Assembly: GCA_016748015.1 (NCBI GenBank)
Contig: JAAOMT010000436.1
Location: 1,603,596-1,667,595 of the forward strand
DNA length: 64,000 nucleotides
Reading direction: 5' to 3'
From: Geosiphon pyriformis
Lineage: Eukaryota > Glomeromycota > Glomeromycetes > Archaeosporales > Geosiphonaceae
Shown: positions 1 through 64,000 of the stretch, piece after piece
How positions within the stretch are numbered: the stretch's first letter is position 1
Layout of the letters: each line of letters begins with the position of its first letter
The notes under the pieces: model-generated
Seen by the model: only the letters and a program-made list of their open reading frames with translations
The model's database searches: none
Told to the model about the DNA's origin: nothing
Position numbers and translations under genes: made by a program

Positions 1-110
1 AATATGATTTCGTGATTAATATAAACTTTTTGAGGAAAATTATCAGGAATAAAGTTAATCATGCTAATTTCTTTTGATTTTGATTTTTTTAGTTGTATTC
101 CTTTAGAAAA

Positions 111-161
<51 letters not shown>

Positions 162-369
162 TGTAATTGTAATTGTATCTTGACCCAGGTTCTATCCTGA
201 AATATTCGTTCTGATAATCAAAATATTTGTTTGATAGAGTTGACTGTTAAAGATTACACGCTTCCTAAAATTAGGGAGAGAAAAATTTTTATCATATGAT
301 CGTTTATAAGTAGTTTGAAAAAAATATCAACGTCCTTCGAAACAAACATTCTATCTAAAAAATTAAAAT
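1..369. other. 5' flank of L1 with (ATA)n microsatellite
   Basis: There is no gene here. The stretch holds an ATA trinucleotide microsatellite at about 110-162 and the presumed promoter of the lipase gene that starts at 370. I could not pick out a convincing TATA box. Confidence 0.6.
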
Positions 370-1909
370 ATGCAAAAGCGTAATTTTTTCTTTATAATTT
401 TTTTTACTAGAGGAATTACGTTTGCTTTGATACAATTTTCTTTGCTTTTATTAGCGACACCAATAGACAAAAATTTAAATTTAAAAGAATTAACTTTCAC
501 TGATTCTAGTTTCGATGATTATACTTCTTTAAAAGAAAATCAAAATTTCTTAGGTTTAAGTAAAGATGAAAATATTGAATTTAAATCAGTGAATGAATTT
601 AATAATTCGGGACAAGAAATAAGTTTCATTAATAATTTATTAGAAAACCCAAATATTACTGATAATTACTTATTATTAAGTGAAAAATCATTATATGAGA
701 CCCAAAAATTTCCCTCAGATTCATTAGAAACCAACTTTCTTGATTCAACGAATGATCAATCTCTTATTTTTAACACGCAACAGGAATTTGAAAATAATCC
801 TTCCTCTGAGTTTTTATTGGCAGGAAATGAAAAAATGAAACCTGAAGATAAGGTAATAGATAATGATCAGAAACCTTATTTGATGAAATATGCGGTCTCA
901 GCCGCCGATGCATATTGTGATCCAAGTGCTATTCAACTCTCGGAAAATATTTTTGGTATGTCAAGGAGTACTAGTACTTTAAAATTTCTAATTTTTTCAC
1001 ATATTTATTATGATTGAAAGTGATGTTAAATAATTTATTACGTTGAAAAATCTAGTCGTCTGGGATCTTCAAGAGCATGGTATAATTATCAAATTTAGAG
1101 CCAATGAAACAAAATTAGGAGAGTATATGTATCGGAAAACTGAATTAATTGATTATGAACATAATTATCCTGGAGCAAAAGTATTATTTTCAAATTTTTA
1201 AGATTTTTAGACTTTTTTATGCAAAGACAGCTTAATTTTTTTTAAAAAATAATTTTTAATTGATTGTTAATTAATAGGTTCATGCTGCTCTTTATAAAGA
1301 ATTTAGAGAAAAAGCAGGTTCTAAATTTTTAGAACAAATCATGCCATTAATTAAAGTTAATGATGATTTATTTAGAACTTATTTAGTTGGACATAGTTTA
1401 GGTGGAGGTAAGTTTTAAATTTTCACAAAAATTTAAACAAAAAGATAAAAAATTCTCATTTTTTTATTTTTTTTATTTTTTATTTTATTTTATTTTATTT
1501 TATTTTATTTTATTTTATTTTATTTTATTTTATTTTATTTTTTTACAAAGCTTACGCCCAATTTGCAGCATTACTCTTGGTTGATAAGTTTCCTGAAATG
1601 ATTCAACCAGACGTTTATACTTATGGATCACCACGTATCGGAAATATGGCTTTTGCAAGATACGCGAAATCCCAAATTCATTTACTACGTGTGACGATCT
1701 CCAATGACGAAATCCCACGATACCCTGTTCGTAATCATCTTATCTTTGGATTTACTGGGAACATTTATGAGCATTCTGGGGTTGAGTATTGGATTGAAGA
1801 ACCGGGGGGTCCGAATATAATTGTTTATAGGTGTACACCACAAGAGAGATCTTATGAGAGTAAGGTTAGTTAATGTTCGCCTTTCTCATTATATATTTGA
1901 TTTATCGTT

Positions 1910-1941
<32 letters not shown>

Positions 1942-2085
1942 ATACTAACAAACATCTAATTGTTCATAAAACTAAATTAGTCATGTGTTAATAAAATGGA
2001 ATACAGCGTCATAAAATATCATAACGGACCTTACTTTAATATGATGATGAATACTTGCGAGGGTTGGACAAAAAAGTTACATTAA
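370..2085 (+). CDS. L1: secreted class-3 lipase-like hydrolase with intact Ser-Asp-His
   Basis: Five exons join in frame: 370-955, 1056-1180, 1278-1407, 1551-1864 and 1981-2085, all GT-AG, giving 419 residues. Residues 5-30 are hydrophobic and look like a signal peptide, followed by TPID and an acidic, Asn/Ser-rich linker to about residue 180. AYC near residue 185 starts the lipase core. The nucleophile elbow GHSLGG puts Ser at 277. YGSPRIGN follows at 305-312, Asp333 sits in SNDEIP, the GVEYW motif is as in fungal feruloyl esterase A, and His399 lies in HNGPYF in the last exon between two Cys. Family knowledge: class-3 lipases hydrolyse acylglycerols or aromatic esters outside the cell; the substrate cannot be told from sequence. 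It has an extra phase-0 intron (1181-1277) not found at that place in the other members, and intron 3 carries a TTTTA microsatellite. Well supported model. Confidence 0.9.
1475..1541 (+). repeat. (TTTTA)n microsatellite in L1 intron 3
   Basis: A run of TTTTA pentamers fills the polypyrimidine tract just upstream of the AG acceptor at 1549-1550, so length changes here could affect splicing of L1. Confidence 0.9.
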
Positions 2086-2387
2086 TAGGAAATTTTATTT
2101 TATTCTTTTAAATTGATGAAAAAAAATTTTTTTTTTTTTTTTTCTTTAATCGATCAAACTATTCATGCTTCGTCTAAATTTTTATAGTAACAATATATAA
2201 TATTTTCCAAAGAAAATCAAAATTATGACTTCTTTATTTAACATATCATAATATATATAATAAATATTAACTTAAAAATTTTTGCATTCAAAAAAAAAAA
2301 TTTATATTAAAAAATTTTATTTTGTAGTAAATTTTAAAATTAGTTTTACAAAAGTTTGAATTTTTTTTTATGAATTAATACTTGAAT

Positions 2388-2427
<40 letters not shown>

Positions 2428-3262
2428 GATAATTTAAAAATTTTTCTCAACAAAATTCTAGAATTTTATCTTAAATATCAATTTATTTCTTATTACCTGA
2501 TAATATAATAATTGATTAAATAATTAATTAAATAATTAATAAATTATTATTATTTTAAAAATTTTATCTTTGTGAGGTTGATACGAGAATGATAAGCTGA
2601 AATAAACGAGAAAACAGATTGCCCCTTCTTAACATGAGAGCTATGTTGGTTGATCAAGAAGTTTCACGATGGGTGTTTAACTCAAACCAAAAATGTTACA
2701 TAATCGAATTTTAAGTTTTTGAATTTGAAAACTTTTTTGTTTTTATCATTTATATTTAGGATTTTCATTTCAACATTCTAACTCAATTCTTTTAAAGCCT
2801 ACCCAGATTTTAATGTTTTATTTTGCTATAGCTGTTAATAATTGACTTAAAAAATAATGGTTATCGATTTAAACTTAATGATGACCCTCATCCACCAATG
2901 GAACCACAGCATATCTTCATCAAATGTAATACTAAATATATAATAAAAATTGCAATTTTTCATCCAAATATTTACGCATGTAGTCAGATATAAAGGAAAC
3001 ATATGATCTTAAATAAAGCATACATGATATTCAAAGTCTTGATTAATATTTTTAATTGCAATCAGATTGTAAAAATTTCTCTTTTTCTTTAATTATCAAC
3101 AATTATTCAGTAACCAAAAAATTTTTTATTTATTCAAATAATTTTCAATTCTAATTAAAACTTTATTCATTTGATTTTTTTAGAGTTAATTTATAAATTA
3201 TTTAAATATTCTATATTTTGGAAAAATAAATTTTATTGTTGTATTTTGAATATAATTATTAC

Positions 3263-3310
<48 letters not shown>

Positions 3311-3363
3311 CATCATCATCATCATTAACTCTCAATATCATACTTATTTAATTCTAGCTATTT
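2086..3363. other. Convergent intergenic region with possible short coding fragments
   Basis: This lies between the 3' ends of L1 and L2. It holds poly-A/T runs, including a long A run at about 2390-2425, and an ATT/ATC microsatellite at 3260-3325. Two short open stretches have unusually balanced composition: about 2590-2730 (contains the peptide MRAMLVDQEVSRWVF) and about 2833-2930, the latter after a CTATAG acceptor-like site (contains KLNDDPHPPMEPQ). I could not join or identify them, so they may be remnants of an unrelated gene. Confidence 0.35.
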
Positions 3364-4781
3364 TTATTCATGACATTCGCCCATCATTCTACCAAAATAT
3401 GGTCCCTTATGTTCTTCAAAGTTCATCGGATGTTGCATGTGCCAATTATAATTACAGTCCTGAACAAAACAGTGACCTCAAATTTCAGTCTTTTTAGCGA
3501 GTTTAAATATGAAATTTTTTCGCAAATGCTTACCAAGTTCTCCATAGTCATTCCACCTTGCTTTTTCGAAGGACATTGATAAACATTATATTTTGCTGGT
3601 GTATTTTCACAATTACAATTCAATTCGTTGGAAATCCAATATTCAGTTTCATAATGTCGATATCCATCTTCTAATCTTGGTGACTGAACGACATAATCAC
3701 CTAAATTTGTAACGCGAAAAATTCGAAATATATTTCCTACCCATTCAGCGAAATAATGATTGCCAATGCGTGGTTGCCCGAACGTGACCACTGTGATCGC
3801 TGCTTCAGGTCGTTTTTTATAAAATGATAAAGCTGTTAAGGTTGCCCAAACTGCAAAAAAACAAAAAAAAAACAGAAATTTAATCAATTTTTAAAAAATA
3901 CAAATTTTGCAACTAAACTTTTACTTTAAACCTACCACCCCCTTCTCCATGTCCAGTAAAATAAAACAAAGTTTTCTTTAATACTTTATCATCCAAAAAG
4001 CCAGAAACTAATTCTGCTAGGCGACGTTCAGCGTTTCCAATAAATCGAAAGTAAAATGCTGAATCAATTTTCACTTCTTTCGGAACATTATCCCCCTCAT
4101 ATGGACCTAATCTTGATTTCTTGTTTGAAATAGTATCCTTGTGTAACTCATACCCTTTGAAATAAATCACAATCTTGTCATGTATATCGTTGTCTCGTCT
4201 TTGAAGTTTTATCGCTCGCGCTACGAAATAAATTACAGAAATAAAAAATGTGATCGAATTTAAATTTTTTGTTGAAATATTTTAGTCAAAATACCAAAAA
4301 TTCCATCTCCATATCCAAAATCATTTAAACAATAAGCTTGTTGTGCGTATCCGGCAAATTCTTCAAGAAATTCCAATAATTTTGTATTTACAATTTTCAC
4401 CTTGTGTTGGTCATATCCCTTATTCTTTACAATTTTTCTATTACGTTTTTCTCGTGAATTTAAAGAATTCTTTTGTGTTATTGATATTAAAGCTGATTTC
4501 CAAGCTTTTTGATTTAATTGTTTCTTTAAATTTATAGCTGAATAATTTTTTTCAATTGACCTTTCTTCTATTTGAATTTTAGATAAATTATGAATTTTAT
4601 TCTGGTCCAATCTTCTGCCCAAGTCAAACTCTTCGAATTTGTCATTTAGCCAAAACTTTTCTCGTACCAAGTTATTCCCACACAATTTCAGCAAAAAATA
4701 TATCATCATTAGCGAAAATATCCAAATTTTTATCCATTTAGCTTTTTGAAATATCTTATAACAGAACTTTAAAGATTTCAT
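3364..4781 (-). CDS. L2: membrane-anchored lipase-3-like pseudoenzyme (Ser to Gly)
   Basis: Four exons on the minus strand (4781-4295, 4220-3936, 3850-3534, 3459-3364) encode 394 residues with intron phases 1, 1, 0. A Lys-rich N-terminus and a hydrophobic segment at about residues 17-34 predict a type II signal anchor. AYCLND opens the lipase core and VIYFKG is the strand before the oxyanion loop. The elbow reads GHGEGG, so the nucleophile position is Gly254. FGQPRIGN, Asp309 (in LGDYVV), the ETEYW motif and His380 (HKGPYFG) are all present. With the Ser absent, ordinary lipase chemistry is not expected, yet frames and splice sites are clean, which argues for a retained non-catalytic role such as ligand binding. 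L2 converges on L1. Confidence 0.88.
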
Positions 4782-5819
4782 TTTTTATCTTCTGGTGTGT
4801 GATTGTGTTTTGCAATAATCCGTTTTATTTTATGTAAAGTTTTTTGCATTAACCTAACATGATTACAATTAGATTCATTCATTTTAATTAGTATATCATG
4901 AATGTTATTTACGCGACGTTTTCGTATTGTCTAGATAGTGAAAATATGTCATATTTGGAAAATATGAGATTTGAGCTATTGTCTGATAGCTAAGATAGCG
5001 ATCAAAATATTTAGAAACGATCATTATTTATTTCCAATTACTCAACGTTCAAGTTCTCGAAATCTTAAAACGTGCGTTCCCATGCTTTTAGAAATAACAT
5101 AATCACAAAGTGATTATGTTATTTCATAAAATTTTTCAAAATAATCAAATGATAGCATGCTATAAAGACAGCATCGTTTTTCCCAATCATGTTATAAAAC
5201 GTGTTCATTAGATCCTTTTGATAGAAGTGAATCATGAATAATTGGTGTACGTTTCCCTTTTTTTTGAAATTAATCGAAAAAACAAGAAAATAACATTAGT
5301 AATCAAGTGCCAATAAGAACAAGAGCAAATTCTCTTTCTTTTTATCAACACAAAATATACAAGATTTTATTTATTTCAATTAATTGAAAGGATTAAAAAT
5401 TTTTTTGGAGATTAACTGCTCCATTAATAAATTGAATAAGATTTTTTACAGTTTAATAAATATCTTTTCTACTGCAAATCCTATTTTCCTTGGCGAGAAG
5501 GCTCGGTGAAACATTTTAAACCAATTGATAAAATTACTAGAAAGGGGTAAATATAAATATTTCCAAAAAATATGTTTTAATTTGTTCAAGAGTTGAAATC
5601 ATAGTGTTACTTCAAATTTTTGATCCATAAATTTCAAATTGTCACATATTTGAAAATAAATCTTGTTACAATAAATGAAAACATATGGTTTCTTGATTTA
5701 AGAGTCTAATTGTATTGATGGATTTTAAGATCTTGGAATTTAATTATTTCACTAAATAAAAAGATTTATTTTTGGTCAATAAAAAATTTTTTATAATTTT
5801 CGTAATTATATTAACATCA
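4782..5819. other. Intergenic region upstream of L2 with a perfect hairpin
   Basis: No gene is seen. The only notable structure is the 35-nt inverted repeat listed separately at 5091-5125. The part next to 4781 should contain the L2 promoter. Confidence 0.5.
5091..5125. repeat. Perfect inverted repeat (16-bp arms, 3-nt loop)
   Basis: Positions 5091-5106 are the exact reverse complement of 5110-5125, separated by AAA. The arm reads gaaataacataatcac. It is in intergenic DNA with no neighbouring gene end, and it is longer than expected by chance even in AT-rich sequence. Confidence 0.9.
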
Positions 5820-5905
5820 AATTAAATTTAACAAAAAAAAACATAACAAGTATTTTTATAATTATTTATTAATTCAATTAATAAAATATTTTTATTATAA
5901 TTTTT

Positions 5906-6020
5906 CAATACAAGTTTCGAGACCGAAATGTTGCTAACTTATAGAACATGATAATGTGGTGATGAATATTTCGACTCTAAACGCTTCGGAGTTAATGGTT
6001 CTAAATGCCATTTTATTAAA
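5906..6020 (-). pseudogene. Relic lipase-3 exon fragment, copy A
   Basis: Short blocks here match the middle of L6 exon 4 (about 15840-16040) in the same order and orientation: the region around the GVETW motif, the GNDHVP region and the FGAPR region, with deletions between them. No frame is open. The fragment is shared with 7791-7920, so it predates the local duplication. Confidence 0.6.
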
Positions 6021-6212
6021 AAAAGTTATCGCTAATAGTGAAGTTTGCATATTTATTCAAGCATTCGAAAATTAGTTGATTAAACTTCTGCTATATTGTA
6101 GTAAATTTATAAAAATGCTGATATGAGTGTTATGGAAATATAAATCCGAAAATCAACCATAAATAATTAAAACCTTTTATATCCCAAAAAGACCTTTTGA
6201 TTCGACTCAAAA

Positions 6213-7415
6213 CTATTGGGAATTACACGTCATCAGAACACCAAAGTAGAAATTTTATGTTTCTACTCATAACCTAGTTTCTTTTTGTTTACACAAACCT
6301 ATAAACAAAGATGCTAGATATTAGATTAAATTCATGATAAAGGGTAATGCTTGTGTCTCTGAAATATATCTCAAATGCAGAAACGAAATTTAAATGTTCT
6401 TACATCACTCTCCAATTCTCCATTTTTACGTAAACACTTGAAGGTTTTATAGACGTCATTTACTCTATCTGACCAAATTTCTTCTCCGAAATGAGAATAA
6501 TAATTACTCCAATGTCTAAAGATATTGCTTAAATGTGGGGCTGTTGCAACATCATCATTGGTGATTGTAGCTCGTATCAGCCGAACTTTTTCATTAGCAT
6601 ATTTTCCGAAAGGAATATCCCCAATTCTTGGAAGTCCATATGTATATATCATAGGTTTTGGTAGATCAGGTATTAATATTGTGATGATAAGTGCTCCTAG
6701 CGTTGCCATTACTTTTATATAAGGTGGTTTAATAAATTAATTGAAAAATAGAATAATTGGATATGCTAATAAGATTCAATTCAGATATACCTCCTCCCAA
6801 ACTATATCCAACAAAAATTACCTCATTTAGAGGCTTTGCTTTGTTCATCCAGTTTAAAAACAGTTCAAGAAATTCCTTATAGACTTGTAATCCTGCTTAG
6901 CTCAATTCTTTGTGAATGAAAATAAGATCGGAAAGAACTTTTTCATCTGCAGCGAATGTTACCACATTTTTTCCTTTTCTGATATCCGGCTTAACCTTTA
7001 GAAAAAAATGAAAATTTAGCCAAGTTTTAATATCAATAAATTCAAAAATCAGGTATCAGAAGTTTATAATTTTTAAAAATAAAATGCTGGAACGAAATAT
7101 AAAAAGTTTCTACCATAAATATTTTAGACAGCTTGGTTGAATTTGTGTGACAGAGTGCTTGCCTCGCAAATGGCGCATACATAAAAGATTATATGCATCG
7201 GCCTAGGAAGTGTCAAGTTTTTGATACATCAAGTACAGGTTCGTCTCCATCCGCTAGAAGTAATTGATTATAATTTAAAGATGATAGATTATCTATTCCA
7301 ACTGTATCTGGCTTTGTTTGAAATATTTCTTCATTTAACGAGCTCGAAACAGGATTCTGAACATTAAACAAATTAGGAACTGATGAAGTGGATGTCGGAA
7401 GCGAATATACTATTT
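6213..7415 (-). pseudogene. L3: pseudogene copy of L4 (lipase-3)
   Basis: This is the duplicated sibling of L4, matching it exon for exon. It is broken several ways. The first about 200 bp of exon 1, including the start codon and signal peptide, are deleted. There are single-base indels in the rest of exon 1 (for example an extra T near 7220). Exon 2 has an in-frame TAA beside a deletion around 6875-6905. The last exon has a TAG where L4 has the Trp codon before the catalytic His. The central exon (about 6711-6404) still reads open and the elbow GYSLGG is still recognisable at about 6790-6815, so the decay is recent relative to the array. Confidence 0.88.
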
Positions 7416-7790
7416 GATTTAAAATTTAGTTTTTTAATTTATTTATTAAATTTTCTACTGATTAAAGATAGTTGTGCAGAAACAGCAATCGATAATCTTT
7501 AGCATATCTAATCAATCGCTTACATAATATTTTTCGTGGGGAAACTAACATCAGGTGACTAACAATCTGCTTTTAATGTTTTATTGTTTTGATAATTCAA
7601 CTCATCTGGTCGGGAATTTGAAATTGTAAAAAGGTAATTTGTTTGATCTTTTGCTTATAAAATCTTTACTTGTTTCCTTAAGTAAAAAGAAAATATTTTG
7701 TACAAGTTAATTTAACAAAAAAAAACATAACAAGTATTTTTATAATTATTTATTGTTTCAATTAATAAAAATATTTTAATTTTAATTTTT

Positions 7791-7920
7791 CAATACAAGT
7801 TTCAAGACAGAAATGTTGCTAACTCATAGAACATGATCATTTCCTTGAGAGGGATAATGTGGTGATGGTTATTTCAACTCTCAGTACTTTGGAGTTGATT
7901 GTTTTACATGCTATTTTGTT
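7791..7920 (-). pseudogene. Relic lipase-3 exon fragment, copy B
   Basis: Better preserved than copy A. The blocks caatacaagtttcaa, gaacatgatcatttcc and catgctattttgtt match L6 exon 4 (15841-16030) in collinear order, with internal loss. It is a decayed exon of a Ser-less, L6-type gene lying downstream of L4. Confidence 0.65.
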
Positions 7921-8137
7921 AAAAAAATTATCGCTAATAGTGGAGTTTGCATTCAGTACGAATACTTTAGAAATATTTATTTAAGCATTCGAAAATTAAT
8001 TGATTAAAACTCCTGCTACATTGCATTAAATTTATATTAAGTATTACAAAAATGCTTATATGAGTGTTATGGAAATATGATTCCACAATAATTAAAACCT
8101 TTTATATCCCAAAAAGACCTTTTGATTCGACTCAAAA

Positions 8138-9559
8138 CTATTGGGAATTACACGCCATTAAAACACCAAAGTAGGGACCTTCATGTTTCCACCCATAACC
8201 TAGTTTCTTTTTGTTTACACAAACCTATAAACAAAGATGCTAGATATTAGATTAAATTCATGATAAAGGGTAATGCTTGTGTCTCTGAAATATATCTCGA
8301 ATGCAGAAACGAAATTTAAATGGTCTTACATCACTCTCCAATTCTCCATTTTTACGTGGACACGTGAAAGTTTTATAGGCGTTATCTACTCTATCTGACC
8401 AAATCTCTTCTCCGAAATGAGAATAATAATTACCCCAATGTGTAAAGATATTGTTTAAATGTGGGGCTGTTGCAACATCATCATTGGTGATTGTAGCTCG
8501 TATCAGCCGAACTTTTTCATTAGCATATTTTGCGAAAGGAATATCCCCAATTCTTGGAAGTCCATATGTATATATCGTAGGTTTTGGTAGATCAGGTATT
8601 AATATTGTGAGGGTAAGTGCTCCAAGCGTTGCCATTACTTTTATATAAAGTGGTTTAATAAATTAATTGAAAAATAGAATAATTGGATATGCTAATAAGA
8701 TTCAATTCAGATATACCTCCTCCCAAGCTATATCCAACTAAAATCACCTCATTTAGAGGCTTTGCTTTGTCCATCCAGTTTAAAAACAGTTGCACAAATG
8801 CATCTTTTATATATAAAAAGTGTGCAAGAAATCCTTTATTAACTTTTAATCCTTTGATATTTGGTTTAGGGATGAAAGAGCTCAATTCTTTGTGTTCGAA
8901 AATAAGATCTGAAAGAACTTTTTCATCTGCAGCAAATGTTACCACAATTTTCTCTTTTCTGATATCCGGCTTGACTTTTAGAAAAAAACAAATTTTAACC
9001 AAGTTTTAATATAAAGTTTAAAATTTTAAAAATAAAATGCTGGAACGAAATATAAAAAGTTTCTACCGTAAACAATTTCAGACAGCTGGGTTGAATCTGT
9101 GTGACAGAGTGCTTGGCTCGCAAATGGCGCATACATAAAAAGATTATATGCGTCGGCCTGGGAAGTGTCAAGTTTTGATACATCAAGTACATGTTCGTCT
9201 CCATCCGCTAGAAGTAATTGATTATAATTTAAAGATGATAGATTATCTATTCCAACTGTATCTGGCTTTGTTTGAAATATTTCTTCATTTAACGAGCTCG
9301 AAACAGGATTCTGAACATTAAACAAATTAAGAACTGATGAAGTGGATGTCGTAAACGAATTAATTGGCGTGAAAAGATTGTCATCAGAGCCGGGACCGTT
9401 TTTAAGGTTTGTTATTAGTTCATTATTATTAGCGTTGAAATCATCTAACGCTAAACCATTTGTTTCCAAATCTATTGGCTTGCTCTCGACAAGTAGATTC
9501 AAAGCGTAAGACGCTGCAAAAATCGAAAATATTCTTAATCCTAAACACACTTTCAACAT
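8138..9559 (-). CDS. L4: secreted class-3 lipase-like hydrolase with intact triad
   Basis: Four exons (9559-9067, 8974-8717, 8637-8330, 8224-8138) give 381 residues, phases 1, 1, 0. The N-terminus (about residues 1-26) is a signal peptide ending near VES, followed by KPIDLE and an acidic linker. QALC opens the core and TFAADEK occupies the oxyanion-loop strand. Ser247 lies in GYSLGG, YGLPRIGD follows, then Asp303 in TNDDVA and His367 in HEGPYFG, flanked by two Cys in the last exon. Acceptors before exons 2 and 3 are AAAAG rather than CAG/TAG, but the frame is continuous and L8 splices the same way. Extracellular ester hydrolysis is the family expectation; the substrate is unknown. It is the intact partner of pseudogene L3. 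Confidence 0.9.
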
Positions 9560-9613
9560 ACTATTTGAATTAAAAATTTAGTTTTTTAAATTTATTTATT
9601 AAAGTTTTTTACA

Positions 9614-9680
9614 TTTTTATACTGATTAAGAAAGTTGTGGAAATCAGCAATTGATAATCTTTAACAATCGTTTGCATAAT
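9614..9680 (-). promoter_or_regulatory. Putative L4 promoter: TATA-like box and shared upstream motif
   Basis: On the coding strand, CAGTATAAAAA lies about 55-65 nt before the L4 start and TTATGCAAACGATTG lies about 106-121 nt before it. L8 has CAGTATAAAAA and TTATGCAAATGATTG at nearly the same distances. In the dead copy L3 both are altered. Co-regulation of L4 and L8 is an inference. Confidence 0.5.
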
Positions 9681-9729
9681 ATTTATTATGGGGGACACTA
9701 ATATCAGGTGACTAACAGTCTCTTTTCTG

Positions 9730-12153
9730 GGAATATTTTAAAAGGGAATTTTGTTTGGTCTTTTACTTATAATTTCTTTCAATTTTTTTTCTTATCTTAG
9801 AATCTTCAGTATCAAAACTTATTTTGGATCTGCTTAATTATGAAATGAAAAAGGCAAACACTGTGAAACTTTATGGTTTCAAAAATATTTCAATTCGCAA
9901 TAGCCTTTGACAATTAGAGGAGAAATCTATGAAAAAATTGGATCATTTTTTCCTTGAATAACTAAAAATTTTTTTATTGTCCAGCTACTTGATACAAGTA
10001 TGTGATATTCATTTCAAGAAATAAAATTGTGTCACGGGGACCTAATGGATTTTAAATAATGTTTGTGTAGTATTTTAAAAAGTTTAGAGCTATATAGAAT
10101 TTATATTGAACATTATTTTGTTCGAAACCATAACAAAACAATGATATGATATTTACATTCCAATTATTTAATCCTTTGATTTTCAAGAGTTTCCCATGTA
10201 ACCATGAACTTCCTGTGCGTTTTTGTATATTTTTATTTAAAAACCTAGTTTCATATTTGGGTTTTATTTATAAATCACCAGTTTCCCAGCATTTTGGATT
10301 TGGTTCTGTTTTGTACTTTTCAACTGGATTTTTTTAGTTCTTCCAATTGAAGCCGCTTCATAAATTTTTTGTGCCTAATTTGTAGATATTACCTTTCATA
10401 TCAATTGAAAGGTTTCTCCGCCAGATTAAATTTCTTTATGATGAGCAAGAAATTGACTAAAAATTAACTTGACAAAAAGAATTTAATTTGTAAACATATT
10501 AGTTGATCCATTCGATCAAACTAACATGGTGTCGACGATTTAACAAGAAAGTATTCTGTATAAAGAGGAGAAATTTAATTTGATACAAATTTGAGATTAT
10601 AGAACGTCGCATTAATCTTGATTCCAGCATGACTCATGAATTTTACATGAAAGATGCTGATGTTTCTTTGAGATACAAAAGAAATTCCTTTATTATTTTT
10701 TTGTTGAAATTTTAACATTTGTAAAAGAGTATAAAATTTTTATTTCCATTTTTTGACTACGAAAACAATATATTGAGCGAGAAATATTCAATAGCTTTTA
10801 ACAGCGGTAACTGCTCTCAACAACTCTGATCGTTATTAAGAAATAAACTTGGGGATCATTTTGATATAAATTTATATCGCTGCATTTACAATAAATATTT
10901 GACCTTGGCCGAAAACCAATAATTTAAACTTTTAGTGATCCGAGAATGGAAAAAAGTGGATCTCTTTGGTCTCCTTAAACATCAAATATTGCGTGTTTTT
11001 GTTCCAAGTTTAGATTCTCATTTGAAAAAGAGCATGAAGAAAATTTTAGCCTTTTTTAGAATTATCATATTTATTTGTAATGATTGCTCAAACTTAATAG
11101 CCCCCTATGATGACACACGTATCTTACCATCATAAGAAAAGCAAAATAAATGTTTTTTTTTAGAAATCAACTTATTTGAAATATGAAGTATATTAGCTTC
11201 ATCTGAAGGGTGTTCAGTTGAAATAAATTTAAATTTGCTCCACACATTTATTTTTAAAGATTGGGATTGATTTTACCAAAAAATTTTGCAAAAGATAAAA
11301 AGCTTTTTAGAAATACAATTGATTTAAGGCTTTTAAAAATAAAGTTTTTTTTAATGGAAAAAAATTTACTCATTTTAGAAGTGTGCTTTTTTTGGCATTA
11401 AATTTTACTTTTTTAGAAATTGTCGTATCTCAAAAAAAGGTAAATCTTTCCTAATTTCCAACTTTGACTTTTCTCGTTAATTATCAATTTTTTTCCCGCT
11501 ATTTTTTTGTACAATCAACAAATGTCAAAGAGTCGACGAATTTTACAATCAAAATTTTAATTTAATGAGATATCGTGAAGGTTTCTGAAAGTTTTATTTC
11601 AAATTAAAAATAATTTTTAAAAATGACATTTAATAAATATATAATTTTTCGTGGTTATTTTTGAAAAATATCCTTTCGAGAAAAAGCCTCTTTTGGTTTC
11701 ATTAGAAAATTCTTTTCAATGAGTTTGGATTGAAAATTTTATTTCAGCTTCAACCTATTGTAAATTTTAAAAGTTAGCTGGAGTTTAAATAAAAAAATTC
11801 TTTCTCAAGATCCCGTTAAATCGAAATTTAAGATAATCTAATTTGTTAATTTTTCTATAAAGCGAAATTTAATTATAATCAAAAGTTTTTAGTAACTTTG
11901 AAACATTATTTAAATGAGGTATATATATTGTTTTTGAGATTCTTTTTGACAGAGATTAGCCCTGAAGAGTTCAAAATCTTTTGTCATTACATGTATCAAT
12001 AATCAATACCATGCTATGAATCAGAAGGTAAAAAGAATTTTTAGAAACCAGATTTATTTTTTAACAAAAATAAAAGCTTTTCTCAAACATGCAAATGACC
12101 AGATTCTCATATTTATGTTTTAAAAATTTCAACTTAAAATATTAGTTGGGATT
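9730..12153. other. Gene-free interval
   Basis: AT-rich sequence with no exon-like stretch that matches the neighbouring families. Short open frames near 10146-10337 and 10935-11135 are of low complexity in composition and have no recognisable motif. Confidence 0.5.
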
Positions 12154-13636
12154 TCACTTTTTAGAGCAGTCCATTAAAGTATTGTAATAAGGTCCATTAT
12201 GTACGATGAACAACCATCCTTGCCAATAATTATTGATACATATCTGAAATCACAAAAAAATAGATAAAGATGAGATAATCACAAAAAAATTAATTGCCTC
12301 TTAAATAAACATACCTTGCTCTCAAGTTGACCCTTTAATGGATTACAAATAAAAGTTTTCTCTTCATCCTTCACCTTCTTTACCCAATACTCAACCCCGA
12401 AATGAGAATATAGATTATCCCAATGATAGGGAATAATCCTCGCTGTTGGGCTTCTAGGGACATCGTCATCTTTATATGTAGCTCGTACCAGTCGAATTTG
12501 TTTCATGGCAAATTTGGCAAATGGGACATCTCCCACTCTCGGAGTGCCAAATGTGTAAACTACTGGTTTTGGTAAGGCCGGATATTTATTCCTCACAACC
12601 AGAGCAGCAAATATAGCGTAAACTATTTTGAAACAATAAAAGTAAAAGTAGGTTTAGAGTAATTACAAGTTATTATTATATAATAGAATCAGAACTTGAA
12701 CGAAGTCATAGATAAGCACTTACCACCGCCTAAGCTAAATCCTACAAAATGAATCTCTTTTACTTTTTTTGCTTTCGCAATTAACTGTGAAAAAAGTTTA
12801 AGAAACGGGGCCTTAGCCGGTAAAAAGCCTTCAAGGACAACCGAGCCGACTTTTAACCCTTCAATATTTGTTATATTATATTTGGATAGCGCGGTCTGGC
12901 TGTAAAGAGTATTTCGTAAATCTTTTTCGTCCCCAGCAAATGTAATCAAGATCTTTTCTTTTACGAAAGTTTGAACTTTCAGCAATGCATTTTTAAATGA
13001 ATTCATTTTCAAAAATTATTAAGAATAATACTAAAAGCATATTAGAAATTTATATTTTAAATTTTATAACAAAAATTTACCAGATATTTTATTGGAAAGC
13101 GCAATTTTTTCTTTACCGCAGATTACTTGCTTTGCTAATGGTGCATATGAGATCAAATTTTTTACATCCGGATTTGATTGATTAGCTTCAACAAGAACCT
13201 CTTTTTCTGGCGAATTTTTGAGTTCATCCTTTGCGAATAAAGAGTCAGCCTCTTCATTGCTATACATCGTATCCAAAAGAGGCTCATTGTCCGCATCCGA
13301 AAATACATTAGGCAATTCTGACTCTATATTAGAAGAGATGAAATCAGCTCCTGTTTCTGCATGATTTTCGACAAAGGAATTTTCTTCGCTAACAGCTGGA
13401 TCTCCAATCAATGATAATTCAGGAATGACGGACTTTTCAGAATCAACATTGAGATATGAATCCGAATCATTCCACAATTCCTTCTCTTCTTGGACGTCGT
13501 CAAAGAAATTTAATTTCTGTTCAGTTTGTAGTCGTTTTTGTGGATTAAGAGAAAATTCAACAGGGTTTGATTCGACTACGAATTGAAAGACTAGGCAATA
13601 GATGAATACAGCACAAAAAATTTCAAATCGCGCCAT
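12154..13636 (-). CDS. L5: secreted class-3 lipase-like hydrolase with intact triad
   Basis: Four exons (13636-13081, 12975-12724, 12622-12315, 12243-12154) give 401 residues, phases 1, 1, 0. An in-frame ATG exists upstream at 13714, but the one at 13636 places a clean signal peptide (about residues 1-22, ending near VVES) followed by NPVE, as in L4 and L8, so I chose it. A Glu/Asp/Ser-rich linker runs to about residue 165. The core has ITFAGDEK, Ser266 in GFSLGG, FGTPRVGD, Asp322 in KDDDVP, GVEYW and His387 in HNGPYYN. It is the most divergent of the four Ser-containing members in the linker. Secreted esterase/lipase activity is expected from the family; the substrate is unknown. Confidence 0.88.
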
Positions 13637-15540
13637 TTTATCGGGAATACTTTGTAAAATGAGATTGTATAAATAAAATATTTTCAACAAAATTTCACTA
13701 GCATTTGAGATCAAACTGAAACCAGGATGCCTTTATTATTCATTTGAGCGCTGTAAAGTTTTGAAAATAATGCTACGATCATAATTATTAATATCAAGTA
13801 ATCAAATAAAAACACTGGTGTGAAATTCTTAAAAATTGAAACAGGGTAATTAAAATTTTTATATCAGAGATTTTGTCTAACATCTTTTCAATTAAATGAT
13901 TATTATATCTTCTTACTTACTTTTATCATAGATTTTAATATTTCAATATAATTTTTATATTATATCATAATTTACCCAATAATTTCTTTCATTCAATCCT
14001 GTTCTTGATTCAGATTTTGTTAAATTATTTTAATATAACTATGACTGGGTGTAACAATTTTTTTTAGTTTTTATTGACAATTTTATATGCAATTTTTAAA
14101 ATGAATTAATAGTTAAATTAATAATTAGTTTCTTACAAAATAATGCTGGCTAAAAAAAGTATTATTATGTTAACTAAATTAAATTTTGATTTAATTTTTT
14201 TTAAACACAAAATTAATTGGAAATTATATAATGCTTATTTATTTTATTATATATTTAGTTAAAATTTATCTTGGTTATATTTTAAGTTTTATTATTAGAC
14301 TTATAAATAAGTAGATATTCTAAATTTATAGATATATATATAATTACCAAATTTACCGATATATATACTTGCATGTGTATCTTTTTATAAATATATAAAA
14401 ATTAATCAAAATTTTCTCTTATTTTAAAAATAAGTTGATAATTAGATTAATAATAAAGTTAGTAACTAATTTGTAACTTTTATTAAATGTAAAGAATAAA
14501 ATAAATAAATTTTAAATTTTTTTTCGATATAAAAAAGAAGATATAAAAACTATAAAATTTAGGTTAATAAAAAAAAACGTCTTTTAAGCTACAACCAATT
14601 TTATAAAATTTATATAAAATTTATTATTTTAAAATTAAATTTAATAATAAATTTATGCTAAAAAAGTCTCATAAATTGATCAGTACAAAAACACACATTA
14701 AGTTAACAACAATATATAATCATCATGTTTATTGTTATTTTTTGACATATAACATAAACTCTGTGAAGAAAAAAAATCAAGAAAACTTGTTTTAAGATAT
14801 AATTATGGATTATATTATTTCTTAAAATATTGTTAAAAATTATATTGAATGTTATAATTTTAAAAAATAAATTCAAAGGTAGAAAAATAGTTTGTAATTG
14901 TCAATTAAAGAGAATAAAGCTGTTATAATTCATATATTAATTGGTGCTTTTAGTATTTAATAACAGATATCAAATATTTTCAATAATCATTTTATTAAAT
15001 CATTAATTAAAATATGGGAAATTAGTAGTTAATACAGGATTAAGATATTAAAAATTGTGATTATAAGTTTATTAATATAATTTTCATCATAACACTATTA
15101 TATAAACGTATAGTCTTAAAATATAAAAGTTTATTAACAATTAATATCTTGAATATAAATTTTAAATATATGTTTTAGCAAAATTCAAATAAATTTTTAA
15201 TAGTCTGTTCTTGATTCAATTAGAAAACTTTAAATTAATTTCAAAAACAAAAGCAAAGAATTAAAGCAATTTATCATAAAGGAATAAAATGATATTCTAA
15301 ATTCAATTTTAATAAGTTTAGTCAAATCAATAAAATGATGAATTATGTGAACTTGATAAGAAAAGAGAATTCACAATTTACTGAGTATACAACAATTGTA
15401 AACGTACAGATAATCTTTTTTGCCATTTCCATATCATTGTATCTTTAAGAATGTGAGATAAATATTATTTTTAATTCAATAATTTGTATAAAGAATTTGA
15501 TTTTATTCTTTTATTTATGAAAATCAAAAGTTCACTAGGT
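13637..15540. other. Gene-free AT-rich interval
   Basis: I see no exon, RNA gene or element, only A/T-dominated sequence. The first part should contain the L5 promoter. Confidence 0.5.
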
Positions 15541-17042
15541 TTAAGATTGGTTACAATGACCCATTGTAACACCGAAATATGGACCAGTATGAAAAAAAGT
15601 GTCTGGAACATTTCTTATTGATTGCCCAGAATTGCAATTCTAAAGGAAATTTTTTAGAGTTTAAAATAGTTGGATCATTGAAAAAAATCTTTTAGAAGAT
15701 AAAGACAAAGATAAAACTAACCAAATTCTCTTGATAGTTTCTTCCATCACCCCATTTTCGTCTGTGTTTCACCGGGATCGAAGAAAAATTACAGTCCCAA
15801 TATAGATAAGAATTATAATTTACATCATCAGGGCAAACACAGTTTTTTAATGGCTCAATCCAAGTTTCAACCCCGAAATGTTTGTAATCCATTGAAGACG
15901 AAGGAAAGTGTGGAACATGATCATTTCCATGGGTAATGCGGTTGTAACGAACTATTCTGTTTAATAATTTACTAAAGTGGCTATTTCCAACTCTTGGGGC
16001 TCCAAAAGTGGTAATTTCACATGCTATTTTATTCAGATTAATCTCAGGCCAAAGATTAAAATTTCCAATCCTATATCTTTCATAGGTCCATCGAACCCCA
16101 GCGATTGATGCATATGCTAGAATTTCGTAGATATTTTAAACATTTGAAATATAAATAGGTGACTTTTATTCAAGTAAAAAAATTTTAACAAACCTCCACC
16201 AATACCATGCCCAATGAAAAAAATGTCTCTAATACTCTGGGTTGCATTCAAAAAGATTCGCATACTTTTTATTAATTTCTGAAATACTGATTCCAAGGAT
16301 TCGAACATTATTTTATTAACGCTGGCTGCATCGTCAGATATAGGGAATCCTTCAAGTTTAAATGAAATTTGTGTTGAATTTAGAGAAGACCATTGTAATT
16401 TTGTAAATTTCTAAAAAATTAGAAAAACTTTATTATTTAATATATATATATATATATATGCTAGCAAAATTCTTATTTGTTTGAGTATTAAGAAAATATT
16501 TACAGGTCCCGTAAAAATTACAAGCAGACTGCTATAAGACGGCATTCGCTTTAAAATCCCAAAATCAACTATAAAGTAAAATCTAGGCTGTTTTATTAAT
16601 ACTTTTTTATATCAATTCAATAAGTGTCACATTTAAAGTAAATAAAACCTCTTAAATCCCAAAGAGACCTTCTGAATTCAAATTCATTATTGTAGAGGCA
16701 GTATCGATTATTGATAGATGAAGCAAGCTGTTGATAAAAGAGCAAATATTCAGTTCCATCAATTATTGGTCTTTTGAAAAATGATTGTGAGCGTTTTAAT
16801 CTCTGGTCAATTTTTAAAGGAACTTTGAATTGATTTGTCCACATTTTTAGGTTAGAATAGCTCTGATTTGCATCCTTTTTTAACGAAATTTTGAAATACT
16901 TGATTTGTTCAGAGCCTATCAAACTTTTTAAATTGATACTGAACAAAATATAAAATGCTAATGATATAAAAATTAAAATAGCAAATTTATTTTTTATCAA
17001 ATTTTTGAATTTGCATGTGTTTAAGTTTGTGGAAGGGATCAT
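15541..17042 (-). CDS. L6: anchored lipase-3-like pseudoenzyme (Ser to Gly), five exons
   Basis: Exons 17042-16649, 16568-16504, 16410-16194, 16116-15722 and 15639-15541 give 389 residues, phases 1, 0, 1, 0. A hydrophobic segment at about residues 20-37 after a Lys/Asn-rich N-terminus predicts a type II anchor. The small exon 2 encodes LLVIFTGP, the strand before the oxyanion loop. The elbow reads GHGIGG, placing Gly222 at the nucleophile. FGAPRVGN, Asp291 (GNDHVPHFP), GVETW and His374 (HTGPYFG) are kept. It belongs to the same five-exon subfamily as L13, L15 and pseudogene L14. The frame is intact over all five exons, so the lost Ser is not simple decay. Confidence 0.88.
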
Positions 17043-18039
17043 TATGTGAAATTTTTTTCTATTGGAAATATTTATAAACAGTGTAAAATGGGGATTTAAC
17101 TTCCAGATCTTTATTACTAATTAGAATCCCCGAACAGCTACTCCCCTATTTATAATAAACTGATTCAAGATTTCGAAATAAATATGATTTTCATTCGCAT
17201 ATACAATTTAGCAAGTAATTTAATTTAATATTGTGGGGGGATATGAATATTTGTTTTATCGTGTTACCTTAATTTTTTAATATTAATATTGAAAGAAGTT
17301 TGATTGATTATCAGTAATTAGATTAAACTGTTTTATTTTTGATTTAGATCTTAAACTTAGAGTGATTATTCTGATCTAGCTTATATGTTCACTGGGTAGA
17401 ATCATTAATATCGATAAATGTACTTGAATAGATGAAAATTTCTTAAAAAAAATAGCTTTCAATCTAAAATTGACAATTTGGTTTTCAATATTGATATCTT
17501 ATTTTTAAAGTATTTGTGAAATAATATTATCACCCTAATTCTAAACTTAAAATAATCAATACATTAGAAATTATATATTCAAATTAACACAGTATATTTA
17601 ACAATAATTATTGACAAATTCCAATTTAATAAGACAAAAAAAATTGTTTACAATTAATTTTCACCCTATACAAGACAAGTTTTGTACAATTTGTTTTTTC
17701 AAGATGAAGCCAAAATTTAGTGATAATATTCATATTTTATATCTAAATTGAATTATTTGTTTTACTTGAGCATTTTTTCAAATAAAAATTTTTCTATTTT
17801 AAAAATAAATCAAATTTTCAAAGTATTATATGTACACATTAAAATAGTCAGAAGTGGCTATCAACGAACAATGGAGGTTAACAATCTGTCACCTCATCAC
17901 AAGAATCTAAACCTTTTACGTATGTTTGGCTATCAACTAGCTGAATTAACACAAAAGAAACATCTATCAGCTAATTGAAACCACTTTATAACTGAATGAA
18001 TATCTTTTGAAACCCAAATTCTATCTTCACAATATTCGC
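17043..18039. other. Interval between L6 and the Sel1 pseudogene
   Basis: No convincing gene. A TTTATAAATA stretch about 30-45 nt upstream of L6 on its coding strand is a possible TATA box. Confidence 0.4.
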
Positions 18040-18470
18040 CAATTCGATATTTTTACCGGATAAAACCCATTTAGTGCTTCCTTATAACACACTTTAAATG
18101 CCATGGTAAAAACTTTTTTATATCATATCCAATGGAATAAAAGCTAGAGAGTTCAAACTGTGATCCGAAACCACCAACCGCAGCTGTCTTCTGATACTAA
18201 TAGAATGGCTTTAGACTATTCGCATTAGTTCCTCGTCCTTGTTTATAGCAACTGGCAAGACCATTCTAGGCAATATTACCAGCCTCGGCTGCTTTTTTGA
18301 ACCAGACAAAAGCTTGGTGCTTATATTGACTGATCCCAATCAAGTCAATATAACAATATCTGTATCGAGCTTGACATAATGGATAACCAGCTTGAGCACT
18401 TTTTTGGTACAAATTAAAGGTTTGCTTTTCATTGGATATCGTGCCCAGTCTATAGTTATAAAAATATTTA
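18040..18470 (-). pseudogene. Decayed Sel1-like repeat (SLR) gene fragment
   Basis: In one reverse frame the sequence reads recognisable Sel1-repeat motifs: WFKKAAEAGN, then CYKQGRGTN, then YQKTAAVGG. An in-frame TAG at 18266-18268 stands where the repeat usually has Gln. A second TAG at 18197-18199 stands where the repeat usually has Trp (FYWYQK). The flanks lose the frame. Sel1 repeats form alpha-solenoid scaffolds, often attached to kinase domains in some fungi. No start or kinase domain is visible, so this is a fragment. Confidence 0.7.
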
Positions 18471-19359
18471 AGCAGACAAGCAAATTCTCGCTGATAAATT
18501 TCTTGGAGACAATTTGAAAAACACTTTCAAGGGCTTGATTTTGTGAGAAAATCCCACTCTTTGAGATCTCGAACTACATAAAAATTTGAATTTTTCCATT
18601 TTTTATAAAAAAACTGTTTTAGTTTCGGAAAATGGTTGGAATTTGCATGATAATGAAATGAATAAATTTAAATCGATTAATTGATTATAATAGAATGAGA
18701 AGGGTAAAAAAGAAGGCATAATAAAATTTTCAAGTCATCCAATAATAGAGATAAATATAATGAGTTATAAATTCTTTTTTCGAAATTTTTTTTTCGGTAA
18801 ATAATGTTGTATTCTTTTTTTAAAAATGGTTGATCGAACTTATTTTTAAAACCCAGTCCTCTATACCATACAATAGAAATTGCCAGAATTTTCATATATT
18901 GTCAGTTTCTATTTCATTTCGAGGAAAAAAAAGAACCATAACACCAGCCACCTTTAGAAGTACTGCCTAAAGTATCTCCTTACTATAATACCCTCCATAC
19001 TTACAAACATTGACACATGAGTTCTGTAATTAAGATTTAGAACAATAATGATGATAACAGGGATATGGCAGGGAGATGACAAAAAAAATTCCTCGTCCAG
19101 AAAAATTTTAAGGGCTCCGAGTTTGTGCTTTACGCCCATGTAGTTTTGTTCTTAAAAAAAATTAGTGATTAATAATAATAATTAAAGATCCTGTAATCAA
19201 TCAGATCAAAACAACACGATATTATAAATCCTTTTTTGGTTAAGATGAGCTGCTGCTCTAAAATCACATCATTTTGAAGGGAGGGCTATGTTTATAACGA
19301 ATAACCTAATAATTTGAAAATTTTTTTATATAAAAACAGCCTTAATTTCTTTATTGCTT
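18471..19359. other. Gene-free interval
   Basis: Nothing recognisable. A short reverse open frame at 18954-19139 has no family motif. Confidence 0.4.
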
Positions 19360-20765
19360 CTATTACTTCCCTTTATCGCTTCTCTTCATTTTTATTCACT
19401 TTGCTTCCCTTCCTTCCTTTATCACTTCCCTTCCTTTCCTTTATTTCGTCCTTTCCTTTATCGCTTCCCTTCCTTTTTTTCGTCCCTCCTTTCTCCCTTT
19501 CTCTCTTCTTTTCTCTCTTTCTCTCTTCTTTTCTTTTTTCCTGTCCTTCTCTCTCTCTTCGTTCCTATGTAACTTTTTCAAGGTGGGTTTCACTGGGTAT
19601 TGCACTTGTTTAAAAGTTGAAACGTTAAAAAATAAAAAAAGTAAAAAAAATAAAAAAAAAGATTTTTTCGGAAGGAATTTGTGGTGATTTTTCAAGATAA
19701 TTGTGGATCACCTCTATAATTATCTTGGACTTGTCGCGTGCACATTTTTCTTCTTAAATGATCGCAAATACAAATTGAATCATGTGACAATACTCATATA
19801 TACATGTCTTTTTTTTTATAGATGACTTATTTACAACAAAATTCCTTCGTTCTTCCTTCCTGTCCTTCCTCTCTCTCTCTCTCTTCGTTTTTATGTAACT
19901 TTTTCAAGGTGGGTTTCGCTGGGTATTGTACTTGTTAAAAAGTTAAAACAATAAAAAAAATAAAAAAAATAAAAAAAAAGTAAAAAAAATAAAAAATAAA
20001 AAAAAATAAAAAAAAAGATTTTTTCGGAAGGAATTTGTGGCGATTTTTCAAGATAATTGTGGATCACCTCTATAATTATCTTGGACTTGTCGCGTGCACA
20101 TTTTTCTTCTTAAATGATCGCAAATACAAATTGGATCATGTGACAATACTCATATATACATGTCTTTTTTTTTATAGATGACTTATTTACAACAAAATTC
20201 CTTCGTTCTTCTTTCCTGTCCTTCCTCTCTCTCTCTCTCTTCGTTTTAATGTAACTTTTTCAAGGTGGGTTTCGCTGGGTATTGTACTTGTTAAAAAGTT
20301 AAAAAAATTAAAAAAATTAAAAAAAAAATTAAAAAAAAGTAAAAAAAATAAAAAATAAAAAAAAATAAAAAAAAAGATTTTTTCGGAAGGAATTTGTGGC
20401 GATTTTTCAAGATAATTGTAGGTTATCTCTATAATTATCTTGGACTTGTCGCATGCACATTTTTCTTCTTAAATAATCACAACTACAAACTTGATCATGT
20501 GACAATACTCATAAATACTTTTTTTTTTATAGATGACTTATTTACAACAAAAGCCCTTCCTTCCTGTCCCTCCTTCTCTCTCTTCGTTCCTATGTAACTT
20601 TTTAAGGTGAGCTTCGCTGGGTATTATTCTTGTTAAAAAGTTAAACCGTTAAAACGGTTAAAAAATAAAAAAATGGAAAAAAGATTTTTTCGGTGGCAAT
20701 TTTTCAGATAATTGTAAATCATCTGTATAATTATTTTGGACTTGTCGCAACAAAAGTCCTTGAAA
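19360..20765. repeat. Pyrimidine tract followed by ~340-bp tandem repeats (about 3.5 copies)
   Basis: A CTTTCC-rich tract (19360-19568) leads into repeated units. The landmark GTAACTTTTT occurs at 19569, 19895, 20251 and 20594, giving periods of 326, 356 and 343 bp. Each unit contains a TC microsatellite, the GGTGGGTTTCGCTGGGTATT block, an A-rich run with TAAAA spacers, a GACTTGTCGC block and a TGTGACAATACTCATA block. The last copy is truncated. Length differences come mainly from the A-rich run. No coding function is apparent. Confidence 0.9.
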
Positions 20766-20989
20766 GCGATAAAGGTAATTATGAAAATTTCTTAGCATTG
20801 CTTTATTTATGTAATGTTTTATCATGTACAATATTTAAAGAACTATGTAATAAAAACTTGTAATTTAACAATAACTAATAATAAAGTTCTAAGTAAATTC
20901 TTAATTTTATTAATAAAATTAGCATTGAGATTGTGTTAAAGCTAACCAGCTTACCAACCCAAAGCTGTAAAATAGTTTCATGTGTTGAT

Positions 20990-21470
20990 CTTTAATTGGT
21001 GTTTAATAGGCTGGTATAATTTTCTTCCTCCAGAGAATTGTCAAACTTTTAATGTTGGAAACTACAACTCGATTTCAGTCAAAACTTTTACAATTTTTTA
21101 GCCCATTGCAAGCATTTTTTTATGTTTGTCAGTGAGAAAGGTTTGGAAGCTTAGCTATATGTAGCTCCACCTTCACATAAACATCGTTGAATAGAGTCTA
21201 AACTAATGTTAAACTTTCTTTTTTTCATTTCCCGTTGTATATCAGTAGTGGTTAGATGAAATTTTTTTTTGCAAGTTGTATAATTTTGACATCTTGTTTC
21301 AGGGCCGTGACTCGATTTCTGCTTTTGGTTGTTCACTTAGGGCTTTTGTTTCCTCCACCTTTTAACCCAATGAAGTGCTATAGTCTTACTACAATGGTTA
21401 TACTTTGCTGCAGCTACAAGTCCAAATTTCAGGGTCTTTGGGATGTTTATTTAAAAAAACGATTTCGTAT
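20990..21470 (-). pseudogene. Degraded Tc1-like transposase fragment
   Basis: Read on the minus strand across frameshifts, the pieces line up with the N-terminal half of Tc1 transposases. In order: a helix-turn-helix-like stretch with IALHWVKRW (about 21380), then IIQLAKKN, then LTTTDIQREM with SLDSIQRCL (about 21170-21270), then KKCLQWAKK, then FD-stop-NRVVVSN, which corresponds to the W..V.FSDE block with the first catalytic Asp. At least two frameshifts and several stops are present. I saw no terminal inverted repeats. It is a different lineage from the element at 48 kb. Confidence 0.65.
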
Positions 21471-22232
21471 TCCCTGTGTATTGGAAGAGAAATTTTTGCG
21501 TCGTACCTGATATAGAAGATCTATTAATCTATGAAAAGTATGAATGATCAGCAAATATGTCATTTTTTGCCTTGGAAAATCTTAGCTCCAAAAAAAGTTA
21601 CTGGGGGTAGGATACTTTTGCAGCACGTTAGATTGAGACTTAAATTTAATATACTAGAATATATGCGGCCAATCTTGCAACCTGACATCAATATTATAAT
21701 CCACTATCATAGAAGTAATATTAAAAATTAGGCAAAAAAGTTATCCCAGGCGTTAAACCATGAAGAAAAAGAGGAAGAAAATTTAGAAGTTTTAAAAAAA
21801 GAAGCAGCATTAAATCGATTTTCGAACCATAAAAAGTCAATATGATAAATTTAGTAAATTCGATTTGTCTTTAGAAAACTAATTTTTTTTTTACTAAAAA
21901 GGATACATTATTAGATACTAAATTAAATACATTCTGCTAAATAAGATATTTTGATTATCAATATTCTATTTCAAAATTTTGGTGATAAACTCTAAAAAAG
22001 TTTGTGAAAAAAACACAAACATAATAGGTAAATACTGCCATAATTTAAACCCACACAAATTTCTTTCATTCTAAATTTTTAAGTTTAAAAGCAGATTAAT
22101 CAACAATAAGAAACTTTGTTTTTTCATCTATTTTTTCCGTCTTATTTAAAAATCTAGTAAAAACCATCGGTACAATTACAATTACATATATTTCGAATCC
22201 AAATTTTTAAACCAAATCTTTGATAAATATCT
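21471..22232. other. Interval upstream of L7
   Basis: I looked here for the missing 5' exons of the L7 lipase fragment, including a GHxxGG elbow, and found none. A short open frame at 21531-21731 is unidentified. Confidence 0.4.
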
Positions 22233-22670
22233 ATGGCACGATATACGACACGGCTAGTAACTTTTGGAGCAACAAGAGTTGGAAATTCAGTATTCGCTCA
22301 ATTACTTTATGAAATCAAAATTGCCAACTACTGTATTACACATGGAAATAACCATATACCTCATTTTCCTCCTAAAATTATAAAAGAGCATTTAATAAAA
22401 CATTTTGAAATGAAAATTTGGATAAAGCCCGAAAATAATTATGAATGTAAAGGAGACAACTTTGAGATTTATGAATGTCAAGATATTTTCGAATTTCCTA
22501 AATTTAACAAAGAAGAGAGTAAGAACCAAATAAGTTTTGACCAAAAATAATAAAAGCTTCTTTTATTCATAATTAGGTTTACCAATTTTTAAACTATTTA
22601 GAAATGTAATATTGGTCAATCAATTGACAATGTACCTGATAATTTTATCCATAGAAGAAATTATTTTTGA
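22233..22670 (+). pseudogene. L7: 5'-truncated lipase-3 remnant (Asp to Asn)
   Basis: Only the penultimate exon (from about 22233) and part of the last exon (about 22603-22670) remain. The sequence shows TFGATRVGN, then HGNNHIPHFPP, where the usual catalytic Asp of GNDxVPxFP is Asn, and a MKIW motif in place of EIW/ETW. The last exon, after a TTTAG acceptor, reads CNIGQSIDNVPDN and then HRRNYF followed by a stop, so GP of HxGPYF is lost and the final Cys is gone. The only donor-like site nearby is in the wrong phase. Exons 1-3 with membrane anchor and elbow are absent. Related to the L6/L13/L15 subfamily. Confidence 0.8.
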
Positions 22671-23463
22671 ACCATTTTCGGAAATTGTTGAAAAATTTAT
22701 TAGTAATTTGAGAAAAAGGCCAAATTTATTCAACATGATGCTTCGAATGTGTCGTGTGAAATCAAGAAATATCATTGTTAATTCAATTTTTAACTCAAAT
22801 AAAATGAAATTTATAGAAATATGTAATATTATATTTAGAAGAAATTTACTCAAGGCATTAAAGATAGATATTTTAATCAAATATAATTTTTTTATTTAAA
22901 GATAATAGCAAAAATTATTATTAATTGCAAATTCATGTGATTATTATTAAAATTACATTTTTAACAAACAAAAAATATTTAATATCTATTTTTTTCCTTC
23001 CTTCCCTCTAGCTTTTGAATAATAATTTCACTTTTCAATTCAAAAAAATGAATTATGTTTATTATAGAATAACTGAATTACAAAAGATTGAAGATGAGGT
23101 TTTTTGTTTTAAATTCAAAAAAATTTTCAGCAATTCCGGTAATTGTTTTAGCTAATTAAACAAGTCTTAATTATATGAAAATTATTTAAATATAAATTCA
23201 AGAAGAAAAAATTAATGTGGAAACAAATGTGAAAAATATTTTGTATAATTTGGAAAAGAAATGTAAATTCCATAAATGAAAACTTTATTACATAATAGTG
23301 TGTTTTTATTATATAATTCAGAAAAATAATAATTATGTAAAAAGGCTCCACAAATAAAAGATAAATTATTAAATTATATAATGATATCTTTGCAATTAGA
23401 ATTCTGGTATCTGATTATTATTTAAAAAATGGGTATCCTTTAAATGTTGCTTCGATCTGGGTA
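22671..23463. other. Interval between L7 and L8
   Basis: No supported gene. The open frames on both strands at 22612-22899 are AT-driven and carry no motif apart from the L7 last exon. Confidence 0.4.
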
Positions 23464-24992
23464 TTACTTAGAGTTACACTTCATAAGAGTTCCAAAATAG
23501 GGACCTTGATGACTCCACCAAAATCCTTTCCAATGTTTATTTATACAAATCTAAAAGATATAAAAATGTTTGGTTATTATTAAGAATATCATAAAAGGCA
23601 ATACATTGTTTTTTCAAAGATTCTAAAATTTTGAAATTATGTTAATATTATTTTCAAAATAATCTTACCCCACTCTCCAATTCCCCTTCAACAGGCAAAC
23701 ACCTAGAAATTTTGGAGCCTTCAATCCAATACTCCTCCCCGAAATGAGAATAATAATTACTCCAATGGTTTTTCAACAGATCTCTATAAGTTGGGGATCT
23801 TGGGATATCATCAATCCCATTTGTAGCTCGTATAAGCTTAACTTTTTCGTTAGCGTATTTTGCAAAGGGGATATCCCCAATTCTCGGACTTCCATAGGTA
23901 TAAACATTAGGTTTTGGTAGATTAGGTAGTCGAACGAGAAGTGCTGCTAGTGTCGCGAATACTTTGAAGAAAACATTGGAAATGAAGAAAATTTTAAATC
24001 CTTTAATTTTGACAATAACAATAACAATAACAATAACAATAACAATAACAATAAAAATAACAATAACAATAACAATAACAATAACAATAACAATAACAAT
24101 AACAATAAAAATAGCAATAACAACAAATAAACGATAATAATAATAATGAGCATTAAAATTAAAAAAGACCTACCTCCTCCGAAACTATAGCCAACAAATA
24201 CAAGTTCTTTCAAAGGGTTTATTTCACTTTTCCAGGTTATAAAAAGTTTGAGGAAGGCATCTCTCATTTTAACAAACTGCAAATACCAGCCTTTGTTGAC
24301 TCGGAATTTTTGAGCATCAAATGTAACATCTATAAATGCTTTATGTTTAAGAAATTCTTTAGCCTTTTCTTCGTTCGCAGCAAATGATATTACAAGTTTG
24401 TTTTTGAGGACTTTCCGAGTAACTTTTGACAAAAAAAAACAAAAAAAAAACAAACAATTTTAATTAATTTTAATATTCAAACTAAGCATTAAAGTTTGAA
24501 ATTCAGAACTTAAAAATAAAAAATATACCATAAACTTCATCAGAAAGTATAATCCTTTGATCACATATTGCTTGCTTTGCTAATACCGCATACGAACGAA
24601 GGTTCTCTATATCACGGTAGTATGTGTTACCAGTTTCGTCATAAATTTGAACGTCTGTTGGAATTTCAGGTTGATCGGCTACTCCTGCAAGTAACTGATC
24701 ACTGCTTGAAGACGATAATTCATTAGCCCCAACTATATTTGCCATATTGTATACTTGATTTGTATCTGATAACTCATTTTCTGATTTGTTCGAATCAAAA
24801 TTTTCGAAAGGCAATTTATCAAGAGAGGATGACAATTCTCCATCACCTAGATTTGAATAGGTATTAATTGCCGTGGAAAACTCGTAATCAGTACCAGTAT
24901 TATCAGAGGATAGGTCTAATTCTTCGGGAGTCACATTTATATTTCCAGATTCAGCTTTAATGTCAGGAATATTCTCAAGGACTGTTGTTGAT

Positions 24993-25041
<49 letters not shown>

Positions 25042-25189
25042 CAATATTGAAATCATATGAAGAAGCCGTATTAGAAACTTGGGGATCTGTTTCCAAATCT
25101 ATTGGTTTGCTATTGACTTGAAAATTGACGAGAAAACTCAAAGCGTAAGACGCTAAAAAAATGTAAAATATTCTAAATTCTAAATACAT
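23464..25189 (-). CDS. L8: secreted class-3 lipase-like hydrolase with intact triad and poly-Asn
   Basis: Four exons (25189-24529, 24422-24174, 23961-23669, 23550-23464) give 429 residues, phases 1, 1, 0. The signal peptide spans about residues 1-28 and is followed by SKPIDLE, identical in style to L4. A run of about 15 Asn, encoded by an AAT microsatellite (about 24999-25040), lies in the acidic linker. The core shows ISFAANEE, Ser300 in GYSFGG, YGSPRIGD, Asp354 (GIDDIP), GEEYW and His415 (HQGPYFG) between two Cys. Intron 2 holds a long AACAAT hexamer repeat. It is the closest relative of L4 here and shares promoter-like motifs with it. Function: predicted extracellular ester/lipid hydrolase of unknown substrate. 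Confidence 0.9.
24008..24117. repeat. (AACAAT)n hexanucleotide repeat in L8 intron 2
   Basis: About 17 hexamers with two single-base variants lie wholly inside the intron between the elbow exon and the next exon of L8. Confidence 0.95.
24997..25041 (-). repeat. (AAT)n microsatellite coding poly-Asn in L8
   Basis: A trinucleotide run in exon 1 translates to about 15 consecutive Asn in the linker between signal peptide and catalytic core. The frame is maintained because the unit is three bases. Confidence 0.95.
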
Positions 25190-25232
25190 TTTGATAACAA
25201 AAATTTAATTTTATTCTATTGCAATTATATCC

Positions 25233-25306
25233 ATTTTTTATACTGTTTAGGTCACCAAAAACAGAAAATCTTCACACTTATAATGATCATCAATCATTTG
25301 CATAAC
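25233..25306 (-). promoter_or_regulatory. Putative L8 promoter: TATA-like box and shared upstream motif
   Basis: CAGTATAAAAA lies about 44-56 nt and TTATGCAAATGATTG about 102-117 nt upstream of the L8 start on the coding strand, matching the arrangement in front of L4. Confidence 0.5.
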
Positions 25307-26843
25307 ATTTTATCATACGATAGACTATTTGTACAGGGAAATAATATGTACAATGTTTTATCATTAGTATTGAGCAAAATGATAGATAAGGTAAACAGGA
25401 AAAAAGTTATTCTCATTGAAACTTCTTCTTTGTTTTATATACATCCAAAAGTTTTTCTTGAAAATAGCTCTCATTGGTTTTAAATTTAATTTTTAGTATT
25501 TCCGGCTTGAGGTTAATACTTCAAGATTTATTTTGCTATACAAATCATTTGGCTTTATTTTATTTTTAGAAGCACAAAATTTTTTGTCCTTTTGATTAAT
25601 TTGAGAGTAATTATTTTTTGCTTCCTCGTCTTTTAACCACTTTTTCCGAGATTTATAATAACTAGAATCAAGTTTCTATAGATGAAAAAATTAAAATTAT
25701 GAAAAAACCTAAGAAATATTGTATTGATTGTCAAAATATTAAAAATCTAACAACGAAACTTTTTTCAAAACCTGATTTGAGAAATTATAATTTTTTTTCG
25801 GCAAAAGAATGAATATGTAATTAAAAATAAAATAATTAAAGTTTTAATATTTTGTTTAAAGAAATATATAGCAAAAATTATATATTATTTTAAAAAATTC
25901 AAATTTTAAAAGATTATCCTTGTATTGTATCATTCAATGATTCGAAATAATATTAAAATTTAATCATTCCAACGGTAACCTTATGAGGAATTTTATCTGT
26001 TAAATTTAACATAATTCTTCGTAGATTTATACATAGGTAGCGTATGACTGAAATTATAAATTATAATGAAAAAACCATTCAAAAAAAATATCATTTTTTA
26101 CATTAAAATTTTCTAATTTTATTTTTTAAAAGTTTTTTATTATTAAATGTAATTTGAGAAATTAGACTATAATAATTAAACTTCACAAAATATTTTTTAT
26201 ATTCTTTGAAACTTTAATATTCACCAAATTTTGAAAAGTAATTTATTTATTTGTACTTGTATATCCTTTTTGATCATATGAAAGATTATCCGTTATCTAG
26301 TACCTGGGATAAATTTTCCGGAAAGGATACAAATAATTTTTTTTTCTTAAAAAAAATCGGAAAATAAAAACACTATTTAACACACAAACTTTCTAGCATC
26401 TTAGCAAATGAATTTAAGATGAAGTAGATTAATAGTATTTCCACTGATCATACCATTTGTATTTGTATTTGTATTTACTAAAGAAATTTATCCTAAATAA
26501 CATTTTTATACACACTAATAAAAAAAAAATTACTTGAAATGACGAATTTTTTAATTAGATAAATCTTTGGAAAAAATAAAATTCTCAGTTTTTATATTAA
26601 TTTAATGAAATATCAAAACTCTTGAGCCCTTACAGAAAATGCTAATGACAAAAAAATATTCTTGATCTATATCCTATTTAAAAAGAAATGCTCCCAAAAA
26701 TATAGATGATTGCCAAAACTATGTTGATCAATTTAGTAAATTCAATGTCACACACACACATACACACACGCACACACACACAGTATTGCCAGTTGATTAT
26801 CGAGAATAAATTTTATCAATATATTAATCATATGATTCTCTAC
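25307..26843. other. Gene-free interval with (AC)n microsatellite
   Basis: No gene is visible. An AC dinucleotide repeat lies at about 26751-26782, just beyond the L9 stop codon. Confidence 0.5.
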
Positions 26844-28684
26844 CTAATCATCACCATCACACTTCCCCATCATAACCCCTAAAAAAGGCCCTTTATGATT
26901 CTCTCCTTGTAGACTTTTCGCAGAATTGGCGCAATTCTAAAGAGGGATTTCAAAATTTTTTAAATTTTCAATCCACGTTTTAGAATTCTAGTTTCTCCCC
27001 CCACTCCCCACTCCCCACTCCCCTTTTTCAAAAAATTTAATAACACTTACAATAGACTCATGATTAAAATTCGGTGGACATTTATACAAATTTCCATCGT
27101 ACGCTATCCAATACTCAATCCCGTGATGTTGATAAAACCAAGGATAAAATGATGTAGGGAACATCGAAAATTGATCAAAAAGACGAGTTACCCGAGAAAT
27201 TGTCAATTTTTTTTGGTTGATTAACCGCCTTACGTACTTTCCAAAGATCATATCGCCAATTCGTGGACTACTATAAGTATAGACCTCTACTGGAATTTTG
27301 TTGGTCATTGATGATGAATTTTCTATGAAATGTATAGCTGTGAATTCTGCAAATGCTGAAATTAATTTTTGATAATGCCCATCATACTATTTAATATCTA
27401 ACATTTGTAATTTTAATGGATAAAATATTCACAAGAATTCTATTAAAGATTGCAAACCTCCACCGTATCCATGTCCTGTGAGGCAAATTTTGTAATCAGG
27501 ATACTCTTTAATTATTCCTGATAAATAAAACATCAATATATCAACAGAATTTGCCCAAGTCTCATATAAATACTTATCCACGCGCCGTCCAAAAGAAATG
27601 TCCTTCGAAGAATTGATACTAGCCCGTGGGTATTTAGTATAAGACGGTAACAATATTAACTGTTGATACCAAAGAGCTTCATTTCCTCTGAAATAAAGAA
27701 TTATCTCTTTTGCTTCTTTATCTTTCATAATTTTTGCTGGTGTTTCGAGATGAATCATTTAATATTTGAAGAGATGCAAGAAAAAGGCAGGCATGAAAAT
27801 TTCGAAAATTGAAAACCTTGAAAATCTTGTAAATCAACATCCATGTTTTGACAATAAGCTAAATTTGAAAATTTTGCAAATCGCTTCAATCTTCCTAAAA
27901 AATTTGTATCTACTACTTTCTTGACGTTATCCGGTAACGGTGACGAGCTTGGGAAACTTAATGGACTGTCAACATCTCCTTTTAAAGAATTTAATGGATC
28001 ATAAGCTATTTCTAAATAGGATATTCCCATTTCATCGTTATGTCGATTGTCTTTGGATTGTTTAAGAATTTTGTTGTTTTCAAAGTCAACTGAATATGAT
28101 TTAAAATGTTGGTTCGGTTGAAAATCTTTATCAAGAGGTTGATAATAATAGGGCAAAGTAAACAAGGGTTTCTGTTGAATCCGGTTGTTTATTAATTGAT
28201 TGTTAACAATTTGTAAATTTTTCTCGCTGAACAACTGCTCAATGTTATTGTTTAAAACTAAATTTGAGTTATATATCTCGTCCTCTTTAGGGATATAAGG
28301 GACAAGAGTATCTGCCTCTGATTCCAAATTCCAGGAACAGGCACAAAATTTAATAATATTGAAAGGCCATTGATCTCTAAACAATTTGTTGTCAACTTTT
28401 TTAGGGGATTCACGAGCTAAAAGTTTTTGGAATTCAGTTTCAGTTTTTTTTATGGTTTTGTTGAATTTTTTGTCCATATTAAATGCGGTTTGAAGAGGTA
28501 AGCTAGAAATATGGGACTCTTCTGACATTCCAAGACACAAAAATTTCCCGAGAATGCAGAATATAATCATAGAAAATAAAAAAAAATATAAAGCTGGAGA
28601 GTTATAAAAGTGGAATCGAGAAGGATATCTAAGATTCAACATTTTGCAACAGTGAAATCGAGAAGAATATCTAAGATTTAACAT
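26844..28684 (-). CDS. L9: anchored lipase-3-like pseudoenzyme (Ser to Gly), long N-terminus
   Basis: Four exons (28684-27817, 27736-27458, 27355-27051, 26936-26844) give 514 residues, or 500 if translation starts at the second Met (28642). The first 28 residues are a 14-residue motif repeated twice (MLNLRYSSRFHCCK, then MLNLRYPSRFHFYN). A hydrophobic segment at about residues 32-52 predicts an anchor, and a linker of about 220 residues follows. AYCQ opens the core. The strand LYFRGNE is followed by GHGYGG with Gly379 at the nucleophile. YSSPRIGD, Asp443 (RLFDQFSMFP, a poorly conserved context), GIEYW and His498 (HKGPFLG) follow. It is the largest and one of the most divergent Ser-less members. 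The intron 1 acceptor (ACCAG at 27741-27737) is chosen from phase and alignment. Confidence 0.83.
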
Positions 28685-29795
28685 TTTTCTCGACTCAAGA
28701 AAAGATAAGCTGTTCCTATTTAAGAAATTATTATTGTATTTGAATATTCGATCACGCGATCAATCGAAACACTAACTCATCTGATTAATGAGACATTAAA
28801 TTTTTTGATTTCGGAGAAGGCATGTACTGACATTTTACCATGAGAAATTCAAAATTTTTTTAAAATAGCTAGACAGAATTAAAAATATTATAATTTTAAT
28901 AAATATAGTATAATATAATATAATATAATATAATATTTTTCAGATGACTTATTATGGCTTTAATATAAATGATTCAACGATGTTAAATATTAGATAAAAA
29001 TTTTTCGGTTTCATTTGCATTGCAATAAAATCATTAAAAGGTGTAAAATGACTAAATTACTCTAAAAAGAATAGAAATTAAAGTTTATGTAATAACACTT
29101 ATTTTAACAATTTTATGTCCAATTTTATTTTTAAACTTCAAAAATATTTGGCATAAACATTTCAATAAAAAAAAATACAATATTATATTATTTAAAAATA
29201 GAATATGAGAAACTGCTTAAATATAATCATTAATAAGACTTTTGAAATTTTTTGATTCATATTTAAAATTAGACATATTTTTTTTTAAAAAAAATGATTT
29301 TGATAATTTAGATTTTATATTTTTAGTAATTATTTTATTGAAATTATTATTTATATATTTAACATTTGTTTAATCTTTAAAATATATTTGAAAAAAATTA
29401 TTTTAAATAAAATTTAATTTATTTATTATTTTTTTTATGTAAAATATATTTTACAATAAAAATATTTATCTTGTTTTTAAAATAAGATAATTAATTGTAT
29501 ATATCTATATATTTTTTAATTATAGTTAAATTGGTTTTTAACTTATTTATTTAGCTTTATATATGATTCAAAGTAAACTTTTACATATATTATTTTAAAA
29601 TTTTTTTATTACTATTTATATGTTGTATGGTTTTTGAATTTTTCAAATTATCATATATAAATCACAAAAATATTGTTTTTTTGTGATTTGTATTTTTTGG
29701 CATTTTGTCCATTCTCATTTTACAAATGTATAAATTATTTTTTAATTTTTTTCTTGTTTAAAGTGTAATAATTTTTCAAAATATTAATATAATAA
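28685..29795. other. AT-rich interval before the solo LTR
   Basis: No gene. A TATAA pentamer repeat lies at about 28906-28936. Confidence 0.5.
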
Positions 29796-30043
29796 TGTTA
29801 TGAGGAGACGAGTTTAAAATGAAGCCGGAACCATGTAAGACAAATAAACAAATTAAACAAGACAGAACTAACTTAGACTTTTATTTCCGTTACTGGCGTT
29901 AATCTGCTTGAGGGATTGGAAACAGACTCAACCAGATCTTCTTTTTATATCTGGTACTCACAAAAATTTCTTACTGTAAACTACACCTATGAAAGAACTA
30001 GAATATTTCGGAATGTTCCATGATGTTCTGTATGCCCGTGACA
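29796..30043. mobile_element. Solo LTR (TG...CA, 5-bp target-site duplication)
   Basis: A 248-bp block of clearly higher GC than its surroundings begins TGTTATGAGG and ends GCCCGTGACA. It is flanked by AATAA on both sides (29791-29795 and 30044-30048). TG/CA ends with a 5-bp direct repeat are the hallmark of an LTR retrotransposon insertion. No internal gag/pol sequence or second LTR lies in the window, so it is probably the product of LTR-LTR recombination. Lineage (copia or gypsy) cannot be decided from the ends. Confidence 0.75.
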
Positions 30044-30048
30044 AATAA

Positions 30049-30941
30049 TAAATTTTAAAAATTATTAAAACTGAATATTAATCTGATGTTTATTTTCAAT
30101 TTTTACATGTTACAAATCAGGGTCTTTAATTGAATAGGTCAAATAGATGTACATATACTTTTGTTACATTTCAAGAATTAAGGCAATTTATGATGATGAT
30201 GATGATGATGAAATGAATTGATATTCCAAATTCTGTTCAAATTAGTTTTAGCTGAATCAATGAAAATCTATAATTTATTAATAAATCACTTGGTTTCAGT
30301 TTTCAAATAATATTTTTTTTGTCTGATTGAGGAGTAACATGAAATTTGTTTGACTGTAAATAAAGAAAAAGCGGTTTATTTATTTATAATGAGAAATAAA
30401 AAAAAACCAATCGAATAATAAGGCTTTTGATAGAAGTAGAAGATAGTTCTAAACTTGAAAATATACTAATTAAAAAAAAAATTCTTCAAGCATTAATTAC
30501 CTACAAGTGCTTTTTTTTTTTTTTGGAAAACCTTGTTCATCTTATTTGATTTTGAAATCATCAGCCAACAAGCGAGCGCATGTAAACATTTCAATCTTTT
30601 AAACATTTTCAAGTCAAGAACTTTCCATATTTAGGTAATTTCTAGCCTCATTAACTTTGAAAGAAACACCGTTTTTTTAAAGTAAATTAAAATATTTTTT
30701 TACTGAACAATTGTGAAGTCCAAACTAAGATTAAAATTCTCACTCTTTCCTTTAGTAAAAAATTTACAAATAGCTTTCATCATCGATATCAGAGATTAAA
30801 ATTGTGAATTCGATTGACAACCTATTAATCATGAAACAAATGATATCCGATTTAAAATAAACAAAATTAACGTCTAAATAAAACTTTTTAGCATGATTAT
30901 TTTTAGTAATCAAAAATTTTTTCTGTTTTTTAAATTTAAAG
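30049..30941. other. Interval between solo LTR and L10
   Basis: No gene. A short GAT trinucleotide run lies at about 30191-30211. The end next to 30942 should hold the L10 promoter. Confidence 0.5.
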
Positions 30942-32490
30942 ATGGCAAATACTGGTAAAGGTAAACGATTTCGGCCATCAGCAAGCGTCAAATCAAAAGC
31001 ATTATCCTTGTCTTTTTTAATCGTTTTCTTACTTTACTTTTTCGCTATTCTCTTATCAAAAATTCAAAATAAACGTCTCACTCGGAACATTGATACTAAA
31101 AATGATTCAACTCAAATTTTTCAAAGAACCCCTCCTCTTCGCACTCTTGTTTCGAATTCTTCAATCAATTATCAGCTTAAGTCAATATCTCCATTTCTAT
31201 ATGTAAAGCTACGACGACATAACTCAAGGAATTTACCATCTAATTCTTCTGGATCAAACTCAAATCTGCCAAGAACCCATCCGATGAAACAACCATTTCC
31301 TATAAGTTACAATCTTGAAGCTTTTTTTCGTCAAATGGCGACGTTTGCTAATATGGCCTATTGCTGCCCTAATAATGGGGTGGGAAAGTTTGTTACGCGA
31401 GGTGATGTAAAAGGTATTAATTGAATGTTTAAAGATTTATTTCTAACTAGAGATCATACAATCCAAATCTTTCTAACAAAAAAATAATTTTCATCTAAAA
31501 ATTAAACCCTATAGCTGACGTAATATTAGATCAAAAAGAGAATTTTATTGTGGCAATTTTCAAAGGACCACTACTATCTAAATCACAATGGGAAAAACGT
31601 GAAATTGTGATGGTTCCATATAACGTATTGGGGAAACCAAAAAATTCTCTTATACGTGTAGACAAGATATGGTATGAAGATGTGATGTCAATGCGTTCTG
31701 AAATGTTTACAAAAATAGAAAGGGGAGTTCGTTTGACACCTGAGAGACGTAGGTTATTGTTTGTCGGACATGGTGTTGGTGGTGGTAGGTCTTTTTAAAT
31801 GTAACAAAAATTTTTGTAATATTGCGAAATCTCAAATAATTTTTGATTTTAGAATAATAAAACTTTTTTTTTCAGCATATGCGGCAATAGCTGGCCTTAC
31901 CTGGCTAATTGAAAGGGATATTGACCGTAACTATCGATCGACAAAAGGAGATAAATTGGACATTTTCACAAAAGTAATTACCTTTGGTGCACCTCGGTTT
32001 GGAAATGTTTGGCTGGCCCGTCTTATCAATAAATATAATGGAACTTTTGTAAGATTCACTTTTTTCAATGATCCGACACCCCTTTTTCCTCCGATTAAAA
32101 GTGGCAATGATATTTTATCACATCATGAAACGGAATTGTGGATTCCAATGGATAATTGTGACTGCTCAAAAATATGGCTATGTGAAGGGTTTTTTAAGAA
32201 GTCAACTTTTGATGAAACAGCTTCTAGTAAAAAAGAAGGTTTAGACGATAATCCCTTTCCAGAGGATATATTTTTTCCCTATGGTTACGAAGCGGGTGAA
32301 AATAAGGTGAATTATCTGTTTTATTTTAAGAACGTTCTAATTTGAAAAATTTAACTAAAAATTTTCAAACTACTTTTAGGAATGTAGCTCAGGTCAATCG
32401 ATTGCCAATGTCCCTCCAAATTTTTTACATACAGGACCTTATTTTGATATTGTAATGAATGATTGTTCCATGTTTGATTTTGGTTTTTAA
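30942..32490 (+). CDS. L10: anchored lipase-3-like pseudoenzyme (Ser to Gly)
   Basis: Four exons (30942-31413, 31515-31784, 31876-32306, 32380-32490) give 427 residues, phases 1, 1, 0. A strongly basic N-terminus (residues 1-20) precedes a hydrophobic segment at about 22-39, a classic type II anchor. A Ser/Arg-rich stalk follows, then AYCCPNNG. The strand IVAIFKGP precedes the elbow GHGVGG, with Gly244 at the nucleophile. FGAPRFGN, Asp313 (FNDPTPLFPP), ETELW and His408 (HTGPYFD) are present. An acidic insert of about 45 residues follows the ELW motif. It is closest to L12, with which it shares the insert ending in EAGENK/EAGENQ before the last exon. It is one of only three plus-strand lipase loci. 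Confidence 0.9.
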
Positions 32491-34040
32491 AGCAATTTTT
32501 AAATATAAATATATTTCAGGCCAGTCCTAAATGTTGGGCAAGAAAAATTACTGTAATTTCACTAAAAAATTAGTTTCTCAAGAAATTTCAAAATGAACTT
32601 AAGTAAAAGATAGATTTGAAATAAAATTTTTCAAAAAAACTTATTAGTTTTGAGAATATATTCAAAAGACGGTCCCACAATATTTTAGGGGAAAATTTAA
32701 TATGAAAAGAGTATAGAAATCTCTTGGACTAATATGTATTTCTATCAATTAACAGAATTCGTAACTTTTTATGTGGACATAATTTTAAAAGTTTTAAAGA
32801 ATATCGCTAATCCAAGAGATATTCTACTGATATTGTCGCTTCATAAAAGAATTACATGAATTGAATTTAGAAATTTTTTAATAAAATAGATTAGTCTACA
32901 TGCTAATTTTTTGAATATAAAATTTTTGTTTAAAATTTATTTTAGAAAAAATTGAATTCAACTGAGAATTTTTTTTAAAATATTGGAAGCCTTAATAGTT
33001 CTTTGAAATTAAGCTTGGGAGACCTTTAGAGGTTTTATTGCTTTTAGTTATACAATCGACTCATTAAACCCATATTTATTAACATTTTTTATTCTATTCT
33101 AGCGAATACCTGTAAAGTATTTTATTTTATTAAACTCTCTCTAAATAATAGTTTTGACAAGAGAATAAATTCCGTAATGAAAACCTACCCGCTTTACTTT
33201 CTCAATGTCTATTAGAAAAAGAAAATTTCTGTGACTTAAAACTCTAAAAACGTTTATTTGCGTGATTTTTGGTATGTCATTTAGTCTAAACCTGTCTAAC
33301 GGATTTGGTCCATGAGTTTTTTTGGGGGAACCTCATCTTCATGTGTTATTTTTCTTAAAAGCTACATAAAATTTCACAACCAAAGTTGATCCGTTTCTCA
33401 TGTAAATGAGTTTTTGTGAAAACTTTGCTGCCCAATACATGTACATGTATCTCCAAAAAATTCATTATCTTCGAAACTCTTGACGAATTTACTATTATTA
33501 TTATTATTATTTTTAGTATTACAAGATTTTCAAAACCAGCTATCACAATCTAAGCCAAGATTTTTGTTCTGTGACACGAAATATCTCATTTTTATTTTAT
33601 TTAGATCAGAAATTATCCAATTTATATTTATAGCTTTTAGATTAATACATATTCTTAATTTTAAATTAAAAATTTTGAATTTTATAAAACATATACTGTC
33701 AAAAAGCAATTGCTTTTAAACCCATTTAAATGACCATTACACTTCAACTAATACATAGAATTAAATGAAAATTATTTTCATTTGAAAGAAAAGAAAATCA
33801 AAAACTTTTTTTTGAATATTTTAAATAAAATAATTATTGAACATTTCTCTTTTTAATCTTTGATTATGTAAATTTAAAAAATTTCTCAATAAACTCATTA
33901 CAAAAAAATTAGGTTTATGTAAAAATTATTATTTAATTTTTTTTAGTACAAAAAAAATTGGTTTATAATTTTATATCAATATTAAATTGTATATAAAAAT
34001 AACTTAAAAGCTGTTTTATTCCAAAAAATTAATAAATATT

Positions 34041-34083
<43 letters not shown>

Positions 34084-34961
34084 TCTTTTTTTTTAACTAA
34101 TTTTAATTAAAAAAAAATTAAAACAGAATTATTTGGAATTTTATTATTATATTATATAAAATTATTTATTTAATTAATTAATTAATTAATTAATTAAACA
34201 TATTTTTTATTGTAATTTACAATTTTATTCATTATTTTTTAATCAAAATATTTTTATAAATAAATTTTACCTTTACTATAGAGAGAATGTAATACATCAT
34301 ATAATCTATCCTTTTTTAAAAAATATCTTTTCTTGTTAGATTTTTATCTTGGTAAAAACATAACATTAAATAGAATAAGCTTGGTCTTTATGAAAAAGAG
34401 ATTATAGTTGATAAATTATTTTAACCAAGTGTATCGTATGATTGTGTCTAAAAATGAATAAGATCGTTAATTTCATTTCCTTCTTATTTTTAAAAAATAG
34501 GGACTGGTTTTTTTACTCATTAAACAATTAAAAAGTTGTAATCCAAGATCGGAGCTAGTTTTTTTAAAAAGAGGGGTAAAATAATATTTAATTTTTTTAT
34601 TACTGATCGACTCTTGCATTCCAATGTCATCAGAGTCAACGCATATTGTTCAATAAAAAAAAAAAAATTTGTTTTGGGGTATTATTGCGTGTTCTATGAT
34701 TCTATTGAGTTTCGAGGATTTTTCGAATTTTAGTTTTCGATACATTTACAAATTATAAGTTAAGAGATGGTAGATACAAAAGCACTTGGGGAAAACCGTC
34801 GATTTGCTGATAAGATTTGTTATCAACGATAACCTCCATCGATCAGCGGAATTACCCCTTGCCCGCACATAATCTTTAAAAATTATCTTTTTAATCCGTA
34901 TTAAATTTTACTTTTAGTAATCCCAATGTTCATAATGATCTCCCGAGAACAGAATTTTAGA
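32491..34961. other. Gene-free interval with ATA and AATT microsatellites
   Basis: This lies between the 3' ends of L10 and L11, which converge. An ATA repeat is at about 34042-34081 and a TTAA/AATT repeat at about 34165-34197. No exon-like sequence was found. Confidence 0.5.
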
Positions 34962-36577
34962 TTATTCCGCACAGATTCCCATCATGTGTTGAAAATATGG
35001 GCCGTTATGTGGTGCTGCACTTACAGAAAGTTTTGGTGTGTCGTTATCTTGAGATGAACCTGTGGATGAATATTGATTATTGCAATTCTAATTGCAAAAG
35101 TGAAGACGCAAGATTAATTTTGAGATATATTAAAAATAATTACAATTGAAATAAATAAATAAAAAAAAACGGTTAACATACTGGATTCTCATCAATAATA
35201 TAATGAGTTTCTCCTTGAATCGATTCTTCATGATACTCTCCAATACACTCAAAAACAAGCGGTGCCTCACATTCACAATATGGCATTATCCAAAACTCAG
35301 TACCAACATGCTTAAATAATCTTTGATGATTTGGAGGCATTTGGACGACGTAATCATTTGCGTAGGTAATTCTAAAGACATTCAAAAACAGATCCACATG
35401 TTCGGCAAAAAATTTGTTTCCTATCCGGGGCATGCCGTAAGTATATACTTTTACGTTCCAATTATCAATGCCGATCCCTCGTTGTTCTTGTATGAATAGG
35501 CCCAATAAAACAGCATATACTAAAGAAAAAAATCATACTTCAAAAAAAAGCTGAATGCTGATTTTCGATAAAAATTTTTAAAAAAATTCCTTACCACCAC
35601 CGATATCATGACCAGTTATTCGAAATTCGTGTATTTTATGCGTATGTGCGAGTATTGAAAGTTGCCTGATTATATGCCATCTTGTTTTTTGTATGTTGCT
35701 GAAAAAAATTCCAATAACTTTTGCGTTTTTGACCTCTTCATATTGTACCATGTCGAATTTACTTAGGTACCATTTATGCTCATCAAATGGATTTCCTTTT
35801 ATGTACACTATTACTTCGGTTGAGGTTTCGCTTCTATCTACGAAAGTCTCAACTTGATATTGATAGATAAATAAAATCATTAATAAATATATTGTCATTT
35901 CAAGAGTAATTGACAGAACATTAAATTTATAAAGTTCTTTTTTGATAAATACAATAAATTCCTTCGGCAACTTTTCCTCTACTCTCTCCGAGACAATAAG
36001 CTTTTTCAGCAAAACGAGCATATTTTTCGAATGGCATTAATAAATGTGGATATGTCACTAAAGTTTTATGGCTTTGATCATAAGTCTCGTAACCCATTGA
36101 TAGTAAGTTTTTTGAGCTGAGAGAGTTTCTTTCAGCTAAATTATTCTTTGGTATCGAAATTGATCTTTTAGTTTTTCGCCTGTCAAAACTTTTGTCCAAG
36201 GAAGCAATAGATGTCGAAATAATAATATCTCCATTAACATTTAAAGTGCTTAGGGTATTATGAAGATTTTTTTCATGATTAAGGTTAGAATTTGGTAACT
36301 GAAATGTCTTTGTATATTGGTTTTCAAAAATAAGATGAGAATTTTTAAACCGCATTAAGAAGTTAACATTTTGAAATCTGAAACCTGAAAGAAAAGTTAT
36401 TGTCAAGATAAAAGTCAATATTGATAACAGAACGGCTCTTTTTTGAATTGGGTTTAATGATGACCATTTAGAAATGAGGATTATTGCAAATTGATTATTT
36501 TTAAATGATGATGATGATGATGATGATGATGAAGGGAGAAAAAGATGATTCATGTGAAAATTATTTGATCGTGGCAT
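34962..36577 (-). CDS. L11: anchored lipase-3-like pseudoenzyme (Ser to Asp)
   Basis: Four exons (36577-35953, 35852-35595, 35519-35182, 35087-34962) give 448 residues, phases 1, 1, 0. A poly-Ser run from an antisense ATG microsatellite lies near residues 16-24, and the membrane segment is at about 48-66. A stalk with basic patches leads to AYCLGES. VIVYIKGN is followed by GHDIGG, so the nucleophile position is Asp291, a unique replacement in this array. YGMPRIGN, Asp350 (ANDYVVQMP), GTEFW and His434 (HNGPYFQ) follow, with a longer last exon than the others. The intron 1 acceptor (ATCAAG at 35853) is set by phase. Together with L2 it shares the DYVVQ context, so the two are probably a subfamily. 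Confidence 0.86.
36506..36532 (-). repeat. (ATG)n microsatellite coding poly-Ser in L11
   Basis: A GAT/ATG trinucleotide run on the plus strand translates to about nine Ser in the cytosolic N-terminus of L11. Confidence 0.9.
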
Positions 36578-38683
36578 AATACTTTTAAAAAAATGATAAA
36601 AATAATAATTTTATTTTTCTATCTGTGTAATGACTACGAATTTCTAGTTTTACATAATCTTTTTGAGAAAAGTGTTGCAAGTGAGATTGCAAAGGGTTTC
36701 ATTTATAAAAATTTGAATTTGCAATAAAGTTTTGGATCATGAGAAAGATTCTTTTTGATTGCTCCTTGTCTACCACCCAAAATAGAATCGTGTCGGCTTT
36801 ATCGGTGATTTTTGGAATACTTGTTATCTTTGGACACACACAAGTTTCATCAGTATGATAACCTAATTTTCTCTACCCCCTTTAAATGTGAAAGCTTAGC
36901 GGGAATCATTATCATTATCATAATAATTATCAATTATGATTTATGCTTATGCTCAAATCATTTCGCAATTCGGAATTTTCAAAACAATTTTGAAAAAGTT
37001 ATTTAAACTCGTGTTACATCAAAGGGTTCAAAATTCCCCGACGATCAGGAGAATCATTTTAACGTGGATTAATAGTAGTACCCAAAGATTAGTGATCCCC
37101 TATCAGGCTTTTTGATGATATTGATGATCCATTATAAAACAAACTAAACAAATCGGGCCTCTGTTTTTAACTTTAAACAAATAAAAAAGTGAGGAGGTTT
37201 TTCACATTTTTTTGACGCAATAACAAGCTAAAAATCTGTCAAAAACTTAAAATTTATCTTTCATAGCCTTATTTTTTCGCAAAGATAATTTCAAAGCTTT
37301 TTTATTTTAAAGTATATAATTTTAAATTTAAAACCTTATATCCCATAGATAAAATATATCAAGTGAAACACTCACCTTAAAAATATTGACTAACTTAAAT
37401 TAGAATGAAGCCTTCAATTTAAAACCAATAATCTTTGTGAATGTTGATATCAAAGTTTGAAAATATTTTTTTTAGATATAAATGTTTTATTTTCTTTATA
37501 TATATTGAATAATTGAATTATTTAATAGAAAAAACCACTTTTTGTTAATTAAAACACATAGAATGATAATTTCTTTTGTTGAGAATACATTGTAGATTTA
37601 AAAGCAAAAATACATACAAAAGTTACAAAAACAAAATATATTAAAAAAATTTCACAATGTACACATGTCAAATTGAAATATAGCTAAATAATTGAAAATA
37701 GAAAATTTATCCCTTTTAAGATAAGCAATAATGGGGAAAGAAAAACAAAAATATTATCTAATGGAAGAGGTTTCATAACATACAAAAAAATAGGAAAGTC
37801 ATTAAGTTCCAAAAGTTCAAGTTTAGCGCTATAACTTCCTGTTAATCAAAAACCGGAAATTTTATAAGCATATTATAATGAGTATACATAGCTTAAAGAA
37901 AACAATTGACCCAATTTAAAACAATCAATTTTTTGATACAATTATTAACCCCCTGCAACTAGAAAAGATTGAATTTAATTCGCGGGATAACTTCTTATTG
38001 AAAAATAGTTCAAAAATTGATACAGGTTAGGGCAATTAATAAATATAAATAATTGGAAAGAGTTGTTTACAGAATGATAAGTTCATATTTTGTGTCAAAG
38101 ATTTACATAAAATTCTATCATAAAGAAAATTTTTTCTAAACTTTTGTACAGTAGCATGTGTTTATTTTGAAAAATCTGTGCAACCAAAATTAATCTTTTT
38201 GATGTTTGAATAAAAAATATTATGAGAAATTTTGAAAAGAAAATATATATATATATTTCAAATCAAAATTTTATTGATAGTCCGTATTTATTTCTAAAAA
38301 ATATGGACTGTTCAAGATTGAAGGAACTTTGAAAAAAAATAAAATTATTCTTTTTGATTAAAAATACTAATGTTTAAAATTTGAAACATGAAAAGACAAA
38401 ATATTGTTATCCAACTTAAATAATATAATTTACTTGCAATATTTAAGTATCGTAATTCTAACCTGAAAAACTGACAAACTTTAAAAAAATATTTCTAAAC
38501 CATTATCAAACAATTTTTTAAAGAGATTAAATTTAATTTCAAAAAACATTTCCACTATTTTTTTTTTGAGATATCTTTTTTTCTTAATTTTTAATATAAA
38601 TCTAATCAAATATAAATTAATCCAAAATTATTTATTATCAATTTATTTTAAAAGATTGAAAAAAAATTTTATCAGAGATCTTT
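36578..38683. other. Gene-free interval between L11 and L12
   Basis: No gene or element recognised. Only short AT-driven open frames are seen. Confidence 0.5.
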
Positions 38684-40273
38684 TTAACTAAATGTACTAC
38701 AATCCCCCATAGTGATCCCAAAATATGGGCCAATATGAAAATAATTTGGGGGAATATGATCAATAGATTGCCCAGCGTTACATTCCTAAAATATTGAATT
38801 CAAAAATTTTTAAAGATTAATGAATAATAAATTAAATTAAATTAAATTATTAACATTTTATCAACCTGATTTTCACCAGCTTCTATTCCAAATGGAAAAA
38901 AAGGATCATCTGGGAATGGATTTTCGTCATTAATCCCTTTATCATTTCTGGTTTCATTTTTTAAAAATCCATCACAATAAAAAACTTCATAATTTTGAAT
39001 TTTGTCTTTCACGGAATCATTATAATTATCGGATTTTAAACATGAACAATCTTCAAAATCGAACCAAATTTCCAATTCATGATGCGATAAAATATCTTTC
39101 CCAGATGTCACTTTTGGGAAATGTGGCATTGCATCGTTCGTATGCGTTATTCTAGCTGTAGAAGTGAATTTATTTAAAAGACGAGCAAACCCAACGTTTC
39201 CAATTCTCGGTTGACCAAATGTTATAATTTTTGTTGGAATTCGAGGTAAGATTGGACCGAAAGGAAATAAAGATGTATCTTTCTCATATAACATTGCCCA
39301 TAAGAGGCCAGAAATTGCTGCATATGCTGTAATATAATTAGATTAAGAAAATTTTATTATTTAAAATAAAAGTGATGAAAAAGATAAATTATCTTTTAAA
39401 TATAAGTACCCACCACCTCCAATACCATGCCCAACAAAAAATATTCCTTGAATTTGATTGTTTTTTCTAATTCCAGAAACAATGCTCGAAAATAATGCAT
39501 TCCTCATTTTTTGTACATGTTCATACCATTCCCGTTCAACCTTGATCAATAAATTTGCTTTTTTACTTTTGATTGGAGTGAAAGGCACTAAGTTCGTTTC
39601 CCTTTTTTCCAAATGTGCTTTTGTAAGCTCCGCTCCTTTAAACATTGCTACTATAACGTTCCCATCTTGTACGTAAATTACTTCGGCTAAAATTTTTATT
39701 GGTTAGTTTACTGTATTGTGATATAACGATTTTGAAGAGGAAAGTTGTATCTTTCAATTTTTCATTAGCATTGGTAACAGCTAATTTGATATGTATAACT
39801 TTAATACCAAATTATACCAATACATCTTAAAAATAAAAATAAAAAAAGTATAAATTGCGCAATTTCTGATTACCTCTCACATCGTCTCGCTTCACAAATT
39901 TCCCAATTCCATTATCCGGATAACAATAAGCTAAATTAGAGTATCCAGCCATGCGCATAAAAAATGTGTTTAATTTCAAACTTTTTATATCAAGTTTTCT
40001 TTTTGGTGGATATCTTGAAAAATTATTTTGATGAAAAGATCGTTTCAAATTCAAAGAATTTTTATTATATAAATTATTTTGAGAAAGTCTTGAAAAGTTT
40101 GGGTATGAGTGTGAGATCGTTGAGATAATAGATATTAAAGAACATATTAATATCCATGATATTAAAAAATATAAAAAAATTAATTGAGTTGGAAAGATTT
40201 TATAAATAGGTGAAATTTTTGAAATCTGAAAGAATGGTCTCTTTTTTACCACTCTAAGCTTCTTTTGATTCAT
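38684..40273 (-). CDS. L12: anchored lipase-3-like pseudoenzyme (Ser to Gly)
   Basis: Four exons (40273-39874, 39686-39414, 39326-38866, 38785-38684) give 411 residues, phases 1, 1, 0. The first 12 residues are basic and a hydrophobic stretch at about 28-52 predicts a type II anchor. AYCYPDNG and DNGIGKFVKR mirror L10. VIVAMFKGA precedes the elbow GHGIGG, with Gly221 at the nucleophile. FGQPRIGN, Asp289 (HTNDAMPHFP), ELEIW and His395 (HIGPYFG) are kept, as is the acidic insert ending EAGENQ. The donor after the elbow is GTGGGT, less canonical than in the siblings but the only one in the right phase. It is an inverted-orientation sibling of L10. Confidence 0.87.
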
Positions 40274-43200
40274 TGTTGAAAATGTAAGATTTCGATTTGT
40301 TAATATTGGACTTATTATCGAGTTTTGTTGATTTTAATTACTGGCAATGATATCATGTGATCCTGAAATCGAGGAGCTGATAATGTAATTACTTTTTTGT
40401 TTGGTTAAGTCTAATTTCCACATTTCTATCTTTTTTATATTATGAGCTTATCTTTTATTATTTTGTTAATTTTTTTCTTTTCTCCCTAATAATTAGATAA
40501 ATTTTAACCATCTTGTTTTATGTTTTTACTCCTAAAAAATTGACATATTTTCAACTTTGCATTTAATTTAGAATTCATCAAAGGTTCATAGTGAAAAGAT
40601 AACTACTTAGAGACGTCTTAATTAAATATGCTATTTTTATTACTTATTCATAATGGTATCATTATTTCTATGCCAATTTTCTCAAGTTATAAATTAAAAA
40701 TTTATTTCCCGTTTTTCTTAACAATTTACATAGATTCAAGCCTCTAAAAACTTGAGAGCAATATAAATTTAAAATAGAAAACTATTTTAATAGCTTGTTT
40801 AGAGTGAGATATAAGATAAAGTCGAAGCAAAATTTCTGATAACTTGTCAAAAAAATTTGTATTTTTTTGTTGATCTCATCAAACTTATTAGTATCAATAA
40901 GTACTAATTAGACCCTAAAGCAGTTTTAGATGATGAAACTTAGATAATTAATTGCCAAAAAACCTCTGTTAAAAAGAGACGCAAGCAAATTTTACGTTAG
41001 AGTGAAACAAAAGATAGGGATCTCTTATCTTTTTACTTTCTATATTTGCTTAATTATGCAAAAATTAAAACAAACTTGATCATAATAAAAAGTCAAATTT
41101 GATTCCTTGTTTTTTCCATGCGTATAGGATATGCATTTCATATAAAAATCAAAAAACATTTGGTTAGTAGTTATCATAAATGATCATCCCCAAAGTCGAA
41201 GTTTAAAATTATTAATCTACTTTGTTTTCCTAGCAAAAAATTATTTGTTTTAAAAGTTGTTTGAGTGAAAATAAATTAAACAAAAAGATAAAAGATAATC
41301 ATGGTTTATGAGAGACCAGTTAGTAATTAACAAACAATAATCATGGGTTCAATTTTCTAATTTTTTAAAAATTCCATTTTTGGTGGTGGTTTCAACAAAA
41401 AAAATTTATTAGAAAAAATAAAAATAAAAAATCTAAACATCAGGCATTAAACCATAAAAGAATATTTAAAGAATTATTTTTACTTTAATAATCTTTGATT
41501 TCTTTGTTGATTTAAAAAAGGAAATTTGTGTTCAACTTTAAAATTTTTATTATAGGCTCATATTATAATGAATAGATCATATTTTTGTAAAAAAAAAGAT
41601 CTATATTAATTGAAATCTAATTTAGGTCTACAAGTAAAAGTTAAAATATATCTTTAAAATTATAAGTTTGAATTGCAAGATTGATTTGAGCTTGTTATTG
41701 AAAAATAACCATTTTTATGATTGTTTGAATGAAGATTATTTGAAAAAGTGAATTTTTTACTAAAAATTTAGAATATTAAATGGAAGTTTTACATATTGTT
41801 AAAAACTAAGTAAACCAAACTTTATAAAAAAAATTTAATATACATAAAAAAACATTTATAATTTTTAATTGATTTTTAATTAATTTCAAAATTATAAACT
41901 TGTTATTTTTAGAAATTTTTATATATCTATTTTACTACAATTAATCAAAATTACAAATTTGCTATTGATCGTTTATTGTAAAAAAAAAATTCAAATTTAA
42001 GCCAATAATTAAATTAATGACAGGATTGAAACAAATTTTTAAAATAAAAAAATTAACATAATATATAACATATATTATTTAGTATAATTTTTATTAATAA
42101 ATGGCAATTTTTAACCAAAAAATATATAGTTCCTTGTTATTATAAATTATATTAAATTAATTTTTATAATTATTTAATAAAATAAGATCAAAAAATATGT
42201 AATTTTTTTAAGAAAAAAATTAATTCAAAAATATAAATTTTAATTAACAAAAAATTTGAAAATATATTTTTAAAATTGTAATCGTTAAAAATTAAAATAT
42301 ACAATTAATATAATCAAAAAAAATACAATAAATAAGAAAATTTCTAATTTTATGTAAAAATAAAATAAATTGTGTTTTTATATAATAATTATTATATTTT
42401 ATTATGTTATTCAATTTAAAACTGTTATTTGTTACCACAAATGAAAAATTTAATTTAAAATATAAATTATAATTTACATGTTATAAGTTTTTAATTCATT
42501 TTTTGTATAAATAATTAATTAAATATTATTTTTAAAAATAATATAATTTTCAGTTGAGTTTACTTTTAAAGTTTTTTCTTAAATAATTTTTAAAAACTTA
42601 AATTTAAAATTATATATATATATAAGTTTGTGTCATTATTATAATAATCAAATAACTAAAAAAAAATTGTGAATTTTGACTTGAATTTAAGTATTAGCAT
42701 ACATTACTATTTTTTATTAGATTAAAATTTTTTTTGAAAAAATAATATTTAAATATTTATTTCATATATATGTTAATATATTGTAAATTAAAATTATTTA
42801 AAGTAATTTTTAAAAATAAAAAAAATTAAATACAAAGTTAATTATCAAATCAATAATTAGGTTAATAGCTAATTCTATAAAAAATTTGTTGTGAAATTTT
42901 GTTTTAATAAATTATATTCATCTGATGCTTAATTATCACTCGAGTTCAAATTTGTATTATATATATATGTAATTCGTTAAAATTTATTTTTTTGACACTT
43001 ATTTTTTATATTTCAATTTCAATTTTATTTAAAATATAAATGTGCATTTTATATATGTTTTTAATAAAATTAAAATTTTATTTAATCACAATAATAATAA
43101 TAATAATAATAATAACAAAAAATTCAATCAATTTATTAGAAAAAAAAACATGATTTTGAATTTTTTGATAAAAATATGAATATTTAATATAAAATTGGAA

Positions 43201-43395
43201 AGTTATTCAAATAATTATAGTAATATCTGATATAATCTTAAACATAAACCAATAAATTTAGTCTGAGTATAATTACTTGATTTGACTTTAAAAACTTTTT
43301 TTTTGATTATTTTTAGAATACAAATTATAAGGGCACTTTATTTTTTTGCCGAACATTACGGTATGTAAAAGAGGATCGATTTCCATATATTTTTC
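40274..43395. other. Long gene-free interval
   Basis: About 3.1 kb, increasingly A/T only toward 42-43 kb, with an AAT repeat at about 43088-43115. No exon-like sequence on either strand. Confidence 0.5.
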
Positions 43396-44794
43396 TCAAC
43401 TATAATATTCTTTACAATCACCCATTGTAACACCAAAATAAGGGCCATTATGAAAGAGGCCATTTGAAACCTTTGTGATTGATTGTCCTGCATTGCACTC
43501 CTAAGAGAAACCATTTTTAGTTTTTATCCGTGAAAACCATTTAAGAAATATATGTAGTTAGAAGCAAAAGCTAACCATATTCGTTTCATATGTTCCTTCC
43601 TTCTGATTCGAATAATTATTACAATCCCAGTAAGAATAGAAATCTTCGGGACATTCACAATTTTCAGATGGCTGAAGCCAGATTTCAGCACCAGAATGTT
43701 TCCACTTGATAGAATCATCAGGAAATTGTGGGACGTAATCATTTCCATGGGTAACACGCAGATATAAAAGTGTTCGATCTATTAATGCACTAAGCTGGCT
43801 GTTTCCAATTTTTGGAGCTCCAAAAGTCAAAATCATTGACCATATTTTATCAAGACCTATCTCAGGCCAAAGATTTTTTTGCATGACTTTAGATGCTTCA
43901 TAATGCCATAGAAGGCCAGTGATTAAGGCATATGCTATTTTTGAAAAAAGAAATATTCGTAATTTAAAATTTTACTTTTAGACTCAAGAGCAGAAGTATA
44001 GTATTTATTAACCTCCACCAATCCCATGTCCGATGAAATAAATAGATTTAATGTTGGAATATGCGTGCAGATTATTTCGAATATCTTGTATTAAATTGGA
44101 AAATATGGATTCTATATCCTGCAACCACTGCTGATTAACATGAACATATTCGTCAGGAAACGCAATTCCATCCACTCTCAATGTTACTTGTGCTTGATTT
44201 ATAGAAGACCATTGGGCTTTAATCAATTTCTAAAAAATTTAATCAAAAATCTGATTATCTTTACCATGATTTGTATTTTAAAACACGTTATTCACGAAAG
44301 TTAAAAATAATTACTGGTCCGCCTAACAACACACACAATATGTCGTGATTAGGTTGCGGTAAAACTTTGGCTGAAGACCGAAAATTTAGGTTAATATGAA
44401 GTAAAACTGATTTTGAATTCAACTCAATCTATTAAGTTTAAACTCTTTTTTTCAAACCAATGAAAGGTCTCTCGTTTGGGAAACAATATAAAGCATTTGC
44501 GAAAGGTGTAAAGATTTCAATAAAAGTCAAGATTCCTATTCGAGGTATCATTTTTGTTTTGACATATGATTTTGAGCGTTTAATAATTTGAATCATGTGT
44601 AAAGAAATTCCCAGTGAATTCTCCCAAACCGCCGAGGTTATGAAATTATAATTTATATTCTGTTTTTGAGAAATATTAAATCTTAAAGTTTCTCTGAAGG
44701 CTATCGAACTTTTAAGTTTCTCTAGAGGAGAAAAGTAAAAAGCTGATAATATAAAAATTAAGATTAAGATTTGATTTCTTCTCAACATATCCAA
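43396..44794 (-). CDS. L13: anchored lipase-3-like pseudoenzyme (Ser to Gly), five exons
   Basis: Exons 44794-44458, 44370-44315, 44229-44013, 43934-43576 and 43500-43396 give 357 residues, phases 1, 0, 1, 0, the same plan as L6 and L15. After MDMLRRNQ a hydrophobic segment (about residues 8-22) is followed by a polar Lys-containing stretch, so it is either an anchor or a signal peptide. LYCFPNE opens the core. Tiny exon 2 (56 nt) ends LLGGP. The elbow GHGIGG has Gly200 at the nucleophile. FGAPKIGN, Asp269 (GNDYVPQFP), AEIW and His340 (HNGPYFG) are present. It is the shortest intact member. Confidence 0.86.
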
Positions 44795-44866
44795 TTTAAT
44801 TATTTTTGGATTTGCAGAAAAACTTATTGAAAGAATGCTTAGGCAAATTTTTAGTATAAGATCTAC

Positions 44867-44875
44867 CTTTATATA
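44867..44875 (-). promoter_or_regulatory. Putative TATA box of L13
   Basis: The coding strand reads TATATAAAG about 73-81 nt upstream of the L13 start codon. Confidence 0.4.
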
Positions 44876-46065
44876 ATAAAAGTCTAGTTATAGTTTCATT
44901 ATATTATTTTAAATCACCTGGATGATTTAGACAAATATTCTTTGCAAATATTGAAATTTATTATGATAGTGATATTATTCGTTCATCACTTCTATAAATT
45001 CTCTAGGAATTAAAAATGGTTGAAATTTAATTAAGGAAGAGTAAATATTGACTTCCTACCCATATATTCTTCCGAAAATTAAATTTCTTGAGAGCGCGGT
45101 TAGTAAGAATAAAACATTATGTCTAATACTAATAAAATCTATAGGGTTTAAATCACTTTTAACAATTAAAAATAGCTTTTAAGTAAGTTTGAACTATGAT
45201 AATTAAATTTAAAGATTATCAATATTTAAAGACTTTTAGAATCATTTCGGTATAAATAAAATAAATAGTAATCATTTTTTCGTGACTATATAAAAATAAA
45301 AAATTTTGTTTGATTTCAAATAACTAATTTTATTTAATAACAGTGCTTATATAAATTATGAGAAAAGTGAAAAAAAAACTCGGAATTTATTATTTTATGA
45401 CAATATAATATATATCTTAATAATTTTTTCCAAATTTAAAATATTTATAAAACTTTAAGGATAGTTAACCCTCCACGCAAATACCCTTTACAAGAAAGAC
45501 TTATTTGTATTCAACTCTTGCTTAATTATAAATCTAAGTTTAACCGAATAATCCGAGATTATAGCTATTACATTTGACACTAAATTCTAATTTTGTTATT
45601 TTAAATGACAAATAAATTGATTTTTAAAAATAATTAAACAGAAAAACCAAAAATTTATTTAAATAATTAAAACTTAATTTTTTTTATGTTTTATAGTTTT
45701 TGTTTGTTTTAAAAAAGAATTATATTTTATCACGTTGAAAACTACAAGAAATGCATTTTGCTCATATTTATTTTATTTTCAATTTAAGCTTTAATTCTGT
45801 TAATAATGCAATATTTTTTTTTATTAAGAATCAATTAGTATTATAATTTTTTTCGATTTATACTCGCATTGCAACATAATTCAATTTAATTATATCGTGA
45901 AAAATCGGAATTTTTTTTTGATATTTAACAAAAATACCTTAATCAATTCTTGGCAATAAAGCATCATTAGATATAAATAAGCTAAGGAATTGAAATCTTA
46001 GTCAACTAACAATTTTTTTTAAAAAATCGAAAATTTTTAAATCAACTTCGATATTCAAACCTAAA
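44876..46065. other. Gene-free interval
   Basis: AT-rich, with no recognisable feature. Confidence 0.5.
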
Positions 46066-46404
46066 ATGGACTTTAAACTTTCACTCTCTATTCTGGTCCT
46101 TCTTTAATTCGTTTTCTCATTTCTATTAAGCCCCTCAAAAGGTTCTCCAATTGGAAATGTTTCAAATATTTCAAATATTACAAACCCTATTGTCATTTCA
46201 AATGAGAACCGGGGAAACGCGAGCGGTATTGGCCACGGGAACGTTAGAAACAACGTTGGAAACAATAATGAAAATAGGGTTGGTAATAACAATGGCGATA
46301 CGGTTGCAAGTAACAATGGCGATACATTTGGAAACTGCAATCGCAATAAGATTAATCAAATTTATGAAAAAAAGCCTGAAAAACCTATTGTTCACACCAA
46401 GTAA
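46066..46404 (+). pseudogene. Small Asn-rich secreted-protein ORF with a stop in the signal peptide
   Basis: From ATG 46066 a single frame of 113 codons runs to TAA 46402-46404, interrupted only by TAA at 46105-46107 (codon 14). Ignoring that stop, the first about 21 residues (MDFKLSLSILVLL, then FVFSFLLS) form a good signal peptide. The mature part is rich in Asn, Gly and Val, with repeated blocks such as GNNNGDT and SNNGDTFGN. The stretch has higher GC and clear codon periodicity compared with its surroundings. It could be a pseudogene of a small secreted protein, a sequencing error, or a recently inactivated allele. I do not recognise the family. Confidence 0.55.
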
Positions 46405-48230
46405 AAATTTGTTATCGACACAATAAAGGTATAGAATCAGGCTTGTAAAAATTTTTAATTCCTTATATGACGAGATTCGCGCGCCAAATCACCTTTCTTT
46501 ATCAGGTTCTTTACTTTTTGAGGAATAGAATTCTGGCTGAGCATGGAATTAGAAATTTTTTAAAATCAAAATGTTATTTCCTACAAATTAAACTTCTATA
46601 ATAACTAATTATTAGATCATGTTATTCAATAGATTAGATTTTTATAGAAATAAAAGGCTAATTTTATTTCATAAATAGAAGTAATTCTTGTTATTGATTT
46701 GAAAAAATGTTACAATAAAAAATTTACGGGCATCTATATTTTTTATTCACTTACCCCTGAAAGAAATTTGAGAATTTTTTCTAATTATTTTGCTAAAACC
46801 TCAGTTTTTGTCAATATATAACATTGTATAATCTATCTATTTTACTATTTAAAATACGAATAAATTTGGGGAAATTTTTATTAATTTTTTTCTTTTTTAA
46901 TTACCCTCTTGAATAAACTTAAGTTTTAAAAAAAAAACTACAAATTATTGTCATTCAAGTGCCGGCTTGAAAAATGTTAATGATATTCAAAAAAAAAATT
47001 TAAATCTGAATTTTTTCTAACTAATTATCAAGTTGACAAGGGAAGATCAGAATCACATAGCTTGAAAACTATTGTATTAATGGCCTGATAGTTTATTCAA
47101 TTTCATTTCCGTGCACAAGTAATTGATTTACTCTTTCAAATTGAACAGCATCTTCATAGTTTTTGCTCGGTCTTGTTTAATCATTTCTTCAAATTATTGG
47201 TATATTTTCAAACACTTGATAAAGAAAAGGAAGCTTTTTGATGTCCTTATTTTTGTCAAACTTTTAAATGATATCTTATTTGAAAAATAAATGAAGACCT
47301 TCAAAAGATAATATGATTTAAAAAAGAAAATAAATATTTAAACTCTAAAATTCTTAATTTTTGAATCTTGAGATTCGATATGAAAAGATCAAAATTCAAG
47401 TGAAAGTAGATGAGACTGAAGATTTTAAATAATTTTAAAGCCATATTAAAATTTAAAGATTGCTTAAAAAAATTATAAGTTAGGAAATAAATAAAACTGA
47501 AATTTTGAAACTAGTTTCTATATTGATTTTAGGTAAATAAAGGATATTTTATTTCTAGGAATTTGGGTTCAATCTTAAATTTTCCAGAATAATAAGTTTT
47601 TGATTACATGATTGTCAGAGAATTTCATGTTGCGAATCATGGGATTTTTGAGTTAAAATCTAAACTATTCCAAATAAAGTAAAGAAACGAGTCTTCAACT
47701 GAAATATCATTTAAAATTGTTACAAAAAATAAAAATAATTTGTATTTCTGAAATTTAACACAATAATTTTAGTATAGAAAAGGAAAATTTTTTATAAAAA
47801 ATTTTAAATTACATTTAAACACTTTAATCTATTAACTTATAGGTTTTGTGGTCACATATCAAACCTTAGAAATACGAAGATTGCACCTGTCAATTTTAAT
47901 CTAGTAAATGTTTTAACTCAATACTTTGAAAAAAATTATATTTGGGATCTTTTATTGTAAAGTATTGATTAAATACAAATAAAATGTTTGAAAAATTTAT
48001 ATCTACTTGTCAAAATTTAGTAACCAAGTTAATAATAAAAGTAATAATAAAATAAAACAAATTGATTTAATATTTTATTAATTTATGTAAAAGCACATAT
48101 CAAAAAATTTTTATAAGGCTGATCAAAAGAATAAAGAACAAATATTTTGAAGAAGATTATTTTTTTAATATTAACAACATGTCTACTCATGTTTAAGCTT
48201 ATATAGATGCAAAAAAAAAGATTATAAATA
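46405..48230. other. Gene-free interval before the Tc1 element
   Basis: No supported features were seen. Confidence 0.5.
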
Positions 48231-48232
48231 TA

Positions 48233-49587
48233 CAGGGGGGTATAAAAAGTATTGGACACTTAATATAATATATAAAAAAGGCTATATATAGTAATACCAT
48301 TACCAATTTAAGTCATAATTTTTTTTATAATTACTTATAGTTATAATCTACAAATCAACATAAATCGCGTCCTTGTAAAACACAACAGTGGATCATACGC
48401 GTATATATAAAATATCAAACATTCTTGTCATGAAAAAATTTACCACATCAAATATGTCTTGGAAAAGAACTTTCTGAATACCAAAAAAGAGGAATTATTT
48501 CAGCAATAAAGTTAGGACATACAAACAGTAAGATTTCCACGACTATTGGATGTTCACGTTCTTCTGTAATATGTGTATGGAAGTCATACGAGCTAAAAAA
48601 ACTTCCTAAAAAACGAACGGGCCGACCACAAATTCTTGACAAACGCGCACGTGAACAACTCAAATATTCAATAATGGAGAATAAAAAAACCTGCCGCCAA
48701 ACTCTTTCTCAAATACGATTGAATTTTATTAAAGATACCAACAAATCTATTTCTATACAAACTATTTAAAATGGATTAGCTCAAGAAGGACTTCGCTCGT
48801 GCATTCCTTGTCTCAAGCCATTAATTTCCAAATCAAATAAAGAAAAACATTTACAATGGGCTCGTACTTATGAAAATTGGACAGTAGAAGATTTTAAACG
48901 AATTGTTTGGTCAGATGAATCTACATATACACAATTTAGAACTACAGGATTTGGATGTGTATGACGTAAACCTTCCAAAGAGTTTCATAAGGATTGTATT
49001 GCAGCCACAGTTAGAAAAAGCTTTGGTCGCATGTTTTGGGGATGTTTTTCATGGGTTGGTTTGGGTCCTTTAGTTCCTTTGGTTGGTCATATTACTGGAG
49101 TTATACACCGCGAAACCTTGGCTAATTATACAATTCCTATGGTAAAACTTCATGCAAATAAAACTAAAAAAAAGTTTTTTTTTCAGGAAGACAATGCACC
49201 AATTTACACATCAAAAGTTGTGCGTTCTTTTCTTACCTCTTCAAATGTTGAATTACTTCCTTGGCCAGCACAAAGTTCTGATATTACTCCAATAGAAAAT
49301 CTTTGATCATATATTGAAGTTAAAATTCGTCAACGTAATTCACAACCCTCAAATATTGTACAATTGGAACGGTGGGTTAAGGAAGAATGGGATGCGATAC
49401 CTGTAAATTACTATCATAATTTGATCAAGTCTATGCCACATTGAGTTCAAGTTATTCTTGAAGCAAATGGGGGTCAAACAAAATACTAACATGTATTTTA
49501 ATATAATAATAAAAAATTAATGAATTATAAGTTAGTTCTTTTATATAACATATTATAAAAGTGTCCAATACTTTTTATACCCCCCTG
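48233..49587 (+). mobile_element. Tc1/mariner element with perfect 27-bp inverted repeats
   Basis: Terminal inverted repeats at 48233-48259 and 49561-49587 are exact reverse complements (they start CAGGGGGGTATAAAAAG). The element is flanked by TA on both sides (48231-48232 and 49588-49589), the Tc1 target-site duplication. Total length is 1355 bp with one transposase gene inside. Perfect ends beside a damaged transposase suggest a non-autonomous copy that could still be a substrate for a related active enzyme elsewhere. Confidence 0.95.
48454..49489 (+). pseudogene. Inactive Tc1-type (DD34E) transposase
   Basis: The reading frame covers the entire transposase: N-terminal helix-turn-helix (SAIKLGHTNSKIS), the GRPQ linker, WSDES with the first catalytic Asp, QEDNAP with the second Asp, and TPIENL with the Glu 34 residues further on. 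It is interrupted by a probable 1-bp T insertion just after the start codon (the 1036-nt span is 3n+1) and four in-frame stops: TAA 48777-48779, TGA 48962-48964, TGA 49304-49306 and TGA 49442-49444. The two middle TGAs sit where Tc1 proteins have Trp. A functional transposase is not expected from this copy. Confidence 0.93.
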
Positions 49588-49589
49588 TA

Positions 49590-52500
49590 TATATATAATA
49601 GTGTTGGTATTAAGATATATTGAATGAAAAATCTTTCAGGATTTGTTTTTAAAAACAATTTTGCAATTACTTTTCACCAAGGAGTTTTAATGCATAATTA
49701 AGAAAAATATAAAATATAAAAAAATTAATTAATTTATTATGACTTCTAATGTAAATTTATTTAAGTTGTTAAAAAATTTTAACTTTTTCAGTTGATATAA
49801 ATATAAATAAATTTGAATAATTTAAAAATTTTGATTCACACATGAAATAATAATATTTTTCATGAATTTTCTGAAAAATCTAGTTAAAAAACTTAAATAA
49901 AACTTCTTATAAATACACTACTTTTTATTTGTTTTTGATTCTAATTAACTTTTCAATGGTTTTATAAATTTTCAAATGTTATCAAGTATTCTATAGCATT
50001 TTTAGGCCTTTTAACAAGGCCAAAATATGTTAAAATTTGTAAATCGAGTTTAAAAGTTTGAGTTTATAAAAGAAATTATCAAATAAAAAATGTTCATTTC
50101 ACAACTAAATTGATCTAAAAAATATATATATAAATAAAAATATATTGCATTTTAAAAAAAATTAAACAATAAATTAAATATAATCTGAAAAATAATTTCT
50201 TTTTATTTCTGTTTCTTTTTTTTTCAGAAATAATGAAAATTTTCAAGTTGTTCTTGCTTCAAATAATATCATTGAATATTGAAAATTAAAAATCGAAAAT
50301 TCAAATAATATTAAAATCAAACTGCTTTTGTATTAAAATATTTTTCAATAGATTACTTAGCATGCAATGAAATAAAATAAAAAGTTTTTACTATACATAT
50401 ATTGCTTTTTTTGAATCAATAATTTTTGAAAAGGTTTGCTCTTCATAAATTATCAGACGCCTAAAAATCAAAAAATAATAAATTCAATAAATTAAGAAAA
50501 TTAAAATTGTTTGTTGGAATCTTGAATTAATTGTTGAAATATAATAATTATGGCAATTTCTTAAGCAATAGTAATTATAAAATAATTTAACCAAACAAAA
50601 ATATTTGTATTCGTTTTAAACTTTTTGCTTTGGTTTGATCATAAAAGATGAAATTGTTTTTAATTCTTGGTGTCAATATCTAATTTAAAATACTTAAAAA
50701 AATTATTATTGCTTAAATACAGGATTTTATTTTAAGCACTAATTTTAAAATTATTTAGGGTTAGATTCTAAATATATTACACAAAATTTAAAATCAGACA
50801 AATAAAAAATGCATATAAACAAAGTTGCCATATTAATTTTTTAAGATTCGTATTTCTTGAGTAACTTTTTATACAAATTTTTATTTTAAAATACTCATTA
50901 TCTAAAAAAATATTTTGTTAATATTAATAAAATACTATTTCTTAAAATTACAATAATTATTATTATAACAAATATTTTTTATTTTCAAATTCATTAATAA
51001 AGCTAAATAATATGTTATATAATTGAATCTTGCTTATTTTTACAATTATTTTTGACACAATTGCATAATTATCACATTATTAGATATATTATATAAAATT
51101 TTAAACTTAACATATATTAAAATTTTATCAATATTATCTGTATAATCACATTACAGTATGTATAACATTTATTATAGTATAAATCTAATTTGGAGATATA
51201 TTAAAGCGGAATAATTGTATATTATATTTGCAGATTATAAAAACTAATTGTATGAATAAAGATTAAATGTTGTGCTTTAAATAAATTTTCAATTGCATTT
51301 ATTGAATTTGCCATTAACATTAAAAATATAACAATATTAGAAAGAATTAATTATCAATTTTATTTTTTAAAATTCAGATAATAAGTAACACTTTCAAATT
51401 AGTTTTATAATATTATTTCATTTCTTTCTTTCTTCATTTTATATCACTAGTAAATTTAATGTTTCCTTTAAATTTTTTATTTTTATCTATTTAAAAACTA
51501 ATACTCAATTAATATATATTATATTCAGAAAAAATAAAAATTTGTTAACGTTTAAGCTATACAAAAAAAAGTTTTAAGATTAATCAAAATACGATATTCA
51601 GAATTTCTAAGCAAAAAATAATAATTATGTAGAAAAACCTTTTAACCAAGCAAAAGCAATTAGATTAAACAGGTATCACAAAAAATAATGTTAAATATAT
51701 TTATATGCACCTTTTACTTTTTTTCCATGACAGTTTTTTTATTGTGTGTTTCTTCAATTTGATTATAACTTTATACAATAAATATTATTGCAAATGTAAT
51801 ATACACTCATACTTAATTGACTAACATTAATAAAAAAAATTAAATTACATGAAAACTATAAACACTGTATAAATAAGAAAAAATAAAATATGATTTTATA
51901 ATAATATAATGATTATTTTTAAATATAAAAAAACTACAATAATTAAAATTTAACACAAGTGTTTAATAAATAACAAAAAAAGACTTAACAAAATTACTAA
52001 AATATAATAAAATCTTTACATATAATGAAATATAACCTAAAAATATTTTTTTCTGTATTAGAAAATAATACAATTGCACAAATGTATTTACAATCGATAA
52101 CAAGTAATTCTTTTGATAAAACAAATCAAAAATTTAATGTTGAGTGTTTATCACTCACTTTTAAAATAATTTTTTTAAAGTATTTGTAAAAAAAGTCAGA
52201 AAAAAATTTAAAAAAAATGATATGCTAAATTAGTCAACAAATAATTCTAAAATAAATTTTATAAATAATATTTGGAGGTGAAAAACATTAAATATTTCAA
52301 ATGAATTTAAATAGCTTTAAAAATTTAGCAAATTCAATAACATAAGAAATCAATACAATATTAAAATTTAATAAAGTATTAGTAAAATAAAAAAATAACT
52401 TATTTTATCAAATTATTTGAAAAAAGATTTTGTAATTCAAAATTACAACAGATTTTTGCAAATCTCAAATTCATGTAAAATTTTATTGAGTTTTTTACAT

Positions 52501-53073
52501 TTTTAAAAAAAGTTAAAAAACAATGCAATAATTTATCAATTACAAAATATTTTGAATGTTAATAAAAATAGTTTTTATTATATAAAATTTCAACTTTGTA
52601 CAAATAATATTAAGAATATTTAAAAATTATGCTTTCATTTATTAAAAATTTTTATAGTTTATATGTATTTTATGATCTAAATATTATTTTTTATATTTAA
52701 CTTTTTATTATAATTTTAATAAAAAACATAATTAATAAAAACTGCAAAAATTTTCTAATATCATATTTAACAATTTTTACATAAAATTTTTGTGATCAAA
52801 TTCAGGATATTTTATTATTAATAATTTTACAAAAAAAACGATAGATTTTCAAATTATTTGACTTTAATATAAAATTAAGAAAAAAGCAAATATATTAAAC
52901 ATTTTTGTTAAATCTTATTTATTTGTGCTATTTATTTAATTTTAATTCCAAATTTATGTAAAGTATAAGCAATAATTTTTAATATAATAAAATATTTTTT
53001 ATTTTTTTTATTTTATAATAGCAATATTTCTAATTAAGTTAATTTTTTGTTTAGCTTAAAAATACATATAATA

Positions 53074-53112
<39 letters not shown>

Positions 53113-54016
53113 GAATATTAAAAATAATAATATTAATAAAAATAAATTACAACGATTAAATATTAATATTAAATTTATACATTTATTACAACTAAAAATG
53201 TTTTGAAATAGTTAAAATATGGCTATTTAATTTTAACACAATTATTTTAGTCCTTTGCTAATAAAAGAATAATTAAATATTTTATCACAAAAGTTTACTC
53301 AATTAATTAATAAAAATACAACTTCATATTTTTATGGTTTTTTTAACGCTAAATTTTAATTTTTATATTTATGTCAACACTTAAAAAAATTTGTTAATTT
53401 CAAAGTTGAATAATTAATAATAAAATTTTGATAACTGTTTTTAATGATCAGGTCAGTCAATAACCAAGTCAATGACTAAGGTGGCTGACTAATGACATCA
53501 GTGGCTAATACATGTGACTAACTATGGCTAAGTAAATAAGGAGTAAAAGTTTCAACCGTAACAATATCTTAATAATTCCAATGAAATATTAGTATTGAAA
53601 CAATTATTTTTCCCTTCTGATTAAAAATTATTATTGAATTCCAAAAATTGATAAGCCCAAAACCCAAAACTCAAAATTAATAGAAAATTAAAATTAATCT
53701 CTGGTAGATTAATATTCAGGGAATTTAGAATTTTAAATATTAGAGCCCAGTTTCAAACTCCCATTTAGACTGAAATTTAATTATTCAAAAATGACAACTT
53801 GCAAAACTAATAGAAAATTAAGGAAATTAAAAGCAAATTTCATACTTTGATAATTCAAAATTATAATTATTAGCAAAATTTTCTTTTTGTTTTTAATGTA
53901 AGGTGTTTAATAAGAATTGCTTTATTGTTAACCCTCTATATTCATTTTATTGAATAATTGATGTCAACTGCTTTCAACAGTTTTATCGTTTCGATCTTTC
54001 TTGCAACTACCCATCT
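49590..54016. other. 4.4-kb AT desert
   Basis: The longest feature-poor stretch in the window, composed almost only of A and T homopolymers and short AT repeats, with an AAT repeat at about 53077-53112. No open frame, RNA or element could be supported. Confidence 0.6.
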
Positions 54017-55250
54017 TTATTCCAAATAAGGGCCGTGATTGAAGAAAATTTTTGGTCTATTTGTCAATGGTTGCCCTGCATTGCATTCCTAAAAGATATT
54101 TTCAATTAAAGGTTATATAAAATCTTACTAACGAGATAAAAAATTAAAACTAACCAAATTTTCTTCATTAATTGCTCCTTCAATCCATCTTTGTTGTTGA
54201 TCCTCCGGGATAGAAGAACTATTACAATTCCAATATAAATCTTCATAATTGGAAGAATCACAATTACTAGATAACCCAATCCAAGTTTCAATACCAAAAT
54301 GCTTCCATCCCATTGAAGCCGGAGGAAAGTGTGGGACATGATCATTTCCGTGGGTGATACGGTGATGGTTAACCAATGAGTTTATCAAATCACTGAATTG
54401 GCTGGTTCCAACTCTAGAAGCTCCAAAGTAATAGTGGTATGTCCCATTTAATGAAGATTAATCTCTGGCCAAAGATTATGATGTATAATTCTACTTTTTT
54501 CGAACCCCCACAGAATGCTAATAATTAATGCACATGCTAATATTTTCAAAAGCTAAAATTTGAGAATTATTTTTTTGAAAGGATAGGAGCAAAAAATGAC
54601 ATTGATCCAACCTTCACCAACAACATGCCCAACGAAAAAAATGTCTTTGATATTGGGGTTGATACTCAAAACAGTGTGTATATCATGAGCAGATCTCTAA
54701 AAAATGTAACTGAAGCCTTCACTATCCTTTGTTAAAATCTATTTTTCTTAAAAATTGAAAACAATTACTTGCACTACAAAAGAAATAACCAAACCTTTAT
54801 AACCAGAAGATGACTCAAGCCATGAAAATTGTGCTGAAAAAGCAAGATTCTCAAAAATGTATTTTTAGAAATAAATTCAAATATTTTAAAAGTTTTATCT
54901 TTAAAGCATTTACGTGGTTCAGGGCCAGGTGAAACAGTTTCATCGCGGCCCAAGCAATAACCAGTATTTACGAGAAATGCAAGCTTTTGATAAAGCAGTA
55001 AATATTCTATGCCAGGTTTTATTCGCCTTTTGGTATGCAATGGTGAACGCTTTGTAATTTGATTTTTTTGTAAAGGAACTTTAAATTGATTTCTCCAAAT
55101 CGATAGGATAGGAAAAGTATGGTTTATATCCTTTTTTTGTAGAAACTAAGAACCTTTGAATATCTTGAAAGCATATGCTACTTTTCAAATTTTTGTGTGC
55201 TAAAAAGTAAAATCCTAATGAGATAAATATTGAGATAACTGTTGCTTATT
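54017..55250 (-). pseudogene. L14: lipase-3 pseudogene of the five-exon Ser-less subfamily
   Basis: Recognisable parts, 5' to 3' on the minus strand: a membrane segment and stalk (about 55250-55080, frame broken near 55150); the exon 1 core with IEYLLLYQKLA and GYCLGRDE (to about 54911); an eroded elbow exon reading FFVGHVVGEG (about 54600-54640), where the Ser position is Val and a glycine is also lost; an exon with LWPEINLH and then a stop (about 54455) and frameshift before FGASRVG, followed by GNDHVPHFPP and GIETW; and a last exon ECNAGQ with HGPY followed by a frameshift, ending at TAA 54019-54017. Exon 3 is mostly deleted and no start codon is visible. It is a sibling of L6, L13 and L15. 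Confidence 0.85.
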
Positions 55251-56381
55251 TTTTCGAAATATAAAATTTTTTTGTAAGTAGATTTGTAAAAAAACCCATA
55301 ATATTATATTTTTTTCAATACAAATCTCTAACAAATAAATAGATATAGGTCTTGACTGATTTTGTAAAAAACAATTTTCAAAATTGACAGGACAAGAAAA
55401 ATTACAATTCATTCTACTGATATGGATCATCTCAGGCCATATCTTACAATATTGAGACCTTGGAGATAAGTCAATTTACAAACAATGAAGTAACAATGGC
55501 AGCGAAGAAAAAGATTTGGAGTAATTCTATAGATTTCACCAGGTGTTTTAAGAAGAAAAAGGTTACTATGGCTGGTAATATTCATGTAATGAATATTCTA
55601 AATGTTAAATGGATTCCTTCTTGCTCCTATGGTTGCAAATATATTTTAAATTTATAAGTCGTCAATCTTTCAAAAACATTCTAGAAAATATTGTTCCTTT
55701 TTTATTAGTTTTAAATTTTGATCTTTGCATTAAAATATTTCTTTAGTATCTTGGATTATTTTGGATAAAAAATTATTGTCCCATTTCGCCATATATTAAA
55801 ATATTTGAATAGTTTAAACGGTTGTTTTAATTGAAAAAGTCTTTTTTTCAATTCCTAGGTGAATCGAAATTTCTCATTTTTGAAAAGGAACTTGACATTT
55901 TATATGCAAAGTTTTAATGTTTCTCTTCACAATAGATATATTTTTTCTATAATAAAAGAAACATCAAATAAATATTCTTGGTTTTTATTAATTGCAAGCA
56001 AAAAATTGTAATTGATAAAAATTTTAACAAATATTGGATATCCAATTTGAAATATTGAGATACTAAAAGTTTGATGAATTCAAAGGTTAATTCATAGTGC
56101 TCGTGGAGATTTCTTGGCAAATTTTTCATTTTAATAATACATAAAACAACCTATTATATGTTATGTTTAAAAAAGCTTCATTGAATGCTAGCATAAAGTA
56201 TTTATATAATAGTTTAAGAAAAATAATTAGATTCAGTTATTTTTTCTATTTTTCCAAAACTTGAATGTTTAAATTTTATGAAAAATTTATAAAGAATCCC
56301 TTGAAAATGATAATTTTTATTTCTTAAAGGATATTATGAATACTTTTTTTAAAAACTTTTTTTATTTTCAATTTTACAAAA
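55251..56381. other. Interval between L14 and L15
   Basis: A plus-strand open frame at 55496-55657 (MAAKKKIWSNSIDFTRC...) has more balanced composition than its surroundings, but no motif I recognise and no splice partners. Otherwise I see nothing. Confidence 0.35.
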
Positions 56382-57827
56382 TCAAAAATTCAAAAGATTT
56401 TTACTACTACAATCACCCATTTTAACATTGAAATAAGGACCATCATGGAAGAAATTATTCGAAACATTGCCGATTGATTGTCCTGCATTGCACTCCTAAA
56501 GAGAAGTTTTTTTTTTAAAATCTATTCTGTTTGAAAGTCATTTCTTTTTTTTTAAAAAAAAAACTTACCATATTCTCACTGGCAAATCCCTTAAGCCATT
56601 TTGTTCTTTGTGTGGTTTCAAGCACCCAATTATTACAATCCCATAATGAATATGTATCATCAGGACAATCGCAATTTTTCGATGGCTCAATCCAAATTTC
56701 AAAACCAAAATGTTTTCGTCCTTTTGAAGCCAGAGGAAAGTGTGGGACATAATCATTCCCATGGGTGATGCGATGATGTGTAATTAACCTGTTTGCCATT
56801 TCACTGAATTGGATATTTCCAATTCTCGGAGCTCCAAATGTGACAACTTGTTCTCCCATTTCGCTCAAATTTACATCAGGCCAAAGATTTAAAGTATTAA
56901 TTTTATATTTTTCATAACACCATCTAATGCCAGCGATTGCAGCGTATGCTGGCATATTAGAGAAAGATAATAATAATTCAGATTTTTTTTTTATTAACTA
57001 AAAAACAAAATGATATTATTTTCCAAACCTCCACCAAGAGCATGACCAACGAAAAAAATGTAAGTCATATCAGAATTATTTTTTAAATATGTTCGTATAT
57101 TTTCTAATATTCTCGGAAGGGCAGATTCGATAGTTTTCGAGAATTGTTTAATAACACGAGCTTGACGGTAGTATACTGGAAAGCCTTCCACTCGAAATGT
57201 CACTTGTCTATCATTCAATTGCGGCCACCACATTTTTGTTAATTTCTAAAAAGGAAATAAATATATTAATTTGATGGATTATTGAAATATATTTCAGGAA
57301 ATTAGAAATAATTACTGGTCCTGCAAAGTACACGATCAAAGCCTTCAAACCTTCTTCTGCTCTTCCGTTACTTATGAATTTGACTAAAGGAGAAAAAAAT
57401 AATTTTACATCAAATTAATCTAAATCACTTATTTTTATTTGAAAAATTATCAACCATTTATGGGTCCCTTAAATGAAGGACAATACGCATCACTTGCTAA
57501 AACTGCCAACTGTTCATAAAGCGGTAATAAATTTGCGACTGGTTCCATTAATTTTTTAGCACGTGATTTAGCTCGTTTTGTGATTCGATTGAATTGTAAA
57601 GGAACTTTGATTTGATTTTTCCAATCAACTACAACAATTGGGAAACTGTGATTTACATCCTGTTTGTGGAACTTTTGAAGTTTTTGAATTTTTTGAGAAT
57701 TTTTCCAGCATTTAGAATTTTCATGCACCCAAAAGTGAAATGCGAAGGATATAAAAATTGAAAAAATAATTTTATTTCCCCATAAAAATTTGAATTTTCT
57801 TATACCAAGATCTATAAAAGAATTCAT
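56382..57827 (-). CDS. L15: anchored lipase-3-like pseudoenzyme (Ser to Ala), five exons
   Basis: Exons 57827-57455, 57383-57316, 57245-57029, 56948-56569 and 56495-56382 give 383 residues, phases 1, 0, 1, 0. A basic start (RKFKF) is followed by a hydrophobic segment at about residues 19-34, a probable type II anchor, and a Lys-rich stalk. AYCPSF opens the core and exon 2 ends IVYFAGP. The elbow GHALGG keeps Leu but has Ala216 for Ser, the only Ala replacement in the array and the one closest to the active form. FGAPRIGN, Asp285 (GNDYVPHFP), FEIW and His363 (HDGPYFN) are present. Of the Ser-less genes, this one would need the smallest change to regain the canonical motif. Confidence 0.9.
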
Positions 57828-57863
57828 TATCTTCTTTTAATGATATAAAGTTTATTTGAGCTT

Positions 57864-57875
57864 GTTTATATAAAT
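57864..57875 (-). promoter_or_regulatory. Putative TATA box of L15
   Basis: The coding strand reads TTTATATAAA about 37-48 nt upstream of the L15 start codon. Confidence 0.4.
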
Positions 57876-59179
57876 GTGTTTCATTATCGGAACTAAAGCT
57901 TATCAAAGTTTTATTATAAAACCTGTACATTGTTTACTTTAATGGGAAAAATACATTCAGCCTTTGTTATTTTATTATTCATCAAATGTCGATATAAAAA
58001 TGGGAGAGTTTCATAACAAAATTTAAATTTTGTTATCAAATTTTAGTGGTCAGTAGGTTTTACCATGATCGATAAAAAAATGTTTATTAGACTGAAAAAA
58101 AAGGAAAATAACTTGCATCTAAAAACATTCTAAAATTTTCAGTTTTAATCTCAGTTTACCATTATGAAAATTTATTTTTTATGACTGTGTTTTCAAAAAT
58201 TATAATAATGTAATAATTATTAGTTGTAATATTGAAAAAAATATCCATCATATAGAAGCCAATTATATTTTATTGGTTTTAGCAATAATACACACAATTA
58301 TTTAATGATTCAATACAAGTTTTAAAATTATCTGTGGAAATGTTATATCTTCATAAGTCATCAAATGAGATATATGCTGGTGTTTCTTCTGTTTTTGAAA
58401 CCAAAAAAGCAAAATAATCATTCAAAAATTATTTAGAAGAAATTTAGCGAAAAAAGAAATCTACTATAAATGGCATTATTTATTTTATTACAAATTCTAA
58501 AAAGTCTAGTTAAAACTTTTAAAATGAAATTTAATTTTTAGGAGCTTCGATATTCATAAACGAATTTTAAAATATCAAAAGGTTTTCCTCAATTTTATAA
58601 TTAAGTTCTTGAAATATTTAATCTTTAGAGAAATTTTAAAACTAGAATTATTATATTTATTTAAAAATTACAAAAAAAATTGATAAAATTTTTGATTTTT
58701 TTATGAATAAATAAACAAATAAGTAAAAGAATTTAATTCTTTTAATAATAACATTTGGTTTCATTAAACAAATAAAACTATAAATTAAAAAATAAATGAT
58801 TTTTCATACATTTTAACTTACAAAATTAGACTGATATTTTGATAAAGATTTTCTAAGTTGAAAAATTAAATGATATTTTGAGATCAAAAAACAATTTTTT
58901 AATATAATATTTAACCTGTTTATGGTTTACTTAATATAAGACTTTTTCATAATTTGTATATATAATGAAACAAAAATGTAATTTTATAATTGATAACATG
59001 TGTTTTCATTATATATATAATATATTTATATAATTATTAACATATTTTTAAACACTTTATATTATTATTCAATACATGTCAAAAGCATTAATGCAAAAAT
59101 ATTTTTGCAATTTTATAAATTTACCATTTTATTAAGTCAAACATTATATCTCATAAAATTTTTAGCATCTATTTTTTTG

Positions 59180-59213
<34 letters not shown>

Positions 59214-60899
59214 TGTATGTATGTATGTATGTATGTATGTATGTATGTATGTTTGTTTGTTTGTTTGTTTGTTTGTACATTCCTATTTCAAAAAATTAAT
59301 TATGAGCTTTTTTTTGGATTATCGGATTACCGAGAAAATTTTATTACAGCTGATCAACAATCTATCAACAGAAAATCATCCATCTTCAGTTTAAAAGAGT
59401 GTAGGAATGTCAAGGCTGAATATGATTCGAGAGTGCCAGGATCATACGTGTGTTTCAAATTAATGAATTAATAGGTCTTCTTTTTAGCATTAAAAATTTC
59501 AAAATTAATATTCTTGAATATATTTAAACAAAGAAAGAAAGAAATACATCAGATTTTGTTTCCTAAAAGTTTGTAGAGAATACACACATTTGGTTATTGT
59601 ATATGCCATCTCAGTTACATTCCATTTCTCCCATTATCTTCATTTTTTATAATTGAATTTTCTTTTAAATTGAAATGTACTTAAACTCCATCTTCAAAGC
59701 GGATCTAAATTTAAAATGGCAACTTTCATTCGTTCAAAAATTAGATACAAATAAAGATTTTCCAAGTTGATGAATCTCACTAAATACGAATCAAGCTATA
59801 AGACGTTCAAATCTGAGTTTAAAGTGGTATTCGACTTTGACAATTTTCCTGGGGAAATGCTCATCGCTTCAAGTTTTGGAGTTGAAAATTTGCAATCGCG
59901 AACAAACTGAAGTGTATCAGCTCTTTGAAAATACTTTAATATCAGAATAATATTTGAATATTTCGATTCATTTTATTATAACAATCTAACTTTAATATTT
60001 TTTTAACAAAAACTTTAAAAAATAGGGTATGCGATTCGAGTAATGGGATTAATTCTTAAGCCCAATTTAACTTATCAACATGTAATATTTTTGAGATTCT
60101 TAAAACAATTAAAGTTGTTTGTCAAGAGAAAAATTTCTTTTGAAAATTTAAAATATATCAATTTAGTGACTTTTATAATAGATTCAGTGTTAATATAATT
60201 TTACAATCCTTTTTTTGTGAGAACCAATTGACAATTTGTATCAACGGTATTTAAAATAGCATAAAAAAAATTTAACCAACTAAAAAGATTATCATAGTTA
60301 ATTCCAATAAAACTCCTCCTTTATTATTTAATATTCACTTTTTATTACAATTAGAAGATGATTTATAATATATAAAAGTTTTTTTTAAAAAAAACTATGG
60401 AAATAAAAATCTAAATAATTTTACACAATTAAAAAATTTTATATTGACTGTTTAATTAATTACAAAACATTTAGAAACACATAATTCAAAATATTTCTGT
60501 AATATATTATTTTTAATTTTAATATCAAACAAACAAAGTTAAACAATTTTTTATATTACAAGATTTTGTGAGAATTTTGAAAATTTGATCAATCTATGCC
60601 ATTTATTCAGATAGTTCAGAAGAAAATGAAAATTTTTAAAATGTTTAGATGGAAGTTACTTCAACAGTGTAAATTTTCAATTATTCTTTCATTAAATCAA
60701 AATTTCTCGACTTAATTGATAATAAAAGCCTTTTCGGAATATAAATTTACTTCATTTTAGAAATAACTTTTTAATTTTGGCCTTGAAAAAAGCTGTATCA
60801 TTCAATTTGCCGAGTGGACAAAAATAAAAATTGAACGAGACCTGCTAGTCATAAGTTTTCCCGACTTTTTTAGAGTTTGTTCATAAAATATTTCACTTC
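57876..60899. other. Mostly gene-free interval with ATGT/GTTT microsatellite
   Basis: The only strong structure is the tetranucleotide array listed at 59183-59275. Shortly after it, 59340-59471 on the plus strand reads an open, non-repetitive peptide (contains ECRNVKAEYDSRVPGSYVCF) behind a TTACAG acceptor-like site. It may be a stranded exon, but I cannot identify it. Confidence 0.35.
59183..59275. repeat. (GTAT)n then (GTTT)n tetranucleotide microsatellite
   Basis: About 17 ATGT units pass into about six GTTT units. The overlapping open frames reading Met-Tyr-Val-Cys repeats are by-products of the repeat. Confidence 0.97.
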
Positions 60900-62124
60900 T
60901 AAAGTTTGAATTGTTGCCAAAAAACTATGTATAATGCCTATTTATATTCCTTGTTGTACCATTTTATTTCACATATTTATTCACATGACAGATATCAGTT
61001 TGTAATTTCACATGCTTTAAGTCAAATATCTGAATTTCAATATATAATTTCTTTATTTTGTTGGAGAGATGACAGATATATTCAAAAATTATTATTAAAA
61101 ATGAGGGCCTTGGTCTGATTTAATGGAAGAATTCTCTCTCAATGGTCAAATAGAAACCCAGAAATTAGTTTAGCTACTATTGAAAGAAAGATGTGAATCA
61201 TTAAAAATATCAAAGTAATGTTAAAAAAACTGCTTCAATATGGCAATTCCAGCTATTCAAAATTTTACTTGTGCTTATTTTGCTTGAAACGGTACCAAGT
61301 ACCTTTAGTGGGGCATGTTGGTTTTGGCCTCCAGACGATGCTGATACGATCTTTGTTCAAGTTGAGCTAATTTTGGAAAAACTTCTTCTGGTTAAATGAA
61401 TGTTTAGACAACCACCACCACCACATATATTAATGCAAGATTTGAAATTATTCTTAATTTCAATGCATTTATAGCACATTTCTAATCTGTCCATTGCCAT
61501 TGCAGCAATCACCGTTATCGGTTAAGGTGGTATTGAAACTAAAATTTTAGACTTATTTCGTCCAAAAAACGATGAGAATGAGAAAATTTTAGAGAAACTC
61601 ATTTTGTAAGAATAGTTTCTTTTATTTATTTTCAACTCAGGAGAAGGTATTTAAAAATTTTTCTAGCTAAAAGTTTTGAAATGTATGAAAAGAAGATAAA
61701 TTTCGAATTTTTCTCGAAAATGTATGTCAAAAAAAGGTTCTAAATTTTTTCGAATATGGGAAATGAAAAAGGTTACTGGTTGAAGTATTTGGATAAAATC
61801 ATTCAAAGAAATTCACTCATTAAATACTATGAATTCTAAAAAATCGGGGAAATAGCTCAACTATTTTTATTGCTTTCCCATTGCTATTCCTCAATATTTG
61901 TTGTTGTTTTTGTTGTTATGGAAGAAGGAAAAACTGTAAATTCTTACCCTCTGAGTGCACAACAATTTTTAAGGATACCAATTGAAGCCATATTATTTGA
62001 TGGAGAAATTTTCAAAGCTGTTGATGGTGTAGAAGATCCAGAAAAAGTTGAAGAAATTGAAAATGTTGTTCCAAGTATAACAAAATATTGTACAATTGTT
62101 CATTTAAATACTTTACTTACATAA
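60900..62124 (+). other. Unidentified coding-like region, possibly a decayed multi-exon gene
   Basis: Several plus-strand stretches have balanced composition and non-repetitive peptides, but no continuous frame: about 61110-61195 (SQWSNRNPEISLATIE), about 61225-61400 (hydrophobic stretch, then GACWFWPPDDADTIF), about 61500-61610 (LDLFRPKNDENEK, after an in-frame TAA) and the open frame 61870-62124 (84 codons, with a hydrophobic start, then MEEGKTVNSYPLSAQQF and an acidic tail). I could not recognise a family or settle splice sites. It could be a real gene with introns or a pseudogene. Confidence 0.3.
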
Positions 62125-63775
62125 TTAAATAGAAAAATTGTATAATTTTAAGATTAAATGAGTTGCAAAAAGAAAGAAATAAATAAATAAATTTCAAATA
62201 TTTAACTTTTCTCTTTTATAAGTTGGTTTTGGATGAAAATAATTCATATATAAATCAAAGCACAAGATGAAACTTCGGATTAACATGTCCTATTAATCAC
62301 TTAATTTGCGCCATAATATATTAATTTTAATTGTGTGTTTACCCACGCCACGGTGAATATTGCTTCTAGGGCTGAGAAAACATTTTGACTGTAACACTTT
62401 TTGAATTTTATTCTTTGGTTTAGTAAAACAAATCTTTATAATAAATTTATTAATTCATATGAATTTCACAAAGAACATCATTTTGCAACAAACTGGTTAC
62501 AATGGTACACCCAATTGTTGTTATTCACACAATTAAAAAGAATTGGGTGATCCATCAATAAGAAGCGAAAAACTTTTTTTTTAGCATTATTAGGATATAT
62601 AAGTCTCAGTATTTCACTTTCAACAACGTATATGTACTGTAATAATACTTTCTTATTTAGAAATTTATTTTTAATAAAAGAAACGTTACATAACACTGAA
62701 AAATATCCAAAAGCTCCTGGTAAACCCGAGATATTCTCTTACATTCATCAATTATCCAACTTAAACTAATTAATTTCTAATTAAATACTAGGTACTTTGG
62801 TATCAGCCCAATCCCGTAATTATACTTTATCAATATTTTTAACATGTAATACAGAAAGCATCTTAAAAACTTCTCAAGACTAAGGGGGCTATCTATACAT
62901 CAAGAATTTTTTGTGCTTAGAAATCAAAATCAAGTTATGTCGATCTATGTTATTTATGGAGTTGTGAATATTATATTAATCAATTTAGTGTTGTAGGAAT
63001 AATAATAATTCTCCTCAATTTGGTATAGATATTTCAAAATCTTTGGTAGTTGATTATTTACTTTGCTTCCCAACCCCCCTCTTTCCCCTAAATTTAGGAA
63101 AAAACTTGGGGAAGTAAATGTTTGAGGTATATAAATATGGAAAAATATTTTGATGATTCCTGTTTCATCTGATTCTAGAAAGTCGATCACATATAGTAAG
63201 ATTATTATTGCTGTCTAATACCCTTTTTGTAAAAATATTTCATTTATTAATTAAAAATACTTTTAATGAAAATTGTAGTCTTTTAAAATGATCAGTTTAA
63301 AAATTAATTCAGTCAAATATTCAATTTAGCAATTTAATAAACTATTTTTCCAACCAAATCTGTTATTATTATTATTATTATTATTATTATCATTATTATT
63401 ATTAAGCATATATTGGTTGTTCTTAATTTTAATAATTTATTTTGGCTGTGGTATTTTTCAAAATTTATAACATAATTTGGTCTTTTAAATATTGATTAAA
63501 TTAAATTTTTAAATTAAACTAAATGATAATAGATGTATTCAAAATACAATTAAGTATTTATATTTTAACATATATATTTTAAAAATAATATTTTAATAAA
63601 TTAAAATTAAAATTTATAGAATGTTATACCTAAAAAATATTATTAAAAATATTTTGTCATTTTTCTAATTACTAATTATAACAAAAATTATTTTTTAATT
63701 AACTTTAAAAAATTTATTATTATTAAAAAATTTAATTCTCAAGTTAAATTTATTGTTTCACATAATTTAGGAAGT
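62125..63775. other. Interval with little support for genes
   Basis: A reverse open frame at 62478-62696 has moderate complexity but no motif. An ATT microsatellite lies at about 63363-63404. Nothing else is seen. Confidence 0.4.
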
Positions 63776-63785
63776 TAATTCCTAG

Positions 63786-63974
63786 AACTATAAATTTTTT
63801 TTTGGTTCATCTGTACGAGCAAATAATTGGGCTCAGCATTATCCAACAGCAGAATGTAACGTGCCCAAAGGCCACAAAGTTTTATTGTCTATTCCAAATG
63901 TGGCGTCAAAGAATATCGAAGTTAAGAATCTCACGATGATCTTGATGCAAGGCGATAAATTGAGTAACTTTTAA
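63786..63974 (+). CDS. Possible terminal exon of an unidentified gene
   Basis: After an acceptor-like CCTAG, about 63 codons stay open to TAA at 63972-63974. The peptide (contains ANNWAQHYPTAECNVPKGHK) has balanced composition and higher GC than the flanks, typical of real exons in this window. Upstream exons are not visible in the preceding AT-rich sequence. Family unknown; it could equally be a fragment. Confidence 0.35.
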   Translation, partial: NYKFFFGSSVRANNWAQHYPTAECNVPKGHKVLLSIPNVASKNIEVKNLTMILMQGDKLSNF

Positions 63975-64000
63975 GTAGAAAATCCACACTTCTAATCACA

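What the first reader, a model, noticed from the sequence alone, without database searches (positions are those of the whole stretch)
370..57827. Eight of twelve intact lipase-3 genes have lost the catalytic serine but kept Asp and His
Seen directly after reconstructing exons: the elbow is GHSLGG, GYSLGG, GFSLGG or GYSFGG in L1, L4, L5 and L8. It is GHGEGG (L2), GHGIGG (L6, L12, L13), GHGYGG (L9), GHGVGG (L10), GHDIGG (L11) and GHALGG (L15). All twelve keep the [F/Y]xxP[RK]xG[ND] block, the Asp and the HxGP[YF] His, plus the Cys pair in the last exon. Fungal feruloyl esterase A and Rhizomucor lipase use Ser-Asp-His with the His in this C-terminal position, so these eight are predicted pseudoenzymes. 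Clean frames and splice sites over 4-5 exons argue that they are maintained. Several different replacements (Gly, Asp, Ala, and Val in L14) suggest relaxed or repeated loss at one residue.
Basis: partly seen in the sequence, partly recalled or inferred. Interest (0 to 1): 0.9.

Follow-up and report, generated by a model that had tools for sequence, protein, structure and literature searches.

The report
Fungal lipase family without catalytic serine
The fungus Geosiphon, which houses living cyanobacteria, carries hundreds of lipase-like genes, most of which seem to have swapped the amino acid that does the cutting for glycine or alanine while keeping the rest of the active site, so they probably bind something rather than digest it.

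Summary
The window is Geosiphon pyriformis (Glomeromycotina). All 12 intact genes keep the Asp, the C-terminal His and the Cys pair; 4 have Ser at the elbow and 8 do not. Genome-wide, an elbow-plus-splice-donor pattern hits 371 places (12 in the reversed control): 244 Gly, 53 Ala/Asp/Glu, 55 Ser. All 158 aligned relatives not named Geosiphon have Ser. Of 53 intact Ser-less models, 51 keep Asp and 47 His. The oxyanion Ser/Thr is lost too, often to Pro, and also in 25 of 30 Ser-bearing models, the window's four included. One origin of the Ser-less state is rejected; two TCA-Ser genes sit among GCA-Ala genes, so Ser was probably regained. L15's predicted structure is a full class-3 lipase fold. 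Best reading: secreted or membrane-tethered, non-hydrolytic lipase-fold binding proteins under purifying selection. "Pseudoenzyme" is well supported; "four active, eight dead" is too simple. Ligand, function and expression are untested.

The parts
370..2085 (+). L1, Ser-bearing (GHSLGG at 1389-1406), 5 exons; oxyanion motif FRAN
3364..4781 (-). L2, Ser-less (GHGEGG at 3937-3954); FKGY
   Evidence: GHGEGG elbows recur at 21 other genomic places by my reading
6371..6809 (-). L3, broken Ser-bearing copy near L4 (GYSLGG at 6792-6809); one stop in its model; outer limits not determined
8138..9559 (-). L4, Ser-bearing (GYSLGG at 8718-8735); FAAD
12154..13636 (-). L5, Ser-bearing (GFSLGG at 12725-12742); FAGD
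15541..17042 (-). L6, Ser-less (GHGIGG at 16195-16212); FTGP; exon 1 placed by hand
   Evidence: NCBI P0187
22227..22550 (+). L7, fragment; no elbow exon found in the models
23464..25189 (-). L8, Ser-bearing (GYSFGG at 24175-24192); FAAN
26844..28684 (-). L9, Ser-less (GHGYGG at 27459-27476); FRGN; start codon uncertain
30942..32490 (+). L10, Ser-less (GHGVGG at 31766-31783); FKGP
   Evidence: NCBI P0165
34962..36577 (-). L11, Asp at the nucleophile position (GHDIGG at 35596-35613); IKGN
38684..40273 (-). L12, Ser-less (GHGIGG at 39415-39432); FKGA
   Evidence: NCBI P0001
43396..44788 (-). L13, Ser-less (GHGIGG at 44014-44031); LGGP
   Evidence: NCBI P0174
54026..54700 (-). L14, broken copy (elbow-like GHVVGE)
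56382..57827 (-). L15, Ser-less (GHALGG at 57030-57047); FAGP
   Evidence: NCBI P0141, structure predicted; NCBI's exon 1 differs from mine

Best explanation
A Geosiphon expansion of class-3 (Lipase_3) fold proteins that have given up ester hydrolysis. The ancestral secreted lipase (Ser-Asp-His, FRG[ST] oxyanion strand) duplicated to several hundred copies. In the main clade, marked by a CxC motif, the oxyanion Ser/Thr became mostly Pro, Lys or another residue, and the elbow Ser became Gly, Ala, occasionally Asp, and sometimes Ser again. Shown here: the fold, the losses, retention of Asp and His in most members, tight constraint on the elbow, repeated change at the nucleophile position, and a hydrophobic N-terminal segment in the window genes tested. 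Inferred: the proteins are secreted or membrane-tethered and use the old substrate pocket to bind a ligand (fatty acid, acyl ester or similar) without cutting it, like the laboratory Ser-to-Ala mutants of the same fold that hold oleate or ferulate. They would then serve uptake, sensing or partner recognition, with fast-changing segments giving specificity.
Against: No ligand, assay or transcript is available. Asp and His retention is more than a binding protein obviously needs and leaves room for other chemistry. Retention is not universal: 9 domains in 8 database proteins have Asn in place of the His, one of them (P0152) with a His one residue on, and of 3 Glu-elbow models none has the His (2 are gaps there) and 2 lack the Asp. 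The His motif is one residue longer than in RML and FaeA, so its catalytic geometry is assumed, not measured. pN/pS of the youngest pairs is high (0.61-0.81, 4 of 13 pairs not significant), so some copies may be drifting. Gly models are under-sampled (22 models, 19 intact, against 244 pattern hits).
Confidence: 0.6

Rival explanations
1. Still enzymes: the retained Asp-His pair acts as a general base (activating water or abstracting a proton), or in L11-like genes the elbow Asp acts as nucleophile as in epoxide hydrolases and dehalogenases (recalled, no call), so the family catalyses a different reaction on the same scaffold.
For: Asp 50 of 50 and His 47 of 50 in the intact models of the Gly, Ala, Asp and Cys classes; elbow segment most constrained; GHDxGG or GFDxGG at 8 genomic places, one related pair sharing it (L013, L070).
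Against: Oxyanion residue replaced by Pro, which has no backbone N-H, in 20 of 53. Asp-elbow rows do not cluster: 7 rows need 7 changes, though starred branches force only 2. Members with Asn for His persist. Of the polar columns conserved at 80% or more in the Ser-less set, the CxC pair and one Asn (0.85 against 0.38) stand out against the Ser-bearing set; that Asn was not followed up.
Confidence: 0.15
2. Decaying leftovers: a once useful lipase family expanded by duplication and is now drifting, with intact frames reflecting recent copying.
For: Broken copies L3, L7, L14 in the window; 16 of 101 modelled elbows fail the intactness filter, though that filter also drops incomplete models; youngest pairs pN/pS 0.61-0.81.
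Against: Ser-less copies are at least as intact (53 of 60) as Ser-bearing ones (32 of 41, one gene counted twice), with the caveat that the profile was seeded mostly with Ser-less genes. Asp, His, Cys and PRxG columns stay nearly fixed across widely diverged paralogues. 9 of 13 pairs significantly below 1.
Confidence: 0.15
3. Active lipases in which another residue serves as nucleophile, or the elbow is mis-spliced in our models.
For: Asp and His are kept.
Against: NCBI models for five window genes carry the same elbow; an intronless elbow was not found with either of two patterns (0 hits each); no Ser column at or above 50%; the profile aligns GHgiGG on GHSLGG of RML.
Confidence: 0.03

Closest known systems
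Fungal class-3 lipases and feruloyl esterase A (PF01764; RML, Rhizopus, TLL, FaeA)
   Different: Elbow Ser and oxyanion Ser/Thr lost; CxC motif added; His motif one residue longer (HxGPYF), a trait shared with Ser-bearing FRGT Geosiphon lipases and two basidiomycete proteins.
EDS1, PAD4 and SAG101 (plant lipase-like immune proteins)
   Different: EDS1 and PAD4 keep the Ser-Asp-His triad (PMC9528080, passages) and carry a C-terminal EP domain; the Geosiphon proteins modelled have one domain plus an N-terminal segment, and the family numbers in the hundreds.
Clip-domain serine protease homologues such as Cotesia Vn50
   Same: Catalytic Ser replaced by Gly in a secreted hydrolase fold that still binds partners (PMC13301370, one passage).
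   Different: Unrelated fold; family size per genome not compared here.
Laboratory Ser-to-Ala traps: TLL S146A with oleate (1gt6), FaeA S133A with ferulate (2bjh)
   Same: Same fold and substitution as GHALGG; both appear in the structure matches of L15.
   Different: Engineered, and their oxyanion residue is intact (recalled).

Membership tests
PF01764 Lipase_3 (domain family) | Profile match above the curated cut-off | tested here: met
   7 of 7 proteins scanned, 53-79 bits against cut-off 22; includes P0001 = L12
PF01764 Lipase_3 (domain family) | Alpha/beta hydrolase fold with strand-elbow-helix | tested here: met
Active fungal class-3 lipase / feruloyl esterase | Catalytic Ser in GxSxG | tested here: not met
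   8 of 12 window genes lack it; Ser at 55 of 371 genomic elbow hits
Active fungal class-3 lipase / feruloyl esterase | Oxyanion Ser/Thr (FRG[ST]) | tested here: not met
   0 of 12 window genes; 2 of 53 Ser-less models
Active fungal class-3 lipase / feruloyl esterase | Catalytic Asp and His | tested here: met
   12 of 12 window genes by column; the His register differs by one residue and distances were not measured
Pseudoenzyme (no hydrolytic activity) | No catalysis in assay | not testable with these tools
   needs purified protein
EDS1/PAD4/SAG101 family | C-terminal EP domain | tested here: not met
   P0002 is 308 aa and P0141 334 aa; the lipase domain runs to near the C-terminus of both models
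Asp-nucleophile epoxide hydrolase/dehalogenase type | Asp at the elbow (GHDxGG) | tested here: inconclusive
   L11 and 7 other genomic places have an elbow Asp, but they do not form a clade and the family profile places them with class-3 lipases; no Asp-elbow structure was predicted

The most novel reading that the evidence does not exclude
A fungal symbiont of cyanobacteria has turned a secreted lipase into a repertoire of a few hundred diversifying, non-hydrolytic, membrane-tethered recognition or lipid-capture proteins. The former nucleophile position drifts among Gly, Ala, Asp and Ser while Asp and His are held, perhaps for a new Asp-His chemistry or for fatty-acid capture by a fungus that cannot make its own (that auxotrophy is recalled for AM fungi, not tested here).
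Probability: 0.3. Interest if true: 0.85.

Novelty: new variant of a known kind. Interest (0 to 1): 0.68.

Why it matters
Pseudoenzymes usually come as a few members beside active relatives (general knowledge, no call). Here the serine-less form appears to be the majority of a family of several hundred genes in one genome, with the former catalytic residue moving between states inside sub-families. That makes it a natural experiment on how an active site is retired, reused and perhaps regained. Geosiphon is the only known fungus with an endosymbiotic cyanobacterium (recalled) and a relative of the arbuscular mycorrhizal fungi, so a large secreted lipase-fold repertoire is a concrete, testable lead on lipid exchange or partner recognition in an ancient symbiosis. 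It also warns annotators: a Lipase_3 match, or even a GHSLGG elbow, does not by itself predict a lipase here.

Tried and rejected
Considered and set aside: (a) a different conserved Ser as nucleophile: no Ser column reaches 50% in the Ser-less models. (b) L11 as founder of an Asp-nucleophile clade: Asp rows are scattered; kept only as a rival. (c) Intronless active copies hiding elsewhere: two patterns, 0 hits each. (d) Kex2-type dibasic sites in the N-terminal linker: seen in 8 of the 10 window N-termini tested, but below 0.05 by shuffling in none, so not claimed. (e) Literature: for Geosiphon with lipase, 4 papers hold both terms and none is about it by title or abstract start (listing, none opened); (listings) showed no Geosiphon lipase paper; pseudoenzyme with lipase-like and catalytic serine gave 0 papers; lipase with 'replaced by glycine' gave 1, about a protease homologue. 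PMC11134847 and PMC8786786 were searched for 'lipase': 0 in the main text of each. The Geosiphon genome paper is not held, so whether it notes the family is unknown. (f) The two-rate versus loss-only comparison and the AU test (after an unfinished run) rest on a quick tree with long branches. (g) A first regex for the oxyanion motif gave wrong reads because matches overlapped; it was replaced, which still leaves 1 of 153, 1 of 30, 3 of 53 and 6 of 65 unread. One search stopped on a formatting error after its counts; the rest was rerun. (h) The outside rows with a non-Ser letter (5 of 157) are taken as off-target regex hits, since the profile alignment gives Ser in 158 of 158. (i) Rows dropped before the counts: 16 of 101 models failed the intactness filter; L008 duplicates L056 and was removed from the tree and from the later counts.
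Full report
Identity. The 15 homologues of L12 found in 5.8 billion proteins are all named Geosiphon pyriformis (G9A89_ locus tags); the top one is 100% identical over 81% of the query. The window is contig C330, 1603596-1667595, of a 124.7 Mb assembly in 406 contigs. Geosiphon is Glomeromycotina, Archaeosporales.

Gene models. I wrote a spliced protein-to-DNA aligner and rebuilt all genes. Twelve are intact, four with Ser and eight without; L3, L7 and L14 are broken. A per-gene table of elbow, codon, oxyanion motif, PRxG block, Asp, His, CxC and last-exon Cys is: Asp, His, PRxG block and Cys pair are present in 12 of 12. NCBI's independent models agree on the elbow for L6, L10, L12, L13 and L15. 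In every window elbow the exon ends right after the elbow, with the donor GT following. Intronless versions of the elbow were not found genome-wide (0 hits for each of two patterns).

Genome-wide census. The pattern for G-[HYFL]-x-(NTN codon)-G-G plus donor hits 371 places, against 12 for the reversed pattern. By nucleophile codon: AGY Ser 50 (control 0), TCN Ser 5 (control 2), Gly 244 (control 0), GCN/GAN/GTN 53 (control 1). I read the last class as 42 Ala, 8 Asp and 3 Glu from the listing; one of the 42 (GLAFGG) gave no convincing gene model. That leaves 19 others. So 55 of 371 are Ser. A further pattern for GH[GS] elbows whose fourth residue falls outside the first pattern adds 46 places (control 1), 42 Gly and 4 Ser by my reading, 21 of them GHGEGG as in L2 (L2 itself uses a codon that this pattern misses). 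These counts are pattern hits, not verified genes.

Sample of models. 101 elbow loci were modelled: 41 Ser (one gene twice), 26 Ala, 22 Gly, 8 Asp, 3 Glu, 1 Cys. They include 13 elbows of the window. The intactness filter kept 85: 53 Ser-less and 32 Ser-bearing. Among the 53 Ser-less, Asp 51 and His 47. By class Asp/His: Gly 19/19 of 19, Ala 23/20 of 23, Asp-elbow 7/7 of 7, Cys 1/1 of 1, Glu 1/0 of 3; 4 of the 6 missing His are gaps in the model. Among the 32 Ser-bearing, Asp 32 and His 31. In the Ser-less set the Asp column ranks 16th and the His column 27th of 268 by conservation, against a median top-letter frequency of 0.32. In database proteins 9 domains of 8 proteins with Gly elbows have Asn at the His position, 7 of the proteins from one contig; one of them, P0152, has a His one residue on. 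So the fold seems to tolerate loss of His, yet most members keep it.

Outside Geosiphon. A canonical FRGT/GHSLGG Geosiphon lipase finds Ambispora, Mucor, Umbelopsis, Glomus and other fungi; a Ser-less profile finds only proteins named Geosiphon until E 1.6e-26. Of rows aligned to the family profile, 158 of 158 not named Geosiphon (some unnamed metagenome proteins) have Ser; of 96 Geosiphon rows with the elbow covered, 82 do not, and 8 more rows lack the elbow. Only the top 120 of 408 and of 265 hits were returned, and the Geosiphon rows were found with Ser-less queries in two of three searches, so that ratio is biased. A CxC motif after ExWI marks the expansion: 50 of 53 Ser-less models, 12 of 31 Ser-bearing, 0 of 157 outside.

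Second catalytic loss. The oxyanion residue (X in FRGX; recalled as Ser82/83 or Thr68 in RML, TLL, FaeA) is Ser or Thr in 138 of 153 outside proteins, 5 of 30 Ser-bearing Geosiphon models, 8 of 14 Ser-bearing Geosiphon database proteins (mostly found with a canonical query), 2 of 53 Ser-less models and 0 of 65 Ser-less database proteins. It is Pro in 20 of 53 and 26 of 65 (by alignment column 23 of 53 Pro and 1 of 53 Ser). Pro has no amide hydrogen to donate. The four Ser genes of the window have N, D, D and N there, so they too are doubtful lipases.

History of the residue. On a tree of 105 rows with the nucleophile masked, Ser against non-Ser needs 13 changes and starred branches force at least 5. 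Holding all Ser-less rows as one clade is rejected (p-AU 1.15e-06, quick tree). A two-rate model with regain beats loss only by 13 log units. The clearest case is codon-based: two stop-free genes, L079 and L080, have Ser encoded by TCA, and the Ser-less models nearest to them (58-69% identical) have Ala encoded by GCA, one step away; they fall in a supported set of 8 rows with 4 Ala, 2 Gly and themselves. AGY is the Ser codon at 50 of 55 Ser hits. L079 keeps FKGP, so Ser there need not mean activity. The other three TCN hits do not add to this: L081 is broken, L082 lies in a mixed set, and L083 is nearest to an AGY-Ser gene.

Selection. In 13 chosen pairs pN/pS is 0.43-0.81, below 1 in all, with Fisher p below 0.05 in 9 (the pairs share genes, and one includes a Ser gene). 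Pooled by region it is lowest at the elbow (0.26), 0.37-0.38 at the PRxG and Asp segments, 0.45 at the His segment and 0.76-0.87 in three variable segments. The pocket framework is held while other parts move. Ser-less copies are no more often dropped by the intactness filter than Ser copies (53 of 60 against 32 of 41 kept), though the profile was seeded mostly with Ser-less genes.

N-terminus. Ten of the 12 window genes were tested and all have a hydrophobic stretch near the start (best 19-residue mean 1.4-2.7), read as signal peptide or anchor. L8 and L9 were not tested.

Conclusion. The interpretation grows from local pseudoenzymes to a genome-wide family, found so far only in Geosiphon, in which hydrolysis was probably given up but the pocket framework was kept. 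Binding without cutting is the most likely function. A new Asp-His chemistry and partial decay remain open.

Noticed in passing
window 48434-49306 (+): Two open frames resembling a transposase: weak HTH matches and a DDE_3 match, all below the curated cut-offs; a Tc1/mariner-like remnant by eye, in two frames.
   Followed up: partly
database proteins P0137, P0151-P0153, P0159, P0160, P0162 (one contig, locus tags G9A89_0147xx) and P0181 on another contig: Gly-elbow proteins in which the C-terminal His is also replaced, by Asn (NxGPYF), in 9 domains; P0152 has a His one residue on.
   Followed up: partly
loci L030, L042, L055 and protein P0164: Elbow Glu (GHEIGG) genes without the His (3 of 3 models, 2 as gaps; Asp in P0164) and mostly without the Asp (2 of 3 models): near-complete triad loss in stop-free genes.
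   Followed up: partly
genome-wide, e.g. C300, C218, C370 and window L2: GHGEGG elbows (Glu after the Gly) recur at 21 places besides L2, by my reading.
   Followed up: no
P0136, P0137, P0147: NCBI models of 475-652 aa with two lipase segments each (P0136 two BLAST segments, P0137 two elbows, P0147 by eye); they may be fused tandem genes or annotation errors.
   Followed up: no
window 24503-25204 (-), L8 exon 1, and the N-terminal regions of L1, L4, L5: By eye, the Ser-bearing window genes have long acidic, Asn/Ser-rich N-terminal linkers (a run of Asn in L8), unlike the basic linkers of most Ser-less genes.
   Followed up: no
column 237 of the family profile (Asn after the last-exon ECN Cys): An Asn conserved in 0.85 of Ser-less models against 0.38 of Ser-bearing ones; possible marker or functional residue of the Ser-less clade.
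   Followed up: no
window 61840-62124 (+): A 68-residue Met-started open frame with no Pfam match at E 0.1.
   Followed up: partly
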